Assembly (NCBI GenBank): GCA_949296115.1
Contig: CASFNR010000001.1
Span: 1-64,000 of the forward strand
Direction of reading: 5' to 3'
DNA length: 64,000 bases
From: an uncultured Eubacteriales bacterium
GTDB taxonomy: Bacteria > Bacillota > Clostridia > Oscillospirales > Oscillospiraceae
Under the pieces are notes generated by a model. It was given only the letters and a program-made list of their open reading frames with translations, had not been told where the DNA came from and searched no databases. Each line of letters begins with the position of its first letter. The stretch's first letter is position 1. Shown piece by piece: positions 1-64,000 of this stretch. The position numbers and the translations under genes were made by a program.

Positions 1-106
1 ACCTGCTACTACTCTATCACTGGAGGTTCTTTTTTTCTACGCATAAGTATAACTTTTTCCGCCTCACCCGCATAGCGGGTGGTAGTCTTTCTACGAAATC
101 CAAAAG
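1..106. other. Left-edge non-coding stretch with a hairpin, possible IS200/IS605-type end
   Basis: No convincing gene is visible. Positions 64-80 form a perfect hairpin (CACCCGC-ATA-GCGGGTG) flanked by GTAGT-type sequence. On the minus strand this resembles the subterminal hairpins I associate with IS200/IS605-family elements. The body of any such element would lie outside the window to the left, so this is only a suggestion. Confidence 0.25.
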
Positions 107-136
107 CCGACCGCAAATTCTGCGGTCGGTTTTTTC
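107..136 (+). terminator. Rho-independent terminator upstream of spoIIIA
   Basis: A 9-bp stem (CCGACCGCA / TGCGGTCGG) is followed by six T residues. It would end transcription arriving from the left before the spoIIIA operon begins. Confidence 0.8.
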
Positions 137-137
137 T

Positions 138-162
138 GCCCGCCGGGGATATCCCGGCGGGC
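138..162. repeat. Perfect 25-bp palindrome before spoIIIAA
   Basis: GCCCGCCGGG-GATAT-CCCGGCGGGC is a perfect inverted repeat with no following T run. It lies just upstream of spoIIIAA and overlaps the spacer of the weak SigE-like promoter noted at 147-175, so it could be an operator or an mRNA 5' structure. Confidence 0.5.
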
Positions 163-175
163 TTGCACATAGTCT
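147..175 (+). promoter_or_regulatory. Weak candidate SigE promoter of the spoIIIA operon
   Basis: GGATATC (147-153), a 14-base spacer and CATAGTCT (168-175) match the Bacillus SigE pattern (KMATATT, about 14, CATACAHT) at 5/7 and 6/8 positions. SigE control of spoIIIA is established in B. subtilis. The site lies so close to the gene that the leader would be nearly absent, which weakens the call. Confidence 0.3.
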
Positions 176-193
176 TTCCCAGGAGTGATGCAA

Positions 194-1018
194 ATGATGT
201 GCGCATGGAACGCGCTGCTGGGAATTCTGCCCCAGAAGCTGAGAAGGGAAGTGGACAGCCAGGGAAGAGATTCCCTTCAGGAGCTCCGGCTCCGGCTTCA
301 TGCTCCGCCGGAGCTTGTCCTGGGGACAGGCAGCCGGTGGCTGAATGGGGATGTATCCCAGGAGGATTTGTCTTTTATTGTCAATACCGCCAGCCGGTAT
401 TCTCCCTGGACTGCGCAAACGATGTCTCAGGGGTTTCTGACTGCGGAGGGAGGGCATCGGATTGGTGTCTGCGGACAAGTGGTTTGTCAGCAGGGAGAGG
501 TGACCGGGATTCGTGAAATCCAATCCTTGTGCATCCGGGTTGCCCGGGATTACCCGGAAATGGGAAAGCAGCTGGACGGGCTGGATGCGTCTGCACTGAT
601 TATCGGAGCACCTGGGTGGGGGAAAACCACACTGCTTCGATGTCTGATCCGCAGTTATTCTCAGCGGATGGCAGTGGGGGTTGTGGATGAGAGAAGCGAG
701 TTGTTTCCACCGGCGTTTTCCCGAGGAAAGAGGACCGACATATTGACCGGGTGTCCCAAAGCGGCCGGAATTGAGCGCCTGCTTCGAACCATGGGGCCTG
801 GATGCATTGCGGTGGATGAAATAACCGCTGATGTGGACTGCCATGCGTTGGCGGCTGCGGCAAACTGCGGCGTTAAACTCTTGGCAACCGCCCATGCCGG
901 ATCAAAGGAAGATTTTTGTGCCAGACCTGTTTACCGGGAGCTGATTGCCCAGGGCGTGTTTCAAAGGCTGATTGTGCTCCGGCCAGACAGATCTTATCAT
1001 GTGGAGAGGATGGCGTGA
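194..1018 (+). CDS. spoIIIAA: Stage III sporulation protein AA (SpoIIIAA), secretion-ATPase-like
   Basis: First gene of the eight-gene spoIIIA operon. SpoIIIAA is the predicted cytoplasmic ATPase of the mother-cell channel that, with SpoIIQ, keeps the forespore active after engulfment. The Walker A motif GAPGWGKTTLLR is near residue 138, followed by a VDERSE segment and a Walker B-like CIAVDEI. Length (274 aa) is a little short for the family. An in-frame GTG at 185 and ATG at 188 are possible, but AGGAG at 181-185 is spaced 8 nt from ATG 194, which I prefer. Its stop overlaps the spoIIIAB start (TGATG). Confidence 0.93.
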   Translation: MMCAWNALLGILPQKLRREVDSQGRDSLQELRLRLHAPPELVLGTGSRWLNGDVSQEDLSFIVNTASRYSPWTAQTMSQGFLTAEGGHRIGVCGQVVCQQGEVTGIREIQSLCIRVARDYPEMGKQLDGLDASALIIGAPGWGKTTLLRCLIRSYSQRMAVGVVDERSELFPPAFSRGKRTDILTGCPKAAGIERLLRTMGPGCIAVDEITADVDCHALAAAANCGVKLLATAHAGSKEDFCARPVYRELIAQGVFQRLIVLRPDRSYHVERMA

Positions 1019-1530
1019 TGAGCTGCAAATGGATTGGCGCGATTTTCATTGTGGCAGGCTGCGGGGGGTTCGGATTTTCCGTCGCTGCGAATTACCGGCA
1101 GGAGGAGCGGCGGCTGCGGGAACTGATTCGTGCCCTGCAGTTGATGCAATGTGAACTGCAATATCGTTTGACGCCGCTGCCGGAATTGTGCCGCCTGGCC
1201 GGGCAGGCGTCCGGGGGGATCATCAAGGAGGTGCTGATGGGCCTGGCGGCGGAACTGGAGTGGCAGACGGAGCCGGATGCGGCAAGCTGCATGGATGCAG
1301 TCCTGAAGCGTACGCAGACCCTGTCTGCCAGGAGCCGCAGACTGCTGCACCAATTGGGAAAGACGCTGGGACGCTTTGACCTGGAAGGACAGCTGCAGGG
1401 ATTGCAAGCGACCTGCTCGGCCTGCATCGCAGCCAGCAACAGTCTGCGGGAGGACCGAACGGTGCGGCTGCGAAGCTATCAGACCTTGGGATTGTGCGCC
1501 GGGGCGGCGCTGGCAATTTTATTTTTATGA
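1018..1530 (+). CDS. spoIIIAB: Stage III sporulation protein AB (SpoIIIAB)
   Basis: Second gene of the operon, 170 aa. An N-terminal membrane segment (about residues 5-22) and a C-terminal hydrophobic segment (CAGAALAILFL) flank a helical region. This is the layout of SpoIIIAB, which resembles the GspF/T2SS inner-membrane platform protein and is thought to anchor the SpoIIIAA ATPase. The start ATG shares a base with the spoIIIAA stop, and the gene ends in an ATGA overlap with spoIIIAC. A longer upstream reading is possible but would run deep into spoIIIAA. Confidence 0.9.
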   Translation: MSCKWIGAIFIVAGCGGFGFSVAANYRQEERRLRELIRALQLMQCELQYRLTPLPELCRLAGQASGGIIKEVLMGLAAELEWQTEPDAASCMDAVLKRTQTLSARSRRLLHQLGKTLGRFDLEGQLQGLQATCSACIAASNSLREDRTVRLRSYQTLGLCAGAALAILFL

Positions 1531-1727
1531 ATATGGAAATTGATTTGATTTTTAAGATCGCAGCAATCGGCATCATTGTGTCCATTCTGAATCAAGTTCT
1601 ATCCCGTTCCGGTCGGGAGGAACAGGCAACCATGACCAGCCTTGCGGGATTGGTGGTTGTACTGATGATTCTTGCACAGAAAATTGCCGAGCTGTTTGAT
1701 CTGGTTAAGACACTTTTTCAATTTTGA
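1527..1727 (+). CDS. spoIIIAC: Stage III sporulation protein AC (SpoIIIAC)
   Basis: A 66-aa protein with two hydrophobic helices (about residues 6-25 and 37-60) separated by a polar SRSGREEQ turn, which is the usual SpoIIIAC size and layout. It is an inner-membrane subunit of the SpoIIIA complex. It starts in an ATGA overlap with spoIIIAB and ends in TGATG with spoIIIAD, so translation of the operon is coupled throughout. Confidence 0.92.
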   Translation: MNMEIDLIFKIAAIGIIVSILNQVLSRSGREEQATMTSLAGLVVVLMILAQKIAELFDLVKTLFQF

Positions 1728-2116
1728 TGGATTTGTTTTGGAAAGCCTCGGCTGCCGGGCTGATTGCCACGGTTTTGGTGATGACCCTTGGGAAACGGGA
1801 CATATCACTGGCACTGATGATGGCGGCATGCTGTATGATTGCCGCTGTGGGAATAACCTACCTGGAACCGGTTATGGACTTGCTCCGGCAGTTGGAAGAA
1901 ATGATACAGATGGAGCAGGGACTGCTGAGTGTTTTGCTGAAGGCGGCAGGAATTGGTGCGGTGGCGGAAATCAGCAGCATCATCTGCACCGATGGGGGAG
2001 CCGGCTCCCTTGGGAAAACGCTGCAGTTTCTTGGATCAGCGGCGATTCTCTGCCTGTCCGTTCCGCTGTTTCAGTCCCTGCTTAGCCTGATACAGGAGAT
2101 TTTAGGACAAGTATGA
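1727..2116 (+). CDS. spoIIIAD: Stage III sporulation protein AD (SpoIIIAD)
   Basis: A 129-aa, highly hydrophobic protein with three to four membrane helices; SpoIIIAD is a membrane subunit of the SpoIIIA channel, related in part to SpoIIIAC. The ATG at 1727 shares its first base with the spoIIIAC stop. An upstream TTG in the same frame (1724) is less likely. The end overlaps spoIIIAE by ATGA. Confidence 0.9.
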   Translation: MDLFWKASAAGLIATVLVMTLGKRDISLALMMAACCMIAAVGITYLEPVMDLLRQLEEMIQMEQGLLSVLLKAAGIGAVAEISSIICTDGGAGSLGKTLQFLGSAAILCLSVPLFQSLLSLIQEILGQV

Positions 2117-3150
2117 AAACTTTCGTAGTGATACTCCTTTTCTTTACTCTGGCACTGCCTGCATCAGCCCTATCCCTGGAAGCGCCCACAGTACCGGAAT
2201 CTGCGCAGGAACAAATGCCGGAGGATACCCAATCCTTTTCAGATGGCATTCAAGAGGTCCTGAAAAAAGCGCTGATGACCATCCGGCCGGACCTGAAAGA
2301 GGCCTGTACCGTAAGCCTATCCGTGGTGGCCTCGGTGATGCTGGTCTCCATTCTGCAAACATTTCCCGGGAGCGTGCGGACAACATTGAACCTGGCAGGG
2401 ACTGCGGTTATCTCCTCGGTGCTTCTGCTGAATACAAATTCCATGATCCGGTTGGGCTCGGAGACAGTCCGGCAGCTCAGCGACTACGGGAAACTGCTCT
2501 ATCCGGTAATGACAGCCGCCGTGGCCGCGCAGGGAGGTGTCAGTTCTTCTGCGGCGCTTTATACCGGAACCGCAGTTTTTGACGCCGTCCTGGGGAGCCT
2601 GATTTTGAAAATTCTGGTGCCGGCGGTATACCTGTTTCTGGCGCTGGGCGCCGCCCACAGTGCGGTTGGGGAGGATATGCTGAAGAAAATGCGTGACCTG
2701 ATAAAGTCTGCCGTAAGCTGGTGCCTGAAAACGCTGCTCATCGTTTTTACAACCTACATGAGCATTACCGGGGTTGTAAGCGGAACCACGGATGCGGCGG
2801 CGCTGAAGGCAACACGGGTCACCATTTCGTCCGTTGTCCCGGTGGTGGGCGGAATTTTGTCAGACGCATCCGAGGCGGTTCTGATCAGCGCCGGCGTGAT
2901 GAAAAATGCGGCTGGAATATATGGGATTCTGGCTGTTTTGGCTCTTTTTTTAGAGCCGTTTCTGCGTATTGGCACGCACTACCTGATTCTGAAGGCCACA
3001 GCGGCGATCTGCTCCATTTTTGGAGGGCAGGGCACAACCGGGATGATTGAGGATTTCTCCACCGCCATGGGCATGCTTCTGGGCATGACGGGGGCAATGT
3101 GCCTTCTGGTTCTGATCAGCACCGTTTGCTTTATGAAGGGGGTGGGATAA
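2113..3150 (+). CDS. spoIIIAE: Stage III sporulation protein AE (SpoIIIAE)
   Basis: A 345-aa polytopic membrane protein. An N-terminal signal-peptide-like segment (residues 1-20, ending near ASA) is followed by a short extracytoplasmic stretch and about six to seven membrane helices, as expected for SpoIIIAE. The family is usually slightly longer (near 400 aa). It is embedded in the operon with an ATGA start overlap and a one-base stop/start overlap to spoIIIAF. Confidence 0.92.
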   Translation: MKTFVVILLFFTLALPASALSLEAPTVPESAQEQMPEDTQSFSDGIQEVLKKALMTIRPDLKEACTVSLSVVASVMLVSILQTFPGSVRTTLNLAGTAVISSVLLLNTNSMIRLGSETVRQLSDYGKLLYPVMTAAVAAQGGVSSSAALYTGTAVFDAVLGSLILKILVPAVYLFLALGAAHSAVGEDMLKKMRDLIKSAVSWCLKTLLIVFTTYMSITGVVSGTTDAAALKATRVTISSVVPVVGGILSDASEAVLISAGVMKNAAGIYGILAVLALFLEPFLRIGTHYLILKATAAICSIFGGQGTTGMIEDFSTAMGMLLGMTGAMCLLVLISTVCFMKGVG

Positions 3151-3623
3151 TGGGCGGGCTGCGGGAATATCTGCTTTCCGTGGTGGCAGGGGCGTTTATC
3201 TGCGGAATTCTCTCCGGCCTGTTTCCAGAGGGTACAACCCGGAAACTTCTGCGGCTGCTGTGCGGCGGTTTTCTTACGATTGTGGTGCTGCATCCTCTGC
3301 TCGGATTTAACCCCGATTTCCTGACGGATGCCCTGCGTGCCCTGGAGTCGGATGGAAGCGCCTTCTGCACACAGGGGGAAGAAATGGCGGACCAGTCGCT
3401 GCGGGAACTCATAAAGCAGGAAACCCAAGCATATATCTTGGACAAAGCCGCTGAACTGAACGCACAGGTTCAGCCAGAGGTCATACTCAGCCCGGGAAGT
3501 CCCCCAATTCCGGAATCCGTTGTCCTATCCGGTGCGGTGTCCCCCTACGCCAAAAGGCAGCTGGAGGATCTGATGGAATCGGAGCTGGGGATTGCAAAGG
3601 AGAATCAGACATGGACTGGATAA
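3150..3623 (+). CDS. spoIIIAF: Stage III sporulation protein AF (SpoIIIAF)
   Basis: A 157-aa protein with two N-terminal membrane helices (about residues 7-25 and 33-52) and a soluble C-terminal domain. In SpoIIIAF this domain has a ring-building fold and forms part of the intermembrane channel. The ATG at 3150 overlaps the spoIIIAE stop by one base. The 3' end overlaps spoIIIAG by 13 nt. Confidence 0.9.
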   Translation: MGGLREYLLSVVAGAFICGILSGLFPEGTTRKLLRLLCGGFLTIVVLHPLLGFNPDFLTDALRALESDGSAFCTQGEEMADQSLRELIKQETQAYILDKAAELNAQVQPEVILSPGSPPIPESVVLSGAVSPYAKRQLEDLMESELGIAKENQTWTG

Positions 3624-4114
3624 GCTTGAAACAAAAAGTGTCCGAGTTTACAAAAAAATATCGGTACGTCTGTCTGGTGGTGCTGGCTGGAATGGTTCTG
3701 ATGCTTCTTCCGGAATCCGAATCCGTGGAAAAGCCTCAGACACAAAGTACGGCAGAAGCAACCAAGGAGGACTTGCAGGAATCCCTTTCACAAATACTCA
3801 GTAAGATCTCTGGCGCAGGCAAAGTGGAGGTTCTACTTACAAAAGCAGAAGAGGAACGGATCGTATTTCAGACAGACCAGGACATAACCACAACCGACAC
3901 TTCTGATGAACAGCATTCCGATACTGTTCTTGTGTCTGAAGGGAGCCAAAAAGAATCCGGACTGATACAGCAGGTGATACCGCCAGTATACCGGGGGGCG
4001 GTTGTGGTATGCCAGGGGGCGGATAACGCCAATATAACGCTTTCAATTGTGAAAGCGGTGATGAGCGCTACCGGTTTGCGCTCTGACTGCATTACGGTGT
4101 TGAAAATGAAATGA
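3611..4114 (+). CDS. spoIIIAG: Stage III sporulation protein AG (SpoIIIAG)
   Basis: A 167-aa bitopic protein: a membrane helix at about residues 19-34, then a Ser/Thr/Glu-rich linker and a C-terminal domain. SpoIIIAG forms a large ring in the space between mother cell and forespore. The segment ISGAGKVEVLLT and the PPVYRGAVVVCQGADN stretch are typical of the family. It overlaps spoIIIAF and is followed directly by spoIIIAH. Confidence 0.92.
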   Translation: MDWISLKQKVSEFTKKYRYVCLVVLAGMVLMLLPESESVEKPQTQSTAEATKEDLQESLSQILSKISGAGKVEVLLTKAEEERIVFQTDQDITTTDTSDEQHSDTVLVSEGSQKESGLIQQVIPPVYRGAVVVCQGADNANITLSIVKAVMSATGLRSDCITVLKMK

Positions 4115-4128
4115 ATGGAGGCTCTTTT

Positions 4129-4692
4129 ATGAAAATCTGGAAAAAGAATCTGGTGGCGGCTGCCGTTCTGGTGACCGTATGCGCAGGAATTTACGTCAAT
4201 TGGCTGTACACAGAGCAGAATGCCGCAGCAAGCCTGGTTGACACGCTGGATGCGGAGAAGGTGATGTCGGAAGACAGCCTGGTTTTGTCGGAGGATATGG
4301 CGGCGCTTGCGGCTGGGGAGGATGTGCAGACTACCGCCTCGGATTATTTTGCGGCAGTTCGACTGTCCAGGCAGCAGGCAAGAGACAGCGCAGTCAATCT
4401 GCTCCAGGAAGCAATGGCCTACAGTGATGGAACAAGCACCAAGGAGGTAGAGTCAGCCGTTGCGTTGGAGGACATTGTCCAGACGGCTCTGAGCGAGGCC
4501 CAGATTGAGAGCTTGGTGATTGCGAAAGGATATGCAGATTGCGTGGCCTATATGTCCTCCGAAGGCATCTCTGTTGCTGTTGCGGCCCCGGAAGGAGGAC
4601 TGCAGGATGCAGATGTGGCGGTCATTGCAGACATTGTGATGGCCCAGTCCGACTACAGCCTTGACGATATCCGTGTTGTGGAAGTACAGTAA
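4129..4692 (+). CDS. spoIIIAH: Stage III sporulation protein AH (SpoIIIAH), SpoIIQ partner
   Basis: Last gene of the operon, 187 aa. A short basic N-terminus (MKIWKKN) and one membrane helix precede an extracytoplasmic domain. In B. subtilis the SpoIIIAH domain pairs with forespore SpoIIQ across the two membranes. TGGAGG at 4116-4121 lies 7 nt before ATG 4129, which decides this start over the in-frame ATG at 4111. A terminator follows. Confidence 0.92.
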   Translation: MKIWKKNLVAAAVLVTVCAGIYVNWLYTEQNAAASLVDTLDAEKVMSEDSLVLSEDMAALAAGEDVQTTASDYFAAVRLSRQQARDSAVNLLQEAMAYSDGTSTKEVESAVALEDIVQTALSEAQIESLVIAKGYADCVAYMSSEGISVAVAAPEGGLQDADVAVIADIVMAQSDYSLDDIRVVEVQ

Positions 4693-4702
4693 TATCCTGT
4701 CA

Positions 4703-4736
4703 AACCCGCCAGTTTTTATGGCGGGTTCTCTTTTTT
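4703..4736 (+). terminator. Terminator of the spoIIIA operon
   Basis: Stem AACCCGCC / GGCGGGTT with a 9-nt loop and a following T-rich run. Confidence 0.9.
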
Positions 4737-4769
4737 CGCCAATCGTCCTGTTTCGCTGGAATCTTTTCC

Positions 4770-4797
4770 TTGTATTTTCCGGAAACTGTGGTATAAT
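4770..4797 (+). promoter_or_regulatory. SigA-type promoter of the yqhY-nusB-xse operon
   Basis: TTGTAT (4770-4775), a 16-base spacer and a consensus TATAAT (4792-4797). The transcript leader contains a small perfect hairpin, CGTGGCA-TT-TGCCACG (4813-4828), before the GAGGAGG ribosome site. Confidence 0.8.
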
Positions 4798-4850
4798 AAA
4801 CAAAATTATACCGTGGCATTTGCCACGTTCAGCATTGAGGAGGTTCGCTT

Positions 4851-5198
4851 ATGGCAGAGTATAAGCAGTACATTACCCAACAGCAGGAAAACGGGACCGT
4901 TATGATCTCCGAGGACGTCATTGCCACCATTGCCGAGCATGCATTGACCGAGGTGGAAGGGGTCGCGAAGGGCGGCGCCGAGATTGTCGGAAAAAAGAGC
5001 TGGGGCAAGGGAATGCGCATTGCCATTGCGGAGGACAATACCCTGACAATCGGATGCAATGTGCTCATCCGCTATGGTGAAAGTGTTGTGAAAGTTGCGA
5101 CTGAGGTGCAGAATGCCATATCCAATGCGGTAGAAGCCATCACCGGCGTTACTGTGGCGGATGTGAGTGTCACGGTGTGCGGGATTGTCCGCAAGTAA
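4851..5198 (+). CDS. yqhY: Asp23/Gls24 family envelope stress protein (YqhY-like)
   Basis: A 115-aa soluble protein of the Asp23/Gls24 (DUF322) family. It contains MISEDVIATIAEHALTEVEGV near the start and a final VTVADVSVTVCGI strand, both typical. In B. subtilis yqhY sits between accBC and nusB and influences acetyl-CoA carboxylase activity; here it is also directly upstream of nusB. It has a strong GAGGAGG site 8 nt before ATG. Confidence 0.88.
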   Translation: MAEYKQYITQQQENGTVMISEDVIATIAEHALTEVEGVAKGGAEIVGKKSWGKGMRIAIAEDNTLTIGCNVLIRYGESVVKVATEVQNAISNAVEAITGVTVADVSVTVCGIVRK

Positions 5199-5208
5199 GG
5201 AATCCAAT

Positions 5209-5676
5209 ATGACGAGAGGAAACGCCAGAGAACTGGCAGTACATTTGATTTACAGCCGGGAGTTTACCGGCGAAGAGCCGGAGCAGGTTGTATCTGCCCG
5301 TTTGGAGAAGGCGTATTATGACAGACTGGGTGCGGAGAATGAGATTTATGCAGAACGGCCCAGCAAGGCGCAGATCCGTTATCTGGACACAGTCGTAACG
5401 GGTGTGGCAAACCGGGAAGAGGAACTGAACAGCCAGATCAGCAAGTTTTCCATTGGCTGGCAGGTGAGCCGGATTTCCCGGCTGACCCGGTGCATTTTGC
5501 AGCTGGCAATTTTTGAAATTCTCTATGTTGAGGATGTCCCCACGGGGGTTGCCGTGGCAGAGGCGGTGCGTCTCGCAAAGAAATACGATGGAGATGACAC
5601 CGGCTCCTTTGTCAACGGAATTTTGGGCAGTTTCGTCCGGAGCCTCCCTGCGTCGGAAGCCGAGGAAACCGTATGA
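5209..5676 (+). CDS. nusB: Transcription antitermination factor NusB
   Basis: A 155-aa all-helical NusB. The ARELAVHLIYSREF opening and the SRLTRCILQLAIFEILY and TGVAVAEAVRLAKKY segments are characteristic. NusB binds boxA RNA with NusE (S10) and supports rRNA antitermination. ATG 5209 follows AAGG at proper distance. The end overlaps the next gene by ATGA. Confidence 0.93.
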   Translation: MTRGNARELAVHLIYSREFTGEEPEQVVSARLEKAYYDRLGAENEIYAERPSKAQIRYLDTVVTGVANREEELNSQISKFSIGWQVSRISRLTRCILQLAIFEILYVEDVPTGVAVAEAVRLAKKYDGDDTGSFVNGILGSFVRSLPASEAEETV

Positions 5677-6596
5677 GCGTCATCGGAATTGATACCAGCA
5701 ACTACACCACTTCCATTGCGTTTCTGGATGGCAGTCAGGCGGAGAATTGCTCAAAGCTGCTGCCTGTCAGGGAAGGGGAGTTGGGACTGCGGCAATCGGA
5801 CGCAGTGTTTTCCCATATCAAAAGCCTGCCGGAGCTATCTGGCAGGCTGTTTTCCCGTATGCCACATGGCGCAATCTCCGCAGTTGGTGTCAGCACCCGG
5901 CCCAGAGCCGTGGAAGGCAGTTACATGCCCTGCTTTATGGTGGGTTATTCCCACGGGAAACTGCTCAGCGACGCCTTGAATGTACCCCTGGTGACAGTCT
6001 CCCATCAGCAGGGCCATGTGGCGGCAGCGCTGTGGGGCGCCAGACGGATGGACCTGATGGATCAGCCGCATTTGGCCTGGCACCTGTCCGGCGGAACAAC
6101 GGAACTTCTGCTGGTGGAGCCGGAGGGGAAAAATGTGCGCTGCATCAAGATCGGTGGAACCAGTGACATCTCCGCAGGCCAGCTGATTGACCGCACCGGT
6201 CAGCTGCTGGCGCTGCCGTTTCCTTCCGGCAAACATCTGGACGCACTCAGCGCCCAGGCCGTGAAGAAAGATGTATTCCCCGTCAAGTGTCAGAATATGT
6301 CATTTTCCTTGTCTGGGATTCAGAATAAGGTGCAGCAGTTTCACGCCAAAGAGAATTCCCCGGCTGAGACGGCGGCGTACGCGCTGCGCTGTGTTTGCAC
6401 AGCGGTTCTTCGAGCCACGGAGCAGGCGCAAAAAGAGTATCCCGGGCTTCCGGTGGTGTTCTCCGGAGGGGTTGCATCCAACTCCATGCTGCGTTCGTCA
6501 ATGGCTGGTTTTGCACCTGTTTTTGCCCCTGCCGAATATTCAACGGATAACGCAATGGGAGTTGCAGTATTGACCATGCGGCTGACGGAGGGATAA
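5673..6596 (+). CDS. TsaD/Kae1/Qri7-like paralogue (peptidase M22 family)
   Basis: A 307-aa ASKHA-fold protein that starts GIDTSNYTTSIAFLD. It contains an HQQGHVAAAL segment at the position of the metal-binding HxEGH motif of TsaD, a phosphate-loop-like LSGGTTELL, and FSGGVASN near the end. True TsaD (tRNA t6A synthesis) is about 340 aa, with HLEGH or HMEAH. This shorter protein with Gln in place of the acidic residue is likely the second family member that many Clostridia carry beside nusB/xseA. Its function is unknown to me. Confidence 0.75.
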   Translation: MSVIGIDTSNYTTSIAFLDGSQAENCSKLLPVREGELGLRQSDAVFSHIKSLPELSGRLFSRMPHGAISAVGVSTRPRAVEGSYMPCFMVGYSHGKLLSDALNVPLVTVSHQQGHVAAALWGARRMDLMDQPHLAWHLSGGTTELLLVEPEGKNVRCIKIGGTSDISAGQLIDRTGQLLALPFPSGKHLDALSAQAVKKDVFPVKCQNMSFSLSGIQNKVQQFHAKENSPAETAAYALRCVCTAVLRATEQAQKEYPGLPVVFSGGVASNSMLRSSMAGFAPVFAPAEYSTDNAMGVAVLTMRLTEG

Positions 6597-6597
6597 G

Positions 6598-7803
6598 ATG
6601 GCACAGGCGATTTTGTCGATTACCCAACTGAATGAATACATCCGAGGCCGTATGGACGAAGATCCGTTGCTTGCCCAGGTTGCGGTGCGGGGGGAGATCA
6701 GCAACTACAAGCTTTATCCCTCTGGGCATCACTACTTTACCCTGAAAGACGAGGCCAGCGCCCTGCGCTGCGTGCTGTTCAAGGGAAATGCGTCCAGGCT
6801 CCGTTTTCGTCCGGATAATGGGATGAAGATCATTGCCATGGGCCGTGTCTCCGTTTTTCCCAGAGATGGAGCATATCAGCTTTACTGTACGGCGCTGGCC
6901 GTCGATGGCGTGGGTGATTTGTATGCCGCCTTTGAGCAGATGAAGAAAAAGCTGGCTGCGCAGGGCCTGTTTGACCCATCGCACAAAAAACGGATTCCCA
7001 GATACCCAGGGACAATTGGAATTGTCACCAGTTCCGCCGGCGCAGCCATTCACGATATGCTGCGGATTCTGGGGAAACGCTATCCCCTGACTCAGGTCAG
7101 ATTGTTTCCAGTGCGTGTGCAGGGGGCCGGTGCGTCTCAGGAAATTGCGGCGGCCATTCGATATGCCAACCACTATAAACTGGCGGATGTTCTGATCGTG
7201 GGACGCGGCGGCGGCTCGATGGAAGACCTCTGGGCATTCAACGAGGAGCCTGTGGCATATGCCATTTATGAGTCCGAGATCCCTGTAATTTCCGCTGTGG
7301 GGCATGAACCGGATGTGACCATATCGGACTATGTAGCGGATATGCGGGCGGCAACACCCTCCAACGCCGCAGAACTGGCCGTTCCGGATCAAGACGGCCT
7401 TCGCCAGAATTTGGACGCCATGTCTGATACCATGACAGGAACCCTTTCCAGACAGTTGAAGGCCGCACGGCAGCATTGGCAGATTCTATCCCAGTCTCCG
7501 GTACTCCGAGACCCCACCGGCTATCTCTCACAGCAAAGAAAAAATCTGGAATTATTGGCGAATCGAATGATTACGGCGCAGAATAAGCAAGTTTCGCAGC
7601 ATAACCAACGCTATATTGCGGCAGTGTCGAAGCTGGATGCCATGAGCCCGCTGAAGGTTCTGACCCGAGGCTATTCCATGGCCCAAAAGGAAAACGGGGA
7701 AATCATCCGCTCTGTCCACCAGACGGAGCAGGGAGAGCAGATTTCTGTCCGTTTGAGTGACGGCAAACTGATCGCCCGGATTTTGGAACGGGAGGAGGAA
7801 TAA
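6598..7803 (+). CDS. xseA: Exodeoxyribonuclease VII large subunit (XseA)
   Basis: A 401-aa protein with an N-terminal OB fold (ILSITQLNEYIRG ... LYPSGHHYFTLKD) and the nuclease core containing TSSAGAAIHDML and VGRGGGSMEDLWAFN. The C-terminal coiled coil is followed by VLTRGYSMA. Exo VII degrades single-stranded DNA and acts in mismatch and recombination repair. It lies immediately upstream of xseB as in most bacteria. Confidence 0.95.
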   Translation: MAQAILSITQLNEYIRGRMDEDPLLAQVAVRGEISNYKLYPSGHHYFTLKDEASALRCVLFKGNASRLRFRPDNGMKIIAMGRVSVFPRDGAYQLYCTALAVDGVGDLYAAFEQMKKKLAAQGLFDPSHKKRIPRYPGTIGIVTSSAGAAIHDMLRILGKRYPLTQVRLFPVRVQGAGASQEIAAAIRYANHYKLADVLIVGRGGGSMEDLWAFNEEPVAYAIYESEIPVISAVGHEPDVTISDYVADMRAATPSNAAELAVPDQDGLRQNLDAMSDTMTGTLSRQLKAARQHWQILSQSPVLRDPTGYLSQQRKNLELLANRMITAQNKQVSQHNQRYIAAVSKLDAMSPLKVLTRGYSMAQKENGEIIRSVHQTEQGEQISVRLSDGKLIARILEREEE

Positions 7804-7804
7804 C

Positions 7805-8038
7805 ATGAATCCAGGCAACGCAACCTTTGAGGAATCCATGGCCAGATTGGAGCAGATTGTGCGGACCATGGAGCGGGGAGAAGCTCCGCTGGAGGAAAGC
7901 CTGAAACTCTTTCAGGAAGGGACCGAACTGGTCCGAAAGTGCGGAAAGCTTCTGGACGAGGCACAATTGCAGGTAAAAAAGATTATGACTGCCCAGGATG
8001 GAAGTCCGGTAGAGGAGGATTTTCGGGATGAGGCCTGA
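7805..8038 (+). CDS. xseB: Exodeoxyribonuclease VII small subunit (XseB)
   Basis: A 77-aa helical hairpin protein with the signature TFEESMARLEQIVRTMERGE and LEESLKLFQEGTELV. It coats the XseA coiled coil. It begins just after the xseA stop and overlaps ispA by 11 nt, so it is co-translated. Confidence 0.94.
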   Translation: MNPGNATFEESMARLEQIVRTMERGEAPLEESLKLFQEGTELVRKCGKLLDEAQLQVKKIMTAQDGSPVEEDFRDEA

Positions 8039-8903
8039 GGAACAGATTCGGGAATACCGGACATACACGGAAACTTACCTGAAAACTATTTACGATCGCT
8101 TTCGGGGGGAGCCGCAGAAATTGCTGTTTGAAGCTGCCGAATACAGCCTTCTGGCCGGGGGAAAGCGGCTGCGTCCGGTCCTGGCTTTTGAATTCTGCCG
8201 CCTGTGCGGCCGTGATTGGAAGCTGGCAGCCCCGCTGGCCGCTGGAGTAGAAATGATTCATACCTACAGCCTGATCCATGATGACCTGCCATGCATGGAT
8301 AATGATGATTTTCGCCGGGGACGTCCCACCAATCACAAAGTGTTTGGAGAGGGAATGGCGGTTCTTGCCGGGGATGCTTTGCTGACAGATGCCTTTCTGA
8401 TGGCATCCTCCGCTGAAATTCCGGAGCCGTGGAGCATGTCGGATGCCGTTTCCCTCCTGGCGGAATGTGCCGGGTCTCTGGGAATGGTCGGGGGACAGGT
8501 GCTGGACATCATGAGCCAGGAACGGGAACTGACCGAACAAGAGGTGCTGGCTATCCAGTCCAGAAAAACCGGAAAGCTGATCAAAGCTGCCTGCTGCCTG
8601 GGGGCAATGGCAGGCGGGGCCACGCAGGCGCAATTCGATGCAGCGTCTCAGTTTGCAAATGATCTGGGCCTCGCTTTTCAGATTCGGGATGATATGCTGG
8701 ATGTTATCGGCACCCAGGAAGAGATGGGGAAGGGGGTAGGAACTGATCAGGATAAAAATACCTTTGTCCGTCTCTACGGTCTGGAAAAATGTGAAGAATT
8801 GGTCATAACCTTTACAAACCGGGCCATTTCTGCATTGACGCCATTTGGGGATGCCGAACTTCTGAAACAATTGGCGCTGGATCTGACGGCCCGTCGTACA
8901 TAG
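8028..8903 (+). CDS. ispA: Polyprenyl synthetase / farnesyl diphosphate synthase (IspA)
   Basis: A 291-aa trans-isoprenyl diphosphate synthase. First aspartate-rich motif HDDLPCMDNDDFRRG, GKRLRP near the N-terminus, second motif QIRDDMLDV. It condenses IPP with DMAPP/GPP to give FPP for quinone and undecaprenyl carriers. The xseB-ispA order is common in Firmicutes, usually followed by dxs; here dxs is absent and a DNA repair gene follows. Confidence 0.92.
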   Translation: MRPEEQIREYRTYTETYLKTIYDRFRGEPQKLLFEAAEYSLLAGGKRLRPVLAFEFCRLCGRDWKLAAPLAAGVEMIHTYSLIHDDLPCMDNDDFRRGRPTNHKVFGEGMAVLAGDALLTDAFLMASSAEIPEPWSMSDAVSLLAECAGSLGMVGGQVLDIMSQERELTEQEVLAIQSRKTGKLIKAACCLGAMAGGATQAQFDAASQFANDLGLAFQIRDDMLDVIGTQEEMGKGVGTDQDKNTFVRLYGLEKCEELVITFTNRAISALTPFGDAELLKQLALDLTARRT

Positions 8904-8905
8904 GT

Positions 8906-9598
8906 ATGAGATGCCAGAACTTGATCGCTCTGCTGATGGATCAGCGGGATGCGGATTACGGGAACTTTATGGCCCGTTTAATTCCCACCGTTTCTCCCGA
9001 AACCATTTTGGGCGTGCGCACGCCGCAACTGCGGCGGATTGCCCGGGAAATAGAGGATGGGGAGGTATTTCTAGAGAAACTTCCCCATACTTATTTTGAG
9101 GAAAATCAAATTCATGCGTTTCTTCTGGAAGGAAAAGGGGATTTTGACGAGGTGATTTCCTATGTGAATCACTTCCTGCCATGGGTTGACAATTGGGCGA
9201 CCTGCGATCAGCTTCGTCCTGGGGTTTTCTCTCGATACCGAGCAAAATTGCTGCCATATATCCACCAATGGCTTGCGTCAGAGCATCCCTATACGGTTCG
9301 CTTCGGAATCGAAATGCTGATGGTGCATTTTCTGTGTGCGGAATTCGAACCAGCATATCCAGAGCTGGTTGCGTCCGTGCATTCCGAAGAATACTATGTG
9401 AGAATGATGATCGCATGGTACTTTGCTTCCGGCTTGGCGGAACAATTTCACACATTTTACCCATACCTGGAGCAGCGGCGTCTGGAACCCTGGACTCATA
9501 GAAAAGCAATCCAAAAGGCAGTGGAAAGCAATCGAATTTCACCGGAGCAAAAGACGCTTTTGAAACAACTTCGAAGAACAAAACAAGGAGAAAAGTGA
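8906..9598 (+). CDS. DNA alkylation repair protein, AlkD-like
   Basis: A 230-aa protein built of HEAT-like helical repeats. GVRTPQLRRIAREI and the WVDNWATCDQL segment (with the Trp-Asp pair of AlkD-type glycosylases) place it in the DNA alkylation repair family. Such proteins remove N3/N7-alkylated bases or bind DNA non-enzymatically. It directly follows ispA and precedes an AEC transporter. Confidence 0.85.
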   Translation: MRCQNLIALLMDQRDADYGNFMARLIPTVSPETILGVRTPQLRRIAREIEDGEVFLEKLPHTYFEENQIHAFLLEGKGDFDEVISYVNHFLPWVDNWATCDQLRPGVFSRYRAKLLPYIHQWLASEHPYTVRFGIEMLMVHFLCAEFEPAYPELVASVHSEEYYVRMMIAWYFASGLAEQFHTFYPYLEQRRLEPWTHRKAIQKAVESNRISPEQKTLLKQLRRTKQGEK

Positions 9599-10507
9599 AT
9601 GCTGGATGTTCTGATACGCGCGGGCTGCTTTGTAGCAATCATTGTGCTGGGCTATTTTCTGAAAAAAATTGGATTTTTCAGGGAAGAGGATTTTACTGTT
9701 CTGTCCCGTATTACCCTTCGGATCACCCTTCCGGCTGCCATTATTGTAAGCTTTGGCGGAAAAGAAATTGACAGTTCCCTGCTGATGCTGGTGCTGCTGG
9801 CTGCCGGGTGCGGCTTGATTTACCTTGGAATTGGATATTTCGGAAATCTGCGGAACTCGAAGGAACGGCGGGCCTTTGAAATGCTGAATCTGCCGGGCTA
9901 TAATATCGGAACATTTGTGATTCCCTTTGCCCAAAGCTTTCTTGGACCAGTCGGTGTAATTGCGACCAGCATCTTTGATACCGGAAATTCGCTGATCTGC
10001 CTGGGCGGCGCCTACAGTTTGGCAAGGATGGTGCAGGAGGGGCAGAAGTTCTCGGTGAAACGCTTTGCCCAGTCACTGCTCCGGTCTGCTCCCTTTGTGT
10101 GCTATGTCATTATGCTTACCATGAACCTGGCGCGTATTTCGGTTCCTGGGCCTGTAATGTCCTGTGCAACCATTATCGGAAATGCCAATGCCTTTATGGC
10201 CATGCTGACCATTGGTGTTGGATTCAAGGTAGAGGCAGACCGTGAACAATTGGGAACAATGGCTCGCCTTTTGGCAATTCGTTATGGAATTGCGGCAGTG
10301 CTGGCGTGGGTATTCTATTTTTATCTGCCGTTTTCCCAGGAAGTCAGGCAGACACTGGTTATCTTGGTGCTGAGTCCAATCAGCTCGGCGGTTCCTGCGT
10401 TCACGGGAGAACTGAAGGGGAATGTGGGGCTTTCCAGTGCAATGAACTCCATTTCCATAGTAATCAGCATCGTGATTATTGTTACAATGCTGACGATTAT
10501 GCTGTGA
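9599..10507 (+). CDS. AEC family transporter (auxin efflux carrier type)
   Basis: A 302-aa protein with about ten membrane helices in two halves. The conserved NLPGYNIGTFVIPFAQSF segment in the middle and the C-terminal SPISSAVPAF/LSSAMNSISI segment are typical of bacterial AEC permeases for malate or other small anions. The substrate cannot be read from sequence. It is the last gene before a terminator. Confidence 0.85.
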   Translation: MLDVLIRAGCFVAIIVLGYFLKKIGFFREEDFTVLSRITLRITLPAAIIVSFGGKEIDSSLLMLVLLAAGCGLIYLGIGYFGNLRNSKERRAFEMLNLPGYNIGTFVIPFAQSFLGPVGVIATSIFDTGNSLICLGGAYSLARMVQEGQKFSVKRFAQSLLRSAPFVCYVIMLTMNLARISVPGPVMSCATIIGNANAFMAMLTIGVGFKVEADREQLGTMARLLAIRYGIAAVLAWVFYFYLPFSQEVRQTLVILVLSPISSAVPAFTGELKGNVGLSSAMNSISIVISIVIIVTMLTIML

Positions 10508-10584
10508 GGTCCTGGTGTTTTCCTGCAGGCACCGGGATGCGATGCTGTGTTCTTTGAATCCAAGTTGAGAATAGAATCCCCCTG

Positions 10585-10613
10585 TGAGCCGATTTTTTGC
10601 CGGCTCATTTTTG
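10585..10613 (+). terminator. Terminator after the AEC transporter
   Basis: Stem TGAGCCG / CGGCTCA followed by T-rich sequence. Confidence 0.85.
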
Positions 10614-10632
10614 TTTGCAGCAATGCAAATGA

Positions 10633-10661
10633 TTGCGAAAAAATGGTAACTATGATATTAT
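10633..10661 (+). promoter_or_regulatory. SigA-type promoter of the lipoprotein gene
   Basis: TTGCGA (10633-10638), a 17-base spacer and TATTAT (10656-10661), giving an 82-base leader to the ATG at 10744. Confidence 0.6.
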
Positions 10662-10743
10662 GAAAAAAAGAAGGGAACGTATGAAGATGACCCTCGCGGC
10701 CTCGGTAATGACAGTTATATTCAGATCAACCAGGAGGTGCAAC

Positions 10744-11604
10744 ATGAAGCGTCGATATCAAAATATGGGATTGGCTGCATTTTTAACCATTGCATTGACG
10801 ATGACAGGCTGCCAAACTGCCAATGAAGGGACTTCGGCGGAAACGACAGCCGCCATGCCATGGACTGAGACGGAAACAGTAGCACAAGTCTCTACACAGC
10901 CGACAGAGAGCACGCAATCACAGCATGATGAAGAAGCTTCTTCTGCGGAAATTCCTGCGGAAACAGTTGTGTGGATGGAGGAGGACGTGATTCCTGCCAG
11001 GGAAAGGAAAGCACAGCTTCCAAGCAGCATAGAGAATGGAAGAAATTTGGTAAAGAAGTTTTACGGAGACATTGTGATTGATGGCTCCCCGCAGAGTATT
11101 TCGCTGAACTATTACGAAGTGGGAACGAAGTGCTATTATGCGGAGCTGACGGTCGGAGATCAGGTATTTCAAATTCCTTTGGAAGAGATTTTCTGGCCGG
11201 AGACAGTGGAAACCGGCTTCCAGATTTGCGATGTTAATCAGGATGGGCATTCTGACATCGTCATTGAAGAGGGGATTATGGAGCAATTTCGCTTTGCCGA
11301 CTGTTTCGTATATGAACCTTCAAAGGGATTCGTAGAAGTGCCGGGGTTTTCTGGCCTGTATTCTCCAACTTGGTCGGAAGAGTCCAAAGTCGTAATCGAG
11401 GAGTGGAGTTCTCCAACCCTGCATGTCATCAATCGTTATTCCTTATCTGGAGCAGAGCTTGTCTTGCAAGAAAGCTTATCATGGAAGTATACAAACGGAG
11501 GAGTTCCACTTTACCGCCAGCAGAATCTGGTGAATGGTGAGATGGTTACCGTAGGAGAAAACATTTCTGAGACAGATATTGACTTGGAATATTGGTATTC
11601 CTGA
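10744..11604 (+). CDS. Putative lipoprotein with a calcium-binding-like repeat
   Basis: A 286-aa protein with a signal sequence and lipobox LTMTGC (Cys near residue 22), then a Thr/Glu-rich linker and a beta-rich domain. DVNQDGHSDIVIEEG is a VCBS/FG-GAP-like acidic loop; similar loops occur in two of the membrane anti-sigma proteins inside the downstream element. AGGAGG sits before ATG 10744, which decides the start over upstream in-frame codons. Function unknown; it is probably a surface protein. Confidence 0.7.
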   Translation: MKRRYQNMGLAAFLTIALTMTGCQTANEGTSAETTAAMPWTETETVAQVSTQPTESTQSQHDEEASSAEIPAETVVWMEEDVIPARERKAQLPSSIENGRNLVKKFYGDIVIDGSPQSISLNYYEVGTKCYYAELTVGDQVFQIPLEEIFWPETVETGFQICDVNQDGHSDIVIEEGIMEQFRFADCFVYEPSKGFVEVPGFSGLYSPTWSEESKVVIEEWSSPTLHVINRYSLSGAELVLQESLSWKYTNGGVPLYRQQNLVNGEMVTVGENISETDIDLEYWYS

Positions 11605-11717
11605 AGTGAGGGTGAGGAATATTTTACATAAATTCCATAGAATAAGAGATGCAACTAATAGTTGCTTAACTTTTATCTAAAATAGTTTTTAATTTTTTGA
11701 TTGAGCAGCTATGTGCA

Positions 11718-11763
11718 GAACCGTTCCCGACCACTATGCATTTGGTCGAGAACGGTTCTTATT
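11718..11763. terminator. Bidirectional terminator between the lipoprotein gene and cotJC
   Basis: A long hairpin (GAACCGTTC-CGACC ... GGTCG-AGAACGGTTC) with T-rich sequence on the plus side and A-rich sequence on the other. It separates the convergent genes. Confidence 0.8.
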
Positions 11764-11786
11764 TTATATAGCCTAAATGATATTTC

Positions 11787-12200
11787 TCATAGATCTATTG
11801 CGGGATTCATACTGTATACATTTTTCTGATTCAGTTTTTCCCGCAGCAGCTGAACCGCTTCCCCAAATCTTTGGAAGTGTACAATTTCCCGCTCTCGCAG
11901 GAATTTGATAACATCGTTTACATCCGGGTCGTCAGAAAGACGAAGAATGTTGTCATAGGTTACACGTGCCTTCTGTTCCGCTGCCAAATCCTCTGCCAGA
12001 TCAGCCATGGGGTCACCTTTGACTGCCATCATCCCGGTGCTGAACAGTGCGCCGGAAGCGGCATTTGGATAAACGCCCGCTGTGTGATCCACAAAGTAGG
12101 GTGCAAAGCCGGATTCCATGATCTGAGTATCCTTCAGATTTCGGGTGAGCTGGTGCACAATGGCGCCGACCATCTCCAGATGTCCCAATTCTTCTGTACC
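11787..12200 (-). pseudogene. cotJC: cotJC, 3' part (C-terminal two thirds), split by a 36-kb insertion
   Basis: This frame encodes the C-terminal about 135 residues of the spore-coat protein CotJC, a manganese-catalase (ferritin-like) family member. It contains TEELGHLEM, AAEQKARVTY and REIVHFQRF, which supply metal ligands. There is no N-terminus: upstream of GTEE the frame continues only briefly into unrelated sequence and meets a stop. The missing 64 residues lie at 48646-48838 on the same strand, and joining at GGTACAGAAG restores a 198-aa protein. I see no other defect, so it is better viewed as a split gene than as decay. Confidence 0.93.
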
Positions 12201-12223
12201 TACCTGCAGGTCAATTTGGAACC
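12191..12223. repeat. attL: core CTTCTGTACC plus element arm
   Basis: The core is 12191-12200. To its left is cotJC sequence; to its right is the element. The element arm CAATTTGGAACC (12212-12223) is an imperfect inverted match (9/12) of GGTGCCATTTTG at the other end (48631-48642). When the ends are joined, the axis falls on the CC at the end of the core. Confidence 0.8.
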
Positions 12224-12348
12224 AGAATCAACCCCCTTGCATTGCCAGAAAATATTTTCAGAAATGTATAATATGTTCTTAAGATTATAAATTCTATAAT
12301 AGATTTGCTTGACAAAACTGTCTGCTTGGAATAGACTATACTTGTCGG
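12201..12348. promoter_or_regulatory. Left end of the element with the blaI promoter
   Basis: An AT-rich stretch with TTGACA (12309-12314), a 17-base spacer and TAGACT (12332-12337). GACA-AAAC-TGTC (12311-12322) is a small dyad overlapping the -35 region and could be a BlaI operator. The same TTGACA-N17-TAGNCTAT layout recurs before the decayed blaI at 26646. Confidence 0.6.
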
Positions 12349-12378
12349 TTGATAACAGACAGAATGGAGGCATCCGTT

Positions 12379-12741
12379 ATGGAAGATTATAAACTGGGGC
12401 CGGTGGAATCACGGTTTGCTGATTTCATCTGGGAAGGAGCACCTATGTCCACCAAGGAGTTGGTGGACCTGTGCGCTGAGGAACTGCACTGGAAACGTAC
12501 AACCACCTATTCCATCCTGAAAAAACTATGCGAAAAGGGGTTCTTCAAGATGGAGAATAGCGTGGTTACGGTGCTGGTGTCCAAGGAGGAATACATTGCC
12601 CTGCAAAGTGAAAAATTCGTGGAGGAAATCTTCCGAGGTTCTCTTCCGGCGTTGGTTCTATCCTTTGGATCCCGGAAGAAGCTGAGCAAAGCGGAAATCG
12701 ACCAGCTGCAGGCCATCATCGACGGCATGAAGGAGGGATAA
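12379..12741 (+). CDS. BlaI/MecI/CopY family transcriptional repressor
   Basis: A 120-aa winged-helix protein. LGPVESRFADFIWEGAPMST and KRTTTYSILKKLCEKGFF are the family DNA-binding helices. BlaI-type repressors are cleaved after signalling by a membrane M56 protease, and the following gene encodes such a protease. GGAGG at 12366-12370 lies 8 nt before ATG 12379; the longer reading has no ribosome site. It likely represses its own operon. Confidence 0.9.
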   Translation: MEDYKLGPVESRFADFIWEGAPMSTKELVDLCAEELHWKRTTTYSILKKLCEKGFFKMENSVVTVLVSKEEYIALQSEKFVEEIFRGSLPALVLSFGSRKKLSKAEIDQLQAIIDGMKEG

Positions 12742-12742
12742 C

Positions 12743-13687
12743 GTGACGGACTTATTTTCCCAGGTGCTGAACATGAGCCTCACTGCCAGCGTGATGATTG
12801 TGCTGGTGATCCTGGCCCGGCTGGCGCTGATACGGGCGCCGAAAATCTATTCCTACACCCTGTGGTCTGTGGTTCTGTTCCGACTGCTGTGCCCCGTATC
12901 GCTGCCCTCTCCGGTTTCCCTGCTGGGAGCGATGGATGCTCCGGTAGCGGAGTCCGAGAGCAGGATCACAACTGTGGTATACTTCCAGCCAGAGACGCCC
13001 TTGCAGACGGTGAAGGGCACGGATCAGGAAGCTACTCAGTTCCCAACGGAAGAAAGCGACAGTACGGGAGCTATCTCGGAATTGGAACCCGTTTTCCATC
13101 ATACCGTTTCCTGGATGGAGGTTCTGTCCCCGATCTGGCTTGCCGGGGCAGCCGGCCTGTGCGTTTTGGGAGTGGGAAACTATCTCCGGTTCTGCCGGAA
13201 ACTGCGTTATGCCTGGAAGGTGAAGGGAAATGTATACCTGCTGGATCACATCGATACCCCATTTGCGGCGGGGATTCTCCGACCCAGGATCTATCTGCCC
13301 TCCGACCTGCCACGGGAGCAGGCAGCCTATATCATCGCCCACGAACGCTGTCACATTCGACGGCTGGACCTTCTGACCCGCGGGCTTTCTTTTGCGGCGC
13401 TGTGCCTGCATTGGTTTAATCCGCTGGTCTGGCTGGCCTTTGTCCTGTCCGGCCGGGATATGGAGATGAGCTGTGATGAGGCCGTGATCCGCCGTCTGGG
13501 ACCAAACATCCGCAGGGCCTATTCCCAGTCCCTGCTGAATCTGGCCTCCGGAGGACGACTGTTCCACGGCGCTCCCCTGGCTTTTGGGGAGGGAAATACC
13601 GGCAGCCGGATTCGCAATCTGGCCCGGTGGCGCAAGCCATTGTGTGCCTGGTGCTGTCGCTGGCCATACTGGCAGCCTGTGGATTGA
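12743..13687 (+). CDS. BlaR1-like M56 membrane metalloprotease, frameshifted
   Basis: A membrane zinc protease of the M56 (BlaR1/MecR1) family: N-terminal helices, a cytoplasmic protease domain with HERCH (HExxH) and the downstream SCDEAV, then GEGNTGSRIRNLARWRKP, which in relatives leads into the next membrane helix. Here the frame turns to a Trp/Cys-rich tail and stops. The expected helix (AIVCLVLSLAILAAC) is in the next frame, from about 13630. A small indel therefore separates the protease from its C-terminal sensor domain. It starts one base after the blaI stop. Confidence 0.8.
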   Translation: MTDLFSQVLNMSLTASVMIVLVILARLALIRAPKIYSYTLWSVVLFRLLCPVSLPSPVSLLGAMDAPVAESESRITTVVYFQPETPLQTVKGTDQEATQFPTEESDSTGAISELEPVFHHTVSWMEVLSPIWLAGAAGLCVLGVGNYLRFCRKLRYAWKVKGNVYLLDHIDTPFAAGILRPRIYLPSDLPREQAAYIIAHERCHIRRLDLLTRGLSFAALCLHWFNPLVWLAFVLSGRDMEMSCDEAVIRRLGPNIRRAYSQSLLNLASGGRLFHGAPLAFGEGNTGSRIRNLARWRKPLCAWCCRWPYWQPVD

Positions 13688-15237
13688 ATCCAGAGTTTTC
13701 CACAGCGGATACTGCTTCCTTGACAGAGTGGTCCCAGGAAGAAGCCATGGCCCGCTGTCGGGATGTACTGGAACAGGTTCAATCCAGTGAAGGCTATCAG
13801 ATTCTGACCTATCAGAAAAACTGGGGAGAGAGGGCGCTGAACGATACTTCCATGGCCGGATTCTGGAAATCCGGGGATAATTGGCTCTCAATGAATCGAA
13901 TTCCAACCGCTCCACCGGACAACGTCTATGCCTACTTGTATTGGGATGGAAGCTACTGGGACAACGAAACCACCTTCGGATTTGATGAAAATGGGTATCT
14001 TCTCTTGGAAAACAGAAATGCGGAGGAAGGCCGTGAAGCTCCAGAACCATGGCTGGCATCGTTCCAATGGTCGAACGAGAAAATCTCCCAGCTTTCCGTG
14101 GAAGATACCGCCCAGCAGAGAATCGTACATCTATATATGTCGGAACCTTACACGGAAGGCGATTGGGCGACGGAAGAGGGTTATTCCGTAGATTTTACAT
14201 TCGATATGGATGGCTCCTTTTCTCACGCTGCCACGACAATTGCGTTTTCCGATGAATACTATGGGGAATTTGGACTAATCCGCACCATGTATATCCAATC
14301 CCTGGAAGCATCCGCTGTGACAGCGGATATGGAAGCCTATCGCGAGGGAAGAAAGCCTGTCATGACCCGTGTCGACACGGAGGAATTGGGACAGATCAGC
14401 ACCGGAATCGGCAGCGATATCACAGAGTTTACAGATGGCGACAAGTCCGCTGTTTTTCATTTGAGCGGCTCCGTACCGGAATTGCCGGAAGCCACACCCT
14501 TCACAGTCAGAACCAGGGGGTTTACAGTAGAAGAGGCCCATGATATTGCGGAACTTGTGTTTCCGGCGGATGTGTCGACGGATATTCACCTCAGCCCGGA
14601 TAATCTCTCTATTCGCCGAAAGGACAACCTCCCCCTGCAATGGGAAGTGCCAACCCAGGAGCAAAGGGAATCTGCAATGGCGCAGGCACAAAGCATTCTG
14701 GACAGCATTGGGATGGGTCAGTGGAAGGTAACCGGTGTGACGGCGGTGCAGTATGGAGACGTCAACGTCCCGGAGTATGGACTGATTGTTCAGGCAAGTC
14801 TACTGCTCGATGGGCTGGAACTGGCTTCGGAAGGAAATGGTGCAGCCCTGCATTTCACGCCGGATGGGACGCTGGTGGAATTGTATTGTAATTCCGTGGT
14901 GGAAGCTGTGGAGAATACTGGGGCAGAATGGATGGAGCCGGAGGCCCTGATGGAGCGAGCGAAATCGGTTCTGGCATCCTATCCGGAAATTCAGACCTTT
15001 GGGAAAACAGCGGAGTACTCCGTGGAAATAACGGACATTGTCTGGGGCGGCACCCTGTCGGAGATGGACCAGCAATTGGGTACTTATGAATTCATTCCTT
15101 GCCTAATTCTCCGGGGAGACCTTCAATTTCATGGTCCGGAAGGACAGTATTTGTATGCAGACGTCCTAGGAACCCAGAACCGCTTGATTCTCAATGCCCT
15201 GGATGGAAGTATTTTATATCTGCGGCTTCCGGAATAA
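13627..15237 (+). CDS. Extracellular C-terminal part of the BlaR1-like protein (or separate lipoprotein)
   Basis: About 536 codons: a membrane helix with a lipobox-like LAAC, then a large extracytoplasmic region rich in acidic and aromatic residues, with no penicillin-binding motif that I can see. It overlaps the protease frame by about 60 nt. The best reading is that it is the rest of the M56 protein after a frameshift. As an independent gene it would begin at GTG 13627 without a clear ribosome site. Sensor specificity is unknown. Confidence 0.6.
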   Translation: MAQAIVCLVLSLAILAACGLNPEFSTADTASLTEWSQEEAMARCRDVLEQVQSSEGYQILTYQKNWGERALNDTSMAGFWKSGDNWLSMNRIPTAPPDNVYAYLYWDGSYWDNETTFGFDENGYLLLENRNAEEGREAPEPWLASFQWSNEKISQLSVEDTAQQRIVHLYMSEPYTEGDWATEEGYSVDFTFDMDGSFSHAATTIAFSDEYYGEFGLIRTMYIQSLEASAVTADMEAYREGRKPVMTRVDTEELGQISTGIGSDITEFTDGDKSAVFHLSGSVPELPEATPFTVRTRGFTVEEAHDIAELVFPADVSTDIHLSPDNLSIRRKDNLPLQWEVPTQEQRESAMAQAQSILDSIGMGQWKVTGVTAVQYGDVNVPEYGLIVQASLLLDGLELASEGNGAALHFTPDGTLVELYCNSVVEAVENTGAEWMEPEALMERAKSVLASYPEIQTFGKTAEYSVEITDIVWGGTLSEMDQQLGTYEFIPCLILRGDLQFHGPEGQYLYADVLGTQNRLILNALDGSILYLRLPE

Positions 15238-15590
15238 CACATAATCAAGACTGAAGTTTAAAAGCTCAGTATTTCATAGAAAAATATCTTTATTGGACCG
15301 TTGAATGGAAGCAGGTAAACGGAATATGACAGGAGCATGACCATTAGGGCTTACTCTCCCTACTTTTTGCCACAGCCAGCGCACAAAATGAATGCTGGTT
15401 CCAAGAATGTCTCGAGTATAACGGAATAACCTGAATTTTCTGTTGCAAAATGCAGTTTTCAGACTAAACTGGAAATCCATGCAAAAAAGTTAGCGAAAAC
15501 CACTGTTTTTGCGGTTTTCGCTAACTTTTTCTTTGACCCGATTTTTCAAAATTCTATTTTGCAGCAGGCCCTCTTGCACAACACGGGCAA
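15238..15590. other. Intergenic region without a recognisable gene
   Basis: A 353-base gap between the convergent M56 region and the GNAT gene. Apart from the strong hairpin at 15484-15535, I see nothing in it; a short minus-strand open frame here has no family features. Confidence 0.6.
15484..15535. terminator. Bidirectional terminator
   Basis: A perfect stem AAAAAGTTAGCGAAAAC / GTTTTCGCTAACTTTTT, with A and T runs on the two sides suiting convergent transcripts. Confidence 0.9.
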
Positions 15591-16058
15591 TTACCGCATT
15601 TGTGTTATATCTACCCATATTGCGGCATTGTTATTGAAAACATGTTCTAAGGAGTCATAAAAACGTTTCGCTTCTTCGTTGGTGGAGGTTAAAACAATCA
15701 GCGATGAGATTCCTTTTTCCTTTAAATCATTTTTTAATTTGTTCATCAAGACTCTGGCCACACCTCTGTGCCGATGGTCTTTTAAAACACAGATCCAATC
15801 CAAATAAGCTGAACTTATCTGGCCGTCAAATCGTGAAATGATCGGCGAAGCATCGATCCTGCCAATGACGTTATCCTCTTCCATCGCAAGATACGTAATG
15901 GCTTCCTTAAATGTTGGGTCATCGAAAGAACGCATTAATGCCCTTTCGTAATCGTCGTCGATACTCCAAAAATATGTTTCAGGCTCCTGTAGTCTGAGGG
16001 CCTTTTCAAAGGCAATTACCTTGGAAATGTCCTCTTTTTCAAATCTTTTGATATGCAT
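15591..16058 (-). CDS. GNAT family N-acetyltransferase
   Basis: A 155-aa single-domain GNAT. The acetyl-CoA loop is DHRHRGVARVLMNKL (about residues 92-106), followed by the beta5 strand SLIVLTSTN and EEAKRFYDSL, both characteristic of the fold. The substrate is unknown. It is the last gene of a minus-strand group of small enzymes (15.6-18.0 kb). Confidence 0.85.
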   Translation of the reverse strand: MHIKRFEKEDISKVIAFEKALRLQEPETYFWSIDDDYERALMRSFDDPTFKEAITYLAMEEDNVIGRIDASPIISRFDGQISSAYLDWICVLKDHRHRGVARVLMNKLKNDLKEKGISSLIVLTSTNEEAKRFYDSLEHVFNNNAAIWVDITQMR

Positions 16059-16091
16059 ACTCTTTATTTCACCTTCCTTTTAGATGGAAAA

Positions 16092-16814
16092 TCAATGATT
16101 GTCGATAGTTTCTTTTGCTATTTGATCAAAGGCATTGGTTACATTTTTCCCAACCATAATGGAGGTTAAAGTATCACCATCCAGTTGACGTGGTAAATAT
16201 TGCCATAACCCTTCCGCAAAAGAGCGGTGTCCGGCTTCCGTGAAGTGGACCCCATCAAAGGCCAGGGATACGTTCCACAGTCCCGCATCTGCGAAGAAGA
16301 TGTGCATCTTTCGGGCCAAATCCTGATATGACTCCGCCAGCATTCGAGATTCCTCCAGAAGCGCCTGCCCGGTCACCCAGGTGCCGGACTGCATAGGAGG
16401 CGGGGCGATGAGCAGAATCGGGGGGCAGCGGGGGTGGAGGTGCCGCAGAAATTCTTCCATTCGGGATGCGGCCTCCTGGGCGGTGGCTCCTTGAAGAATA
16501 TCATTGGTTCCCAGCATCACTGCGATAAGACTTGGCGAGGTTCGGGCAATCAGCTGTTCTGCCTGCTGATATTGGAGAACCGTTCGGGGAATTTCCCTGC
16601 CGTTCTGTCCTGCGTTCAGGATTGTCCAGCCAGTTTTCTTGGACAGGATGTCAAGCCACCTGTCCTCCTCTTGGTATCGGTCTGCGAAAAAGCCCCTTGG
16701 GTCATAGCCATAGGTATTGGAATCTCCAAAGCACAGCATTACCCGGGGATTCCTATGGAATGGTTCCATTTTGTTTTTCTCCATAGAATCGTTTTCTTTC
16801 ATTTCCATCGACAC
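16092..16814 (-). CDS. SGNH/GDSL-type hydrolase
   Basis: An approximately 230-240-aa esterase of the SGNH fold. Block I is CFGDSNTYGYDPRG with the nucleophile Ser, block III is MLGTNDI, and block V is DGVHFTEAGH with the catalytic Asp and His. There is no signal peptide, so it is probably a cytoplasmic esterase or lipase-like enzyme. The start is uncertain between the first Met and internal ones near residues 3-16. It lies between GyrI-like and GNAT genes on the same strand. Confidence 0.88.
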   Translation of the reverse strand: MSMEMKENDSMEKNKMEPFHRNPRVMLCFGDSNTYGYDPRGFFADRYQEEDRWLDILSKKTGWTILNAGQNGREIPRTVLQYQQAEQLIARTSPSLIAVMLGTNDILQGATAQEAASRMEEFLRHLHPRCPPILLIAPPPMQSGTWVTGQALLEESRMLAESYQDLARKMHIFFADAGLWNVSLAFDGVHFTEAGHRSFAEGLWQYLPRQLDGDTLTSIMVGKNVTNAFDQIAKETIDNH

Positions 16815-16826
16815 AGATTTTGACGG

Positions 16827-17462
16827 CTAGTCTGCTTTCCTCACCGGATGCCGGATTACCGTTTTCCATTTTTCCGGTGCGACTTTCCGGGCATCGCTCA
16901 GGTAGATTTCATGGTGCATCCGGGTATCGGAGAAGTCGTTTTCATAACCATTTTCCGCTAAGTATTGGTTCATAACCGCCACCGTGGCAGGCTCGTTGTC
17001 ATAAGGGCCAATATGCATAATCTGGACACACTCGCCCTCATCTATGGTCAGAAACTCCCCCATGGAGCAATCCAGCTTTTTCTTCCGGGTGGCTTCTGCG
17101 ACTGCCCAGTCAAAATCTTCCTGGGTGATAAAGTCCGGCAGGCGGATGACGCTGATCCAATGGAAAGCGGCCTTGTTGGTATAATCCACGCCTTGAATCC
17201 CATCCTGCCACCAGAAGCCCTCCAAAGGCGGTACCACAAAATCGTAGTAGCCGTCAATCCGATGATCTCCCAGCTTGCTCATTTTGATGGTGTAGGCAAT
17301 TGCATACAGCACGGCAATGGAAGCCTTGTAAGCGCCGCCTTCTTCGTTTGGGTCACCCGTTCCCCGGACAGCAATATAATTTGCGGGCGGAACCGTTATT
17401 ATCTGGGGTTTGTTCTTCGGAAGATAAAACTCCTTGTATTCTTTTTTGAAGTCAAAAGCCAT
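16827..17462 (-). CDS. GyrI-like small-molecule-binding domain protein
   Basis: A 211-aa stand-alone GyrI-like (SbmC/BmrR effector) domain. IITVPPANYIAVRGTGDPNE at the start, a Trp-rich pocket (EGFWWQDG) and VQIMHIGPYDNEP fit the family. Such proteins bind or hydrolyse lipophilic compounds and can protect against toxins. It has no HTH domain. It shares a direction with the adjacent GNAT and SGNH genes. Confidence 0.85.
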   Translation of the reverse strand: MAFDFKKEYKEFYLPKNKPQIITVPPANYIAVRGTGDPNEEGGAYKASIAVLYAIAYTIKMSKLGDHRIDGYYDFVVPPLEGFWWQDGIQGVDYTNKAAFHWISVIRLPDFITQEDFDWAVAEATRKKKLDCSMGEFLTIDEGECVQIMHIGPYDNEPATVAVMNQYLAENGYENDFSDTRMHHEIYLSDARKVAPEKWKTVIRHPVRKAD

Positions 17463-17489
17463 ACTTTACGCTCCTTCTGAATTGTTTTT

Positions 17490-17969
17490 TCAGGCGTTGA
17501 ACCAGCCCATTACCCAAAAGTCCTCTATATGGTTTGTATAGGCAATTTCATCCTGGATTGTTTCCAAATACACAAATCCCGCTTTTTGGTAAGCCTTGAT
17601 CGCCCGTTTATTTCTGGCTGCCACACGAAGCAGAATGCGGCCTGCTGGTTTCTTTAATTCTGCCAGGTACGCTACACAGAGACTTACAAATTCCGAACCG
17701 TTTCCCTTCCCGCACAGGTCCGGGGCAAGTGACCAGCCAACCCATAGGTCATTTCCTTCAAATTGGCAGGCAACCTGGGCTATTACATAGTCGCCGTCTG
17801 CCAGACAAAATTGTTCGACCCCCCAGGTAGATTCATCCATCAGCCATTCATCCGGATAACCCCTGAAGCTATATTCCGCATAGGGTGGGGCATATTCCCA
17901 CTGTGCAATTTGAAGGGCATATTTTCTTGACAATGGATATAGCTGACAGCTCCTCAGTTTGTTTTCCAT
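17490..17969 (-). CDS. GNAT family N-acetyltransferase (RimJ-like)
   Basis: A 159-aa acetyltransferase: LCGKGNGSEFVSLCVAYL forms the CoA loop and RILLRVAARNKRAIKAYQKAGF the C-terminal signature. GGAGG followed by 7 nt precedes the ATG at 17969, so I chose it over a longer in-frame start at 18023. Substrate unknown. Confidence 0.85.
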   Translation of the reverse strand: MENKLRSCQLYPLSRKYALQIAQWEYAPPYAEYSFRGYPDEWLMDESTWGVEQFCLADGDYVIAQVACQFEGNDLWVGWSLAPDLCGKGNGSEFVSLCVAYLAELKKPAGRILLRVAARNKRAIKAYQKAGFVYLETIQDEIAYTNHIEDFWVMGWFNA

Positions 17970-18389
17970 CCAGTTTCCTCCAGTTGTTTTGGCATCCAAA
18001 GCAAGAGAGCCGTATCTGTACAACCGATTGCAGATGATGCGCTTGTATATGCACCACTATACCAGTTTGATGCTGAAAAGTAAAGAAAATCAAGGAAGTA
18101 TGCGTGCTTTTCAATCAGGTCCGGGATGAAATGCACTGGATTTGTCCGCTCTTTAATCATACGCAAACCAGCGGCACCGTTGGGACGCAGACTACCACAC
18201 TTCTCCCTCCGCCGACCCTTGAAAATATGCTGTCTTTCTGCTATGATTCATTACGATGATTTGTTTCACAAAGGAGGAGGCTCGGTGTTGGAAGTGGGAA
18301 AGAAGAAACTGGAATTGCGGCTTTGACCGTCTGATTTCCCAGTCCGATGGAGCGTTCTTTTTTTCTGCAAAAGAAGGAGAAAAACACCC
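17970..18389. other. Intergenic region between divergent genes
   Basis: A 420-base gap between the minus-strand GNAT gene and the plus-strand NnrE gene. Short open frames are present on both strands but show no ribosome sites or family features. A remnant gene cannot be excluded. Confidence 0.5.
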
Positions 18390-19109
18390 ATGATTGACTG
18401 TATTTCCGTGGAAAATATGCGGCGGAGTGACGCCTATACCATTTCAAACTATGTGTCAAGCCTGGAGCTGATGTATCGGGCAGCGTATGGTGTTTTTCTG
18501 GCAGGAACCTGGCAGGGGCGCACCGCAATTGTGGTCGGATCTGGCAATAACGGCGGAGACGGCTTTGCCCTGGCCTGGATTTTGAAGGAACACCACCATG
18601 ACTGCACGATATTCACCGTCAGCAATCATCTGTCGCAGGACAGCCGGTACTATGCGGAGAAAGCCGCCTCCGCTGGGGTCTTGATTTATCCCTTTGAAGC
18701 GGAGTGCCTTGCCGGTTACGGAATCGTGGTTGACTGCCTGCTGGGAACCGGCTTCCAGGGACAGCTCCGGGAGAACTACCGTGCTGCGATTGCGGCCATT
18801 AACGCATCCAACGCTTTTGTTGTCAGCGTAGATATCAACAGCGGCATGAACGGAGATACCGGGGAGGCAGATCTGGCGGTATGTTCCGACCTGACCGTCA
18901 CCATTGGTTATGTCAAGCGTGGGTTGATTGCGCCCAATGCCGCACGATACCTGAAAAGTCTGGTATGCGCCGACATCGGCATTGTCCTGGAAACGGAAGA
19001 GTGGAAGATATGCGGGGAACACGAAGAGTTGGCCGAAGGCTGTTTCCTGTGTCCGCAGTGGCTGGATATGCGCCCGATTGAAACAATTCCAATCGGGGAA
19101 AAGGAATAG
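18390..19109 (+). CDS. nnrE: NAD(P)H-hydrate epimerase (YjeF_N domain)
   Basis: A 239-aa protein carrying only the YjeF N-terminal domain. GSGNNGGDGFALAWIL is the conserved glycine-rich loop and VVDCLLGTGFQGQLR and SVDINSGMNGDTG follow. The enzyme interconverts R and S forms of damaged NAD(P)HX; the dehydratase domain (NnrD) normally fused to it is missing here. ATG follows AAGAAGGAGA. A terminator ends the gene. Confidence 0.9.
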   Translation: MIDCISVENMRRSDAYTISNYVSSLELMYRAAYGVFLAGTWQGRTAIVVGSGNNGGDGFALAWILKEHHHDCTIFTVSNHLSQDSRYYAEKAASAGVLIYPFEAECLAGYGIVVDCLLGTGFQGQLRENYRAAIAAINASNAFVVSVDINSGMNGDTGEADLAVCSDLTVTIGYVKRGLIAPNAARYLKSLVCADIGIVLETEEWKICGEHEELAEGCFLCPQWLDMRPIETIPIGEKE

Positions 19110-19134
19110 AGAAGGGCGGTGCCCGCTCCTGCAG

Positions 19135-19169
19135 ACAGGTGAAGGAAAAATCCTTCACCTGTTTTTTTC
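19135..19169 (+). terminator. Terminator after nnrE
   Basis: Stem ACAGGTGAAGGA / TCCTTCACCTGT with an AAAA loop and seven T residues. It isolates the recombinase unit from upstream transcription. Confidence 0.93.
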
Positions 19170-19209
19170 TTTATCCTTTCTGTCATAAAGCATGATGGGA
19201 GGCAAAGGG

Positions 19210-19237
19210 TCATCCATTTCCCGGCCCGGCATATAAT
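19210..19237 (+). promoter_or_regulatory. Candidate promoter of the recombinase operon (SigE-like)
   Basis: CATATAAT (19230-19237) matches the mother-cell SigE -10 consensus at 7 of 8 bases, and TCATCCA (19210-19216) is a partial SigE -35 at 13 bases spacing. The same bases contain TATAAT, but there is no SigA -35 at 16-18 bases. The -35 match is poor, so a SigA extended -10 promoter remains possible. Confidence 0.4.
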
Positions 19238-19260
19238 TTCAGTGAAAGGAGGGCTGGGCA

Positions 19261-19485
19261 ATGGCAAGGCGGTATGCGTCCCTGGAAAAAATCGAACATA
19301 ATCGACGGATTACCAAAGAACAGGATGCGCTGTTTCTGCATCGTCTCCAAAGCGGCCTGCTGCTGGCCCTCAAAGAGCAGGGACAGCTCAACGAAATGCA
19401 GTACCGCCATGCTCAAGATCGTCTGGACCGGCAGCACCTGGAATGGGTTCAGAAACAGGGACAGAAAGGGGAGGGAACAGAATGA
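19261..19485 (+). CDS. Small SHOCT-like protein coupled to the recombinase
   Basis: A 74-aa, charged, helical protein. Its middle segment LLLALKEQGQLNEMQYRHAQ resembles the short C-terminal (SHOCT) oligomerisation motif. AAAGGAGG lies before the ATG, and its stop overlaps the recombinase start (ATGA), so both are made together. Small proteins beside serine integrases often act as recombination directionality factors (as SprB does for SPbeta), so this is a candidate for that role. It has no membrane segment. Function not established. Confidence 0.7.
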   Translation: MARRYASLEKIEHNRRITKEQDALFLHRLQSGLLLALKEQGQLNEMQYRHAQDRLDRQHLEWVQKQGQKGEGTE

Positions 19486-21002
19486 AAGTAGCGAGCTATT
19501 GCCGGGTATCTACGGACAAGGAGGACCAGGCGAACTCTTTTGAATCTCAGCAGCGATATTTTCAGGAATATATTGCTCAGAATCCTGATTGGGAGCTGTA
19601 TGCCATTTACGCCGATGAAGGGACTTCCGGAACCAGCACCAGGAAGCGTGCGCAGTTTAACCGGATGATTCAGGATGCCCATGCAGGAAAATTCCAGTTG
19701 ATTCTGACCAAGGAGGTTAGCCGGTTTTCTAGGAACATTGTAGACACCCTGAGCTACACCCGGGAACTGAAGCGAATTGGGGTTGCGGTGGAGTTTGTGA
19801 CCGACCATATCAACACCATGGACGGCGACGGAGAACTGCGGCTGTCTATCATGGCGACCATGGCCCAGGATGAAAGCCGGAAAACCTCCAATCGGGTGGT
19901 CTGGGGCCAGACCCGGCAGATGGAAAAGGGGATCGTATTTGGCCGTTCTCTTTTGGGCTACGATGTGAAGGATGGGAAGTTGTCCATCGAACCGGATGGG
20001 GCAGAGATTGTACGTCTGATTTTCCAGAAATACGCAGTAGAGCAGGTGGGGACTGCAGAGATTGCCCGCATTCTCAACCGGGAGGGATACCGTACTTATC
20101 ACGGAGGGAAATGGAAATCCAGTGCAATAATCAAAATTCTGAAAAATGAGAAGTATGTGGGGGATTTGGTGCAGAAAAAGACCTATACCCCCGATTATCT
20201 GACCCATGAGAAGCGACCCAACCGGGGCCAGGTGCCCCAAATCCGCATTGAGAATCATCATGTGCCCATTATCAGCCGGGAAGTCTGGCACCTTGCCCGG
20301 AAACGGCTGGAGCAGAACAACAAGCATGGAGCAGGGGAGAACGGTCATTCCAACCGCTATGTATTCTCCGGCAAAATCAAATGCGCCCTCTGCGGCGCTA
20401 ATTTTGTCGGACGGATGCGAACCTTGCGGGATGGTACCAGGGTTCGCCGCTGGAGCTGCGGTACGGCGGTGCGGGAGGGCACAGACGGCTGTCAGATTGG
20501 CAAGCTGGTTCGGGACGATGACGCCATGCATATGCTGAAGCTCGCTATCCAGAGCCTTCCAATGGATGCCAAGCCCATTATGGACAATGTGACGGCGCTG
20601 GCTCTGGAAGCCATACGTGCCGGCAACAGCGGAACCCGGGATGACCCGGAGCGGCTGCGGTTCGAGCTGGACCGCCTTCAGCGGAAAAAAGAGGCGGTAT
20701 TGGACCACTATATTTCCGGGGATATTTCAAAAGAGGATATGGAGGCCATGAAAAGCCGGTATGAAAATCAGATCAATTCCTATAGGGAGCGGCTGGAAAA
20801 AGCGGAGGCGAAGCAGGAGAATCCCGGTGACTCTCTGGCAATGAAGCGGACCATTCAGGCGGAGGTGGCAGATTTATTGAGCTGCCAGGTGGAAAGTGAG
20901 GTGCTTTGCAAAACCCTCTTAAGCAGTCTCACCGTGTTTCCGGATCGACATCTGGAACTGAGACTGAAGGATTTGCCTATGGTATTTCGGTTTGCTGGCT
21001 GA
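19482..21002 (+). CDS. Large serine recombinase (site-specific integrase/excisionase)
   Basis: A 506-aa recombinase. An N-terminal resolvase/invertase domain begins SYCRVSTDKEDQ with the nucleophile Ser10, followed by LILTKEVSRFSRN and DGELRLSIMATMAQDES. A recombinase domain (about residues 160-290) is followed by a zinc ribbon (CALC ... C, about 305-345) and a coiled coil (about 395-455). This is the architecture of phiC31-, TnpX- and SpoIVCA-type enzymes, which recombine short att sites with a 2-bp crossover. It is the only recombinase inside the cotJC element and so the best candidate for its movement. Confidence 0.94.
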   Translation: MKVASYCRVSTDKEDQANSFESQQRYFQEYIAQNPDWELYAIYADEGTSGTSTRKRAQFNRMIQDAHAGKFQLILTKEVSRFSRNIVDTLSYTRELKRIGVAVEFVTDHINTMDGDGELRLSIMATMAQDESRKTSNRVVWGQTRQMEKGIVFGRSLLGYDVKDGKLSIEPDGAEIVRLIFQKYAVEQVGTAEIARILNREGYRTYHGGKWKSSAIIKILKNEKYVGDLVQKKTYTPDYLTHEKRPNRGQVPQIRIENHHVPIISREVWHLARKRLEQNNKHGAGENGHSNRYVFSGKIKCALCGANFVGRMRTLRDGTRVRRWSCGTAVREGTDGCQIGKLVRDDDAMHMLKLAIQSLPMDAKPIMDNVTALALEAIRAGNSGTRDDPERLRFELDRLQRKKEAVLDHYISGDISKEDMEAMKSRYENQINSYRERLEKAEAKQENPGDSLAMKRTIQAEVADLLSCQVESEVLCKTLLSSLTVFPDRHLELRLKDLPMVFRFAG

Positions 21003-21062
21003 AGCCAATGGACTTGAGATACGGATGTCTGGCCGAGCATATAAGACCCGTTTCAGCAGAAT

Positions 21063-21096
21063 GGCAGGGCCCGCTTTGGGGGCCCTGCCGTTTCTA
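21063..21096. terminator. Terminator between recombinase and anti-sigma gene
   Basis: Stem GGCAGGGCCC / GGGCCCTGCC with T-rich flank; it serves convergent genes. Confidence 0.88.
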
Positions 21097-21106
21097 ATAT
21101 GGGATG

Positions 21107-22924
21107 TTACTCTGTTACCGGGTACAGGACCGTTCCGTCCATCAGCACCAGATGGTCTACCTCGTCCAGAGGAATCATTGTTCCGTAGTCTTTGGAGTCG
21201 TAGAACCCAAGGCTGCCATTTAACTGGATTTCCGTTCCATCTTTCAGTACCACCGTGGGGAACTTCCCTCCACGGTAATCGGCCAGGTCCAAGCCGCCGT
21301 CTTCCCAGGTGGATGTAAAGGAACCGCCGAATCCCCGGAGCTTCAGGGAAGTAAGGGTTACGTCTTCAAACACATCGTTGCCATTCATGTCCCAGCCTGT
21401 AGAAGCTTTTGTGGTGATGGGTTCACCGATAAACTCGATTTCCCGCCACTCTCCGTCTTCCAGGGTAATGTCGAAATTCCATATCCCATCCATGGACCAG
21501 AGCGTATCGAATTGGCATAACTCTTCATTCCAGGCATCCACACGCAAGTCCTGTAGGTATAGATTGCAGGCTGCACCTTTCGAGAATGGAACACCTTCTT
21601 CGGCGTATTCCTGAATGTCTACAGAAAAGTTAACAGTGTTAATCTTGCCGTCATTGTCCGCTGTGGCACGGTAGCTGGCCCCCGCTCCTGGCACCTGGGA
21701 GGTTGTGAAACGCAAGGAGTTAAAAGAAAGGCTTCCTGTATAAAAATTGTCCTTTGCCAAATATTGTTCCAGATCTACATCTTCCGGAGCTGTAACCCCA
21801 AGGGTAATCGATACTTTCGTTCCATCGGAGATAACCTGTTTTACCTCTACGGTATACCCGCTCTGGGTTTGGGTCAAATCGGTGCTGGGTTTCTGCCCCT
21901 CCAGAATGGCAGGATCACCGGGAATCGGTTTCAGGTCAAAGTTTATCGTATCCAGAATCTGATTCAGCTGTTCATCGGTCATGGATGTTTCAATTACTTC
22001 CTGATAACCGTTTTCATCGGTGCCAACCTGGTGAATGGTTTCTATCCGGAGAGCGACCGTGGCATCTTCCAGATCACAGAATACTCCGCTGGACCATACC
22101 GAGGGAGAGCGGAGAATCAGAACGTCCTGACCGCTGGCGGTGGTGTAGTTTCGTTCCTGCCAGTCGTCTCCCGTCAGGTCAAACAGGTCATTGTTAAAGC
22201 AGTCCTTGGGACTGTAGAGAAAGCTGAGCATGGACTGGTATGGCCAGATATCCGTCCCGTCTGTCATCCGGAAGGTGACATCTGCACGGAAATAGCCCCC
22301 TTCATAATAGCTGGCAGTGTCGAGAGACGCTTTCGCCGGCGCATCCGGCAGCAAAATGCTGCTAATGTCCAGGTATTCCAGCAGAGCCTTGGCGCTTTGC
22401 GCCTTTACTGGAGCGCCAATAAGCTTTAAATCATATTCACTGCAGATTTCTTCAATCTTATCCACCATTTCCTGGGAATAGGGGTTGTAAAATGCATATT
22501 GCTCCGGGAACTCTGGTACATTGCCCCATATTGAATTGATGATGTTATGATCCGGGTCATAGGTCTGTTCAAACTCGTACCACGCCTGAGCCGCCTGATA
22601 GCTGGGAGTACCTTTCAGACCGCTCAGGGTCAGAGTCTGCTGGGAGAGTGTCTGAGATACCAGGGTGTGCTGCTCATTATCCCAGCGATCTTCCGTAACC
22701 TGGGCTTCACCCAGTTTTAAATCCTGCATTTTCAGGACATATACCACCCCGCAGCCCACCAGCAAAAGCATCAGCGCAATCAGGGCAGCAATCAGCAGCG
22801 GTCTGCGGCGCTTTCGGGGTGCTTCGGCTCTGACCGCCCGGCTGGGAAACGGCTGATTTTCCGCTTCGTCAATCAGGTCTTCTCCCACATACTTTAGCCC
22901 AAGGAACAGATCTTTTCCATTCAT
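21107..22924 (-). CDS. Membrane anti-sigma-like sensor protein (pair 1)
   Basis: A 605-aa protein. A short cytoplasmic domain (residues 1-42) precedes one membrane helix (43-65) containing LLLVGC, and about 540 extracytoplasmic residues follow. It overlaps the upstream sigma gene by ATGA, the usual arrangement of a sigma factor with its anti-sigma partner. The first part of the ectodomain (about residues 110-330) resembles the two other long proteins (27557, 39479); the second part (VEVKQVISDGTKVSITLGVTA) looks like the DUF4179 domains of Firmicutes anti-sigma proteins. Signal unknown. Confidence 0.7.
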   Translation of the reverse strand: MNGKDLFLGLKYVGEDLIDEAENQPFPSRAVRAEAPRKRRRPLLIAALIALMLLLVGCGVVYVLKMQDLKLGEAQVTEDRWDNEQHTLVSQTLSQQTLTLSGLKGTPSYQAAQAWYEFEQTYDPDHNIINSIWGNVPEFPEQYAFYNPYSQEMVDKIEEICSEYDLKLIGAPVKAQSAKALLEYLDISSILLPDAPAKASLDTASYYEGGYFRADVTFRMTDGTDIWPYQSMLSFLYSPKDCFNNDLFDLTGDDWQERNYTTASGQDVLILRSPSVWSSGVFCDLEDATVALRIETIHQVGTDENGYQEVIETSMTDEQLNQILDTINFDLKPIPGDPAILEGQKPSTDLTQTQSGYTVEVKQVISDGTKVSITLGVTAPEDVDLEQYLAKDNFYTGSLSFNSLRFTTSQVPGAGASYRATADNDGKINTVNFSVDIQEYAEEGVPFSKGAACNLYLQDLRVDAWNEELCQFDTLWSMDGIWNFDITLEDGEWREIEFIGEPITTKASTGWDMNGNDVFEDVTLTSLKLRGFGGSFTSTWEDGGLDLADYRGGKFPTVVLKDGTEIQLNGSLGFYDSKDYGTMIPLDEVDHLVLMDGTVLYPVTE

Positions 22925-23475
22925 AAATGTACCCCCTCCTGTTTCAAATAGCCTGCCAGCTTGTCTCTGGTTCGGTTCAGCCGCATCCTTACGGCACTTT
23001 CACTGATTCCATACCGCATGGCGATTTCCGCAAGGGTATCCACATACCAGTAGCGCCGCATGAATATCATCCGGTTCTCTGCGCTTAATGTCCTCAAAAA
23101 CCCGTCCAGAATCATGCCCAGTTCCTTTCCCTCCATGGTCCTGTCCCGCTGGACATCCGGAATGCAGCATTCCATTTCCTGCGTTAAGCTGACGATCTCC
23201 GCTTTCCGTTTTGCGGCATTTTTCCAGTCCAGCTTGTCCAGGGCAAAATTTCTGCAAATTCTTGCGATGTATGCAAAGAAATATTGGGGCCTGTGGGGAG
23301 GAATGGAGTCCCACGCCTTGAAATAGGTATCACTGACACTTTCTTCCGCATCCTGACCATTCTGGACAATGTTGTCCGCCAGATGGTAAAGCCGTCGTCC
23401 ATAGGTTTCATCCGTATGTTTGATGGCATCTTCATTCCTGGCAAAGAACAGTTCGAGTATTTTACTGTCTTCCAC
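22921..23475 (-). CDS. ECF-type RNA polymerase sigma factor (pair 1)
   Basis: A 184-aa sigma70-family protein with region 2 (EESVSDTYFKAWDSIPPHRP ... FAYIARICRN) and region 4 (RRYWYVDTLAEIAMRYGISE). It starts at GTG with GAGGTGA before it. The downstream gene encodes a membrane anti-sigma-like protein. Its 5' leader is nearly the same as that of the sigma gene at 41536. Confidence 0.9.
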   Translation of the reverse strand: MEDSKILELFFARNEDAIKHTDETYGRRLYHLADNIVQNGQDAEESVSDTYFKAWDSIPPHRPQYFFAYIARICRNFALDKLDWKNAAKRKAEIVSLTQEMECCIPDVQRDRTMEGKELGMILDGFLRTLSAENRMIFMRRYWYVDTLAEIAMRYGISESAVRMRLNRTRDKLAGYLKQEGVHL

Positions 23476-23500
23476 TTTGCTTCACCTCGCTTGTGTAATG

Positions 23501-23521
23501 GGTTCCTCACCCTAATAAACG
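23501..23521 (-). promoter_or_regulatory. Conserved leader motif before sigma gene 1
   Basis: On the minus strand AGGGTGAGGAACCCATT precedes the GTG start by about 20 bases. A close copy (AGGGTGAGGAGCACATT) precedes the sigma gene at 41536, at a similar distance. The role could be promoter, operator or mRNA element. Confidence 0.4.
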
Positions 23522-23644
23522 GTTTTCGGATGAGAAACCGCACATCATCAAAATAAATTTCCTGGGAAAAGCCGGACCCGAGCCTATTCTCAGATCCGGC
23601 GGCCATGATATGCAGCTTTGGCAACACTGTCAGAACGAAATGGG

Positions 23645-23673
23645 CTTATATGCCTCCGAAATAAGATTGTCAA
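23645..23673 (-). promoter_or_regulatory. SigA-type promoter for sigma operon 1
   Basis: On the minus strand TTGACA, a 17-base spacer and TATAAG. The leader to the sigma gene is about 165 nt and contains the conserved motif noted at 23501-23521. Confidence 0.65.
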
Positions 23674-23696
23674 TTTGCCGAATTCCGGGAAACCAT

Positions 23697-24260
23697 CTAC
23701 AGGACCGGCTCAATGACGGCCCGGAGGTATTGGTCCAATTCTTCCGGCGTTTCTTTCATGCGGCCCTTAATCCACCACAGTACCATTTCCACAAAACTGC
23801 CTGAAATGTGGTTGATTAGAAAGTCCTGTGGAATGTGGGTATTTGTTTTCCTGTTCTGGCTTATAAACTGGGAGCTTACCAGACCATTCAGACTGTCCTT
23901 GAAGAATCGCAGAAAAATTTCACTGCTCTCGCAGGAAAGCAGGCCGATGATATTATTGTCGTTCTCCTGCAAATGCTGGAGCAGATGACAAAATACCGAT
24001 TCCGGAACATTTCCATCGGAATACAATCCGTGGGTATGTGTGCAGTCCAATGTGCTGCTGATGATATGGCCGAAAAGCTCTTCGCATAATTCCTTCAGCA
24101 GATCGTCTTTGGTTTCAAAATGTGCGTAGAATGTGGTCCGTCCCACATTGGCGGAATCAATTATTTCCTGGACTGTGATCTTGCTGTATGATTTTTTTGC
24201 CAGAAGGGAAGTAAAAGCGGAAAAAATGGCTGTTCTGGTCTTCTGCTGGCGTCTGTCCAT
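23697..24260 (-). CDS. TetR/AcrR family regulator
   Basis: A 187-aa regulator. The N-terminal HTH (TVQEIIDSANVGRTTFYAHFETKDDLL) is typical, with a C-terminal TetR_C-type helical domain. GGGAGGAG lies before the ATG at 24260, which I chose over a start 17 codons upstream. It is divergent from the metal ATPase gene at 24461 and probably controls it. Confidence 0.9.
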   Translation of the reverse strand: MDRRQQKTRTAIFSAFTSLLAKKSYSKITVQEIIDSANVGRTTFYAHFETKDDLLKELCEELFGHIISSTLDCTHTHGLYSDGNVPESVFCHLLQHLQENDNNIIGLLSCESSEIFLRFFKDSLNGLVSSQFISQNRKTNTHIPQDFLINHISGSFVEMVLWWIKGRMKETPEELDQYLRAVIEPVL

Positions 24261-24290
24261 CCAATCTCCTCCCGTACAAAATATGAAAAC

Positions 24291-24306
24291 TGTTCCGTAT
24301 CGAACA
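24291..24306. promoter_or_regulatory. Candidate TetR operator between regulator and ATPase
   Basis: TGTTC-CGTATC-GAACA is a dyad with 5-bp arms, typical in form for TetR operators. It lies 31-46 nt before the regulator start. A second dyad, TTATT-N7-AATAA (24383-24399), overlaps the -10 of the ATPase promoter (TTGCTA-N17-TAATAA, 24371-24399). Confidence 0.45.
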
Positions 24307-24460
24307 CCCAAATAGAATTATCCGTTGTTTTTCAGACTTCGTTTTCCTACAATAAAAGAGAACAAAGTGTTTGCTATCAAATTTATTGTACGGTAATAAC
24401 CGGACGCTGTCAAGAAGTGGACGGCGGCGAAAATGGCCGCGGGGATTGGAGGAAGGAACG

Positions 24461-26356
24461 ATGTTAAAGAAGACAAACGAATTTCTTGCCGGGCTGCCCA
24501 TGACCATCGTGGCGGGCGTATTTTTGCTGCTGGATTTCGTCCCTCATTTTGCCCAGGAGTTCTGCGGCGTGTCAATACGGTTGGCATTTTTACCCTTTGA
24601 TCCGGCGTGGGTGACGGTCATCATCAGCGGAATTCCGCTTCTTTATCTGGCCGTATGGAGACTGATTCATAATCCTGGCATCAGCAAAATTTCTTCTGCT
24701 CTGTTAATCACAATCGCCATGTTCGCAGCAATTGCAATTGGCGATTTGTTTGCGGCAGGTGAAGTTGCCTTTATTATGGCAATTGGTGCGATTCTGGAAG
24801 AAATGACAACCAATCGAGCAAAAAAAGGGCTGAAGAAGCTGATTGATCTTGCACCAACGCAGGGGCGCAGATTGAGCGATGGCAGGGAGGAAATGATTCC
24901 GGCAGGGGAAATCCGGCAGGGCGATATTCTCCGGATTCTCCCCGGTGAAACCATTCCCGTCGATGGGAAAATCATTTCCGGGGAAACCTCTGTAGACCAG
25001 TCTGTAATGACGGGAGAATCCCTTCCTGTCGACAAGGCCCCGGGAGATGAGGTGTTCTGCGGAACGATCAATCGATTTGGTGCCATTGACATTGCGGCTG
25101 CAAAAGTCGGCGAGGACAGTACCTTACAGAAACTGATTCATATGGTGCAGGATGCGGAAAACAAACAGGCTCCCATGCAGAGAATTGCCGACAAGGCGGC
25201 AAGCTGGCTTGTTCCCGTCGCACTCCTGATTGCAATCGGTGCCTACATCGGAACTGGAAATATGGTAACCGCAGTTACTGTTCTGGTGGTATTCTGTCCC
25301 TGCGCACTTGTCCTGGCGACACCAACCGCCGTCATGGCAGCCATCGGCCAGGCCACAAAACATGGTGTTGTCATAAAGTCCGGCGAAGCTCTTGAGAAAA
25401 TGGGGAAGGTGGATACAATTGCCTTTGACAAGACGGGCACCTTGACTTATGGCCGCCTGGATGTCAGCGATATTTTCTCTTTTGAGGCAGATCTGAATGA
25501 GGTGTCGCTGTTGGCTTTAGCTGCTTCTGTGGAAGCCAAAAGTGAACACCCCTTGGGAAAAGCGATTGTGTCCTGCGCCAAGAAAAAGGGATTGCCTCTG
25601 GCGGAATCCTCCGACTTCAAAATGGTTGCGGGAAAAGGTGTATCCGCAGAGGTTTCGGGGAAAAGACTGCTGTGCGGCAGCGAAAAATTCCTGGTGGAAA
25701 ACGGTGCCTCCATTGGCCCTGCAATTCAGTCTGTCCTGAATGAACTGCGTTTGCAGGGAAAGGCATCTATCCTTGTTTCAAGCGGGAGCAAGTGCATTGG
25801 AACGATTGCATTATCCGATGTGCTGCGCCCGGAAGCCAGGGACATGATATCTCAGTTGCATGCTATGCGTACCCACACGGTACTTTTAACGGGGGACCAT
25901 GACCAGACTGCCAATTACTTTGCAGAGCAGGCTGGAATATCCCAGGTGCGCTCAGAGCTGCTGCCGGAAGAAAAAGTTCAGAATATTGTGCGGCTGCAGA
26001 GAGAAAAGCGTAAAGTCTGCATGATTGGCGATGGCGTGAATGACGCACCGGCTCTTAAAACTGCGGATGTGAGCGTGGCTATGGGCCATATGGGAAGTGA
26101 TATCGCAATCGACGCTGCCGATGTTGCGCTGATGAGCGATGATCTTTCCAAAATCCCGTATTTGAAACGGCTGTCCAATGCGACGGTTGCCACGATTCAG
26201 TTCAGCATTGCATTGTCTATGTGCATCAATTTTACTGCTATTGTGCTGTCTCTCCTGCAGATACTAAACCCCACCACCGGGGCGCTTGTACACAACGCAG
26301 GTTCCTGTTTCGTTGTGCTGATTGCTGCCTTGCTCTACGATAGAAAATTTGAGTAA
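24461..26356 (+). CDS. Heavy-metal-transporting P1B-type ATPase
   Basis: A 631-aa metal ATPase without an N-terminal metal-binding domain. Phosphatase loop VMTGESLPV, membrane metal site FCPCALVLATPTA (CPC), phosphorylation motif DKTGTLT, SEHPLGKAI, and hinge GDGVNDAPAL are all intact. The last helices carry LVHNAGSCFVVL. CPC with HNAGS is unlike both the CopA copper motifs and the classic ZntA DxG, so the metal (Zn, Cd or other) is left open. The divergent TetR gene is the likely regulator. Confidence 0.9.
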   Translation: MLKKTNEFLAGLPMTIVAGVFLLLDFVPHFAQEFCGVSIRLAFLPFDPAWVTVIISGIPLLYLAVWRLIHNPGISKISSALLITIAMFAAIAIGDLFAAGEVAFIMAIGAILEEMTTNRAKKGLKKLIDLAPTQGRRLSDGREEMIPAGEIRQGDILRILPGETIPVDGKIISGETSVDQSVMTGESLPVDKAPGDEVFCGTINRFGAIDIAAAKVGEDSTLQKLIHMVQDAENKQAPMQRIADKAASWLVPVALLIAIGAYIGTGNMVTAVTVLVVFCPCALVLATPTAVMAAIGQATKHGVVIKSGEALEKMGKVDTIAFDKTGTLTYGRLDVSDIFSFEADLNEVSLLALAASVEAKSEHPLGKAIVSCAKKKGLPLAESSDFKMVAGKGVSAEVSGKRLLCGSEKFLVENGASIGPAIQSVLNELRLQGKASILVSSGSKCIGTIALSDVLRPEARDMISQLHAMRTHTVLLTGDHDQTANYFAEQAGISQVRSELLPEEKVQNIVRLQREKRKVCMIGDGVNDAPALKTADVSVAMGHMGSDIAIDAADVALMSDDLSKIPYLKRLSNATVATIQFSIALSMCINFTAIVLSLLQILNPTTGALVHNAGSCFVVLIAALLYDRKFE

Positions 26357-26459
26357 CGAGAGCGGAGAGACCGAGTATGGCACCCGTGTGACAAGGGTTC
26401 AGGGGATGCCGCTGAGGGGCGAATATCAAATTCTGTTTGTAACTGTATATGGTGCTGAT

Positions 26460-26502
26460 CCCTCCTTATCCCACATTTTCCCGGGGTAAGGAGGGATTTT
26501 TC
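26460..26502 (+). terminator. Terminator after the metal ATPase
   Basis: Stem CCCTCCTTA / TAAGGAGGG followed by ATTTTT. Confidence 0.9.
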
Positions 26503-26579
26503 GGACAGTAGGACTGGAAAACATTTGCCGCTGTTTGCAGCATATGGCACCTTGCTCACAATTTAGGCTGAAGAGAAAC

Positions 26580-26608
26580 TTGACAGAAACGCCTGGGTAG
26601 AATAGGCT
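26580..26608 (+). promoter_or_regulatory. Promoter of the decayed blaI
   Basis: TTGACA (26580-26585), a 17-base spacer and TAGGCT (26603-26608), followed by TGGAGGTG. The layout and sequence mirror the promoter of the intact blaI (12309-12337). Confidence 0.6.
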
Positions 26609-26645
26609 ATATGAGAAGCAATCTCTTTGATGGAGGTGCAGTACA

Positions 26646-26866
26646 ATGAAACTACGGCTGGGTGCTGTAGAACCATGCTTTGCGGACATCATCTGGGAAA
26701 ATGACCCGGTAACCTCTTCCACATTGGTGAAGCTGGCTGGTCAGGAACTGGAATGAAAACGTGCAACCGTGCATACGGTGCTGCGGTATTTTCCCGGCCA
26801 AGGCCCCTGACCCGGGCGGAAGTCTCCCAAATCCAGGCCTAAATTGATTCTGCAGGGGAGGAATGA
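26646..26866 (+). pseudogene. Decayed BlaI-like repressor gene
   Basis: Translation from ATG 26646 gives LGAVEPCFADIIWENDPVTS, clearly related to LGPVESRFADFIWEGAPMST of the intact BlaI at 12379. A TGA then replaces the Trp codon before KRATVHTVLR, most of the middle is deleted, and the tail LTRAEVSQIQA matches LSKAEIDQLQA before further stops. The ribosome site and promoter are still intact. No M56 partner gene remains; a sigma/anti-sigma pair follows. Confidence 0.8.
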
Positions 26867-27002
26867 TGCGTAAGCGCACACAGGGGGTAGTACCTTTTCC
26901 TTTTAAACAATCCAAACTTTTTTCTGAATTGCAGAACCAAATTCCTTGCTTTGCGAGCATATAGGTGAAGGGCCTTTCAAAAACGACAAAGGAGGTGTTT
27001 GC

Positions 27003-27560
27003 ATGGACGATAAGAGCATCGTGGACCTGTATTGGCAAAGATCTGAGAATGCCATCTTGGAAACACAAACAAAGTACGGCGGCTACTGCTACAGCATTGC
27101 TTACAATGTCCTGGCAAGCAACGAGGATGCCGAGGAAAGTGTCAATGATACCTATCTGGCGGCGTGGAATCAGCTCCCGCCCCATCGCCCTTCGGTCCTT
27201 GCAACTTTCCTTGGGAGAATCACCCGTAACATCTCCATCAGCAAGTGGAGAACCCGCAGCGCCCATAAGCGCGGCGGCGGAGAAATTGTGCTTGCTTTGG
27301 AAGAGCTTGGTGACTGTGTTGCAGGTCGGCAAAACATCGAGTCCGCCTATATTCGAAAAGAAGCGGTTGCTGCATTCAATTGCTTTTTGGATACGTTGTC
27401 TCCAGTAGAACGGAATGTCTTTTTACGGAGATATTGGTTTCTTGATTCCATCGCTGATATTGCAAAATCATTTGGCTTTACCCAAGGCAAAGTAAAATCC
27501 ATGCTGCATCGGATCAGGACAAAACTCCGAGCGCAGTTTGCACAGGAGGACTTTGTATGA
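27003..27560 (+). CDS. ECF-type RNA polymerase sigma factor (pair 2)
   Basis: A 185-aa sigma factor with region 2 (EESVNDTYLAAWNQLPPHRP) and region 4 (RRYWFLDSIADIAKSFGFTQ). The linker contains the RSAHKRGGGEIVLALEELGDC motif shared with the sigma gene at 43360. AAAGGAGGTG lies before ATG 27003. Its stop overlaps the following anti-sigma gene by ATGA. Confidence 0.9.
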   Translation: MDDKSIVDLYWQRSENAILETQTKYGGYCYSIAYNVLASNEDAEESVNDTYLAAWNQLPPHRPSVLATFLGRITRNISISKWRTRSAHKRGGGEIVLALEELGDCVAGRQNIESAYIRKEAVAAFNCFLDTLSPVERNVFLRRYWFLDSIADIAKSFGFTQGKVKSMLHRIRTKLRAQFAQEDFV

Positions 27561-29620
27561 CCAAACTTGATTTGCTGGACATCATCTCCGATGCGAGAGA
27601 TGCGTATGTCCGGGAGGCACTGGAGACCAGAGGCGCCGCAGCAAGGAAAACCAGACGGATCTCCATGAAAAGGACAATGCTGATTGCAGCCATTGTTGCG
27701 ATTCTGCTCTTGCTGGTGGGATGTGTGGCGATGTGCATGACATTGCGGGATTTGTCCATTGGGCAGGAAACCTATGTACCAAAAACGGATGAGTATGGCC
27801 AGCTTGTGGAGCCGACGGAAAAGCTTCAGGATATTCTGACGCTTACCTCTTTCAGCGGCAGCCCGGTGCAGATGGCGCTGCAGGAGTGGTATGCGTTCTG
27901 CGAAAGCTACGATCCAAATGGGGAATTGCTGGGGAACGAATCCGATTTGCCAGATATTCCAAACAATTATGAATACATTTACAGTTGTTATACCCAGGAA
28001 ATGGTAGATAAACTGGATGAAATTGCGGAGAAATATAATCTGAATCTGCTGGATGACAACATTGCTATACAGCAGTGGCAATCCCAGGCGGCGTTGGAGT
28101 TTATGGGCCTTGACAGTCTGCTTCAGGATACCGCAGAAGTCAAGCACATGTCCGGAATGTACTATTCCCCGGGAAACTTTTTCTTTGATGTTCAATTCCA
28201 GCTGACGGATGAAAGTGCTGCCTGGCAGACGCCCGTCAGCGGCAGGGTTTATTACAGCCGAAAAGATTACATGGTTCCCCTGTCTTATCTTCCCACGGAC
28301 TTGGAGGATTATGAGCAGTGGACCTATACCACATCCGACGGTACCCAGCTGCTGTTGGCTTTGGGCAACCGGGGAGGCGCCTTGCTCATCACAGAGCGGG
28401 AGGATGCGGTGATCGGAATCAGTCTGACCATCAGCGCCAACCATCTGATGTCGGAAAATGGCGCTGCACCGACGAAAGAAGCAGTTGAGCAGCTGGCGGA
28501 AGCCTTTGACTACCAGATAGCACCGTCTGTTTCGGATTACACTGCCATGAAAACCCAGCTGGAAGAACTGGACGAGGCGTACTGGGAACAGCAGAAACCC
28601 ACGGCAGTTGCCAGTTATGATGGATTCAGCAGCTATTTTCAGGAAAATGCCGTGGAGATACGGAAGCAGGGATATACCTTCTTCGATGTGGATGGAGACG
28701 GCAAACAGGACCTGCTGATCGGGGATGCAGAAAATGGTATTTCCATCTGTGTTGCAGAAAGGGAAGAAGGTATGGTGCCGTTCTATCTGGGAAATACCTG
28801 GCTGCTGGAAAACGGCGGAACGATGACGGGAGAAAGAGGATCCAATCATGCCATTTATTATGAGCCTGTGGGAGATGGCCAGTATCTGCATCTTTCACAG
28901 AACGAGGAAGAATCAAATTATGGGGAACATCGTTTCAGCTTGCTCTATTTAAACGATGGGCTGTGCTATTGTAAAACAGGTGCAGACGGGATGCCGGAAG
29001 AAACACCGATTTCCGAAGAGGATGCCCTGGCACTGCGGGCGGAGTATCCGGTGGTGGAATTGGATTGGACCCCTGTTTTGGAGTATGTTTTGGACACCGG
29101 AGAGACAGTTGGGGATTACCTGAACGAAATTGATGTGCGGTTGCCGGAAGAGGAACTGATCAAAAAATATCAGGAACTTACAAAAGAAATCATCGATTTC
29201 TATGAATACTGCCGGTTCAATTTGATGGATATTAACGGGGACGGTGTTCTGGATCTATTGTTGACCAGCGATTCGATGACAGATATAAACCCTGACTCCG
29301 GAAATTTCTATTGGAGCGCCTACACCTATCGATATGGCACGCTGCTGAAATTCCCTGTTTCCGATTTCTATCTCTGTGAAGACAATGTGCTGGAAGATTA
29401 CGGCTTGGCGATGGCGGAAAACGGACGGAAAATCTACCATACCTTTGTCAAGTTGGAAGGTGAAGAAAAGGAGATCCTGGAACCGCTGATTTATTACCAG
29501 GGCACAGATACCTGGTATCTGGACGAGACACAAATTAGCGAAGAAGAAGCCAACGCAATTCTGGCAAAGTACCCTCGCATTGACCAGGAAATGCGCCCGA
29601 TCAGCGAACTCTACAACTAA
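27557..29620 (+). CDS. Membrane anti-sigma-like sensor with DxDGDG repeats (pair 2)
   Basis: A 687-aa protein. Cytoplasmic N-terminus (1-38; LLDIISDARDAYVREALE), membrane helix with LLLVGC (Cys56), then a 620-residue ectodomain. The ectodomain has the shared NNYEYIYSCYTQEMVDKLDE block and two acidic loops (DVDGDGKQDLLIG, DINGDGVLDLLL) of VCBS/EF-hand type that probably bind Ca2+. It ends with an EEEANAILAKYPRIDQ motif shared with the 39479 protein. It probably holds the upstream sigma factor until an external signal arrives; ligand unknown. Confidence 0.7.
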   Translation: MTKLDLLDIISDARDAYVREALETRGAAARKTRRISMKRTMLIAAIVAILLLLVGCVAMCMTLRDLSIGQETYVPKTDEYGQLVEPTEKLQDILTLTSFSGSPVQMALQEWYAFCESYDPNGELLGNESDLPDIPNNYEYIYSCYTQEMVDKLDEIAEKYNLNLLDDNIAIQQWQSQAALEFMGLDSLLQDTAEVKHMSGMYYSPGNFFFDVQFQLTDESAAWQTPVSGRVYYSRKDYMVPLSYLPTDLEDYEQWTYTTSDGTQLLLALGNRGGALLITEREDAVIGISLTISANHLMSENGAAPTKEAVEQLAEAFDYQIAPSVSDYTAMKTQLEELDEAYWEQQKPTAVASYDGFSSYFQENAVEIRKQGYTFFDVDGDGKQDLLIGDAENGISICVAEREEGMVPFYLGNTWLLENGGTMTGERGSNHAIYYEPVGDGQYLHLSQNEEESNYGEHRFSLLYLNDGLCYCKTGADGMPEETPISEEDALALRAEYPVVELDWTPVLEYVLDTGETVGDYLNEIDVRLPEEELIKKYQELTKEIIDFYEYCRFNLMDINGDGVLDLLLTSDSMTDINPDSGNFYWSAYTYRYGTLLKFPVSDFYLCEDNVLEDYGLAMAENGRKIYHTFVKLEGEEKEILEPLIYYQGTDTWYLDETQISEEEANAILAKYPRIDQEMRPISELYN

Positions 29621-29635
29621 ACAACGACGGAGGAG

Positions 29636-29678
29636 AAAGGGCCTGAGATCTGTGCATAACAGTTTTCAGGCCCTTTTT
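29636..29678 (+). terminator. Terminator after sigma/anti-sigma pair 2
   Basis: AAAGGGCCTGA pairs with TTTCAGGCCCTTT, followed by T residues. Confidence 0.85.
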
Positions 29679-29715
29679 GCACTGCTTTGGAATCCAATGT
29701 CCCCATGGAGGCTGT

Positions 29716-29748
29716 TTAGAGATTCCTTAGAGATGGAGCTGGTACACT
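29716..29748 (+). promoter_or_regulatory. Response-regulator-type promoter: TTAGAGA direct repeat 1
   Basis: TTAGAGA at 29716-29722 and 29727-29733 (11-bp period), with -10 TACACT at 29743-29748. The identical geometry is found at 36180-36212. The repeats replace a normal -35, as in PhoB/VanR-type activated promoters. Confidence 0.7.
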
Positions 29749-29782
29749 GAGCACCACACACCATAGAAGGGAAAAGCAAAGG

Positions 29783-30649
29783 ATGAAAAATAGGAAACGA
29801 TCCCATCTCGGTATCCGGTGGAGCGTGGCGGTGTTCCTCCTGCCCCATATGGCGGGAGTGCTCTGCTTTGCGCTGCTGCCCATGGTGCGGGTGCTGGTGC
29901 GGTCCTTCCAGAGTGCAGTAGGCGGAAGTTGGGTGGGACTTAAAAACTACCTGATGGTGTGGAACAACACCGCATTTCGCCTTGCGGTGTCCAATACGGC
30001 CAGGTTCATTCTGGTGTGTGTTCCCATCCTGGTTGTGATGTCTTTGATTCTGACGGTGGCGGTACAGTCCATTCCCGTTGTGGGCAAACACATTCGGTCG
30101 ATCTTTCTCATGCCCATGGCCATACCGGCGGCTTCCGTGGTTCTGGTATGGAAAGCGCTGTTCCACGACAGCGGACTGCTGAACCACGTCCTCCTGGACA
30201 TGGGGGCAGACGCCATCCCCTGGATGGACTCCGGTGCGGCGTTTTGGATGCTGGTGATCAGCTACCTTTGGAAAAACCTGGGCTACACCATGGTGCTGTG
30301 GGCGGCAGGTTTGTCAGCCATCCCCAAAAGCTGTTACGAGGCGGCCCAGGTAGACGGAGCCACCTCCCGTCAGATATTCTTTCGGATCACGCTGCCGAAT
30401 CTGAAGGGAACCGCCTACATTCTGGTGGTGCTGTCGGTGCTGAATTCCTTCAAGGTTTTCCGAGAGGCGTGGCTGGTGGCGGGGGACTATCCGGACCAAA
30501 GTATGTACCTGCTGCAGCACCTGTATAATAACTGGTTTCGGGAACTGGACTTCGATAAGATTGCGGCGGCTGGCGTGATGTGCTCACTGGTGATTTTCCT
30601 GCTGATCGGGATGCTCCGCCGGGCCTGGGACAGGGAGGACAATCTATGA
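29783..30649 (+). CDS. ABC transporter permease, sugar type (MalF/UgpA family)
   Basis: A 288-aa permease with six helices. The EAA loop YEAAQVDGATSRQIFFRITLP (about residues 190-210) contacts the ATPase in this family. It forms a pair with the next gene. No ATP-binding subunit is encoded nearby, so it may use a shared ATPase (as MsmX serves several importers), or the pair may have another role in this envelope module. Confidence 0.9.
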   Translation: MKNRKRSHLGIRWSVAVFLLPHMAGVLCFALLPMVRVLVRSFQSAVGGSWVGLKNYLMVWNNTAFRLAVSNTARFILVCVPILVVMSLILTVAVQSIPVVGKHIRSIFLMPMAIPAASVVLVWKALFHDSGLLNHVLLDMGADAIPWMDSGAAFWMLVISYLWKNLGYTMVLWAAGLSAIPKSCYEAAQVDGATSRQIFFRITLPNLKGTAYILVVLSVLNSFKVFREAWLVAGDYPDQSMYLLQHLYNNWFRELDFDKIAAAGVMCSLVIFLLIGMLRRAWDREDNL

Positions 30650-31494
30650 GTGCGATGAAAAGGTGCCTGGTTTTGGGTGTGCTGGTGCTTCTGGCGGGGT
30701 TTGTTTTCTATCCCATCTGGTTTGCGGTAACAGGGGCCTTTTCTTCCCGGTGGGAATTGGAAAAAAATCTGTCACCCCTGTTCTCCAGTGGGCAGGAAAT
30801 GGCCGCCTGGCCCCTTCTGCCGGAGGCACCCACCCTGCGGTCCCTGGTGGAGGTGCTGCTGGACAGTCCGGGATTTTTTCCAATGTTCTGGAATTCCGTG
30901 GCAATCTCCGCCGGTATTCTGCTGGGGCAGCTGCTGGTGGACATTCCTGCTGCCTGGGCCCTGGCCAGACTCCCGATTCCGGGGAAGAAGGTTATCCTCA
31001 CTGCTTATATTGTCCTGATGCTCATGCCTTTTCAGGTGATGATGTTCCCCCAATACCTGATGTTGGATGATCTGCATCTGCTGGATACGTTGTGGGCGGT
31101 CATTCTGCCCGCAGTTTTTTCAACCTTCCCGGTATTTATGCTGCACCGGTTTTTTCAGGCAATTCCCCAGGAAATAATTGAGGCAGCCAGGCTGGATGGG
31201 GCAGGAGAGGGGCGCATTTTTCTGTGGATTGGCCTGCCTCTGGGAGCACCAGGGGTCCTGTCCGTGGCGATTCTGACATTTTTGGATTCCTGGAATTTGA
31301 TTGAACAGCCTATGACCTATCTGAAAACAAAATCTCTGTGGCCTCTGTCCCTGTTTTTGCCGGAGATTACCTTGCCGGATATGGGAATGGGATTTGCAGC
31401 AGCACTGCTGATGCTGATTCCGGCACTGCTGCTGTTTTGGAACTGTCAGGAATATTTGGAGCGGGGCATCGCCTTGTCGGGAGGGAAAGAGTAA
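30646..31494 (+). CDS. ABC transporter permease, sugar type (MalG/UgpE family)
   Basis: A 282-aa six-helix permease. The EAA loop IEAARLDGAGEGRIFLWIGLP is intact (about residues 178-198). ATG overlaps the previous stop by ATGA. It is the second subunit of the heterodimeric channel; the solute-binding lipoprotein at 36242 is the probable partner although five kilobases away. Confidence 0.9.
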   Translation: MSAMKRCLVLGVLVLLAGFVFYPIWFAVTGAFSSRWELEKNLSPLFSSGQEMAAWPLLPEAPTLRSLVEVLLDSPGFFPMFWNSVAISAGILLGQLLVDIPAAWALARLPIPGKKVILTAYIVLMLMPFQVMMFPQYLMLDDLHLLDTLWAVILPAVFSTFPVFMLHRFFQAIPQEIIEAARLDGAGEGRIFLWIGLPLGAPGVLSVAILTFLDSWNLIEQPMTYLKTKSLWPLSLFLPEITLPDMGMGFAAALLMLIPALLLFWNCQEYLERGIALSGGKE

Positions 31495-33243
31495 ATGAAT
31501 ATTCGGAACGGAACAGGGCGGCCCTGGAAGTGGACGGGAATTTTCTTTGCCGCCATGATTGTCTTTACGGTACTGTCCCGGGTGTTTTATCAAAGCAGCA
31601 TCGCCGTGGTTACCACAACCATTCCGGGCAACGGAAGCATCGCTCACCGGGTGCAGGTCAGTGGAAAGGCAGTCCAAAACCAGGAGCTGGCGGTGACCAC
31701 TGTGGCAGGGCTCCGAATTGCCAGCGTTCAAGTCAGCGAAGGACAGCAGGTAAAGCAGGGAGATGTACTGTTTACGCTGGATTTGGATTACCTGGAGGAA
31801 ACCATCACAACCCAGGAGCAGGAGATGCAGAAGCAGAAGCTGTCCATTCAGGACGCATGGAGCCAAAGCAACGCCAGTGCCCAGCAGCGCAGCAATGCCC
31901 AGGCCCAGGCGGAGGAAAATTACCAATCCGCTGTCTCCCAGGCCCAGACTGTATTGGACCGGGCAAAGCGGGACTTGGACCGGGTTCAGGCTGCACTGGA
32001 TGCCTACTACAACGGTACTTCTGCCGATCAGGCGGAGGAGAACGCCCTGACGGCATCCTGCCAGACTGCAAAAGCGGCCTATGATGCTGCGGTTACTGCA
32101 CGGGAGAAGTTGAACCAGGAGATTGAAACGGAAATACAGAATGCAATTGCCCAGGCGGAGCAGGCGCAGCCGGAGCCATCCGAGATACCCACGGAGCCCA
32201 TCCTGCAGCAGACCGACACGACCGACCCGGAGGGTTCCGAGACAGCTGAACTGCCTCAGGCGCAGATACCGGAGTCACGGACGCTGACCCAGGCGGAAAA
32301 GGACCAGATTGCCCAATCCATCCGGACGCATTATGCTGGACGGCTCACGGAGGCGGAATCGGCTGTTCAGCAGGCGCAGAGTGCCATGGAGGACGCCAAC
32401 GGGGCACTGGAGGCATTCCGCCGGGAGCAGAGCCGCACTGAAGGATTGTCAGAACAGGATTTGCTGGATAACCTGGAGAAAGCCCAGGAAAATTACGAGG
32501 ATGCCCAGACCGCATTGGAAGAAGCGGAAACGGTCTATGGCCGTGCTGTGGAATCCGCCGGGCTGCCCAGCGCCTCCAACAGCTCCGCCCAGATCGGTCA
32601 GATCACCTATGACCAGATGGCTCTGACCTTGGAGAAGCTGGAGGTGTTGCAAGAGGCGGAAGGAAAAATCTTAGCTCCGGTGGATGGGGTCGTAACGGAG
32701 AGCTACCTCAAAACGGGAAGTAAAACCACGGATACCACCGCTATTCTACTGGCGAATTTAAGCCAGGGATGCAAATTTTCCGGCGTGGTATCGGAGGAAC
32801 AGAGCCAATACATCGGAGTGGGGGATAAGGTGATCATTCAGGCGGAAAGCAGCGGGAAGGTCTATGAGGATTTGCCGGTTACTACTCTTTCCGTTGCAGA
32901 GGAAGAAGGAGAATACCGGATTACCGTTCAGCTTCCGGAGGGAACGCTGCCGCTGGGCGCTGCGGCTCAGCTTCAATTCACCCGAAAGTCCCAGCCCTAC
33001 GCCTGCTGCGTGCCCATTTCTGCGCTGCACCTGGATGGACAGAACCAGCCCTACGTCCTGACGGTAACCGAGGTCAATACCGTCCTGGGAACCCAGCTCC
33101 AGGCCCAGAAGGTCTTGGTCACGGTCCTGGACCGGAATGAGACAACGGCGGCTCTGGCTGAAGGCAGCATAGGACCCCAGGATAAAATCATCGTCTCCTC
33201 AGACAAGATGGTGGAACCGGGCAGCCGGGTGCGGGTGGAATAA
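31495..33243 (+). CDS. HlyD-type efflux adaptor (membrane fusion protein)
   Basis: A 582-aa protein: N-terminal membrane anchor (about residues 12-30), a biotinyl-lipoyl half-domain (VQVSGKAVQNQELAV ... VSEGQQVKQGDVLFTL), a long Gln/Ala-rich coiled-coil hairpin (about 100-390), then the second lipoyl half (KILAPVDGVVTESYLKTG) and beta-barrel. Such adaptors normally work with an ABC ATPase/FtsX unit. Here neither is encoded nearby, only the small membrane protein that follows. It starts directly after the permease stop. Confidence 0.88.
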   Translation: MNIRNGTGRPWKWTGIFFAAMIVFTVLSRVFYQSSIAVVTTTIPGNGSIAHRVQVSGKAVQNQELAVTTVAGLRIASVQVSEGQQVKQGDVLFTLDLDYLEETITTQEQEMQKQKLSIQDAWSQSNASAQQRSNAQAQAEENYQSAVSQAQTVLDRAKRDLDRVQAALDAYYNGTSADQAEENALTASCQTAKAAYDAAVTAREKLNQEIETEIQNAIAQAEQAQPEPSEIPTEPILQQTDTTDPEGSETAELPQAQIPESRTLTQAEKDQIAQSIRTHYAGRLTEAESAVQQAQSAMEDANGALEAFRREQSRTEGLSEQDLLDNLEKAQENYEDAQTALEEAETVYGRAVESAGLPSASNSSAQIGQITYDQMALTLEKLEVLQEAEGKILAPVDGVVTESYLKTGSKTTDTTAILLANLSQGCKFSGVVSEEQSQYIGVGDKVIIQAESSGKVYEDLPVTTLSVAEEEGEYRITVQLPEGTLPLGAAAQLQFTRKSQPYACCVPISALHLDGQNQPYVLTVTEVNTVLGTQLQAQKVLVTVLDRNETTAALAEGSIGPQDKIIVSSDKMVEPGSRVRVE

Positions 33244-33244
33244 T

Positions 33245-34249
33245 ATGAACCGCAGAAAAAGAATTCGTCTGTTTCAGCTGCTGCTGGGAGCCTTGCTTTA
33301 CCTGCTGTCGTTTCACGCTGCGGAACTGGCAGAGGAATCCCTGGAAGTGACTCAAGTTGTGCTGGACCGCAGTATTTCTGCCGAAAAGGCAGAACAGCTT
33401 CAGGACCAGGAACAGGCGGAAGAAAACCCTGTTGGATTCTGCTTCTGGGGAGAAACCACACAGCAAACCGTTTCCTGCCAGGAAACCGGAAAAAGCGCGC
33501 AGGTGAACCAAATACTCCTGGCGGGGAATCCCGAACTGATGGAGGCAGCCTCCCTTGCCTGGCAAAGTGGCTGTCTGGTGGATACTCAGACTGCCTACGC
33601 CCTGTTCGGAACAACCCAGGCGGGCGGGCAAGTTCTCTGGGCGGGGGAAAAAGCTTATCCGGTTTTGGGAATCATAGAAACCATCCGCCCAACCATGGCC
33701 CGGATGGCGGAAGGGGAAGAAGGATTGGACCATCTTACCCTGGCTGTATCCGGGGAAGCGGGCGCAGCGGCGGCTTCTCAGTGCCTGCTTCGCTGGGAGC
33801 TGCAGGGGAAAATCCTGAATCCAGTCTTTCTTTGGAGCCTGGTGCAGAATTTCCTGCTGCTGTTTCCGGGAATTCTCTGCGTTCAGGTCTGTTCCTTCCT
33901 GGCAACGGGCTGGCGGGAGTTTGGCAGACTGCTCCGGGAAAGGAACTGGCACCGCTTGGGCAGGATTCTGCTTGCCGGTGTGCTTTTGCTGGGAGGCTTC
34001 TGGCTGCTGCTCCGCCGGGTGACCATTCCCGCCAGCATGATTCCCACCAAGTGGTCAGATTTTTCCTTCTGGCAGAACTGGTGGGCTGAGGAACGGGATA
34101 CGATGCTGACGCTGCTGATGACGCCCATGGACGATGGACGGTTGCAAATGCTGGGGAATATGATACAATCAATGGCAGCAAATACCGGAGCGTGCCTGGC
34201 TGTGCTTTGGCCGATAAAGGAGAGACAGAATGCGAATTTTACTGATTGA
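33245..34249 (+). CDS. Membrane protein of the envelope module (MacB-periplasmic-core-like)
   Basis: A 334-aa protein: one N-terminal helix, an extracytoplasmic domain (about residues 28-190) and two or three C-terminal helices. The layout recalls the periplasmic-core region of MacB-type permeases but lacks a recognisable FtsX signature, so the name is tentative. It begins one base after the adaptor and its 3' end overlaps the response regulator gene by 20 nt. Confidence 0.55.
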   Translation: MNRRKRIRLFQLLLGALLYLLSFHAAELAEESLEVTQVVLDRSISAEKAEQLQDQEQAEENPVGFCFWGETTQQTVSCQETGKSAQVNQILLAGNPELMEAASLAWQSGCLVDTQTAYALFGTTQAGGQVLWAGEKAYPVLGIIETIRPTMARMAEGEEGLDHLTLAVSGEAGAAAASQCLLRWELQGKILNPVFLWSLVQNFLLLFPGILCVQVCSFLATGWREFGRLLRERNWHRLGRILLAGVLLLGGFWLLLRRVTIPASMIPTKWSDFSFWQNWWAEERDTMLTLLMTPMDDGRLQMLGNMIQSMAANTGACLAVLWPIKERQNANFTD

Positions 34250-34907
34250 GGACGAGGAAAGCCTGTGTGAATCCATCTCCTTCCAGCTGTCCAAGGAGGG
34301 ATTCGGCGTGGATGTCAGCCGGGACGGGGAAGAGGGGCTGTTCCTTGCCTGCCAGGGTGGACACGACCTGATTCTGCTGGACCGGATGCTGCCAGGAATA
34401 GACGGCATGGAGATTCTGACCCGGCTGCGCCGGGAGGGAATTTCTGTTCCGGTGATATTTCTGACGGCTCTGGGTCAGGTTCAGGACCGGACGGAAGGGT
34501 TAAATCAGGGCGCGGATGACTATATCGTCAAACCCTTTGTATTTGAAGAACTGCTGGCCCGGATTCGGTGCGTTCTGCGCCGCCCGGGAACCATCCAGCT
34601 GACGGAACGCCTTCAGTTGGGGGATGTGGTTTATGAACCCCAGGCGCTGACGGCCCGCTGCGGGGACCGGTCCATTATTTTGTCGAAAAAGCTGGGGGAA
34701 TTGCTGGAGCTGTTTCTGCGCAATCCCGGCCAGACTCTGATGCGGGAGACCATTCTTCTGCGGGTCTGGGGAATGGATTATGACGTGGAGGACGGAAATC
34801 TGGACAACTATATCTACTTCCTGCGCCGGAGCTTGGGAAAAATCGGCAGCCGCTTGCACCTTGCCACAATCCGTGGGGTTGGCTACCGCATGGAGGACAG
34901 GCCATGA
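34230..34907 (+). CDS. OmpR/VanR-family response regulator
   Basis: A 225-aa regulator with a receiver domain (DEE near residues 8-10, phospho-acceptor Asp51 in LLDRMLPG, Lys in DDYIVKPF) and a winged-helix output domain (RVWGMDYDVEDGNLDNYIYFLRR). It overlaps both neighbours and is paired with the histidine kinase. It is the natural candidate to bind the TTAGAGA direct repeats at 29716 and 36180, since OmpR-type dimers bind 11-bp-spaced repeats. Confidence 0.93.
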   Translation: MRILLIEDEESLCESISFQLSKEGFGVDVSRDGEEGLFLACQGGHDLILLDRMLPGIDGMEILTRLRREGISVPVIFLTALGQVQDRTEGLNQGADDYIVKPFVFEELLARIRCVLRRPGTIQLTERLQLGDVVYEPQALTARCGDRSIILSKKLGELLELFLRNPGQTLMRETILLRVWGMDYDVEDGNLDNYIYFLRRSLGKIGSRLHLATIRGVGYRMEDRP

Positions 34908-36178
34908 TTGGTTCGGTTCGGGGAAAATTGACCGCCTTTAATACCGCCGTCACAGCGGTGATTCTGCTGGCCATGACATTACTGTGCCTGTTCGTTTCCG
35001 AGCAGGACACCCGGCAGCAAACCCTGCAAAACTTCCACAACTACCTGAACACCCTGACCTCCTATCTCACCAGCCAGGATACCATGTCCTCCCAGTGGCT
35101 CAGGCAGGTGGAGGGGACAGGAAATGTGGCCATTTCCATTTCCGACAACGGCAAACCCCTGTTCTCCCTGCGCCATGGGCAGGGGGAGCTGTCCGGGCAG
35201 TTTCAGCAGGTGCGAAGCCGGGCAGAAGCGGATTACGATCTGTATGCGGACAAGTCCTGTGCCGGGAAGAGCTGCTCCTTCGTGATGGAAGGTGAAAACG
35301 GGGCGGATTATATCGGGGGCCTTGCGGTGGTGTCCAAGGAAAACTCTGTAATGGAGCTGATGCTGCTGTTTCCCCTGGAAGAGATGCAGCAGGGCATTGT
35401 CCGGCAGAGAACAGTGGTGTTCCTGGGGGTGGCTCTGGCTTTGGGGGTACTGTGGCTGTTTTCCTGGCATTTTACCGGGCGGATGCTCCAGCCCATCCGG
35501 GAGAGCCGCCAGCGGCAGATTGAGTTTACCGCAGCCGCCTCCCATGAACTGCGGACCCCTTTGGCGGCCATCCTCTCTGCCGCCTCCGCCATGGACCAGG
35601 CGGAGGACGCCCAGCACAGTTATTTTCTTCAACAAATCCAGGGGGAGGGCCAGCGGATGTCCCGGCTGATCGGGGACCTGCTCACCTTGAGCAGCGGAGA
35701 CAGCCAGAACTGGGAAATCCACAGGTCCCCGGCGGACCCGGACATGGTGCTGCTGGAAATCTATGAGCGCTACCTGCCTCTGGCAAAGAAGGCCGGTCTT
35801 GCCCTGGAAATCTGTGTGCCTCAGGAGCAGATTCCGGAGATTTCCATGGATCGGGAGCGAATTTGCCAGGTATTGAATATTCTCATGGACAATGCTCTGG
35901 CCTATACCCCGGCGCCGGGGCGGGTTTTGCTGGGACTGGAGGCAGGGCAGCGGAACATTCGGTTTTTTGTATCCGACACGGGGCCAGGGGTGCCGGAGGG
36001 GGAACGGAAGGATATTTTTCAGCGATTCCACCGGGGCCGGAGAGACAGGACGGACAGAAGCCACTTCGGTCTGGGCCTGAGTATTGCGGCGCAGATTGTG
36101 AACCTTCACGGAGGGAAAATCTGGGTTCAGGACGGACGTCTGGGCGGGGCTGAATTTGTCCTGGAACTGCCCCGGTGA
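34904..36178 (+). CDS. Sensor histidine kinase
   Basis: A 424-aa kinase: membrane helices at about residues 10-30 and 167-190 enclosing a 135-residue sensor, HAMP-like linker, H-box AAASHELRTPLAAIL, N-box DNALAYTP, G1 DTGPGVP and G2 GLGLSIA. It overlaps the response regulator by ATGA. The signal may be an envelope-active compound, given the neighbours (carboxypeptidase, transporter), but this is inference. Confidence 0.93.
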   Translation: MIGSVRGKLTAFNTAVTAVILLAMTLLCLFVSEQDTRQQTLQNFHNYLNTLTSYLTSQDTMSSQWLRQVEGTGNVAISISDNGKPLFSLRHGQGELSGQFQQVRSRAEADYDLYADKSCAGKSCSFVMEGENGADYIGGLAVVSKENSVMELMLLFPLEEMQQGIVRQRTVVFLGVALALGVLWLFSWHFTGRMLQPIRESRQRQIEFTAAASHELRTPLAAILSAASAMDQAEDAQHSYFLQQIQGEGQRMSRLIGDLLTLSSGDSQNWEIHRSPADPDMVLLEIYERYLPLAKKAGLALEICVPQEQIPEISMDRERICQVLNILMDNALAYTPAPGRVLLGLEAGQRNIRFFVSDTGPGVPEGERKDIFQRFHRGRRDRTDRSHFGLGLSIAAQIVNLHGGKIWVQDGRLGGAEFVLELPR

Positions 36179-36179
36179 T

Positions 36180-36212
36180 TTAGAGATGGGTTAGAGACTC
36201 CTGTGTTATCCT
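36180..36212 (+). promoter_or_regulatory. Response-regulator-type promoter: TTAGAGA direct repeat 2
   Basis: TTAGAGA at 36180-36186 and 36191-36197, with -10 TATCCT at 36207-36212. Repeat period (11) and distance to the -10 (16 from the second repeat start) are the same as at 29716-29748. Confidence 0.7.
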
Positions 36213-36241
36213 TTGGGTATCTTACCGAAGGAGGAAAGAAT

Positions 36242-38494
36242 ATGAAACCAATCAAACAAATGTTGTGCTGGATGCTGGCAGCTCTGTGCCTGGCGGGCTG
36301 CTTCTCCGGCTGTCAAAAAGAGGAAGCCATCGTTACCGAGGCTGTCCCCACCCAGAGCAGCGGCGCCATGGGCCGCTATGTGGAGCAGTCCATCCCCTTG
36401 CCGGAGTGCCAGTATGCCAAGGATCTGGTTATGCTAGAGGACGGCAGACTCCGGGTGTCCCTGATTCTGGAGGACAATTCTGCCATCGTCTGCACCACCG
36501 GGGCGGACCGTTCTGCCTGGGAGGACACCTGGGGAGTCCCGGAAGAAATTCTGGCTACAGGTTCTGTGTCCAAGCTGACACTCTCTCCGGATGGGAAAAT
36601 GTTCTGCCATACCTGGAAGGATGCAGATGAACAGGGAAATTATGGCTACCATTTCTGGGTGATCGAATCAGATAGAAGTTATCGGGAGCTTCCCATTTCT
36701 TACCCGGATGTAGATTATACCATGGGCTACCTGATTCCCGACTGTGACTTTACCAACAGCGGAAAGCTGATGATGGAGCTTCAGCAGGATGAGGTCTGCC
36801 AGCTCGATCTGGAAACCGGTGCTGTGGGCGAGAACCTCAATGAAGTGGAACCCAGGGTTCTCAAAATGGGCTGCGGCGGCGAGAATACATACATTATGGG
36901 CTGGGATACCGTCAGCGCCAACATCGACGGCGAAACCGCCGCTCTGGACAACGCCATGGGCCAGCAGATTGTGGATGCCCTCCGGGACAACGAGGGCAAC
37001 ACCCCCAAAATCGCATTCTGGGAAAATTCGGAGGGCTATCTGTTCTTCATCACCCAGATGGGCCTATATAGCTTTGTGCCCGGGGGCAGCGTGGTGGAGG
37101 AACTGATCGACGGCTCCCGGACTACCCTGGGCGACACCAGATTTCTGCCTGTGGCCATGACCGGAGCGGAGGATGACACCTTTTATGTGCTGGGCAGCCG
37201 GGGTGACACGGGAGCCATGCTGCTGCACTACACCTATGATACGGAAATCCCCACCGTGTCGGATACCCAGCTGACCATCTACAGCCTGTATGAGAGCGAA
37301 GACCTGCCTCAGATGATCTCCCAGTACCAGGTGGCCCATCCGGAGGTGATGGTGGAGCTGGAAATCGGCATGACCGGGGAGGACGGCATCACCGTCAGCG
37401 ATGCCATCCGCACCCTGAACACGGAAATTCTGGCGGGCAAAGGCCCGGACCTGATCTGCCTGGACGGATTTAACCTGAATACTTACCAGGAAAAGGGCTT
37501 GCTGGCAGATGTCAGCGAAATTCTCAGCCAGTCGGAACCCACGCTCACCCAGGTGACCCGGTGCTTTGAACAGGACGGCAAAATCTACGCCGTTCCCACC
37601 GGCTTCATTCTGCCTGCCATGTACGGACCCAGCCACATTGTCTCCCAGATTCACGACTGGGATTCCCTGGTGGCTGCCGTCGGGCAGGCCAAGGCGGAGC
37701 GGCCGGATTCTTTTGGCGTTCTGGCAGCCTTTCAGCCGGTAACCACTGCGGATGAGTTCTATGACAGTTATTCCTCTGCCTGGATTAACCCGGATGGAAC
37801 GGTGAATGAGGAAAAACTGACGGAATTCTACGCTAATATGCAGAGAGTCTACGACCTGGACGCAGAACTCCAGGAGGTGTGGGCGGACCGTATTTATGAG
37901 GAGCCTTCGTTTTACCCTGGCGAATACACGGGATTTCTTGGCTCTTTGTCCATGGGGAATTATTGTATCGGTTTCGGTACTTTGAATGGAATGCGGGTAT
38001 GGGCGGATTCCCTTGCAGCTGATCAATATCTGGATGACTACCAGACGGCTTTGTTGGAGCTGGGAGACAGCGGCGTCTTTGTGCCCAAGGGAATCATGGG
38101 CATCCTGACCACCAGCGAACATCCCCAGGCGGCTGGGTCCTTCCTGCAGTTCATGCTCAGCCAGGAGGTTCAGTCCAAGGATCTGAGCTACTGCTTCCCG
38201 GTGAACCAGGCGGTTTTCGACCAGGAAACCACCGAGGAGCGAATTGTTGATAGCTACATGAGCTTTACCGATGCCGATGGCAACAAAATTGGCGTCCAGG
38301 CCCAGTACCCGGATGCCCAGGACCGGGAAAATCTGAGAACCTGGGTGGATAACCTGACCACCCCGGCCTCCACGGACTTCATCATCCGCAGCACCGTGCT
38401 GGATCAGATGACCGCCTGCCTGCTCAAGGAAATCACCCCGGAGCAAGCAGCCCAGAATGCCATGAAGACCATCAATCTCTACCTTGCGGAGTAA
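36242..38494 (+). CDS. Large extracellular solute-binding lipoprotein
   Basis: A 750-aa lipoprotein with signal peptide and lipobox LAGC (Cys near residue 19). The first half (about 40-340) is beta-rich and WD/propeller-like; the second half (about 345-745) is a type 1 solute-binding domain (VMVELEIGMTGEDG ... GPDLICLDGFNL ... PTGFILPAMYG). Such fused proteins are common in Oscillospiraceae sugar-type ABC systems. GGAGG lies before ATG 36242, chosen over an upstream start at 36203. It is likely the receptor for the permease pair 29783-31494. Confidence 0.85.
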   Translation: MKPIKQMLCWMLAALCLAGCFSGCQKEEAIVTEAVPTQSSGAMGRYVEQSIPLPECQYAKDLVMLEDGRLRVSLILEDNSAIVCTTGADRSAWEDTWGVPEEILATGSVSKLTLSPDGKMFCHTWKDADEQGNYGYHFWVIESDRSYRELPISYPDVDYTMGYLIPDCDFTNSGKLMMELQQDEVCQLDLETGAVGENLNEVEPRVLKMGCGGENTYIMGWDTVSANIDGETAALDNAMGQQIVDALRDNEGNTPKIAFWENSEGYLFFITQMGLYSFVPGGSVVEELIDGSRTTLGDTRFLPVAMTGAEDDTFYVLGSRGDTGAMLLHYTYDTEIPTVSDTQLTIYSLYESEDLPQMISQYQVAHPEVMVELEIGMTGEDGITVSDAIRTLNTEILAGKGPDLICLDGFNLNTYQEKGLLADVSEILSQSEPTLTQVTRCFEQDGKIYAVPTGFILPAMYGPSHIVSQIHDWDSLVAAVGQAKAERPDSFGVLAAFQPVTTADEFYDSYSSAWINPDGTVNEEKLTEFYANMQRVYDLDAELQEVWADRIYEEPSFYPGEYTGFLGSLSMGNYCIGFGTLNGMRVWADSLAADQYLDDYQTALLELGDSGVFVPKGIMGILTTSEHPQAAGSFLQFMLSQEVQSKDLSYCFPVNQAVFDQETTEERIVDSYMSFTDADGNKIGVQAQYPDAQDRENLRTWVDNLTTPASTDFIIRSTVLDQMTACLLKEITPEQAAQNAMKTINLYLAE

Positions 38495-38500
38495 CCACTC

Positions 38501-39277
38501 ATGGAAGAGAATGCGCAATTCCCGGTGCCATCTGCGGAGGAAGAGCCTACCCTGGCCCAGCGGCATGCCCGAAGGGCAAAGAGCAGAAAGAAACACTTCG
38601 GGGTTACCGGCTGGGTGCTGGCCATTCTGGCGGTCTGGTTTTTGCTGGTCAATCCTCTGAGCATTTCCTGGATGGATGTGCTGCCGTTTCTGGGGAAGAC
38701 AGCAGATGTCAGTGGGGACTGGAAACTGATTCTGGTAAACTACGAATACCGGCTGCCGGAGGATTATCCGGTGGGACTGACCGAACTATCCAACGGCGAG
38801 CAGGTTGACAGCCGGATGTACCCGGCCCTTCAGCAGATGTTTGACGCCATGCGGGCAGATGGCGTCTATCCCGTCGTGGCTTCCGGTTACCGGACAGCAG
38901 AAGAGCAGCAGGAACTGCTGGACGAAAGAATTCAGGAATACCGGGATGCGGGATACTCCCGGAAATCGGCCAAGGAAGCTGCTTTGCTCCGGGTGGCCAA
39001 GCCTGGGACCAGCGAGCACCAGCTGGGACTGGCGGTGGACATCAACCAGGAGGGCACTCGCTCCACCGCTTCCCAGGTCTATACCTGGTTGGAGGAAAAC
39101 GCCTGGGAATACGGCTTTATTCAGCGGTACCCGGAGGGCAAATCCGAAATCACCGGCATCACCAACGAACCATGGCATTACCGCTATGTGGGAAATCCCG
39201 CCGCCGAAGAAATCACCCGATTTCATAAAGCAAGAGCGGGTCTGTTTCCTTTGAGACAGGCCCGCTTCCTTGCTTGA
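38501..39277 (+). CDS. D-alanyl-D-alanine carboxypeptidase, M15B (VanY-like)
   Basis: A 258-aa protein with one N-terminal membrane helix (about residues 35-53) and an extracellular M15B peptidase domain: VVASGYRTAEEQ, the zinc/active-site block GTSEHQLGLAVDIN and NEPWHYRYVG are all present. It trims the terminal D-Ala of peptidoglycan stem peptides. Beside a VanRS-like system this suggests envelope remodelling. It follows the solute-binding gene by 6 nt. The 3' end of the reading frame lies in a terminator hairpin. Confidence 0.92.
   Translation: MEENAQFPVPSAEEEPTLAQRHARRAKSRKKHFGVTGWVLAILAVWFLLVNPLSISWMDVLPFLGKTADVSGDWKLILVNYEYRLPEDYPVGLTELSNGEQVDSRMYPALQQMFDAMRADGVYPVVASGYRTAEEQQELLDERIQEYRDAGYSRKSAKEAALLRVAKPGTSEHQLGLAVDINQEGTRSTASQVYTWLEENAWEYGFIQRYPEGKSEITGITNEPWHYRYVGNPAAEEITRFHKARAGLFPLRQARFLA
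39235..39268 (+). terminator. Terminator overlapping the carboxypeptidase gene end
   Basis: GCGGGTCTGT / ACAGGCCCGC forms a stem inside the last codons, with a weak T-rich tail. Another strong hairpin at 39405-39440 follows. Confidence 0.55.
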
Positions 39278-39404
39278 TGTCCGATCAACAGGGGAATGAT
39301 AGAGATATGGATTGCAGGGACGCCCGGACTTAGGATAATCTTAGGAATTCGCCAATAAGACTTTAAGATTCAAATGGGCTTTGTTCTGCTATACCTGAAC
39401 ATTG

Positions 39405-39445
39405 TTGGGAGGATTGCCGCTTTGCTGGCAATCCTCCCAATTCTT
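39405..39445. terminator. Hairpin terminator between convergent operons
   Basis: TTGGGAGGATTGCC / GGCAATCCTCCCAA is a perfect 14-bp stem, 34 bases from the end of the anti-sigma gene on the minus strand. Confidence 0.75.
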
Positions 39446-39478
39446 GCATTCCTTTCGGTGTATTTTCAAATGTTTGAA

Positions 39479-41539
39479 TCAGTTCAGAAGGTCGGAAATC
39501 GGCAGCATTCCCTGGTCGATGCGGGGATACTTTGCCAGAATTGCGTTGGCTTCTTCCTCAGTAATGGGAACCTCATCCCACCAGTCTCCATACCAGGAGG
39601 CGTTGGATTTGTTGTAAACTACGAAGTCCAGGACTTCCGTTTCCAGTCCATCGCACCGCAGGAATTCATGCCCATCCTTTTCTACCCCAAAACCCCCAGC
39701 GTGGCGTGTATCCACATGCTCCAATACACCATCCTCACAGAGATAGAAGTCGGAGGCAAATCCTGTCACGATACCATAACGATAGGTCAGAGCCAAGCAG
39801 TAGTAGTCCGTGTTGCCCAGGAGAGAATCATTTTCCCTCTTCAGGAGCAAATCGTCCACACCGTCCCCGTTAATGTCCAGAATCCGGTAGTGGCTGTAGT
39901 GCATATTTTCCCGCTCATTCAAGTACGTTTTGTAAATGTCCAGCAGCTCTGCATCGGAAACCCGCACATCCTTTTCGTTCAAATAGTCTGAGAGCGTCTG
40001 ATCTTCGGACAGAGGATAGTTCATCACGCTCTTCCAGTCCAGGGAAATTCTGGGATACTGGGCCATAAAGGACAGTGCTTCCTCCGCAGTCACTTCTTCG
40101 GCATCCAGGCTGTTAAATTCCGGCATAAAGCTCCACTTACCACCTATCAGGCTCAGCCCGCCAATCCATTCTCCCATGGATTCGTAATCCAAATCCATCC
40201 AGGCTGTATCACTGTCCGCTTTCAGATAATAATGTTGTGCACGATCATCCAGTTCCGGGTCAGTATGATAACGTTCCAGCACATGCCCTTCACACAAAAA
40301 GGTATTATTCCCCCAGAACCACTGAACTTCGCCATCTTGAATCGTGTGCCACTCATCAATGGCTCCATCACTATCCTCATCCAGCAGCAGTTCCTCAACT
40401 CCATCGCCGGTTAAATCGAAAAACGTATACTGCGCCCTATTATTCGGGAGGACGTATCGGCTTATTAATACCTCACTGAAATTCGTGTAAGTTTCCGGCT
40501 CATAAGCTGTTTCCGCATCATGGGCAGCATCGGATTCCGCCAGCTTTTCCATCACAGCCTCCCGGTCCAGAATCTGGGGCTGTATGGAATAGTCAAACAC
40601 ATCCGCCACCATTTCCAACTGCTCTTTTGTCATGATTTCCTCTGCTGTGGGGTAGGCACTGCCGGAAAAATTTCCGTCAACAAGAAGAACCATAACGGCC
40701 TCGGAAAGGTCCGCAATAATATAGCAATTACCTTTGTGATCGAGCGCAAGTAAAAGTACTGTTCCATCACGGGTTGTGTAGTTCCACTGCTGAAAGAGGC
40801 TCAAATCCATCCCCCACAAAGTATTTCCAGGAAAATAGTCTTTTCGGGCATAGAGGACTTTGGCCCACAGTTTCGTGTCAATCTCCTTTAATTTCACACT
40901 TATTTCCAGCCGCAAATTATGTGGTGGATAAAGCAGACCGGAAAGACCAATCATTTCTGCGCCACTATCCGGCAGTATCAGAGAGCCGACTCCGGATTCC
41001 TCCAGGAAAATTTCACTTTGCCATCCCTGGAAAGTAATCCATTCTCCCAATAACTTCAGGTCGTATTTTTGAGCAATCTCGTCCACCATTTCCACCATTT
41101 CCTGGGTATAACAGGAGTAGGTGTATTCATACTGATTGGGGATTTCTGGATGGTCTGGATTGTTGTCCATAAGCGCTCCATCTGGGTCATAGGTTTCCAG
41201 GAAATCGGACCATTCTTTCGTTGCCAGTTGAATGGGATCTCCACTATGACCAAACGGCGTCAGCACATCCCATTCCTTTTCAACCGGCTCGATAGCTTTC
41301 CCGGAATCGTCAAAGGTCTTGGTATAAGTTTCTTTACCCACGGACATATCCTGCAGCCGAAGGGTATACACCACAGCACAGCCAACCAGCAAGAGCGTAA
41401 TGGCAACAATGGCTGCAATCAGAAGGGGCCTGCGCAATGCCCGGCGACTTTTTTCCGCACAGATTAGGCCCCTCTCTGCTTCGTCATAATATTGGGGGTT
41501 GATATTTCCCAGTTCAATCAGTAAATCTTTCCCGGTCAT
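39479..41539 (-). CDS. Membrane anti-sigma-like sensor with DxDGDG repeats (pair 3)
   Basis: A 686-aa paralogue of the 27557 protein along its whole length: N-terminus LLIELGNINPQYYDEAE, helix with LLLVGC (Cys54), NQYEYTYSCYTQEMVEMVDE block, acidic loop DINGDGVDDLLLK, and the ending EEEANAILAKYPRIDQ. A further loop, DLTGDGVEELLLDEDSDG, lies mid-protein. It overlaps the sigma gene at 41536 by ATGA. Duplicated sensor units inside one element are notable. Confidence 0.7.
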   Translation of the reverse strand: MTGKDLLIELGNINPQYYDEAERGLICAEKSRRALRRPLLIAAIVAITLLLVGCAVVYTLRLQDMSVGKETYTKTFDDSGKAIEPVEKEWDVLTPFGHSGDPIQLATKEWSDFLETYDPDGALMDNNPDHPEIPNQYEYTYSCYTQEMVEMVDEIAQKYDLKLLGEWITFQGWQSEIFLEESGVGSLILPDSGAEMIGLSGLLYPPHNLRLEISVKLKEIDTKLWAKVLYARKDYFPGNTLWGMDLSLFQQWNYTTRDGTVLLLALDHKGNCYIIADLSEAVMVLLVDGNFSGSAYPTAEEIMTKEQLEMVADVFDYSIQPQILDREAVMEKLAESDAAHDAETAYEPETYTNFSEVLISRYVLPNNRAQYTFFDLTGDGVEELLLDEDSDGAIDEWHTIQDGEVQWFWGNNTFLCEGHVLERYHTDPELDDRAQHYYLKADSDTAWMDLDYESMGEWIGGLSLIGGKWSFMPEFNSLDAEEVTAEEALSFMAQYPRISLDWKSVMNYPLSEDQTLSDYLNEKDVRVSDAELLDIYKTYLNERENMHYSHYRILDINGDGVDDLLLKRENDSLLGNTDYYCLALTYRYGIVTGFASDFYLCEDGVLEHVDTRHAGGFGVEKDGHEFLRCDGLETEVLDFVVYNKSNASWYGDWWDEVPITEEEANAILAKYPRIDQGMLPISDLLN

Positions 41540-42090
41540 ACAGAAATTCCCTCCTTCGCAAGATAGGTGTACAGTTTTGCCCTTGTCCGATGCAGCTGCG
41601 TCTTGACCTTGCTCTGGCTGATGCCATATCGGGATGCGATTTCAGCAACCGTCTCCACATACAGATATCGGCGGAGGAAGATTAAGCGGCTTTCTTGCGG
41701 CAAAGTATCCAGGAACGCCTCCAACACCCGTTTGAGTTCCTTTCCCTCCATCTGGAAATCCTGCCTACTGTCGGGAATACAGTTTTCCATCTCCTGTGTC
41801 AGCGCCACGACCTCGGCTTTACGCTTGGCAGCCAATTTCCAGTCCAGACAGTTAAAGGACAAATTGCGGCATATGGACGCCAGGAAAGCATAAAAATACC
41901 TGGGACGCTTGGGAGGAATGGACTTCCAGGCTGCCATATAGGTATCGCTTACCTGTTCTTCTGCATCCTCCCGATTGTTAAGAATGTTATGGGAAAGCAT
42001 AAACAGTTTCCTGCCGTAAGCATTGTCTGTTTCTTTTACTGCCTGCTCATTTCTCTCCCAGTATAATGCGATGATTTTCGCATCTTCCAC
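41536..42090 (-). CDS. ECF-type RNA polymerase sigma factor (pair 3)
   Basis: A 184-aa sigma factor, close paralogue of the pair 1 sigma factor (22921): AEEQVSDTYMAAWKSIPPKRP in region 2, KRKAEVVALTQEMENCIPD in the linker, RRYLYVETVAEIASRYGISQ in region 4. It starts at GTG behind AAAGGAGTGA, with the shared AGGGTGAGGAGCACATT leader at about 42111-42127. Confidence 0.9.
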   Translation of the reverse strand: MEDAKIIALYWERNEQAVKETDNAYGRKLFMLSHNILNNREDAEEQVSDTYMAAWKSIPPKRPRYFYAFLASICRNLSFNCLDWKLAAKRKAEVVALTQEMENCIPDSRQDFQMEGKELKRVLEAFLDTLPQESRLIFLRRYLYVETVAEIASRYGISQSKVKTQLHRTRAKLYTYLAKEGISV

Positions 42091-42110
42091 TTGGGCTCAC
42101 TCCTTTCTCA

Positions 42111-42127
42111 ATGTGCTCCTCACCCTG
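42111..42127 (-). promoter_or_regulatory. Conserved leader motif before sigma gene 3
   Basis: AGGGTGAGGAGCACATT on the minus strand; counterpart of the motif at 23501-23521. Confidence 0.4.
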
Positions 42128-42330
42128 TTAGTAAGAATCCGAGCGGGAAAGGTTACATCTATTTTAGCAATTATTTTGCAAAATGAAAACGTACAATTCA
42201 GGGAGATGTTTTTAAAGCAGAAAACCCGGCAGAAAACACCGATGCGTCCAGTTTATGCAATGGAACGACAAAATAACTGCACCCCATTTCTTTGGAACAA
42301 GCAAATACTCGTACTTCCCAGAAAAATGAG

Positions 42331-42357
42331 GTGCAGCTGGTCCAGCGTAGCTGCCAT
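42331..42357 (-). terminator. Weak terminator after the DUF4179-like gene
   Basis: GCAGCT / AGCTGC stem with a 10-nt loop followed on the minus strand by CACCTCATTTTTC. Confidence 0.45.
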
Positions 42358-42367
42358 TTATATTCCG

Positions 42368-43363
42368 TTATTCCACTTCCAGCGGGATTGTCACATCGCA
42401 TATAATCAATGCTTCCATGGAATCAAGAGGGATGGGCGTCGGGAACATGGCGCCGTAGTTTGCATCTGCGGTATCTTCGCTTTCCTTGGCGCTGGCATTG
42501 AAATTCCAATTTTCCAAAGGAATCTGACTTCCATCTTTCAGCACCAGGTAGACGGATTCACAGAAAGCTTGTACGAGGATGGATTCATTGGCCGAATAAT
42601 CTTTCCATAGATTGGGAGAAGTCAGATCCAAGTGAATCCCAATAGGGGAGACGTACCCTTTTTTCAGAATATAGGAATTTCCTTCACGATCTGTCACCTC
42701 CATGGGGCGGAAGTGAATTTTCTGGGTGGTGTCCCGATAACGCAGAGTGAAAGAAAGACTCCATTCTCCTTCCAGAACCATTCTTTTCTCCTGCTCAGTC
42801 CCCAAATCCTGAACCAGGTCGCCAAATTCAACAGTTACTTTTCGATTGAAAAACAATGGGTAAAGCCAAGATGACCAACCGCCCCCTGTGTATTCTTCGA
42901 TGATATGAATGGTTTTTCCATCCTCACTTCTCTGATAGCTGAGAGAACCGCCGCCGTTGCCGAAAGGATGATACATTTGCCAATCAGAAAACCGCAGACC
43001 CTCAGGGACGACTCCACCATCCTGCCGGGTCAATGCGTATACAATCGCAACATGGTAGCGATCACCGATGACGGCTTCTGCCTTCAACTGATATGCGCCT
43101 ATTTCCACGGAAGCGTTGACGGGAACACCAATGCTGTCTACCAATTCCGTCTGCGCATAGCCGAAGAGGGGAGCCAGCAGATTGCTGACATATCCATTGT
43201 CATATTCCGCATGGACAGGCAGCGCCAGAAGCGCCAAAACCAGACATGCCGCAAGAAAACGGATCCAACGCCGCTGGGACCGCTTTCCTGCAGGTTGCTC
43301 TGCATCCAGCACCCAATCATCCCGAACATCTCCAATGGCATCATAGAGCAATTCTTCGTTCAT
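42368..43363 (-). CDS. Short membrane anti-sigma-like protein (pair 4, DUF4179-like)
   Basis: A 331-aa protein: cytoplasmic N-terminus (LLYDAIGDVRDDWVLDAE), one membrane helix (about residues 34-52) and an ectodomain resembling the DUF4179/DUF5643-type domains of Firmicutes anti-sigma proteins. It lacks the DxDGDG loops of pairs 2 and 3. It overlaps the sigma gene by ATGA. Confidence 0.7.
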   Translation of the reverse strand: MNEELLYDAIGDVRDDWVLDAEQPAGKRSQRRWIRFLAACLVLALLALPVHAEYDNGYVSNLLAPLFGYAQTELVDSIGVPVNASVEIGAYQLKAEAVIGDRYHVAIVYALTRQDGGVVPEGLRFSDWQMYHPFGNGGGSLSYQRSEDGKTIHIIEEYTGGGWSSWLYPLFFNRKVTVEFGDLVQDLGTEQEKRMVLEGEWSLSFTLRYRDTTQKIHFRPMEVTDREGNSYILKKGYVSPIGIHLDLTSPNLWKDYSANESILVQAFCESVYLVLKDGSQIPLENWNFNASAKESEDTADANYGAMFPTPIPLDSMEALIICDVTIPLEVE

Positions 43364-43920
43364 AGTCCGTATCCCTCCTTTTCCAGGTGTCTGCGCAGCT
43401 TCTTTCGTGTGCGGTGGAGCATGGATTCTACCTTACTTTTGGAAAAATGAAACTGGTCGCAAATCTCCCGGATGGACATGGCATGCCAATACCGGCGCAG
43501 AAACACCCGGCGTTCCTCCTGGGGCAGGGCAGACAGGAACTGGTTGAGGATACCGACCAATTCCTGATACTCCAGCTGTGTTTCTGTACTGTGTTCACCT
43601 GGAATACATTCCGCCAGCTCTTCCAGAGAGAGGGCGACTTGACCGCCTCCACGTTTCTGTGCATCCCGGCTGCGGAGCCGTTTCAGGCTGATTCTTCGCG
43701 TGAGCTTTCCAAGGTATGCAGATAGCATTGCCGGTTTGTTGGGAGGAATGCTGTCCCAGGCTGCCTGATAGGTGTCGTTAACACATTCTTCAGCATCCAG
43801 TGCATCCTCCAGAATTCGCATGGCAATAGAGCGGCAGTAGTTTCCGTAGTTCTTTTCACATAGGACAATGGCGGATTCCTCCCGGTTCCAGAATCGTGTT
43901 ACAATTTCTGAATCCTCCAC
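43360..43920 (-). CDS. ECF-type RNA polymerase sigma factor (pair 4)
   Basis: A 186-aa sigma factor most like that of pair 2: DAEECVNDTYQAAWDSIPPNKP in region 2, RSRDAQKRGGGQVALSLEELAEC in the linker and RRYWHAMSIREICDQFHFSK in region 4. Start GTG behind GAGGAGGTGA. Confidence 0.9.
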   Translation of the reverse strand: MEDSEIVTRFWNREESAIVLCEKNYGNYCRSIAMRILEDALDAEECVNDTYQAAWDSIPPNKPAMLSAYLGKLTRRISLKRLRSRDAQKRGGGQVALSLEELAECIPGEHSTETQLEYQELVGILNQFLSALPQEERRVFLRRYWHAMSIREICDQFHFSKSKVESMLHRTRKKLRRHLEKEGYGL

Positions 43921-44104
43921 ATACTCACCTCCTCTTTTATTTCCCTTTATTATTCTACTACCTTAAAATCAACGCTGCTTGCAAAAAGATTAGAAAAATC
44001 ATGATATTACTTCCAGAGCATATAGCATTTGGAAATAAGGGTCAATTTCTTGTCACGCTTTTCTGGTTGGTTTTCTCACATTGGGTGTTGCGTGAAAAAA
44101 CTGG

Positions 44105-44133
44105 TTGTCAATTAATATAACAGATGTTATAAT
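44105..44133 (+). promoter_or_regulatory. Promoter of the TetR-oxidoreductase operon
   Basis: TTGTCA (44105-44110), 17-base spacer, TATAAT (44128-44133). Confidence 0.8.
44116..44131. promoter_or_regulatory. Palindromic operator TATAACA-GA-TGTTATA
   Basis: A perfect 7-bp inverted repeat with 2-bp centre, placed in the spacer and over the -10 of the promoter. This is where a self-repressing TetR protein would block transcription; the next gene encodes one. Confidence 0.75.
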
Positions 44134-44178
44134 AGAGGCAACCCATATTATTCGAATAGAATGGATAGGCGGAAGTCT

Positions 44179-44769
44179 ATGGCATCTGAAAAGAGAATCA
44201 CCAGAGAAAACATTCTGCAAGCCGCAACCCAAACGATCCAGAGTGGGGGGCCAGAGGCACTCACCGTTCGGCACATCGCCAAAACCCTGGGCTGCTCAAC
44301 CCAGCCGCTGTATTATGAATTTGAGAATATTCAGGACCTGAAAGATGCATTATATGACTATATTCGGGAACATTTTCTGAAATTTCATAGCGACAGCTAT
44401 AAGGCCTTCGGACAGAGCTTCCTGTCCTTTGCCATGAGGGAAAAGGAATTATTCCGTTTCCTGTATCTGCAGCGGCGGCAGCCAAGTCAAGATCTGCTGG
44501 ATGATCTGAATTGGGAAATGCTGATCTCCCTGCTGGCAAAAAATCTGGAAATGCCCATGGAAACAGCCAGGGAAATGCACCGGCAAATGCAGTTCCGCTG
44601 CTATGGACTGGGCGTTATGCTGGCAATCGGCTACCAGAGCATGACACAGGAACAGATTGACCAGGAACTGACGGATTTTTTTCGCATCATTCTGCGCCAT
44701 TATAAGGGAATTACCAGCGAAGAGGAGCTGGAATACTGGCTGCAGAGCTCACGAAATCTCATTTATTAA
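44179..44769 (+). CDS. TetR/AcrR family regulator
   Basis: About 196 aa. The HTH runs ALTVRHIAKTLGCSTQPLYYEF, with a helical effector domain (TetR_C WHG-like) after it. ATG 44179 follows GGCGGAAG; the in-frame ATG at 44161 lacks a ribosome site. It is the first gene of an apparent operon with two oxidoreductases and probably represses its own promoter through the 44116 palindrome. Confidence 0.88.
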   Translation: MASEKRITRENILQAATQTIQSGGPEALTVRHIAKTLGCSTQPLYYEFENIQDLKDALYDYIREHFLKFHSDSYKAFGQSFLSFAMREKELFRFLYLQRRQPSQDLLDDLNWEMLISLLAKNLEMPMETAREMHRQMQFRCYGLGVMLAIGYQSMTQEQIDQELTDFFRIILRHYKGITSEEELEYWLQSSRNLIY

Positions 44770-44787
44770 GCCGCTTAGGAGGTTACC

Positions 44788-46338
44788 ATGGAAAACAAAG
44801 GTACAAGACAATACGACGTGGTTGTCATTGGTGCCGGAAACGGTGGATTGACAGCCGCAATCCGTGTGCTTCAGGGAGGCTATTCTTGCCTGCTCCTGGA
44901 AAAGCACAATCTGCCCGGTGGATTTGCTACCAGCTTCAAACGGGGACGGTTTGAGTTTGAAGCCAGCCTGCACGAGCTGAATGACTTCGGCTCCCCGGAG
45001 GCACCAGGGGACATCCGCACACTGTTCCGGGAATTGGGCGTGGAGGAGAAAGTGGACTGGATTCGCATACCGGAAGCTTACCATCTGATCACCACGGACA
45101 AGAAGTATGACTGCGAAATGCCCTTTGGGGCAGAAGCGTTCATCGACAAAATGGAGCAGTATGTCCCCGGCTCCCGAAAATCCATGACTGCATTTTTTGA
45201 ACTGTGCGAGGAAGTGCGGGATGCACAGGCATACTCGACCTCGGTCAACGGAAACACGGATTCTTCCTATATGAAGTCCCATTTTCCCAACTTCGTAAAA
45301 GCCGGCAGCTACAGTGTCAATGATGTCCTGGATTCGCTGAAGATGCCCCAGGCTGCCCGGGATATTCTGAATGCCTACTGGTGCTATCTGGGCGTGGATT
45401 GTGACCGGCTCAGCTTTCTGCACTACGGCTCCATGGTCATCCGCTACATCACCCGGGATGCCTGGATGCCCAAAATGCGTTCCCACGAAATCAGTCTGGC
45501 GTTGGAAAGCCGGATTCGGGAACTGGGCGGCGATGTTTGGTACCATTCTGAGGCAAGTAAAATTCACACCGATGCAGCAGGGAAGATCACCGGTGTGGAA
45601 CTGAAGGACGGCACTGTTGTGGCAACCCATCATGTGATTGCCAACTGCTCGCCGCATCTGGTTTTCGGGAAAATGCTGCCCGCTTCCGCTGTCAGCGAGC
45701 AGGTCGTCCGGGCAACCAATGCCCGGGAGTTCTCCGGACGGGGTTTTACCATGTTCCTGGGACTGAACAAGTCCGCTGAAGAGCTTGGCATTAAGAGCCA
45801 CAACTACTTCATCTATGACACCGCTGACTCTGCCAAGCAGTTTGACATGATGCGGAAGGTGGATACCAACCACGTCCAGGCCACTGTGTGCCTGAACAAT
45901 GCGTTTCCGGAATGCTCTCCCCGAGGAACCTGCATGATGTACTTTACCACCATGTTCATGTCCGATGACTGGGGAAATGTAACCGAGACAGACTATTTCA
46001 GAGCGAAAGATCGGGTTGCGGCGGATATGATCCGGGTTTTCGAGCGGGAGACCGGCTGCAATCTGCACGACCACATTGAAGAAATCAGCGTTGCCAGTCC
46101 CACAACTTATGCCCGCTACTGTGGACATCCGGAAGGCAGCATTTACGGTTACCTCACGGCGGATTGGGACAGCCTGATGCCCCGTCTGATGATGATGAAA
46201 GAGGATGCCAGGCTCTTCCCGGGCCTGCGGTTTGTGGGAGGCTACGCCATGCGTTCCAGCGGATATTCCAGCGCCTACGTCTCCGGCGACATTTCCGGGC
46301 GGCAGACGGTTGGCGACCTGAAAGCGGAGGTGAAGTGA
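44788..46338 (+). CDS. FAD-dependent oxidoreductase, phytoene desaturase/retinol saturase-like
   Basis: A 516-aa protein with an N-terminal dinucleotide fold (VVVIGAGNGGLTAAIRVLQGG) and a FAD-binding C-terminus (RFVGGYAMRSSGYSSAYVSGDI). It belongs to the CrtI/retinol-saturase-like family (NAD(P)/FAD-dependent oxidoreductases of gut Clostridia). No carotenoid synthesis genes are nearby, so the substrate is not a safe carotenoid inference. AGGAGG precedes ATG. It is followed after 1 nt by a ferredoxin-type reductase. Confidence 0.85.
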   Translation: MENKGTRQYDVVVIGAGNGGLTAAIRVLQGGYSCLLLEKHNLPGGFATSFKRGRFEFEASLHELNDFGSPEAPGDIRTLFRELGVEEKVDWIRIPEAYHLITTDKKYDCEMPFGAEAFIDKMEQYVPGSRKSMTAFFELCEEVRDAQAYSTSVNGNTDSSYMKSHFPNFVKAGSYSVNDVLDSLKMPQAARDILNAYWCYLGVDCDRLSFLHYGSMVIRYITRDAWMPKMRSHEISLALESRIRELGGDVWYHSEASKIHTDAAGKITGVELKDGTVVATHHVIANCSPHLVFGKMLPASAVSEQVVRATNAREFSGRGFTMFLGLNKSAEELGIKSHNYFIYDTADSAKQFDMMRKVDTNHVQATVCLNNAFPECSPRGTCMMYFTTMFMSDDWGNVTETDYFRAKDRVAADMIRVFERETGCNLHDHIEEISVASPTTYARYCGHPEGSIYGYLTADWDSLMPRLMMMKEDARLFPGLRFVGGYAMRSSGYSSAYVSGDISGRQTVGDLKAEVK

Positions 46339-46339
46339 T

Positions 46340-47500
46340 ATGAAATTCAAAAGACAGATCTTTGGATTTATGGATATGCTCCGGTTCAAGAAGATTGTAC
46401 CCAAGCGGCGGGAAGCACTGGCAAACGGCGCCAATACGCCCATTCCCCAGGAGTACCGGACAAATGTTCTGGCAAAGAAACTCCACCCTGGCTCTATGGA
46501 AGTGGAATTGACCGCCATCCGGGATTTGACGGATCGGATGAAGGAATTGACCTTCCGCCGGGTGGATGATGTGGCTTTCCCGTTCTTCCGTGCCGGACAG
46601 TATGTTTCCATCCGGACAAAGGTCGGCGATAGCCTGGTCAGCCGTCCCTATTCCATTTCCTCCAGCCCCCGGGAAGCACTGGAAAATAAGCTGACCCTGG
46701 GCGTGGAGGATGCGGGATTCTTTTCTCACTACCTGAACACACAGGCAAAGGTAGGGGACCGGTTTACCATGACGGAGCCCAGCGGAGAATTTCACTATGA
46801 AGCCCTCCGGGATGCAAAGCAGATTGTCTGTATCGCTGGCGGCTCTGGCATCACCCCGTTCCTGTCCATGGCAAAAAGCATGGTAGAGCAGGATGAGTCC
46901 TATGACATGGTTCTCTTCTACGGTGCCAGAGACGAAGCGCACATCGCCTATAAGACAGAGCTGGATGCCCTTGGGCAGAAAGGACTGAAGGTTGTCTACG
47001 TCCTCAGCGATGAAGAAAAATCTGGCTATGCCCACGGCTTTATTTCGGCAGATTTGATGACGAAATATGTAGATTTGAAGCAAGTGACCTTCTTCCTCTG
47101 CGGTCCTGCGGCAATGTACGCTTTCCTGGAGAAGGAATTACAGCCTCTGAATTTGCCCGTAAAGGCTGTCCGCAAGGATGCCACCTGCTGTCTGGATTTG
47201 CCTTTGGAGAATCCCAGGACGTTCCGGCTGACGGTTCGGATTCGGGACCAGGTCCACACCATTGATGCCAAGGAGAACGAAACCCTGCTGACAGCAATGG
47301 AGCGGGCCGGAATTCCCGCTCCTAACAAATGCCGGGCCGGTGGCTGCGGTTACTGTCACAGCAAATGGATTTCCGGAGATTATCAGGTGGCCGAGAAACG
47401 GGATGGCCGCCGGGAAGCGGACCGGAAGTTCGGATTTATTCATCCCTGCGTCGCCTATCCCATGGGGGATATGGAGATCGACGTCCCGCCTGCGGAGTAA
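46340..47500 (+). CDS. FAD/NAD(P)-binding reductase with C-terminal 2Fe-2S ferredoxin
   Basis: A 386-aa electron-transfer protein: FAD-binding beta-barrel (SRPYSISSSPREA), NAD(P) domain (CIAGGSGITPFLSMAK) and a C-terminal plant-type ferredoxin with CRAGGCGYC and a final Cys in HPCVAYP. The order FAD, NAD, 2Fe-2S is that of CDP-6-deoxy- or benzoate-type reductases. It likely supplies electrons to the adjacent desaturase-like enzyme. Confidence 0.9.
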   Translation: MKFKRQIFGFMDMLRFKKIVPKRREALANGANTPIPQEYRTNVLAKKLHPGSMEVELTAIRDLTDRMKELTFRRVDDVAFPFFRAGQYVSIRTKVGDSLVSRPYSISSSPREALENKLTLGVEDAGFFSHYLNTQAKVGDRFTMTEPSGEFHYEALRDAKQIVCIAGGSGITPFLSMAKSMVEQDESYDMVLFYGARDEAHIAYKTELDALGQKGLKVVYVLSDEEKSGYAHGFISADLMTKYVDLKQVTFFLCGPAAMYAFLEKELQPLNLPVKAVRKDATCCLDLPLENPRTFRLTVRIRDQVHTIDAKENETLLTAMERAGIPAPNKCRAGGCGYCHSKWISGDYQVAEKRDGRREADRKFGFIHPCVAYPMGDMEIDVPPAE

Positions 47501-47529
47501 ACGCACGCTCCTGTGATTGGAAATTGCAG

Positions 47530-47576
47530 CAGAACATCCTGGAATCATGCTCGATTCCAGGATGTTCTGGATTCTT
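47530..47576. terminator. Terminator between the oxidoreductase operon and the ZIP gene
   Basis: A perfect 17-bp stem (CAGAACATCCTGGAATC / GATTCCAGGATGTTCTG), suiting both convergent genes. Confidence 0.9.
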
Positions 47577-47607
47577 GCCCGCTTGTGAAACATGCCTGCC
47601 TTCCGAA

Positions 47608-48411
47608 CTACCCCAGCATCACGTCCAGCAGCATCATAACAGCGAATCCCAGAACGATTCCCATGGTGGCGAAATACGGCTGGTTCTGCTGATTTCTCTG
47701 GCATTCCGGAATCAACTCGTGGACGGCGACCAGGATCATCGCTCCGGCCGCAAAGGACAATGCGTATGGAAGAATCGTTTCTACATAAACCACCAGCAAT
47801 GCCCCTATCACGCCGGCAATCGGTTCTACAAGGCCGGAAGCTTGACCGATCAGAAAGCTTCTCCTTCTTGAAAATCCCTCTCTCCGGAGAGGAACCGAAA
47901 CTGCCGCACCTTCAGGGAAGTTCTGCAAACCGATTCCCACTGCCACGGAAATGGCTCCCATCAGGCTTTCCGCAGTACAGTCGCTACCTTGCAAGGCGCC
48001 AAATGCCACGCCCACTGCCAGGCCCTCCGGGATGTTGTGCAGGGTGATGGAAAGAATCAGCATGACAATGCGGTGCAGGCGCTCATTTGGCTTTCCCTGC
48101 GTGCTGTCAGCTTCTCTCCTCGCAAAGGATACAATTTTATCAGAGGCCCACATAAACAGGGCGCCAAATAAAAAGCCTGCTGTTGCCACCAGATATGCAG
48201 GCAAGCCGGATGCTGCCTCCGCACGTTCGATTGCTGGCTGAAGCAAAGACCAGAAGCTGGCCGCGATCATGACGCCGGAAGCAAATCCAAGCATGATGTT
48301 CAGCCCTTTGGGATCGGGGGATGTAAAAAAGATGACCGTGGCCGCCCCCAGTGCTGTTATGAACCAGGTTCCCAGTGTGGCCACAAGTGCCATTGTCAGA
48401 TAATTACCCAT
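47608..48411 (-). CDS. ZIP family metal transporter
   Basis: A 267-aa transporter with eight helices. HNIPEGLAVGVAFG and GIGLQNFPEGAAVSVPLR are the two metal-binding helix motifs, and a polar loop follows helix III. ZIP proteins move Zn2+ or other divalent metals into the cytoplasm. AGGAGGTGC precedes ATG 48411; a start 32 codons upstream has no site. It is the last gene before the right junction of the element. Confidence 0.9.
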   Translation of the reverse strand: MGNYLTMALVATLGTWFITALGAATVIFFTSPDPKGLNIMLGFASGVMIAASFWSLLQPAIERAEAASGLPAYLVATAGFLFGALFMWASDKIVSFARREADSTQGKPNERLHRIVMLILSITLHNIPEGLAVGVAFGALQGSDCTAESLMGAISVAVGIGLQNFPEGAAVSVPLRREGFSRRRSFLIGQASGLVEPIAGVIGALLVVYVETILPYALSFAAGAMILVAVHELIPECQRNQQNQPYFATMGIVLGFAVMMLLDVMLG

Positions 48412-48645
48412 GTTGCACCTCCTACACCCATTATATTTCCAAGCTCCATTTTGTGACTGTAAAAAAGAGAATGATGCCGGAAATCGTATGCGGATGGAAT
48501 TGTGCATTTGCGGGCATTTGAAGATCCCCGCCGCTGGTATTCCGAGAAAGGCACTGTCGGAACGGGACTATATAACTGCCGCCAGGGAAGGGAAGTGACT
48601 TCGGATTTCATCATCTATTTCCGGAAAAATGGTGCCATTTTGCCC
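48412..48645. other. Right end of the element, no gene recognised
   Basis: 234 bases from the ZIP start to the core at 48646. I see no protein gene with a ribosome site. The last 15 bases carry the arm GGTGCCATTTTG (48631-48642). Confidence 0.6.
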
Positions 48646-48655
48646 CTTCTGTACC
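48631..48655. repeat. attR: element arm plus core CTTCTGTACC
   Basis: The core lies at 48646-48655, with cotJC sequence immediately to its right and the element to its left. GGTGCCATTTTG (48631-48642) mirrors CAATTTGGAACC at 12212-12223. Confidence 0.8.
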
Positions 48656-48838
48656 AATGTCGGTGAGCAGCCCCTTCAGTTCATCAAAAGGCATGGAGTA
48701 CCGCTGCGAAAGGTAACGCAGGGAGGCTCCCAATTCTCCGTCCGGGCCACCGTATTGGGAAATGATGATGGAAGCCAGTTTGGGATTGGGTTTCTCGATT
48801 TTTACCGGGTATTGCAGCTTCTTATCATACACAAACAT
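48646..48838 (-). pseudogene. cotJC: cotJC, 5' part (N-terminal third), split by a 36-kb insertion
   Basis: Starts MFVYDKKLQYPVKIEKP, the typical CotJC beginning, and runs to LLTDIGTE at the core. In the integrated state the frame reads on as GAKWHHFSGNR and stops at 48611, giving a 75-aa stub without most metal ligands. ATG 48838 follows GGAGGCG and lies 3 nt after the cotJA-cotJB stop. Joined to the 3' part at 12200, it gives a complete CotJC of 198 aa. Confidence 0.93.
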
Positions 48839-48841
48839 GGG

Positions 48842-49282
48842 TTACGCCTCCTTGTTCTTGCTGTATTCCCAGGGCCAGGGATCGTCCAGCCAGTCATAGT
48901 TTTCTGAATCTGAGATTTGACCATGATTTGTCGGCCCATGTTTTTTTAAATATTCTTCCTGGCAATGCTGCAGCATTTTCTGGTAGTTGCGGTAAATTTC
49001 CAGTGCTTCCTGGTCATCCCGATGTGTGTCCAAGTAAAGGGCCAGTTCCTGCACTGCAAAGCACAGAGCTTGCAGCTCCGACAAGGGGGTTACAGGCTTT
49101 TCATTCTTATTGACCATCCCCATGAAAGGAAGGTCCAGACCGGGGAATAAGGTTCCCCGTACCAGTCCTTTCCTTGCCTCATATTTGGGCGGATTCTCCA
49201 TTTGAAATGGTACATAGGGGTTTGCCAGGGGCGCCATGGCAGGCAGACGCCCTTCCAAGCCCTCTTTTTTATTTCGATCCAA
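48842..49282 (-). CDS. cotJB: Fused spore coat proteins CotJA and CotJB
   Basis: A 146-aa protein. The first half (ANPYVPFQMENPPKYEARKG ... GTLFPGLDLPF) is CotJA; the second half (PLSELQALCFAVQELALYLD ... DPWPWEYS) is CotJB. In B. subtilis these are separate genes of the SigE-controlled cotJABC operon. AAGGAGG (49290-49296, minus) with 8 nt spacing points to the TTG at 49282 as start; a nearer ATG (49289) is in another frame and lies 1 nt from the site. Confidence 0.88.
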   Translation of the reverse strand: MDRNKKEGLEGRLPAMAPLANPYVPFQMENPPKYEARKGLVRGTLFPGLDLPFMGMVNKNEKPVTPLSELQALCFAVQELALYLDTHRDDQEALEIYRNYQKMLQHCQEEYLKKHGPTNHGQISDSENYDWLDDPWPWEYSKNKEA

Positions 49283-49333
49283 CGTTCATTCCTCCTTAAG
49301 ACTTGAATAAGTTGAGAACCGTCGTTCCGTGTC

Positions 49334-49362
49334 ATCCTATGCGTCATTTTGAGAATGTGTTC
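49334..49362 (-). promoter_or_regulatory. Candidate SigE promoter of the cotJ operon
   Basis: On the minus strand GAACACA, a 14-base spacer and CATAGGAT, fitting the SigE pattern at 4/7 and 6/8 positions. SigE control of cotJ is known in B. subtilis. Confidence 0.4.
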
Positions 49363-49405
49363 AGATAATAGGACGAGCAGCATATCCTTAACAGAGGTGT
49401 TGCCA

Positions 49406-50107
49406 ATGAGAAGAGGAGGAAGATGGGTCTGGTTTTATGCTCTGACCATTGCGTTGGTTCTGCTGGCCGCTGATTGGGGGAGCAAAGCCGTTACAGTTGC
49501 TGCAGAAAATCAGCCGATGCCCCGGAACCACTGTATCATCATTGATCCGGGTCATGGCGGGGAGGATGGAGGGGCAATTTCGTGTACTGGATTGGTGGAA
49601 AGCACATACAATCTGCAAATTTCCCTCCGAGTCAATGATCTGTTCCACTTACTTGGATACCAGACAAAGATGACCCGGACTAAAGATACTTCCATTTATA
49701 CCACAGGGCAGTCGCTCTCGCAAAAAAAGATGTCTGATTTAAAGGAGCGGGTGCGGATCGTGAATGAGACTGACAACGGTTTTCTGGTCAGCATCCACCA
49801 GAATAACTTCTCAGACAGCCAATCCAGCGGCGCCCAAGTTTTCTATGCGGCCACCGAATACAGCAAGGAAGCGGCGGAACAGATGCAAACCGCATTGAAA
49901 GCACAGTTAAATCCCCAGAGCCATCGGTCAATAAAAAAGAGCACAGGGATTTATCTGATGGAACATATCCAGCGCCCCGGAATTCTGATTGAGTGCGGTT
50001 TTCTTTCTAATCCCGCTGAGGAAGCACAGCTTCGGGACCCGGAGTATCAAAAAAAACTTGCCTGCGTGATTGCCTCATCCATCAGTCAATCTCTCTCGAA
50101 CACTTGA
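49406..50107 (+). CDS. cwlD: N-acetylmuramoyl-L-alanine amidase CwlD (sporulation)
   Basis: A 233-aa amidase of family Amidase_3: N-terminal membrane/signal segment, IIDPGHGGEDGGA with the first Zn ligand His, SIHQNNF with the third, and GILIECGFLSNP near the end. CwlD removes stem peptides for muramic-lactam formation in the spore cortex. ATG 49406 follows GAGGTG; a longer in-frame start at 49349 is possible. It is divergent from cotJ. Confidence 0.85.
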   Translation: MRRGGRWVWFYALTIALVLLAADWGSKAVTVAAENQPMPRNHCIIIDPGHGGEDGGAISCTGLVESTYNLQISLRVNDLFHLLGYQTKMTRTKDTSIYTTGQSLSQKKMSDLKERVRIVNETDNGFLVSIHQNNFSDSQSSGAQVFYAATEYSKEAAEQMQTALKAQLNPQSHRSIKKSTGIYLMEHIQRPGILIECGFLSNPAEEAQLRDPEYQKKLACVIASSISQSLSNT

Positions 50108-50162
50108 CCGGATTGCCTGAACCTGTTATAATTGCACCACAAAGATCCGGGAGGATGGCGCA

Positions 50163-51524
50163 ATGGCAAAGACAAAGACTATTTTTTACTGCACCAATTG
50201 TGGCAATGAAACCTTGAAATGGATGGGAAGATGTCCCAGCTGCGGTGCATTCAATACCATGGAAGAACACGTGGAAAAAGCAATGCCTGCAGGGAGGGGA
50301 AGGACTGCACCTGTTGGGCAAAGCCGCATTCCGCAGCCCATTGTCCATGTGTCCGGTGGTGGAGAACTGCGTTTCTCAACGGGAATGGGGGAATTGGATC
50401 GAGTTTTGGGAGGTGGTGCTGTTTCCGGCTCTTTGGTGCTGGTTGGTGGTGCCCCAGGAATTGGGAAATCGACACTGTTGCTGCAAATTTGCAGCCGTAT
50501 GTGCCAGAACCGTCGGGTGCTGTATGTTTCCGGCGAGGAAAGTGAACAGCAATTGAAGCTTCGGGCGGAACGTTTGGATGTTTCCTCGGAACAGCTGCTG
50601 ATCTACTCTGAAATCCGGCTGTCAGATATCCTGGATGCCGTAGAGCAGACAAAACCGGACATCCTGATCGTTGATTCCATTCAGACACTCTATAAAGAAG
50701 ACAATGAATCTTCACCCGGAAGCGTCTCCCAGGTCAAAGAATGTACAATGGCACTGATGCAGCTATCAAAGTCTCAGGGCATCACAGTCTTTGTCGTTGG
50801 ACATATCAATAAGGACGGAAATATTGCCGGCCCAAAGGTTTTGGAGCACATGGTAGACTGTGTCCTGTATTTTGAAGGCGACGCCAATACCTCTTACCGG
50901 CTGCTCCGCGCTGCGAAAAACAGATTCGGCTCAACAAACGAAATCGGTGTATTTGATATGACGGAATCAGGATTGGCGGAGGTGCCGAACCCGTCGCAAA
51001 TGCTTCTGGAAGGCCGTCCTAATGGGGCAAGCGGGACCTGCGTTGCATGCGTCATGGAAGGAACTCGCCCCTTACTGGCAGAAGTCCAGGCTCTGGTGGC
51101 CAAGACAACATTTAATGTCCCAAGACGCACTGCCGATGGATTTGATTTTAACCGGGCTGTCCTTCTGATGGCGGTAGCGGAAAAACGGGCGGGGATGAAG
51201 CTGAGCCTCTTTGACGCTTATATCAATGTCATCGGCGGGCTTCGGCTGGACGAGCCGGGGGCCGATTTGCCTGTGATTTTGGCAGTTGCCTCCTCTTATC
51301 GGGATGTACCCATTGCGGATGATTTGGCGGCCATCGGGGAGGTAGGACTGACAGGGGAGATACGGTCTGTGTCCCACATGAATCAGCGGCTGGCAGAATT
51401 AACCCGCTTGGGATTTCACAAGTGCCTGGTTCCCAAAAGCGGGTCTGAAAAGTTAGAAATACCCGAAGGATTGACAGTTTTTCGCGTCAAAAATCTCCGT
51501 GAAGCGATTGAGGTGGCTCTATAA
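50163..51524 (+). CDS. radA: DNA repair protein RadA/Sms
   Basis: A 453-aa protein with N-terminal zinc finger (CTNCGNETLKWMGRCPSCG), a RecA-like core with Walker A GGAPGIGKSTLL, the RadA KNRFGSTNE motif and a C-terminal Lon-like domain. It helps branch migration in recombination. GGAGGATGGCGC precedes ATG 50163. Confidence 0.96.
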   Translation: MAKTKTIFYCTNCGNETLKWMGRCPSCGAFNTMEEHVEKAMPAGRGRTAPVGQSRIPQPIVHVSGGGELRFSTGMGELDRVLGGGAVSGSLVLVGGAPGIGKSTLLLQICSRMCQNRRVLYVSGEESEQQLKLRAERLDVSSEQLLIYSEIRLSDILDAVEQTKPDILIVDSIQTLYKEDNESSPGSVSQVKECTMALMQLSKSQGITVFVVGHINKDGNIAGPKVLEHMVDCVLYFEGDANTSYRLLRAAKNRFGSTNEIGVFDMTESGLAEVPNPSQMLLEGRPNGASGTCVACVMEGTRPLLAEVQALVAKTTFNVPRRTADGFDFNRAVLLMAVAEKRAGMKLSLFDAYINVIGGLRLDEPGADLPVILAVASSYRDVPIADDLAAIGEVGLTGEIRSVSHMNQRLAELTRLGFHKCLVPKSGSEKLEIPEGLTVFRVKNLREAIEVAL

Positions 51525-51530
51525 ATAATG

Positions 51531-51574
51531 AAACATCCCACGCACTCCTTGAACAGGAGCGCACGGGATGTTTG
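51531..51574. terminator. Bidirectional terminator after radA
   Basis: AAACATCCCACGCACTCC pairs with GGAGCGCACGGGATGTTT, serving radA and the convergent XRE gene. Confidence 0.88.
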
Positions 51575-51594
51575 TATAAAAGGGGAGAGGAGGC

Positions 51595-51969
51595 CTACAA
51601 TATAATCCCAAGTAAGATGCCCAGGATAAAACAGATAATGCCGGTGGCCATATACTCTAAGATGTTACGCTTATATACGACACGCGTTCTTCTCTTGATC
51701 ACAGGCTTTTCAACCACTTTTTCAACGACTTTATCAATATTCAGAACAATCTGGGGCTCATCATATGTGGGTTTTCGCCCGGTGGCAAGGTATTCCACTT
51801 CTGTATTCAAAGCTTCTGCCAAACGGATCAAGTTCAATGTATCCGGGCTGCTCTGACCATTTTCCCATTTGCTGACAGCCTGACGGGAAATGCCCAGAGT
51901 GTCCGCAAGTTGTCCCTGGGAAATCTTCTGTTCCTTCCGAAGAAGGGAAATGCGCTCACCTACCGACAT
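51595..51969 (-). CDS. Small XRE regulator with C-terminal membrane anchor
   Basis: A 124-aa protein. An N-terminal HTH_3 domain (KISQGQLADTLGISRQAVSKWENG) is followed by a basic Val/Lys-rich linker and one C-terminal helix (YMATGIICFILGILLGIIL). A DNA-binding domain tied to the membrane suggests an envelope signal. Start MSVGERISLL at 51969 has a weak AAGGGA site; an upstream start at 52011 is possible. Confidence 0.8.
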   Translation of the reverse strand: MSVGERISLLRKEQKISQGQLADTLGISRQAVSKWENGQSSPDTLNLIRLAEALNTEVEYLATGRKPTYDEPQIVLNIDKVVEKVVEKPVIKRRTRVVYKRNILEYMATGIICFILGILLGIIL

Positions 51970-52022
51970 ATTCCCAAATCCCTTCAAATTTGTAGCAACT
52001 ATTGATTGCATTTATCATTTAA

Positions 52023-53027
52023 TCACATTTTTTCTGAAAAGTCAAGTTTCGACAGGGGATTTGCTTCTGCAGCAATCTTCAATTCCGTATTTTCAATGTG
52101 TGTGTATATTTGCGTGGTATTCAGATTTTCATGGCCAAGGACTTCCTGAACGGTTTTCACATCCACACCGCCAGACAACATCATCGTTGCCGCAGTATGC
52201 CGAAGTTTATGGGCTGAGAACTGTGTAGCATCCAATCCCGCCTGGAGGAGAGCTTTTTTCACCAAACGGTGGACAGCGGTTACACTGATTCGATTGCCAT
52301 CCCTGGAGCCAAACAGGGCCCGATTGTCCGTGAGAATCTTTTGATTTCGCTCCACCAGATAGGCGTCAATTGCCTTCCGGCAGGCTGAACCAAAATAGAC
52401 GAAGCGCTCTTTATTTCCTTTTCCAACGACGCGGATTCTATCTTCATAGACGTCGGTTATATTCAATCCGACCAGTTCGCTGCGGCGAATTCCACAGTTT
52501 AAGAAGAGCATCAGGATTGCGTAATCCCGTTTTTCATTTTGCCCTGAGACAGCCTGTAAAAGAGCAGCAGACTGGTCCATGGTCAAATATTTAGGCAGGC
52601 TCTTGCGCAGCTTGGGGTACTCCAGATCTGCCACAGGATTTTCGTCCAATTGTTTGGTACGCACAGTCAGATATTTGTAAAATGATTTGATTGCGGAAAG
52701 CTTGCGGGCTCTGGACGACGGGGCAATTCCTTGGTCGGGGGAAACTTCATCCGGGCGTGCAATGCGATCATTGGCAAGATACGACAGAAAATCAAATACA
52801 TCTGTTGTATCTATTCCACGGATAAATTCCAAATTAATGTCACGGATGTCAATTTCATCAAGTCTCGTTTGGATGGGCATGTCATTGCGCATCAGCTTAA
52901 TAAAACGCAGAAACATACGCAAATCCAGATAGTATTCTGAAATCGTGAGCTGCGATTGGCCTTTGATATTTTCATGATAGATTAGAAATTCCCGCAATAC
53001 CTGCGGACAGTCTGCGTATCGTTTCAT
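52023..53027 (-). CDS. XerC-like tyrosine recombinase
   Basis: A 334-aa tyrosine recombinase: SAM-like N-domain, catalytic Arg in CGIRRSELVGL, HKLRHTAATM, and LGHENLNTTQIYTHI with the nucleophile Tyr. It is longer than XerC/XerD (near 300 aa) and lies in a stable host neighbourhood beside pfkA. A true XerD is encoded at 55735, so this may be the XerC partner. It lies outside the cotJC element. Confidence 0.88.
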   Translation of the reverse strand: MKRYADCPQVLREFLIYHENIKGQSQLTISEYYLDLRMFLRFIKLMRNDMPIQTRLDEIDIRDINLEFIRGIDTTDVFDFLSYLANDRIARPDEVSPDQGIAPSSRARKLSAIKSFYKYLTVRTKQLDENPVADLEYPKLRKSLPKYLTMDQSAALLQAVSGQNEKRDYAILMLFLNCGIRRSELVGLNITDVYEDRIRVVGKGNKERFVYFGSACRKAIDAYLVERNQKILTDNRALFGSRDGNRISVTAVHRLVKKALLQAGLDATQFSAHKLRHTAATMMLSGGVDVKTVQEVLGHENLNTTQIYTHIENTELKIAAEANPLSKLDFSEKM

Positions 53028-53344
53028 GGGACAGATTTCCTCCAGCTGAGATTGGTTCCTGAGGCATACTTGATGCCATCATCCGGATTATAACACATCT
53101 GCGTCTCAAACGCAACAAAATTTTTATTTTGTTGCGTTCGTCGGGTCTGAATCAGCGCCGGAGCGCTGGCCCCGGCGAACGCATACGGGCCTCCCGGCCC
53201 CGAAAAATCCCATACGTTTTTTCTTGTTAGTTCTCCCCCTCTATACAGGAGAAAATCACAAAAAGAACCTTGAAATATAGCTTTACATTTTGGGGTTTTA
53301 TCGGTAAAATGAAATCAGAATTTGTGACGATGGAGGTTTGCAAT
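53028..53344. other. Structured intergenic region between recombinase and pfkA
   Basis: It contains a hairpin with 13-bp stem (AACGCAACAAAAT-TTTT-ATTTTGTTGCGTT, 53110-53139) and, directly after it, GC-rich inverted repeats (CGCCGG ... CCGGCG; GGGCC-TCCC-GGCCC) up to about 53203, then an AT-rich stretch before pfkA. No protein gene is seen. Confidence 0.55.
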
Positions 53345-54316
53345 ATGAACGTCAAGAGAATTGGAGTTCTCACCAGCGGCGGAGACGCCCCAGGTATGAA
53401 CCCCTGTGTCCGTGCAGTTGTCCGTACTGCCCTCTACCATGGCCTGGAGTGCTATGGGATTCGGCGCGGCTGGAACGGCTTGATCACAGGCGACGTTGTA
53501 CGGCTGGACGAGAAAAGCGTTTCCCACACCATCAACCGCGGAGGCACCATCCTTTATACCGCCCGCAGCAAGGAGTTTATGACCGAGGAAGGCCAGCGTA
53601 AAGCGGTATCTACTTGCAAATTCCTTGGCCTGGACAGTATCATTGCCATTGGCGGCGATGGTACCTTCCGTGGCGCAATGGCCCTCAGCAAGTATGGCAT
53701 CAATGTCATCGGCATCCCCGGAACCATTGATAACGATATCAGTTGTACCAACTACTGTATCGGATTTGATACTGCTGCCAACACTGCCATTGAGTGTATC
53801 GACAAACTCCGTGACACCATGCAGTCCCATGAGCGCTGCTCCGTTGTGGAAGTAATGGGGCGCAATGCCGGGTATCTTGCCATGTACGTCGGTCTCGCAG
53901 TTGGCGCAACTGCAGTTCTGGTTCCCGAAGAGCCCATTGACTTTGAGCGGGATGTGATTGAAAAAATCCGCCAGGCTCGTTTCAATGGCTTCACACATTA
54001 TATGATCGTGGTTGCGGAAGGTGCAGGCTCTGCTGCAGACATTGCACAGAGGATCAAAGAAGCAATTGATCTCGATCCACGGGTTACCGTGCTTGGACAT
54101 ATCCAAAGAGGTGGCACGCCGACAGGCAGAGATCGTGTCAATGCTACAAAGATGGGCTATCTGGCTGTTGAACTGCTTCTGAAGGGAAAGAGCAACCGGA
54201 TTGTATGCACCCATGAAGGCGGCTTTACGGATGTGGATATTGCAGAAGGTCTTTCCATGAAAAAGAGCATTCAGCAAATGGAAGTCGATGTCCTGGCTGC
54301 CATGACCGGAATTTAA
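53345..54316 (+). CDS. pfkA: ATP-dependent 6-phosphofructokinase
   Basis: A 323-aa PfkA: GVLTSGGDAPGMNPCVRAVV, GGDGTFRGA, GIPGTIDNDI, and GHIQRGGTPTGRDRV are the standard ATP/F6P site motifs. It phosphorylates fructose-6-phosphate in glycolysis. GGAGG with 9 nt spacing precedes ATG 53345. It is followed by a terminator. Confidence 0.96.
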   Translation: MNVKRIGVLTSGGDAPGMNPCVRAVVRTALYHGLECYGIRRGWNGLITGDVVRLDEKSVSHTINRGGTILYTARSKEFMTEEGQRKAVSTCKFLGLDSIIAIGGDGTFRGAMALSKYGINVIGIPGTIDNDISCTNYCIGFDTAANTAIECIDKLRDTMQSHERCSVVEVMGRNAGYLAMYVGLAVGATAVLVPEEPIDFERDVIEKIRQARFNGFTHYMIVVAEGAGSAADIAQRIKEAIDLDPRVTVLGHIQRGGTPTGRDRVNATKMGYLAVELLLKGKSNRIVCTHEGGFTDVDIAEGLSMKKSIQQMEVDVLAAMTGI

Positions 54317-54317
54317 T

Positions 54318-54350
54318 AAAGAAGCGCCGCTTCCTGCGGCGCTTCTTTAC
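54318..54350 (+). terminator. Terminator after pfkA
   Basis: AAAGAAGCGCCGC / GCGGCGCTTCTTT stem with TTTACTTT tail. Confidence 0.92.
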
Positions 54351-54351
54351 T

Positions 54352-55641
54352 TTAGTCGAACAAGCCTAAAACAGAGCCCACTCCATTAAGCAGAATCAGA
54401 AGATCTTGAAGAGACCAATCGTCAAGGTTTTTATAGGCAGGGGCCGAGATTTCTGCCCCCTTGCCTATCATCATGCTGCATTCATAGGTTTTTTCGCCTT
54501 TTGGAACATTCAGAATGGCTGGGAGGTCCTGCGTTTCAATCAAAACTCCATCATCCCCGTGATGAAGATATAATGTTATTTCATCTCGATCCGGAATGGA
54601 CAACTGTAATTTCCCGGATTCCGGTTCCCAGATATAGGAAAAGCAAAAGTCATTGATGCTAACCGCCTCTGCCCTGCTCTCCCCTTCTCCCTGAGGAACC
54701 AATGCGGCAGAAAATGTTTCACTGATTCCATTTTCAATTTTGCTCATTCCAAGAGAGAGTCTTCCACTGGATAGATTCTCGCTTAACTCCAGGATATAGC
54801 TAATGCTGTCCTCCCCTGAAGCCGCCCATAACTCCGTTCGAACCAAATTCTTTCCGTAAAGGAAAAAGGTTGCCTGAATGCTTCCTGTTTCCAAGTTTGA
54901 AGTCCCTAAAAGTGCTTCAGCCAAAGGAGCCACCTGACTTCCGCTTGCCTGGTACACAAATTTTCGGCAGGAAACATCTGTACCGTCAACAATACAGTTC
55001 TCTTTGGAAATGTCGCATTTCAGGGCCATGATTCCCAGGGTCAAATACTGAAGTTCTTTTCTTGAGATTTCCGGGATGACAGGGTACTTTCGATCCTGGT
55101 TCATAAAATCCTGGATAGAGCCGATTCGTTCAGCCCACTTCTCCCTCGTTTCATTGGGAACCAGGAAAGAAAGCAGCGGAATCTGATTCAAATCCTGGGA
55201 AAATGTGGAATATGTGATTCCGTAATACGCATCTCCCAAAAGCTCCTCTGAAGACAGCGCAATGAATGCACTGTCGGCATACAATGTTATATCCTCAAGA
55301 GACAGGCTCTCTCCCTCAACGGTGCCGCTCGCCTGTATCAGATTATGAGGAATGTCTGTAAGGACCTGAAGGCGGTATGTTCTTGTCCCGAAAAGATCTC
55401 CACTCACGGACAGGTCAAGATCGACATTGTTCTTCCCTTCCCTGTCGTATCCTGCTGCAATTACAGCAAATGGGCTTTCATTCCACCGCCCTTCCAGGTC
55501 AGAAATCGCCTGCTGAATAGCCGCAGAAAGCACGGCTTTGGGGGCAATGAGCATAACCAATGTATCCCAAAAGGCAAACACCAGTGCAAAAATGAGCAAA
55601 AGGCTAAATAGAAGTATCCAAATCTTTGTTGTTCTTCTCAT
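54352..55641 (-). CDS. Uncharacterised membrane-anchored protein
   Basis: A 429-aa protein with one N-terminal helix (about residues 7-28) and a large extracytoplasmic beta-rich region; no motif I recognise. It stands alone between convergent pfkA and xerD. Probably a surface or signalling protein of unknown function. Confidence 0.6.
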   Translation of the reverse strand: MRRTTKIWILLFSLLLIFALVFAFWDTLVMLIAPKAVLSAAIQQAISDLEGRWNESPFAVIAAGYDREGKNNVDLDLSVSGDLFGTRTYRLQVLTDIPHNLIQASGTVEGESLSLEDITLYADSAFIALSSEELLGDAYYGITYSTFSQDLNQIPLLSFLVPNETREKWAERIGSIQDFMNQDRKYPVIPEISRKELQYLTLGIMALKCDISKENCIVDGTDVSCRKFVYQASGSQVAPLAEALLGTSNLETGSIQATFFLYGKNLVRTELWAASGEDSISYILELSENLSSGRLSLGMSKIENGISETFSAALVPQGEGESRAEAVSINDFCFSYIWEPESGKLQLSIPDRDEITLYLHHGDDGVLIETQDLPAILNVPKGEKTYECSMMIGKGAEISAPAYKNLDDWSLQDLLILLNGVGSVLGLFD

Positions 55642-55710
55642 TTACACGTCACGCCCCTTCCCGGAACAGTGTACCACAAAAGTATGAACAAATTGATAAT
55701 TTAAAGTCGT

Positions 55711-55737
55711 AAAGCCCACCGGTTTCGGTGGGCTTTA
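55711..55737 (-). terminator. Terminator overlapping the xerD stop
   Basis: AAAGCCCACCGG / CGGTGGGCTTT stem at the end of xerD. Confidence 0.7.
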
Positions 55738-56622
55738 TGCTTTTGGATGGCATTTATCGTAGACCGATTTCAATTTCTGATTGACCATGTGGGCATACAA
55801 CTGGGTGGAGGAGATGTCACTGTGTCCCATCAATTCCTGCAGAGAATTCAAATCCGCTCCATTCTCCAGAAGATGCACCGCAAAGCTATGGCGAAGTGTA
55901 TGAGGCGTAATCTCCTTTTCGATACCCGCCTTACTTTGATAGAACTTTAGGAGTTTCCAGAAACCCTGTCGGCTCATCCGGGCTCCGCCTACATTGACGA
56001 ACAGCGCCTTCTCCTTTGGATCTTCTACCATCAGAAACCGGGCGTCCTTTATGTAAATCGCAAGCGCACGCAAGGCGGCGGGATACAGCGGAATGGTGCG
56101 GGCCTTTTTACCACTATTGCACTTCACGGCTCCCAGTTCCAGATTAACATCATCCACATTCAGGTTGATAAGCTCTGTTACCCGAATTCCGGTGGCGTAC
56201 ATCAATTCGAGCATCGCCTTATCCCGCAGCCCTTTTGGATCTGTGCCAGACGGCTGAGAAAGCAGAAGTTCTACCTCTTTTCCGCTCAAAATCTGGGGCA
56301 GCTTCTTCTCTCCCCTGTCCACGTGAATATCTGCCGTAATGGGCGATTCCTCCAGGAAGCCAGTCGTCTGCAAGTAGGCATAAAAACTCCGCAAGCTTGC
56401 AAGAGAGCGAGAAACAGTTGCGCCAGACTTCCCTCCCAGATGCAGGCAGTCCAGATATTCACGGATATCCTGCTGTGTTACAGTCAAAATATCCGCTTTT
56501 CCGTTTTCATCCAGCCATGCGGTAAACTGCCTGAGATCCCGCAGATAGGATGAAACGGTGTTCGCTGATGCCTGTTTTACCTTTGTCAGGTAATTTTCAT
56601 AGGCCTGAATCAAGTCCAACAT
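55735..56622 (-). CDS. xerD: Site-specific tyrosine recombinase XerD
   Basis: A 295-aa XerD: SAM-like N-domain, YATGIRVTELINL with catalytic Arg, HTLRHSFAVHLL, and LMGHSDISSTQLYAHM with the nucleophile Tyr. Size and motif spelling match XerD, which resolves chromosome dimers at dif. The neighbouring small membrane gene may be a SpoIIM relative, echoing the spoIIM-fur-xerD order of B. subtilis. Confidence 0.92.
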   Translation of the reverse strand: MLDLIQAYENYLTKVKQASANTVSSYLRDLRQFTAWLDENGKADILTVTQQDIREYLDCLHLGGKSGATVSRSLASLRSFYAYLQTTGFLEESPITADIHVDRGEKKLPQILSGKEVELLLSQPSGTDPKGLRDKAMLELMYATGIRVTELINLNVDDVNLELGAVKCNSGKKARTIPLYPAALRALAIYIKDARFLMVEDPKEKALFVNVGGARMSRQGFWKLLKFYQSKAGIEKEITPHTLRHSFAVHLLENGADLNSLQELMGHSDISSTQLYAHMVNQKLKSVYDKCHPKA

Positions 56623-56638
56623 GAATCTGTTTACCCAA

Positions 56639-57208
56639 TTACCCTTTCCAAAATAATATTAAATCTGCCCACAGCGGCAAAACAAAATAGTAACTTGCCA
56701 AGCAAAGCAAACCCTGGAGTGTGACGTAGGCGAAGAGCCAACAAAACCTCACCAACGGGTGCCTGTCTGATACATGGCGCAGCCAATACAAATATACCAA
56801 GACAGCGCCAGCGCAGCCGCTGAACAGCAACAAATATCTGCAAAGCCACCCGGCAGAGCCGAAGCAAACCAGGATTCCAAGAGAGACAAGTGAAAAGGAA
56901 ACTGCCTTTGCAAAGCAAACCGCATAGCACAAAACTGGCAGCGAGAATGTCGCACACAGTGCAAATATCAGAAAAGGAACTGCAGAAACAACAATCAGCG
57001 AGACGATCGACACAGGACCGAAGGCAACCCTGCGCATCAAAACACACAAATAATCCTCTCCGCTGGCAAAAACACAGCATCCGCAAGCAATTCCAAGTAT
57101 CCAGCAGAATGCAAGAAGGAAACGATGATTTCTGCGGAGAACGCCACATTTTCTTTCCAACACAGTACGGAGCAGGACAATCCCCCCTCGTAACCAACAA
57201 CGGAACAT
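56639..57208 (-). CDS. Membrane protein, possible SpoIIM relative
   Basis: A 189-aa protein with five to six helices. FSLPVLCYAVCFAKAVSFSL resembles the SpoIIM motif (GxPxxxxxxFxKGFxxG). Its position upstream of xerD also fits SpoIIM (engulfment). Similarity is faint and the sequence is Cys-rich, so the name stays open. I chose ATG 57208 (AAGG before it) over the longer 57325 start. Confidence 0.45.
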   Translation of the reverse strand: MFRCWLRGGIVLLRTVLERKCGVLRRNHRFLLAFCWILGIACGCCVFASGEDYLCVLMRRVAFGPVSIVSLIVVSAVPFLIFALCATFSLPVLCYAVCFAKAVSFSLVSLGILVCFGSAGWLCRYLLLFSGCAGAVLVYLYWLRHVSDRHPLVRFCWLFAYVTLQGLLCLASYYFVLPLWADLILFWKG

Positions 57209-57534
57209 CGCTGCCTTATGGAATAGTAATGGCGTTGAAAAATCGAGAGAACTGTATCCGAAATTTAATACGCCTATACTATACTCCATTTTTATTGAAA
57301 ATTCAAGCTTTTTAGCCAAAATCACGTTTTTTTGTAGATTATGCCAATATTTATGTTTGCATTTTTATGTAAACCTATTCTCAAATAACCCCGTCATTCT
57401 TTATCATTTTCAACTATTTAACCACATCTTGGGCTAGTTTCTCCTTTTGTGCACTAAATATTGGCCATGAATTTTCTCCTGCACAAGTAAAAAGAAGGTA
57501 AATGTAATTTACTCTCTTGTATTTTTTGTACAAT
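57209..57534. other. AT-rich intergenic region
   Basis: 326 bases, clearly AT-richer than the neighbours. On the minus strand TTGTAC-N16-TAAATT (57508-57535) could be a promoter for the 56639 gene. I see no other feature. Confidence 0.45.
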
Positions 57535-57960
57535 TTAACGGTGACGTCGTTTTCCAGCTCCTCCTCTGCTCTCAGCTTGCAGTCCTAATATTCCCGCTGC
57601 GCAGCTTCCGGCAGCAATCAGGCATCCGCTGACCCCCACACCCTCATACTGACCGCCGAAGAAGAGTGCAGTCAAACTGGCAAGAACAGCCAGATAAAGA
57701 AGTCCCGCCATTATACAAACCATCATTCTCTGCCGTTTGATCTTATGATAAGCTGCCAATGCCCCACAAAACGATGCCATCAAAAGAAGAACCATAATTC
57801 CGTATCCAATTTTTTCCCATTGTAATTTCTCCAGGTTGACCAGCCATGCCAATACGACGGCTCCGAGCAGCGTTATGAGCATACTCACTGCGGTCCCATA
57901 CAGCAGACCCATTGGAGTAGAAAGTGCCCTGCCGGACATGGTACGTTTATGATAATCCAT
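57535..57960 (-). CDS. TIGR04086/YrzE-type small membrane protein
   Basis: A 141-aa protein with four helices (about residues 18-40, 52-70, 82-100, 108-127). The size and topology match the TIGR04086 family found in most spore-formers; its role is unknown. Confidence 0.7.
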   Translation of the reverse strand: MDYHKRTMSGRALSTPMGLLYGTAVSMLITLLGAVVLAWLVNLEKLQWEKIGYGIMVLLLMASFCGALAAYHKIKRQRMMVCIMAGLLYLAVLASLTALFFGGQYEGVGVSGCLIAAGSCAAGILGLQAESRGGAGKRRHR

Positions 57961-58000
57961 AGTCGTCCTCCCCTTTCCCTACAGTGTATTGGCCTGAAAA

Positions 58001-58041
58001 TAAAAAAGACCTGGACGGAACAATTCCCGTCCAGGTCTATT
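58001..58041 (-). terminator. Terminator after the coiled-coil gene
   Basis: AGACCTGGACGG / CCGTCCAGGTCT stem, followed on the minus strand by a T run. Confidence 0.9.
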
Positions 58042-58063
58042 TGCGGCTTATAACGCCATATTT

Positions 58064-58573
58064 TTACACTTCGATATCCACGTTTGCAGCTTTCCGCTTC
58101 TCCTGCGCTTCTGTCACGGTGCGGAACTTCATCCGGGTGTCCCGAACCTCGGCAAGCGCCTTGGAAATCGCTTCTTCAGTCTGACGCAAAGACTCATCCA
58201 TATAATCGTTTCCAGCCTTCTGCAGCTGATTGATCCGGGTCTGTGTTTGTCCAACCAGTTCTTCGCTGCGTTTCTTTGCTTCTGCGTAAATTGCCTCCCG
58301 GGTGACCATCTGCTTGGCCTTGTCCTGCGCCTCACGGAGGATGTTATCCGCTTCCCTTCTGGCCTGGCTGATGAGTTCATTCCTAGACTCTACAATCGTT
58401 CTGGACTGCTTCAGCTCACCAGGCAGCTGTGCAATAATCTCATCCAGCATATCCAGCACCTTATCCCGCTCCAGAATGCATTTATCGGCTGCCAGCGGCA
58501 TAGAACGGGCGTCCTGAACCATGTCATACAATGCGCCAATGATGTCTTCGGTATTACGGTCACTCATGTTCAT
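58064..58573 (-). CDS. Coiled-coil protein (DivIVA/ATP-synthase-b-like)
   Basis: A 169-aa, strongly helical and charged protein with a long coiled coil (about residues 55-150), including QARREADNILREAQDKAKQM. Proteins of this kind lie next to coaD in many Clostridia and are often labelled as ATPase or cell-division-like; true function unknown. It starts in an ATGA overlap with coaD. Confidence 0.7.
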   Translation of the reverse strand: MNMSDRNTEDIIGALYDMVQDARSMPLAADKCILERDKVLDMLDEIIAQLPGELKQSRTIVESRNELISQARREADNILREAQDKAKQMVTREAIYAEAKKRSEELVGQTQTRINQLQKAGNDYMDESLRQTEEAISKALAEVRDTRMKFRTVTEAQEKRKAANVDIEV

Positions 58574-59076
58574 TTTACCTCCTTGGATTGTATTTTTCTT
58601 TTCTCTATTCTTTCCTGAAATTCCGGAATAATTTCACTTGGCAAAAAGTCGGACAGATCAACCCCATAGCCTGCAAGCTCCTTCACCAGGCTGGAGCTGA
58701 GGTACATATACCGACTTTCGGCGGTAAGGAACATGGTGTCCAAATGGGGGTTAATCTTATGGTTAATCAAAGCCATCTGAAACTCGTTTTCAAAGTCTGA
58801 GCCCGCTCGCAGCCCCTTTACCACGACACAGCTTCCACGCCGTTTTGCGTACTCTGCCAGAAGTTCGTTTGAGCCGTCCACTTCCACATTCGGCAAATCC
58901 CGGGTAACCCGCCGAATCAATTCCACTCGCTCTTCCAATGTAAACATTGGGTTCTTTCCGGCGTTCACCATGACGCAGACAATCAGCCTGTCAAAAATAT
59001 TGGCGGCACGCTGAATGATATTCAGGTGGCCGCTGGTAACCGGGTCAAAGCTTCCCGGGTAAATCGCAACCTTCAT
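58570..59076 (-). CDS. coaD: Phosphopantetheine adenylyltransferase (CoaD)
   Basis: A 168-aa nucleotidyltransferase: YPGSFDPVTSGHLNII contains the HxGH motif, then RAGSDFENEFQMA and YLSSSLVKELA. It makes dephospho-CoA. ATG 59076 is chosen from the conserved MKVAIYPGSF start; the gene overlaps rsmD by 4 nt. Confidence 0.95.
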   Translation of the reverse strand: MKVAIYPGSFDPVTSGHLNIIQRAANIFDRLIVCVMVNAGKNPMFTLEERVELIRRVTRDLPNVEVDGSNELLAEYAKRRGSCVVVKGLRAGSDFENEFQMALINHKINPHLDTMFLTAESRYMYLSSSLVKELAGYGVDLSDFLPSEIIPEFQERIEKRKIQSKEVK

Positions 59077-59630
59077 AGTCTCCCGCACGAGTCCCTGCGA
59101 AAAATCGTCAGGACCGTCTTTCCATACTTATAATCTTTGGATCTGGAAAATCCAGGGCAGTCCCAGCTCAATTCTTTGCCCAGAGGCCGCTCTGTGACTA
59201 TTATACCATCGGAATGTAAAATGTCAATTTCCGCAATTCGTTTTAATGCGTTTTCTAAAAAAACTTCTGCGTAAGGAGGGTCAAGCAGGATGATATTGTA
59301 TTGTTTTTGGCAACGGGTTAGAAAGTCCAGATAGTCAGCCTGGACAACTTCGCCCTCTCCGCTCATTTTGGCCCGCTTCAGGTTTTCCCGAATCAACCCG
59401 CAGGCTTCCGCCCTTGCGTCCACGAAGGTTGCGCTTTTTGCGCCCCGGCTCAAAGCCTCAATTCCCAGCTGCCCGGTTCCTCCAAACAAATCCAGCACGT
59501 CCGCACCGGGAAGTTCAAACTGAATGATGCTGAACATGGCCTCCTTGACCCGATCCGCAGTCGGCCGGGTAAGCATCCCATCCGGCGTTTTCAAGAGTGT
59601 TCCCCGGGCCTTTCCCGCTATTACCCGCAT
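59073..59630 (-). CDS. rsmD: 16S rRNA (guanine966-N2)-methyltransferase RsmD
   Basis: A 185-aa methyltransferase: MRVIAGKARGTLLKTP start, SAM site VLDLFGGTGQLGIEALSRGA and catalytic ILLDPPY. The rsmD-coaD order is standard in bacteria. It begins 9 nt after uvrC. Confidence 0.95.
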   Translation of the reverse strand: MRVIAGKARGTLLKTPDGMLTRPTADRVKEAMFSIIQFELPGADVLDLFGGTGQLGIEALSRGAKSATFVDARAEACGLIRENLKRAKMSGEGEVVQADYLDFLTRCQKQYNIILLDPPYAEVFLENALKRIAEIDILHSDGIIVTERPLGKELSWDCPGFSRSKDYKYGKTVLTIFRRDSCGRL

Positions 59631-59639
59631 AAATTCCTC

Positions 59640-61460
59640 CTAGGTTTTACTTTGGTCGTGAAAGTGATGGTAAACTGCGGCTGCCGCATCCCGCGGCAGT
59701 ATCCGCTCCAGTTCCGGAAGTGTAGCTTGGCCAATTGCCGTAATGGACTTGAATTGGCGGAGCAATTCCTGCTTTCGTTTCGGCCCGATTCCATCGATAC
59801 CGTCAAGTTCAGAATACCGCAGCCGCTTGCTGCGAAGCTGCCGATGGTAGGTGATCGCAAATCGGTGTGTCTCTTCCTGAATGGTTCCAATCAGTGAAAA
59901 TACCGCCTGATTGTTGTCAATGCGGATTTCCTCTCCCCCTGGTGTAACCAGCGCACGGGTACGGTGTCTGTCGTCCTTGACCATTCCGAAAATCGGGAAA
60001 TGCAGCTCCAGCTCATCCAGAAGGTTTTGGGCAACCCTTGCATGTGCAATGCCGCCGTCAATCAGCAGCAAATCCGGGGCTTGCTCAAAGCCCCTGTCTT
60101 TGGCTATGAAGTGAGTAAAACGGCGTCTCAGAACCTGCTCCATGGATGCATAGTCGTCCTGATTGGTCATTCCTTCCAGTTTGAAGCGCTTATAATCGCT
60201 TTTCCTGGGTTTCCCCTGGGCAAATACAACCATGCTTGCCACAATATCCGTTCCGGAAATATTGGAAATATCATAGGACTCAATTCGCTGCGGCGGCTCT
60301 ATCGCCAGCATTTTTCCCAGAAGGGTCAGCGTCGCATTTGTTCGTTCTTCCTTGCCTGTCACGCGCTGCGCCTCCTCAAAGGCATTTTTACAGGCAAGCT
60401 CTACCAGCCGGATATTATCTCCGCGCTGTGGAACATGAAGCTTCGGACGGCGGCCATACTGCTGCTCCAGCAGCTGGGAAAACAAGTCACTGTCATCTAT
60501 TTCAAAGGGAAGTAAAACCCGTCTGGGAGCCAGCCCTCGGCTGAGATAGTACTGCTTCAGCAGGCTGGACACTGCTTCTGTCTTTTCGTCCGGCCTGGCA
60601 AACAGCTCGTAATCCTTATCCAGCAGATTCCCCCCGGAAAAGTGGAGCACTGCGAAACACGCTTTGGCTTCTGTTTCCCCATATCCGATCACATCCGTAT
60701 CAGCCAGAGTGCCGGCCGTAACCAGCTGTTTCTGTCCCAGATTCTCTACGGCGTTTAAGCGGTCCCGCAGGGTTGCAGCCGTTTCAAATTTCAAATTTTC
60801 TGCTGCCTGCAGCATCTGCTTCCGAATCTCTTCCGCCACCGCTTTATAATTGCCCTGAAGCAGCTGCCTGGCCTGCAGCATTGTTTCACGGTATTCTGTA
60901 CAGCTTTTCTCCGGCTGGCACCATCCTGCACACAGATTCATGTGGTAATTCAGGCAGGGACGATCCTTTCCAATGTCTCTCGGAAACTGTCTGTGGCAAG
61001 TTGGAAGCTTCAAAGTTGTCTGGATTGCTTCCAGGACGGCATGGGTTGCGCTTCTTGCGCCGTAGGGACCAAAATAGTCTGCTCCATCATCTGCCAGTTT
61101 GCTTACCATGGTAATAACCGGATAGATTTCCCGCATATCCAGCCGCAGATAGGGATATCCCTTGTCATCCTTCAGCAGAATGTTGTACTTCGGCATATAG
61201 CGTTTGATCAGGGAGCACTCCAGTACCAGCGCCTCGAACTCACTGGCAGCGACAATGACGTCAAAATGGTGAATTTTGCTGACCATCATGCGGGTTTTGG
61301 GGGTGTGGGAAGCAGTATCCTGAAAATATTGGCTGACCCGATTCTTCAATTTTTTTGCCTTCCCAACATATATCACCTGGTCTGTGCTGTCGCGCATGAT
61401 GTACACCCCCGGCGCAAAGGGAAGAGTCAGGGCTTTGGCTTTCAACTCATCAAACGTCAT
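59640..61460 (-). CDS. uvrC: Excinuclease ABC subunit C (UvrC)
   Basis: A 606-aa protein: N-terminal GIY-YIG nuclease (PGVYIMRDSTDQVIYVGKAK), UVR domain, C-terminal RNase-H-like nuclease (ESYDISNISGT, LLLIDGG) and a helix-hairpin-helix end (LDGIDGIGPKRKQELLRQF). It cuts both sides of bulky DNA lesions. ATG 61460 follows AAGGGTGA; a start 10 codons upstream is less likely. Confidence 0.96.
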   Translation of the reverse strand: MTFDELKAKALTLPFAPGVYIMRDSTDQVIYVGKAKKLKNRVSQYFQDTASHTPKTRMMVSKIHHFDVIVAASEFEALVLECSLIKRYMPKYNILLKDDKGYPYLRLDMREIYPVITMVSKLADDGADYFGPYGARSATHAVLEAIQTTLKLPTCHRQFPRDIGKDRPCLNYHMNLCAGWCQPEKSCTEYRETMLQARQLLQGNYKAVAEEIRKQMLQAAENLKFETAATLRDRLNAVENLGQKQLVTAGTLADTDVIGYGETEAKACFAVLHFSGGNLLDKDYELFARPDEKTEAVSSLLKQYYLSRGLAPRRVLLPFEIDDSDLFSQLLEQQYGRRPKLHVPQRGDNIRLVELACKNAFEEAQRVTGKEERTNATLTLLGKMLAIEPPQRIESYDISNISGTDIVASMVVFAQGKPRKSDYKRFKLEGMTNQDDYASMEQVLRRRFTHFIAKDRGFEQAPDLLLIDGGIAHARVAQNLLDELELHFPIFGMVKDDRHRTRALVTPGGEEIRIDNNQAVFSLIGTIQEETHRFAITYHRQLRSKRLRYSELDGIDGIGPKRKQELLRQFKSITAIGQATLPELERILPRDAAAAVYHHFHDQSKT

Positions 61461-61473
61461 TTCAATCACCCTT

Positions 61474-61516
61474 AAAAAACACCGCCCCAATGCATTGGAC
61501 TGGCATTGAGGCGGTT
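61474..61516 (-). terminator. Terminator of the HPr gene
   Basis: On the minus strand AACCGCCTCAATGC / GCATTGGGGCGGT followed by GTTTTTT; it overlaps the uvrC upstream region. Confidence 0.88.
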
Positions 61517-61530
61517 AAGTACAACAGGTT

Positions 61531-61791
61531 CTAGTAGACGTCCCGCTGGAGCAGCGCATCCAGTGCGTTCACAGCGGCCTCCGCATCCGGGCCAACAGCA
61601 CTTAAGGTCACAGTGGTTCCTGTGATAATTCCAAGGGACATAATACCCAGCAGGCTTTTGGCGTTCATCTTGCGGCTGCCAGACTCCACCCAGATGCTGC
61701 TCTCAAACTCATTGGCCTTCTGCACGAAATAGGTGGCCTGCTTGTTGTGCAGTCCGGATTCACAGCGTACAACGACTTCTTTATTGAACAT
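61531..61791 (-). CDS. HPr family phosphocarrier protein, altered active site
   Basis: An 86-aa HPr. The phosphorylated His15 is present, but the following residues read GLHNKQAT instead of the standard GLHARPA, so Arg17 and Pro18 are replaced by Lys and Gln. The regulatory Ser46 site is intact (NAKSLLGIMSLG). Arg17 is known to matter for phosphotransfer, so this may be a mainly regulatory, Crh-like protein or one with a different partner. It is transcribed alone from its own promoter. Confidence 0.85.
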   Translation of the reverse strand: MFNKEVVVRCESGLHNKQATYFVQKANEFESSIWVESGSRKMNAKSLLGIMSLGIITGTTVTLSAVGPDAEAAVNALDALLQRDVY

Positions 61792-61842
61792 ATCATACAC
61801 TCCTTTTCGCCGTATATACTCATGTACGACGGGTCTGGATAT

Positions 61843-61870
61843 ATCATAGCATTTTTACCGAAAAAGTCAA
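61843..61870 (-). promoter_or_regulatory. SigA-type promoter of the HPr gene
   Basis: TTGACT, 16-base spacer, TATGAT on the minus strand, about 50 bases before the ATG. Confidence 0.65.
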
Positions 61871-61947
61871 CTAATTTTCAGCCCGTTTACACAACCGCCA
61901 CATAATCCAGAACAGTCTACATCCAAATGACCGAAAAAAAGCGCAAA

Positions 61948-64000
61948 TCAGACAAATTCCGCAATTGTCACGCCGTCCTCACCCTCACCAAACAGGCCAA
62001 GCCGGAATTTTTTGATATATTTGTTTCGTTTCAGCGCCTGGTGGACAGCCGCCCGCAGCGTACCCGTCCCCTTTCCATGGATAATCCGCACCTGAGGCAG
62101 GTTGCTGCGCATCGCTTCATCCAGGTATCGCTCCAGCACACACACTGCCTCCACGGCATCCATTCCACGCAGATCCACCTCTGTGGGCGTGGCCGACAGC
62201 TTCATCTCCCTTCCGGAATGCTTCGGACGGCCCCCTTTTTCCTGGTAAGGATTTTCCTGCTCCAGAAGATACACTTCTTCCGGCTTGGCCGTCATTTTCA
62301 GAATACCCGCCTGGAGCTGGTAGCTTCCATCCTTGTTGATCCCAATTACATTGGCTTTTGTTCCCAATTTCAAAAGTTCCACCGTATCGCCAACCAGGAT
62401 TCCACGGGTCGGCTTCGGACGCTCTTTTCGAGGCTGGGAGGCACGTAGCTTCTCCTCCGCTTCGTTCAGGCTTCGGCGAATTTCTGTTTGACGTTGGTTA
62501 ATGCCGGAGGCATCCGCATTTTCTGTGAGTTGTTTGCGAAGCGCTCTCAGCTCCTCAGAGGCCAGGTTGGCTGCAGTACGGGCTTCCTCAATAATGTACT
62601 GGGCTTCCTTCCGGGCAGACTCCATGGCCTTCTCCCGCTCTTTGCGCAGCTGCTCGTTGTATTCCTCGCTTTGCTGCTTGATTTTTGCCGTTTCCTGTTT
62701 CAGTCGTTCCGCTTCCTGGCGGGCGGATTCCATCTGCTGCCGCTGCTGCTCCAGCTGAGACAGAACATCCTCAAAATCTTTATCACTCTTGTCCACCAGG
62801 CTGTCGGCTTCCTTCAAAATTTCCTCCGGAAGGCCCAGCTTCCGGGAAATCGCAAAAGCATTGGATTTGCCAGGAATGCCAATCAGCAGCCGGTAAGTAG
62901 GCCGCAGGGTTTCCACATCAAACTCGCAGGATGCATTGATTACGCCTTTTGTACGCATGGCATACAGCTTCAGCTCGGCATAGTGCGTCGTGGCGACAAC
63001 CCGACTGCCCATCTTTCTGCAAAATTCGATAATCGCCGTGGCAAGGGCAGCGCCTTCAGCCGGGTCCGTTCCGGCGCCCAGCTCATCAAAAAGTACCAGC
63101 GTCCGATCGTCGCATTGGGCCACCACATCCACAATGGTACGCATATGGCTGGAGAAGGTGGAAAGGCTCTGGGCAATGGACTGCTCATCGCCGATATCCG
63201 CCAAAATCAAATCGAAGGTAGACAGTGTGCTCCCATCCCCCGCTGGGATATGAAGCCCGCACTCCGCCATCAGCGTCAGCAAACCGATGGTTTTCAGGGT
63301 CACAGTCTTACCGCCGGTATTGGGACCGGTGATAATCATACTGTCAAAATCCGTACCAAGGCGCACCGAAATCGGCACCACCATCTTCGGGTCAATCAAG
63401 GGGTGTCTGGCTTTCCGCAGGTCTACCTTGCCCTGGTCATTCATAATCGGGGCCCAGGCACGCATCCGGTAGGCCAGCCTGGCTTTTGCGAAAATCACAT
63501 CCAACTGAACCAGCAACCGATAATCCTCGCCAATTGCCTCCCGGTAGGCGGCTGCCTCTGCGGAAAGCTCCGCCAGAATCCGCTCAATTTCCTTCTTTTC
63601 CTTCAGTTCCAGTTCTCGCAGCGCATTGTTCGCGTTAACCGCAGACATAGGTTCCACGAAATAGGTCGAACCAGTAGCGGAAACATCATGTACCAGACCC
63701 GGAACATCGTTTTTACATTCGCTTTTGACCGGAACCACATAACGCCCCTGGCGGATGGTGATAATCGGCTCCCGGAGAAATTTGGAATAGGCCGGAGAGG
63801 AAATTACCTTTTGCAGACTATCCCGAATTTTAGCGGACTGAACACGCATATGGCGGCGGATCTCCGCCAGCGCCGGGGAGGCGTTGTCTGCAATCTCCTC
63901 CTCCGACAAGATCGCACCGAAAATCTTATCTTCCAGATATTTGTTTGGAGTCAGTCCTTGGAACAATGGATCCAGTATGGTTTTCTCCTCGTCCTCTGCC
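61948..64000 (-). CDS. mutS2: Endonuclease MutS2, 5' end beyond the window
   Basis: About 683 codons are visible; the frame stays open through the right edge, so the start is missing. MutS-type ATPase core with Walker A GPNTGGKTVTLKTIG, Walker B LVLFDELGAGTDP, a long charged coiled coil (about 62,450-62,800) and a C-terminal Smr nuclease domain (VDLRGMDAVEAV, IIHGKGTGTLR). MutS2 limits recombination and rescues collided ribosomes in B. subtilis. Confidence 0.95.
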   Translation of the reverse strand, partial: AEDEEKTILDPLFQGLTPNKYLEDKIFGAILSEEEIADNASPALAEIRRHMRVQSAKIRDSLQKVISSPAYSKFLREPIITIRQGRYVVPVKSECKNDVPGLVHDVSATGSTYFVEPMSAVNANNALRELELKEKKEIERILAELSAEAAAYREAIGEDYRLLVQLDVIFAKARLAYRMRAWAPIMNDQGKVDLRKARHPLIDPKMVVPISVRLGTDFDSMIITGPNTGGKTVTLKTIGLLTLMAECGLHIPAGDGSTLSTFDLILADIGDEQSIAQSLSTFSSHMRTIVDVVAQCDDRTLVLFDELGAGTDPAEGAALATAIIEFCRKMGSRVVATTHYAELKLYAMRTKGVINASCEFDVETLRPTYRLLIGIPGKSNAFAISRKLGLPEEILKEADSLVDKSDKDFEDVLSQLEQQRQQMESARQEAERLKQETAKIKQQSEEYNEQLRKEREKAMESARKEAQYIIEEARTAANLASEELRALRKQLTENADASGINQRQTEIRRSLNEAEEKLRASQPRKERPKPTRGILVGDTVELLKLGTKANVIGINKDGSYQLQAGILKMTAKPEEVYLLEQENPYQEKGGRPKHSGREMKLSATPTEVDLRGMDAVEAVCVLERYLDEAMRSNLPQVRIIHGKGTGTLRAAVHQALKRNKYIKKFRLGLFGEGEDGVTIAEFV

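Follow-up and report, generated by a model that had tools for sequence, protein, structure and literature searches.

A recombinase-bearing island splits the spore-coat gene cotJC in a gut Oscillospiraceae bacterium: a candidate for excision in the mother cell

Introduction

In spore-forming bacteria, a handful of genes are so far known to be subject to DNA excision during development. The skin element of C. difficile splits sigK, and its published description involves a large serine recombinase (LSR), needed in both directions, and a small directionality factor, the 72-aa CD1234, under sigmaE and SpoIIID (PMC5025042). The gin element, 28.6 kb long and inserted in gerE of B. cereus, is described as having no phage-related genes and as carrying a serine recombinase and the extra factor GirX, the gene being rebuilt in sporulation (PMC5595907). 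In spsM, excision of SPbeta by the phage recombinase rebuilds a spore-envelope gene (PMC4191935), while yabG of C. botulinum is reported to contain yin, an intervening element with a recombinase and a predicted recombination directionality factor (PMC10747680).

The literature searched gave no example of an interrupted cotJC; in B. subtilis the gene is assigned to the sigmaE regulon (PMC3416734). Here we analyse such a case in the window, that is, the whole 64,000-nucleotide stretch of DNA under study, together with its relatives in other genomes.

The split gene and its predicted rejoining

A 36,455-bp island separates the two halves of cotJC in this gut bacterium (Table 1). The window contains two copies, and no more, of the decamer CTTCTGTACC (12191-12200 and 48646-48655), against 0.06 occurrences expected from shuffles, and precise removal of the island between these short terminal repeats restores the frame: scripted joining of the flanks yields a single 597-nt frame that codes for 198 aa, ends in a stop and is free of stops elsewhere. 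The common GGTACAGAAG and the in-frame join claimed in the preliminary description are borne out, coordinates included. By the ligand motifs of Mn-catalases, the cut would separate the first ligand Glu (E35) from the E65xxH68 pair.

The interrupted gene belongs to the sporulation programme. It is recognised as cotJC by Pfam and also by context, since a fused CotJA-CotJB gene sits directly upstream, and the host possesses spoIVA. In the window's genome, a metagenome-assembled genome (MAG) 89.6% complete, the two cotJC pieces are the only matches to Pfam Mn_catalase. The search, which covers about 90% of the genome, found no second Mn-catalase gene, and a further copy may lie in the missing part.

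Table 1. Features of the cotJC locus, with positions in the window.
Feature	Position	Strand	Remarks
cotJC C-terminal half, from codon 62	11787..12200	-	starts at repeat GGTACAGAAG
Island end by C-half	12191..12223	-	arm GGTTCCAAATTGACC...GTA, then GG core
YjeF_N-domain gene	18390..19109	+	in block common to islands L097, L098 and L099
Promoter-like GGTCA-N17-CATATAAT, sigmaE/sigmaK type	19208..19237	+	precedes 74-aa ORF
74-aa ORF	19261..19485	+	overlaps LSR start; candidate recombination directionality factor
LSR, family LSR64	19443..21002	+	Resolvase, Recombinase, Zn ribbon; likely start 19482
Additional cargo, 23 kb	21107..44155		ECF sigma factors, P-type ATPase, ABC permeases, two-component system, VanY-domain gene
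Common cargo	44156..48507		TetR regulator, FAD oxidoreductase, Fer2/NAD oxidoreductase, ZIP transporter
Island end by N-half	48631..48655	-	GG core, then arm GGGCAAAATGGCACC; inverted relative to other arm
cotJC N-terminal half, codons 1-64	48646..48838	-	terminates at repeat GGTACAGAAG
Fused CotJA-CotJB gene	48842..49282	-	adjoins cotJC on upstream side
cotJ operon promoter-like TGAAC-N17-CATAGGATGA	49332..49363	-	in-genome yardstick

Island ends, recombinase and cargo

Across elements, inverted-repeat arms flank a GG at the island ends. The arm on the C-half side often reads GGGTGYCATTTTGACCC..TGTA-GG in relatives, and that on the N-half side is GGGTCAATTTGACACC in several of them. Comparison of many element ends suggests that GG is the crossover dinucleotide, in which case the remainder of the window's 10-bp repeat would be extra identity. 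In 27 of 31 half-pairs a repeat of 4 bp or more lies in the phase set by homology; the joined products of these 27 pairs measure 198-205 aa, leaving out L060 and L127, which contain a second insertion. The second junction of L127 yielded no protein, as its gene start could not be placed by the script.

The three LSR domains (PF00239, PF07508 and PF13408) all score over cut-off. The enzyme is predicted to act on the island ends, given its presence in the island and the association of its family, LSR64, with cotJC codon ~62-64 across genomes. Just ahead of it lies the 74-aa ORF, whose homologs are found upstream of 69 of 77 LSR64 genes. The small ORFs of LSR64 and of LSR136, a second lineage described below, gave no Pfam match over cut-off, no PHROG and no solved-structure match.

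The cargo is modular. The common block at the distal end is 86-88% identical in L097, L098 and L099 (in parts) and 92% identical in G143 (L088), and in L097 the TetR block follows the LSR directly, in place of the 23-kb cargo. Of the 136 genus genomes, 11 encode a solute-binding protein from that 23-kb cargo, the window's own counted. A prophage was considered and rejected: in a Pfam scan of the element's 30 ORFs, no phage structural family exceeded the cut-off.

Relatives cut at the same codon and elsewhere in cotJC

The single case first described proves to be a member of a large, multi-site class. For 74 of the best 80 LSR relatives in the matches listed, the fetched stretch includes a piece of cotJC; the cut is at the same codons, and the hosts belong to Oscillospiraceae and Lachnospiraceae. 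Within the genus, where up to 11 candidates were scored in each genome, LSR64 was found in 13 of 136 genomes, once in each, and every one of the 13 has a piece of cotJC with the cut at codon ~64. Of the 136 genus genomes, no fewer than 35 have an interrupted cotJC; several lineages of recombinase are involved, and the number of codons hit is five or higher. Homology search gave no cotJC match at all in 30 of the 136, and one genome (G076) has a full-length match as well as a split piece. A further genus genome with a 1-63 cotJC piece (G034) lies outside the fetched set. The finished isolate record of Pusillibacter faecalis MM59 contains cotJC halves ~30 kb apart, together with a similar LSR, its small ORF and a preceding CATA. 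In plasmid and phage collections, LSR relatives among the matches listed stay below 60% identity, and the best plasmid match among them itself lies inside a split cotJC.

The second lineage, LSR136, is 27% identical to LSR64 and sits at cotJC codon ~136 in 29 of 30 loci. Each of the two lineages has its own small ORF, with no similarity between them. Further LSRs target codons ~50, ~66 and ~178, and on one contig cotJC is in three pieces.

A promoter-like motif of mother-cell type precedes the small ORF

The small ORFs of both main lineages lie behind a CATANNNT promoter that resembles that of the cotJ operon. For the CATA counts and the automated test, as for the comparison of LSR and flank identity below, same-contig duplicates and near-identical upstream regions were dropped first; the sequences remain related, so that P values overstate independence. 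CATA occurs between -42 and -15 of the LSR64 small ORF in 40 of 47 cases, compared with 3/47 and 6/47 in shifted intervals and 45/377 at other ORFs. An anchored count gave 48/60 versus 12/60, after setting aside the 8 of 77 LSR64 genes that lack a small-ORF homolog and the 9 of the other 69 that are too near an edge. For LSR136 the figures are 23/35 against 6/35 and 1/35, some of these 35 small ORFs having been mis-picked by the script. Both CATANNNT and a -35 block are enriched and positioned before the small ORF, the block having been aligned only for sites with CATA in reach (55 for LSR64, 68/97 for cotJ, 23/27 for LSR136).

An automated test for the CATANNNT promoter was passed by 34/79 LSR64 (45 failing), 20/38 LSR136 and 2/57 other LSRs outside cotJC loci; it assigned classes by LSR identity, with thresholds (44% and 52%) picked after viewing the data, and is biased in favour of the cotJC classes because control genes offered 0.75 testable starts each against ~1.5. 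A first control set (50/114 vs 9/36, p 0.05) was dropped, as the cotJC halves of some islands lay outside the fetched stretch and these islands were hence mislabelled. The conserved promoter precedes the small ORF and not the LSR itself: upstream of the latter, a first scan with an ATA -35 gave 6/86, not above shuffles (mean 3.0, largest 7), and one with an AC -35 was weakly positive (12/86; shuffles, mean 4.4, largest 10).

Horizontal spread and state of the halves

The islands examined carry mostly host-type cargo (metabolic, transport and regulatory) and move between species. In a Lachnospiraceae group, LSR DNA is 95-99.6% identical while alignable flanks share 66-82%, and among 161 pairs the LSRs are more alike than the flanks by over 5 points of identity in 33, and less alike by over 5 points in 12. 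Many insertions may therefore be young, and the halves may be intact for that reason. None of 159 cotJC pieces (four contigs counted twice) has a stop within its cotJC part, in a homology search that would miss badly decayed halves; the three stops reported lie where the alignment overruns the junction. The preliminary description took intact halves to argue for selection on the rebuilt gene or for recent insertion; the pieces found are free of stops, which is no proof of selection, since the islands spread horizontally. Relative to CotJB, split N-halves evolve slightly faster than intact genes (0.36 vs 0.29, permutation P 0.067).

Proposed excision in the mother cell and alternative explanations

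From these sequence features, we consider it likely that the island's own LSR excises the 36,455-bp element in the sporulating mother cell and so rebuilds an intact cotJC. SigmaE or sigmaK would read the small-ORF promoter as it would that of the cotJ operon, the 74-aa protein would turn an integrating LSR into an excising one, the part played by CD1234 in C. difficile skin, and excision would be confined to the mother cell. Island and cargo would then pass unchanged through the spore, and cotJC would offer a low-cost landing site, being of use solely to a cell destined to die. Excision in the mother cell, already put forward in the preliminary description, is partly supported by comparison: the LSR is a dedicated one, the ends are att-like, the halves rejoin in frame, the host bears spoIVA, and a candidate directionality gene has a sigmaE/sigmaK-type promoter before it. 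Against it stand a circle-junction pattern search in viral contigs, which returned six stretches, none with arms, and the fact that neither a joined cotJC nor a circle was seen.

Ordinary integrative islands might instead knock out cotJC at conserved codons, with no developmental excision and with the loss tolerated because CotJC is dispensable. Horizontal spread fits this explanation, as does the report that C. difficile cotCB and cotD mutants have lower catalase activity but no significant defect of the coat (PMC11222575); so does the promoter motif, which, among the five LSRs that sit right at codons ~50, ~66 or ~178, is present at a single one (L069). We nevertheless regard it as unlikely, given two LSR lineages with mutually dissimilar small ORFs, mother-cell-type promoters that are rare at other LSRs, and the stop-free pieces described above.

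Still less probable is excision independent of sporulation, through a stress-responsive switch of the active-lysogeny type that restores cotJC in part of the population. Contigs of seven genus genomes end within 200 bp of a cotJC junction, which could reflect joined and split forms present side by side in the sampled DNA, and C. botulinum yin is reported both integrated and excised in one culture (PMC10747680); repeats or strain mixtures can also give contig ends, however, and the small-ORF promoter is of the sigmaE/sigmaK type. That the split is an assembly error of the MAG, a draft in 85 contigs, is hardly credible: it is rejected because two cotJC pieces share one contig in 14 genus genomes, our own included, and the same holds for the isolate-titled records Pseudoflavonifractor An44 (L163), An386a (L133) and P. 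faecalis MM59, while the window's island ends bear att-like arms.

If excision by the island's LSR is indeed mother-cell specific, sporulation would provide a safe site for islands at little cost to the lineage. On balance we lean slightly towards a broader proposal, in which gut clostridia share cotJC as a landing pad: two or more separate LSR lineages, with their own directionality genes, would have converged on cotJC and on mother-cell control, keeping cargo in the germ line and losing it from the dying mother cell. The three-piece genes of some species would need two excisions, and programmed DNA elimination would be a common island lifestyle. The cotJC islands also supply numerous natural combinations in which an LSR comes with its att site and a candidate directionality factor, some of them in isolates.

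Comparison with known systems

As far as the published descriptions go, the cotJC island is like C. difficile skin in interrupting a mother-cell gene and in pairing an LSR with a small candidate directionality factor, the 74-aa ORF being likened to CD1234 by size and proposed role. Skin differs in its target, sigK, in being prophage-like and in having a sigmaA promoter for its LSR, whereas in the window small ORF and LSR overlap. With gin, as described, the island shares the lack of phage structural genes and the presence of a serine recombinase with an extra, here candidate, factor; unlike it, gin occupies a different gene and is presented with three recombinases, in one strain and at one site. 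SPbeta is described as a functional phage, while Pfam recognises no phage structural gene in the window's island; the window's LSR matches YokA chains 9dxh and 9dxd weakly (E 3e-11 and 4e-11). The likeness to yin, as reported, is that a clostridial sporulation gene is interrupted, yin being prophage-like and in a different gene.

XisF, the recombinase of the fdxN element, has a developmental role in heterocysts. The window's LSR matches the XisF model NF041201 (NCBIfam) over residues 18-364 (E 3e-31), below the curated cut-off, and is scored higher by the CcrB and CcrC models, also below cut-off; host and gene of the fdxN element differ from those of the cotJC island. The kind of element is already known, from skin, vfbin, vrin, SPbeta/spsM, gin and yin; cotJC as the interrupted gene appears to be new within the literature searched.

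The interrupted cotJC gene and its island

Two halves of cotJC sharing GGTACAGAAG and joinable in frame had been proposed in the preliminary description, and closer analysis bears this out. GGTACAGAAG is common to both halves; the window contains this 10-mer two times, where 0.06 occurrences would be expected. Joining the halves by script yields 198 aa and a stop codon. The second intact cotJC that it had raised as a counter-indication was not found, with no further Mn_catalase match in the metagenome-assembled genome (MAG; 2.42 Mb, 85 contigs, 89.6% complete). A CotJA-CotJB fusion gene precedes cotJC in the window. The presence of spoIVA elsewhere in the genome makes it likely that the host forms spores.

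Coordinates of island and cotJC features in the window
Feature	Position	Strand	Remark
cotJC C-half	11787-12200	minus	
74-aa ORF	19261-19485		overlaps the start of the recombinase gene
Large serine recombinase (LSR) of the island	19443-21002	plus	among the Pfam-scanned ORFs
Extra cargo	21107-44155		23 kb
cotJC N-half	48646-48838	minus	

The island ends in inverted arms flanking a GG core, the layout expected for LSR attachment sites. The arm beside the C-half reads GGTTCCAAATTGACC...GTA-GG and that beside the N-half GG-TACAGAAGGGGCAAAATGGCACC; several relatives carry GGGTGYCATTTTGACCC...TGTA-GG and GG-TACAGARGGGTCAATTTGACACC, while the arms of other relatives are divergent. A CCGCACATTCGTC-like sequence also recurs about 55 bp upstream of the LSR start in relatives L107-L112, L139 and L140. 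A Pfam scan of 30 ORFs of the element returned no phage structural families over the cut-off. At the level of sequence, the split of cotJC and the predicted excisable architecture of the island are established, and excision in the mother cell is the best-supported reading, one that we regard as probable.

Recombinase lineages tied to cotJC codons

Relatives of the LSR were searched with an alignment of five such proteins, one genome per species, and cotJC pieces were sought in the sequence fetched around each LSR, as far as 10 kb on either side. Among the best 80 loci, 74 hold a partial cotJC piece; tblastn places the junction at codons 58-72 in 71 of these, and in the remaining three the alignment overruns the junction, yet it is visible at codon 64. 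Of the six loci lacking a piece, L097 and L100 come from G140 and G143, two genomes with cotJC pieces farther away or on other contigs. The labels of the best 80 include Oscillospiraceae and Lachnospiraceae MAGs and strains of Pseudoflavonifractor, Flavonifractor, Anaeromassilibacillus and Roseburia; near-identical cotJC LSRs with diverged flanks occur in different records, such as L158, L161, L162, L167 and other Lachnospiraceae loci. In the window's genus, this lineage (LSR64) occurs in 13 of 136 genomes (E <= 1e-100), one copy each among the up to 11 candidates scored in a genome; a cotJC piece cut at codon ~64 is present in every one of the 13.

In Pusillibacter faecalis MM59 (NZ_AP023421.1, 241210-271733), the N-half and the C-half share a strand and are ~30 kb apart, the N-half accompanied by an LSR64-type recombinase and a small ORF preceded by CATA, the core of a sigmaE/sigmaK-type promoter-like motif. 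The 504-kb record is labelled a plasmid and typed conjugative; its annotation places a major capsid protein near the split gene, and cotJB adjoins the N-half.

LSRs adjoin junctions at cotJC codons ~50, ~66 and ~136, and also ~178 in G133, where the gene is cut at codon 64 as well. The codon-136 recombinases (LSR136) form a second lineage sharing 27% identity with the first, with cotJC cut at codons 128-140 in 29 of 30 fetched relatives from the order. One Oscillibacter-labelled MAG (L127, 3144-11773) holds three cotJC pieces on one contig, separated by two islands with an LSR of each lineage (codons ~64 and ~136); these islands carry a hybrid sensor kinase and a Fic-domain protein. G009 is cut at ~66 and ~136 over two contigs. 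In L154 and L174 (labelled Roseburia and Butyrivibrio), cotJC is apparently cut near codon ~31 besides ~64, and pieces in two Subdoligranulum variabile records (OY725844.1 and OY725852.1) meet near codon ~136. Several cuts fall at highly conserved codons that we take to be metal ligands (E65/H68, E136); such a target would also suit a broad-host-range element.

Small ORFs and predicted mother-cell-type promoters

Of 77 LSR64 genes, 69 have a homolog of the 74-aa ORF upstream. CATA lies at -42..-15 of its start in 40/47 cases, against 3/47 and 6/47 in shifted windows and 45/377 for the remaining ORF starts in these loci (Fisher p 3e-25, relatedness ignored). Anchoring on a conserved Phe codon of the small ORF gave 48/60 versus 12/60, with 42 sites falling within a single 15-nt bin. 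The LSR136 small ORF (~50 aa), for which no alignment to the 74-aa ORF was obtained, has CATA in the -42..-15 window in 23/35 cases against 6/35 and 1/35 shifted; several LSR136 genes have their own TATAAT-like box downstream of it.

In alignments of CATA-bearing sites only, a -35 block recurs at equal spacing in three sets: the cotJ operon promoter (tGAAC-N17-CATAG.ATGA), the LSR64 small-ORF promoter (gg.aA-N17-CATA.A.T) and the LSR136 small-ORF promoter (GgaATA-N17-CATAtA.T.TA). These were read against general sigma-factor consensus sequences. An automated test with a strict motif found it before 34/79 LSR64 and 20/38 LSR136 genes, 2/16 other LSRs in cotJC loci and 2/57 other LSRs, the last class offering fewer chances (0.75 testable starts per gene versus about 1.5); shifted windows gave 5, 3, 1 and 0, respectively.

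In the C. difficile skin element, CD1234 (72 aa) is placed under sigmaE and SpoIIID, and the LSR under a sigmaA promoter (PMC5025042). From this precedent and the CATA/-35 promoters, we infer that the small ORFs encode candidate directionality factors that would be produced by the mother cell.

Distribution, cargo and mobility of the islands

An Mn_catalase match was found in 106 of 136 genus genomes and 325 of 394 genomes of the order. Among the matches listed for the genus, 14 genomes have a contig bearing two cotJC pieces, separated by ~2.2 to 46 kb; in 21 more, a junction is followed by 300 bp or more of other DNA (for G009, this holds at one side of the middle piece); seven break at a known site less than 200 bp from a contig end; five are broken elsewhere by a contig end; and 55 match across the whole CotJC length. 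G076, one of these 55, has a split piece as well. The contigs ending near a junction (G007:C16, G023:C137, G076:C5, G088:C158, G107:C153, G126:C29, G152:C258) look as though the DNA sampled had contained both joined and split forms, or more than one island.

Cargo differs among the islands compared. The window's extra cargo includes three ECF sigma genes, each with a larger gene (605, 686 and 331 aa) directly beside it. In L097, a TetR block directly follows the LSR, unlike in the window, where this cargo lies between. A PTS EIIC gene sits in the 2.2-kb island of G108 and a FAD-dependent gene in the 2.7-kb island of G127; further islands carry MatE, AbiEii, Fic, an IMS-family DNA polymerase, an ABC-F-like ATPase or a sensor kinase. 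The very small islands of L057 (3753-6550) and L058 (2158-5539), about 2.2 and 2.7 kb, hold one transport or metabolic gene, the LSR and little else.

In a Lachnospiraceae group, LSR identity is 95-99.6% against 66-82% in the alignable, often short flanks, which would be a sign of recent spread; the L107/L109 pair is opposite (LSR 97.9%, flanks 99.1%). The window shares its right-hand cargo with G143 at 92% identity, against 76% for the flank of G143. LSRs and cargo are thus more alike than their flanks, and the cotJC islands move. Intact halves had been taken to favour selection on the rebuilt gene or recent insertion. Intactness itself stood: the codons checked in 159 pieces (four contigs counted twice) gave no stop within cotJC, a check that decayed halves would escape. 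Since the islands move, intact halves alone cannot separate selection from youth. Measured against CotJB, split N-halves are almost as constrained as intact genes (0.36 versus 0.29, P 0.067; 64 and 12 loci).

Comparison with known intervening elements

Among the papers listed by searches of the open-licence PMC literature, none dealt with an interrupted cotJC, and the portions of PMC11222575, PMC3416734, PMC4028888 and PMC4527741 that mention cotJC describe no interruption. Intervening elements of this type, by our analysis, are already known as skin, gin and yin, and the cotJC island, with its predicted excision, would work like each of them.
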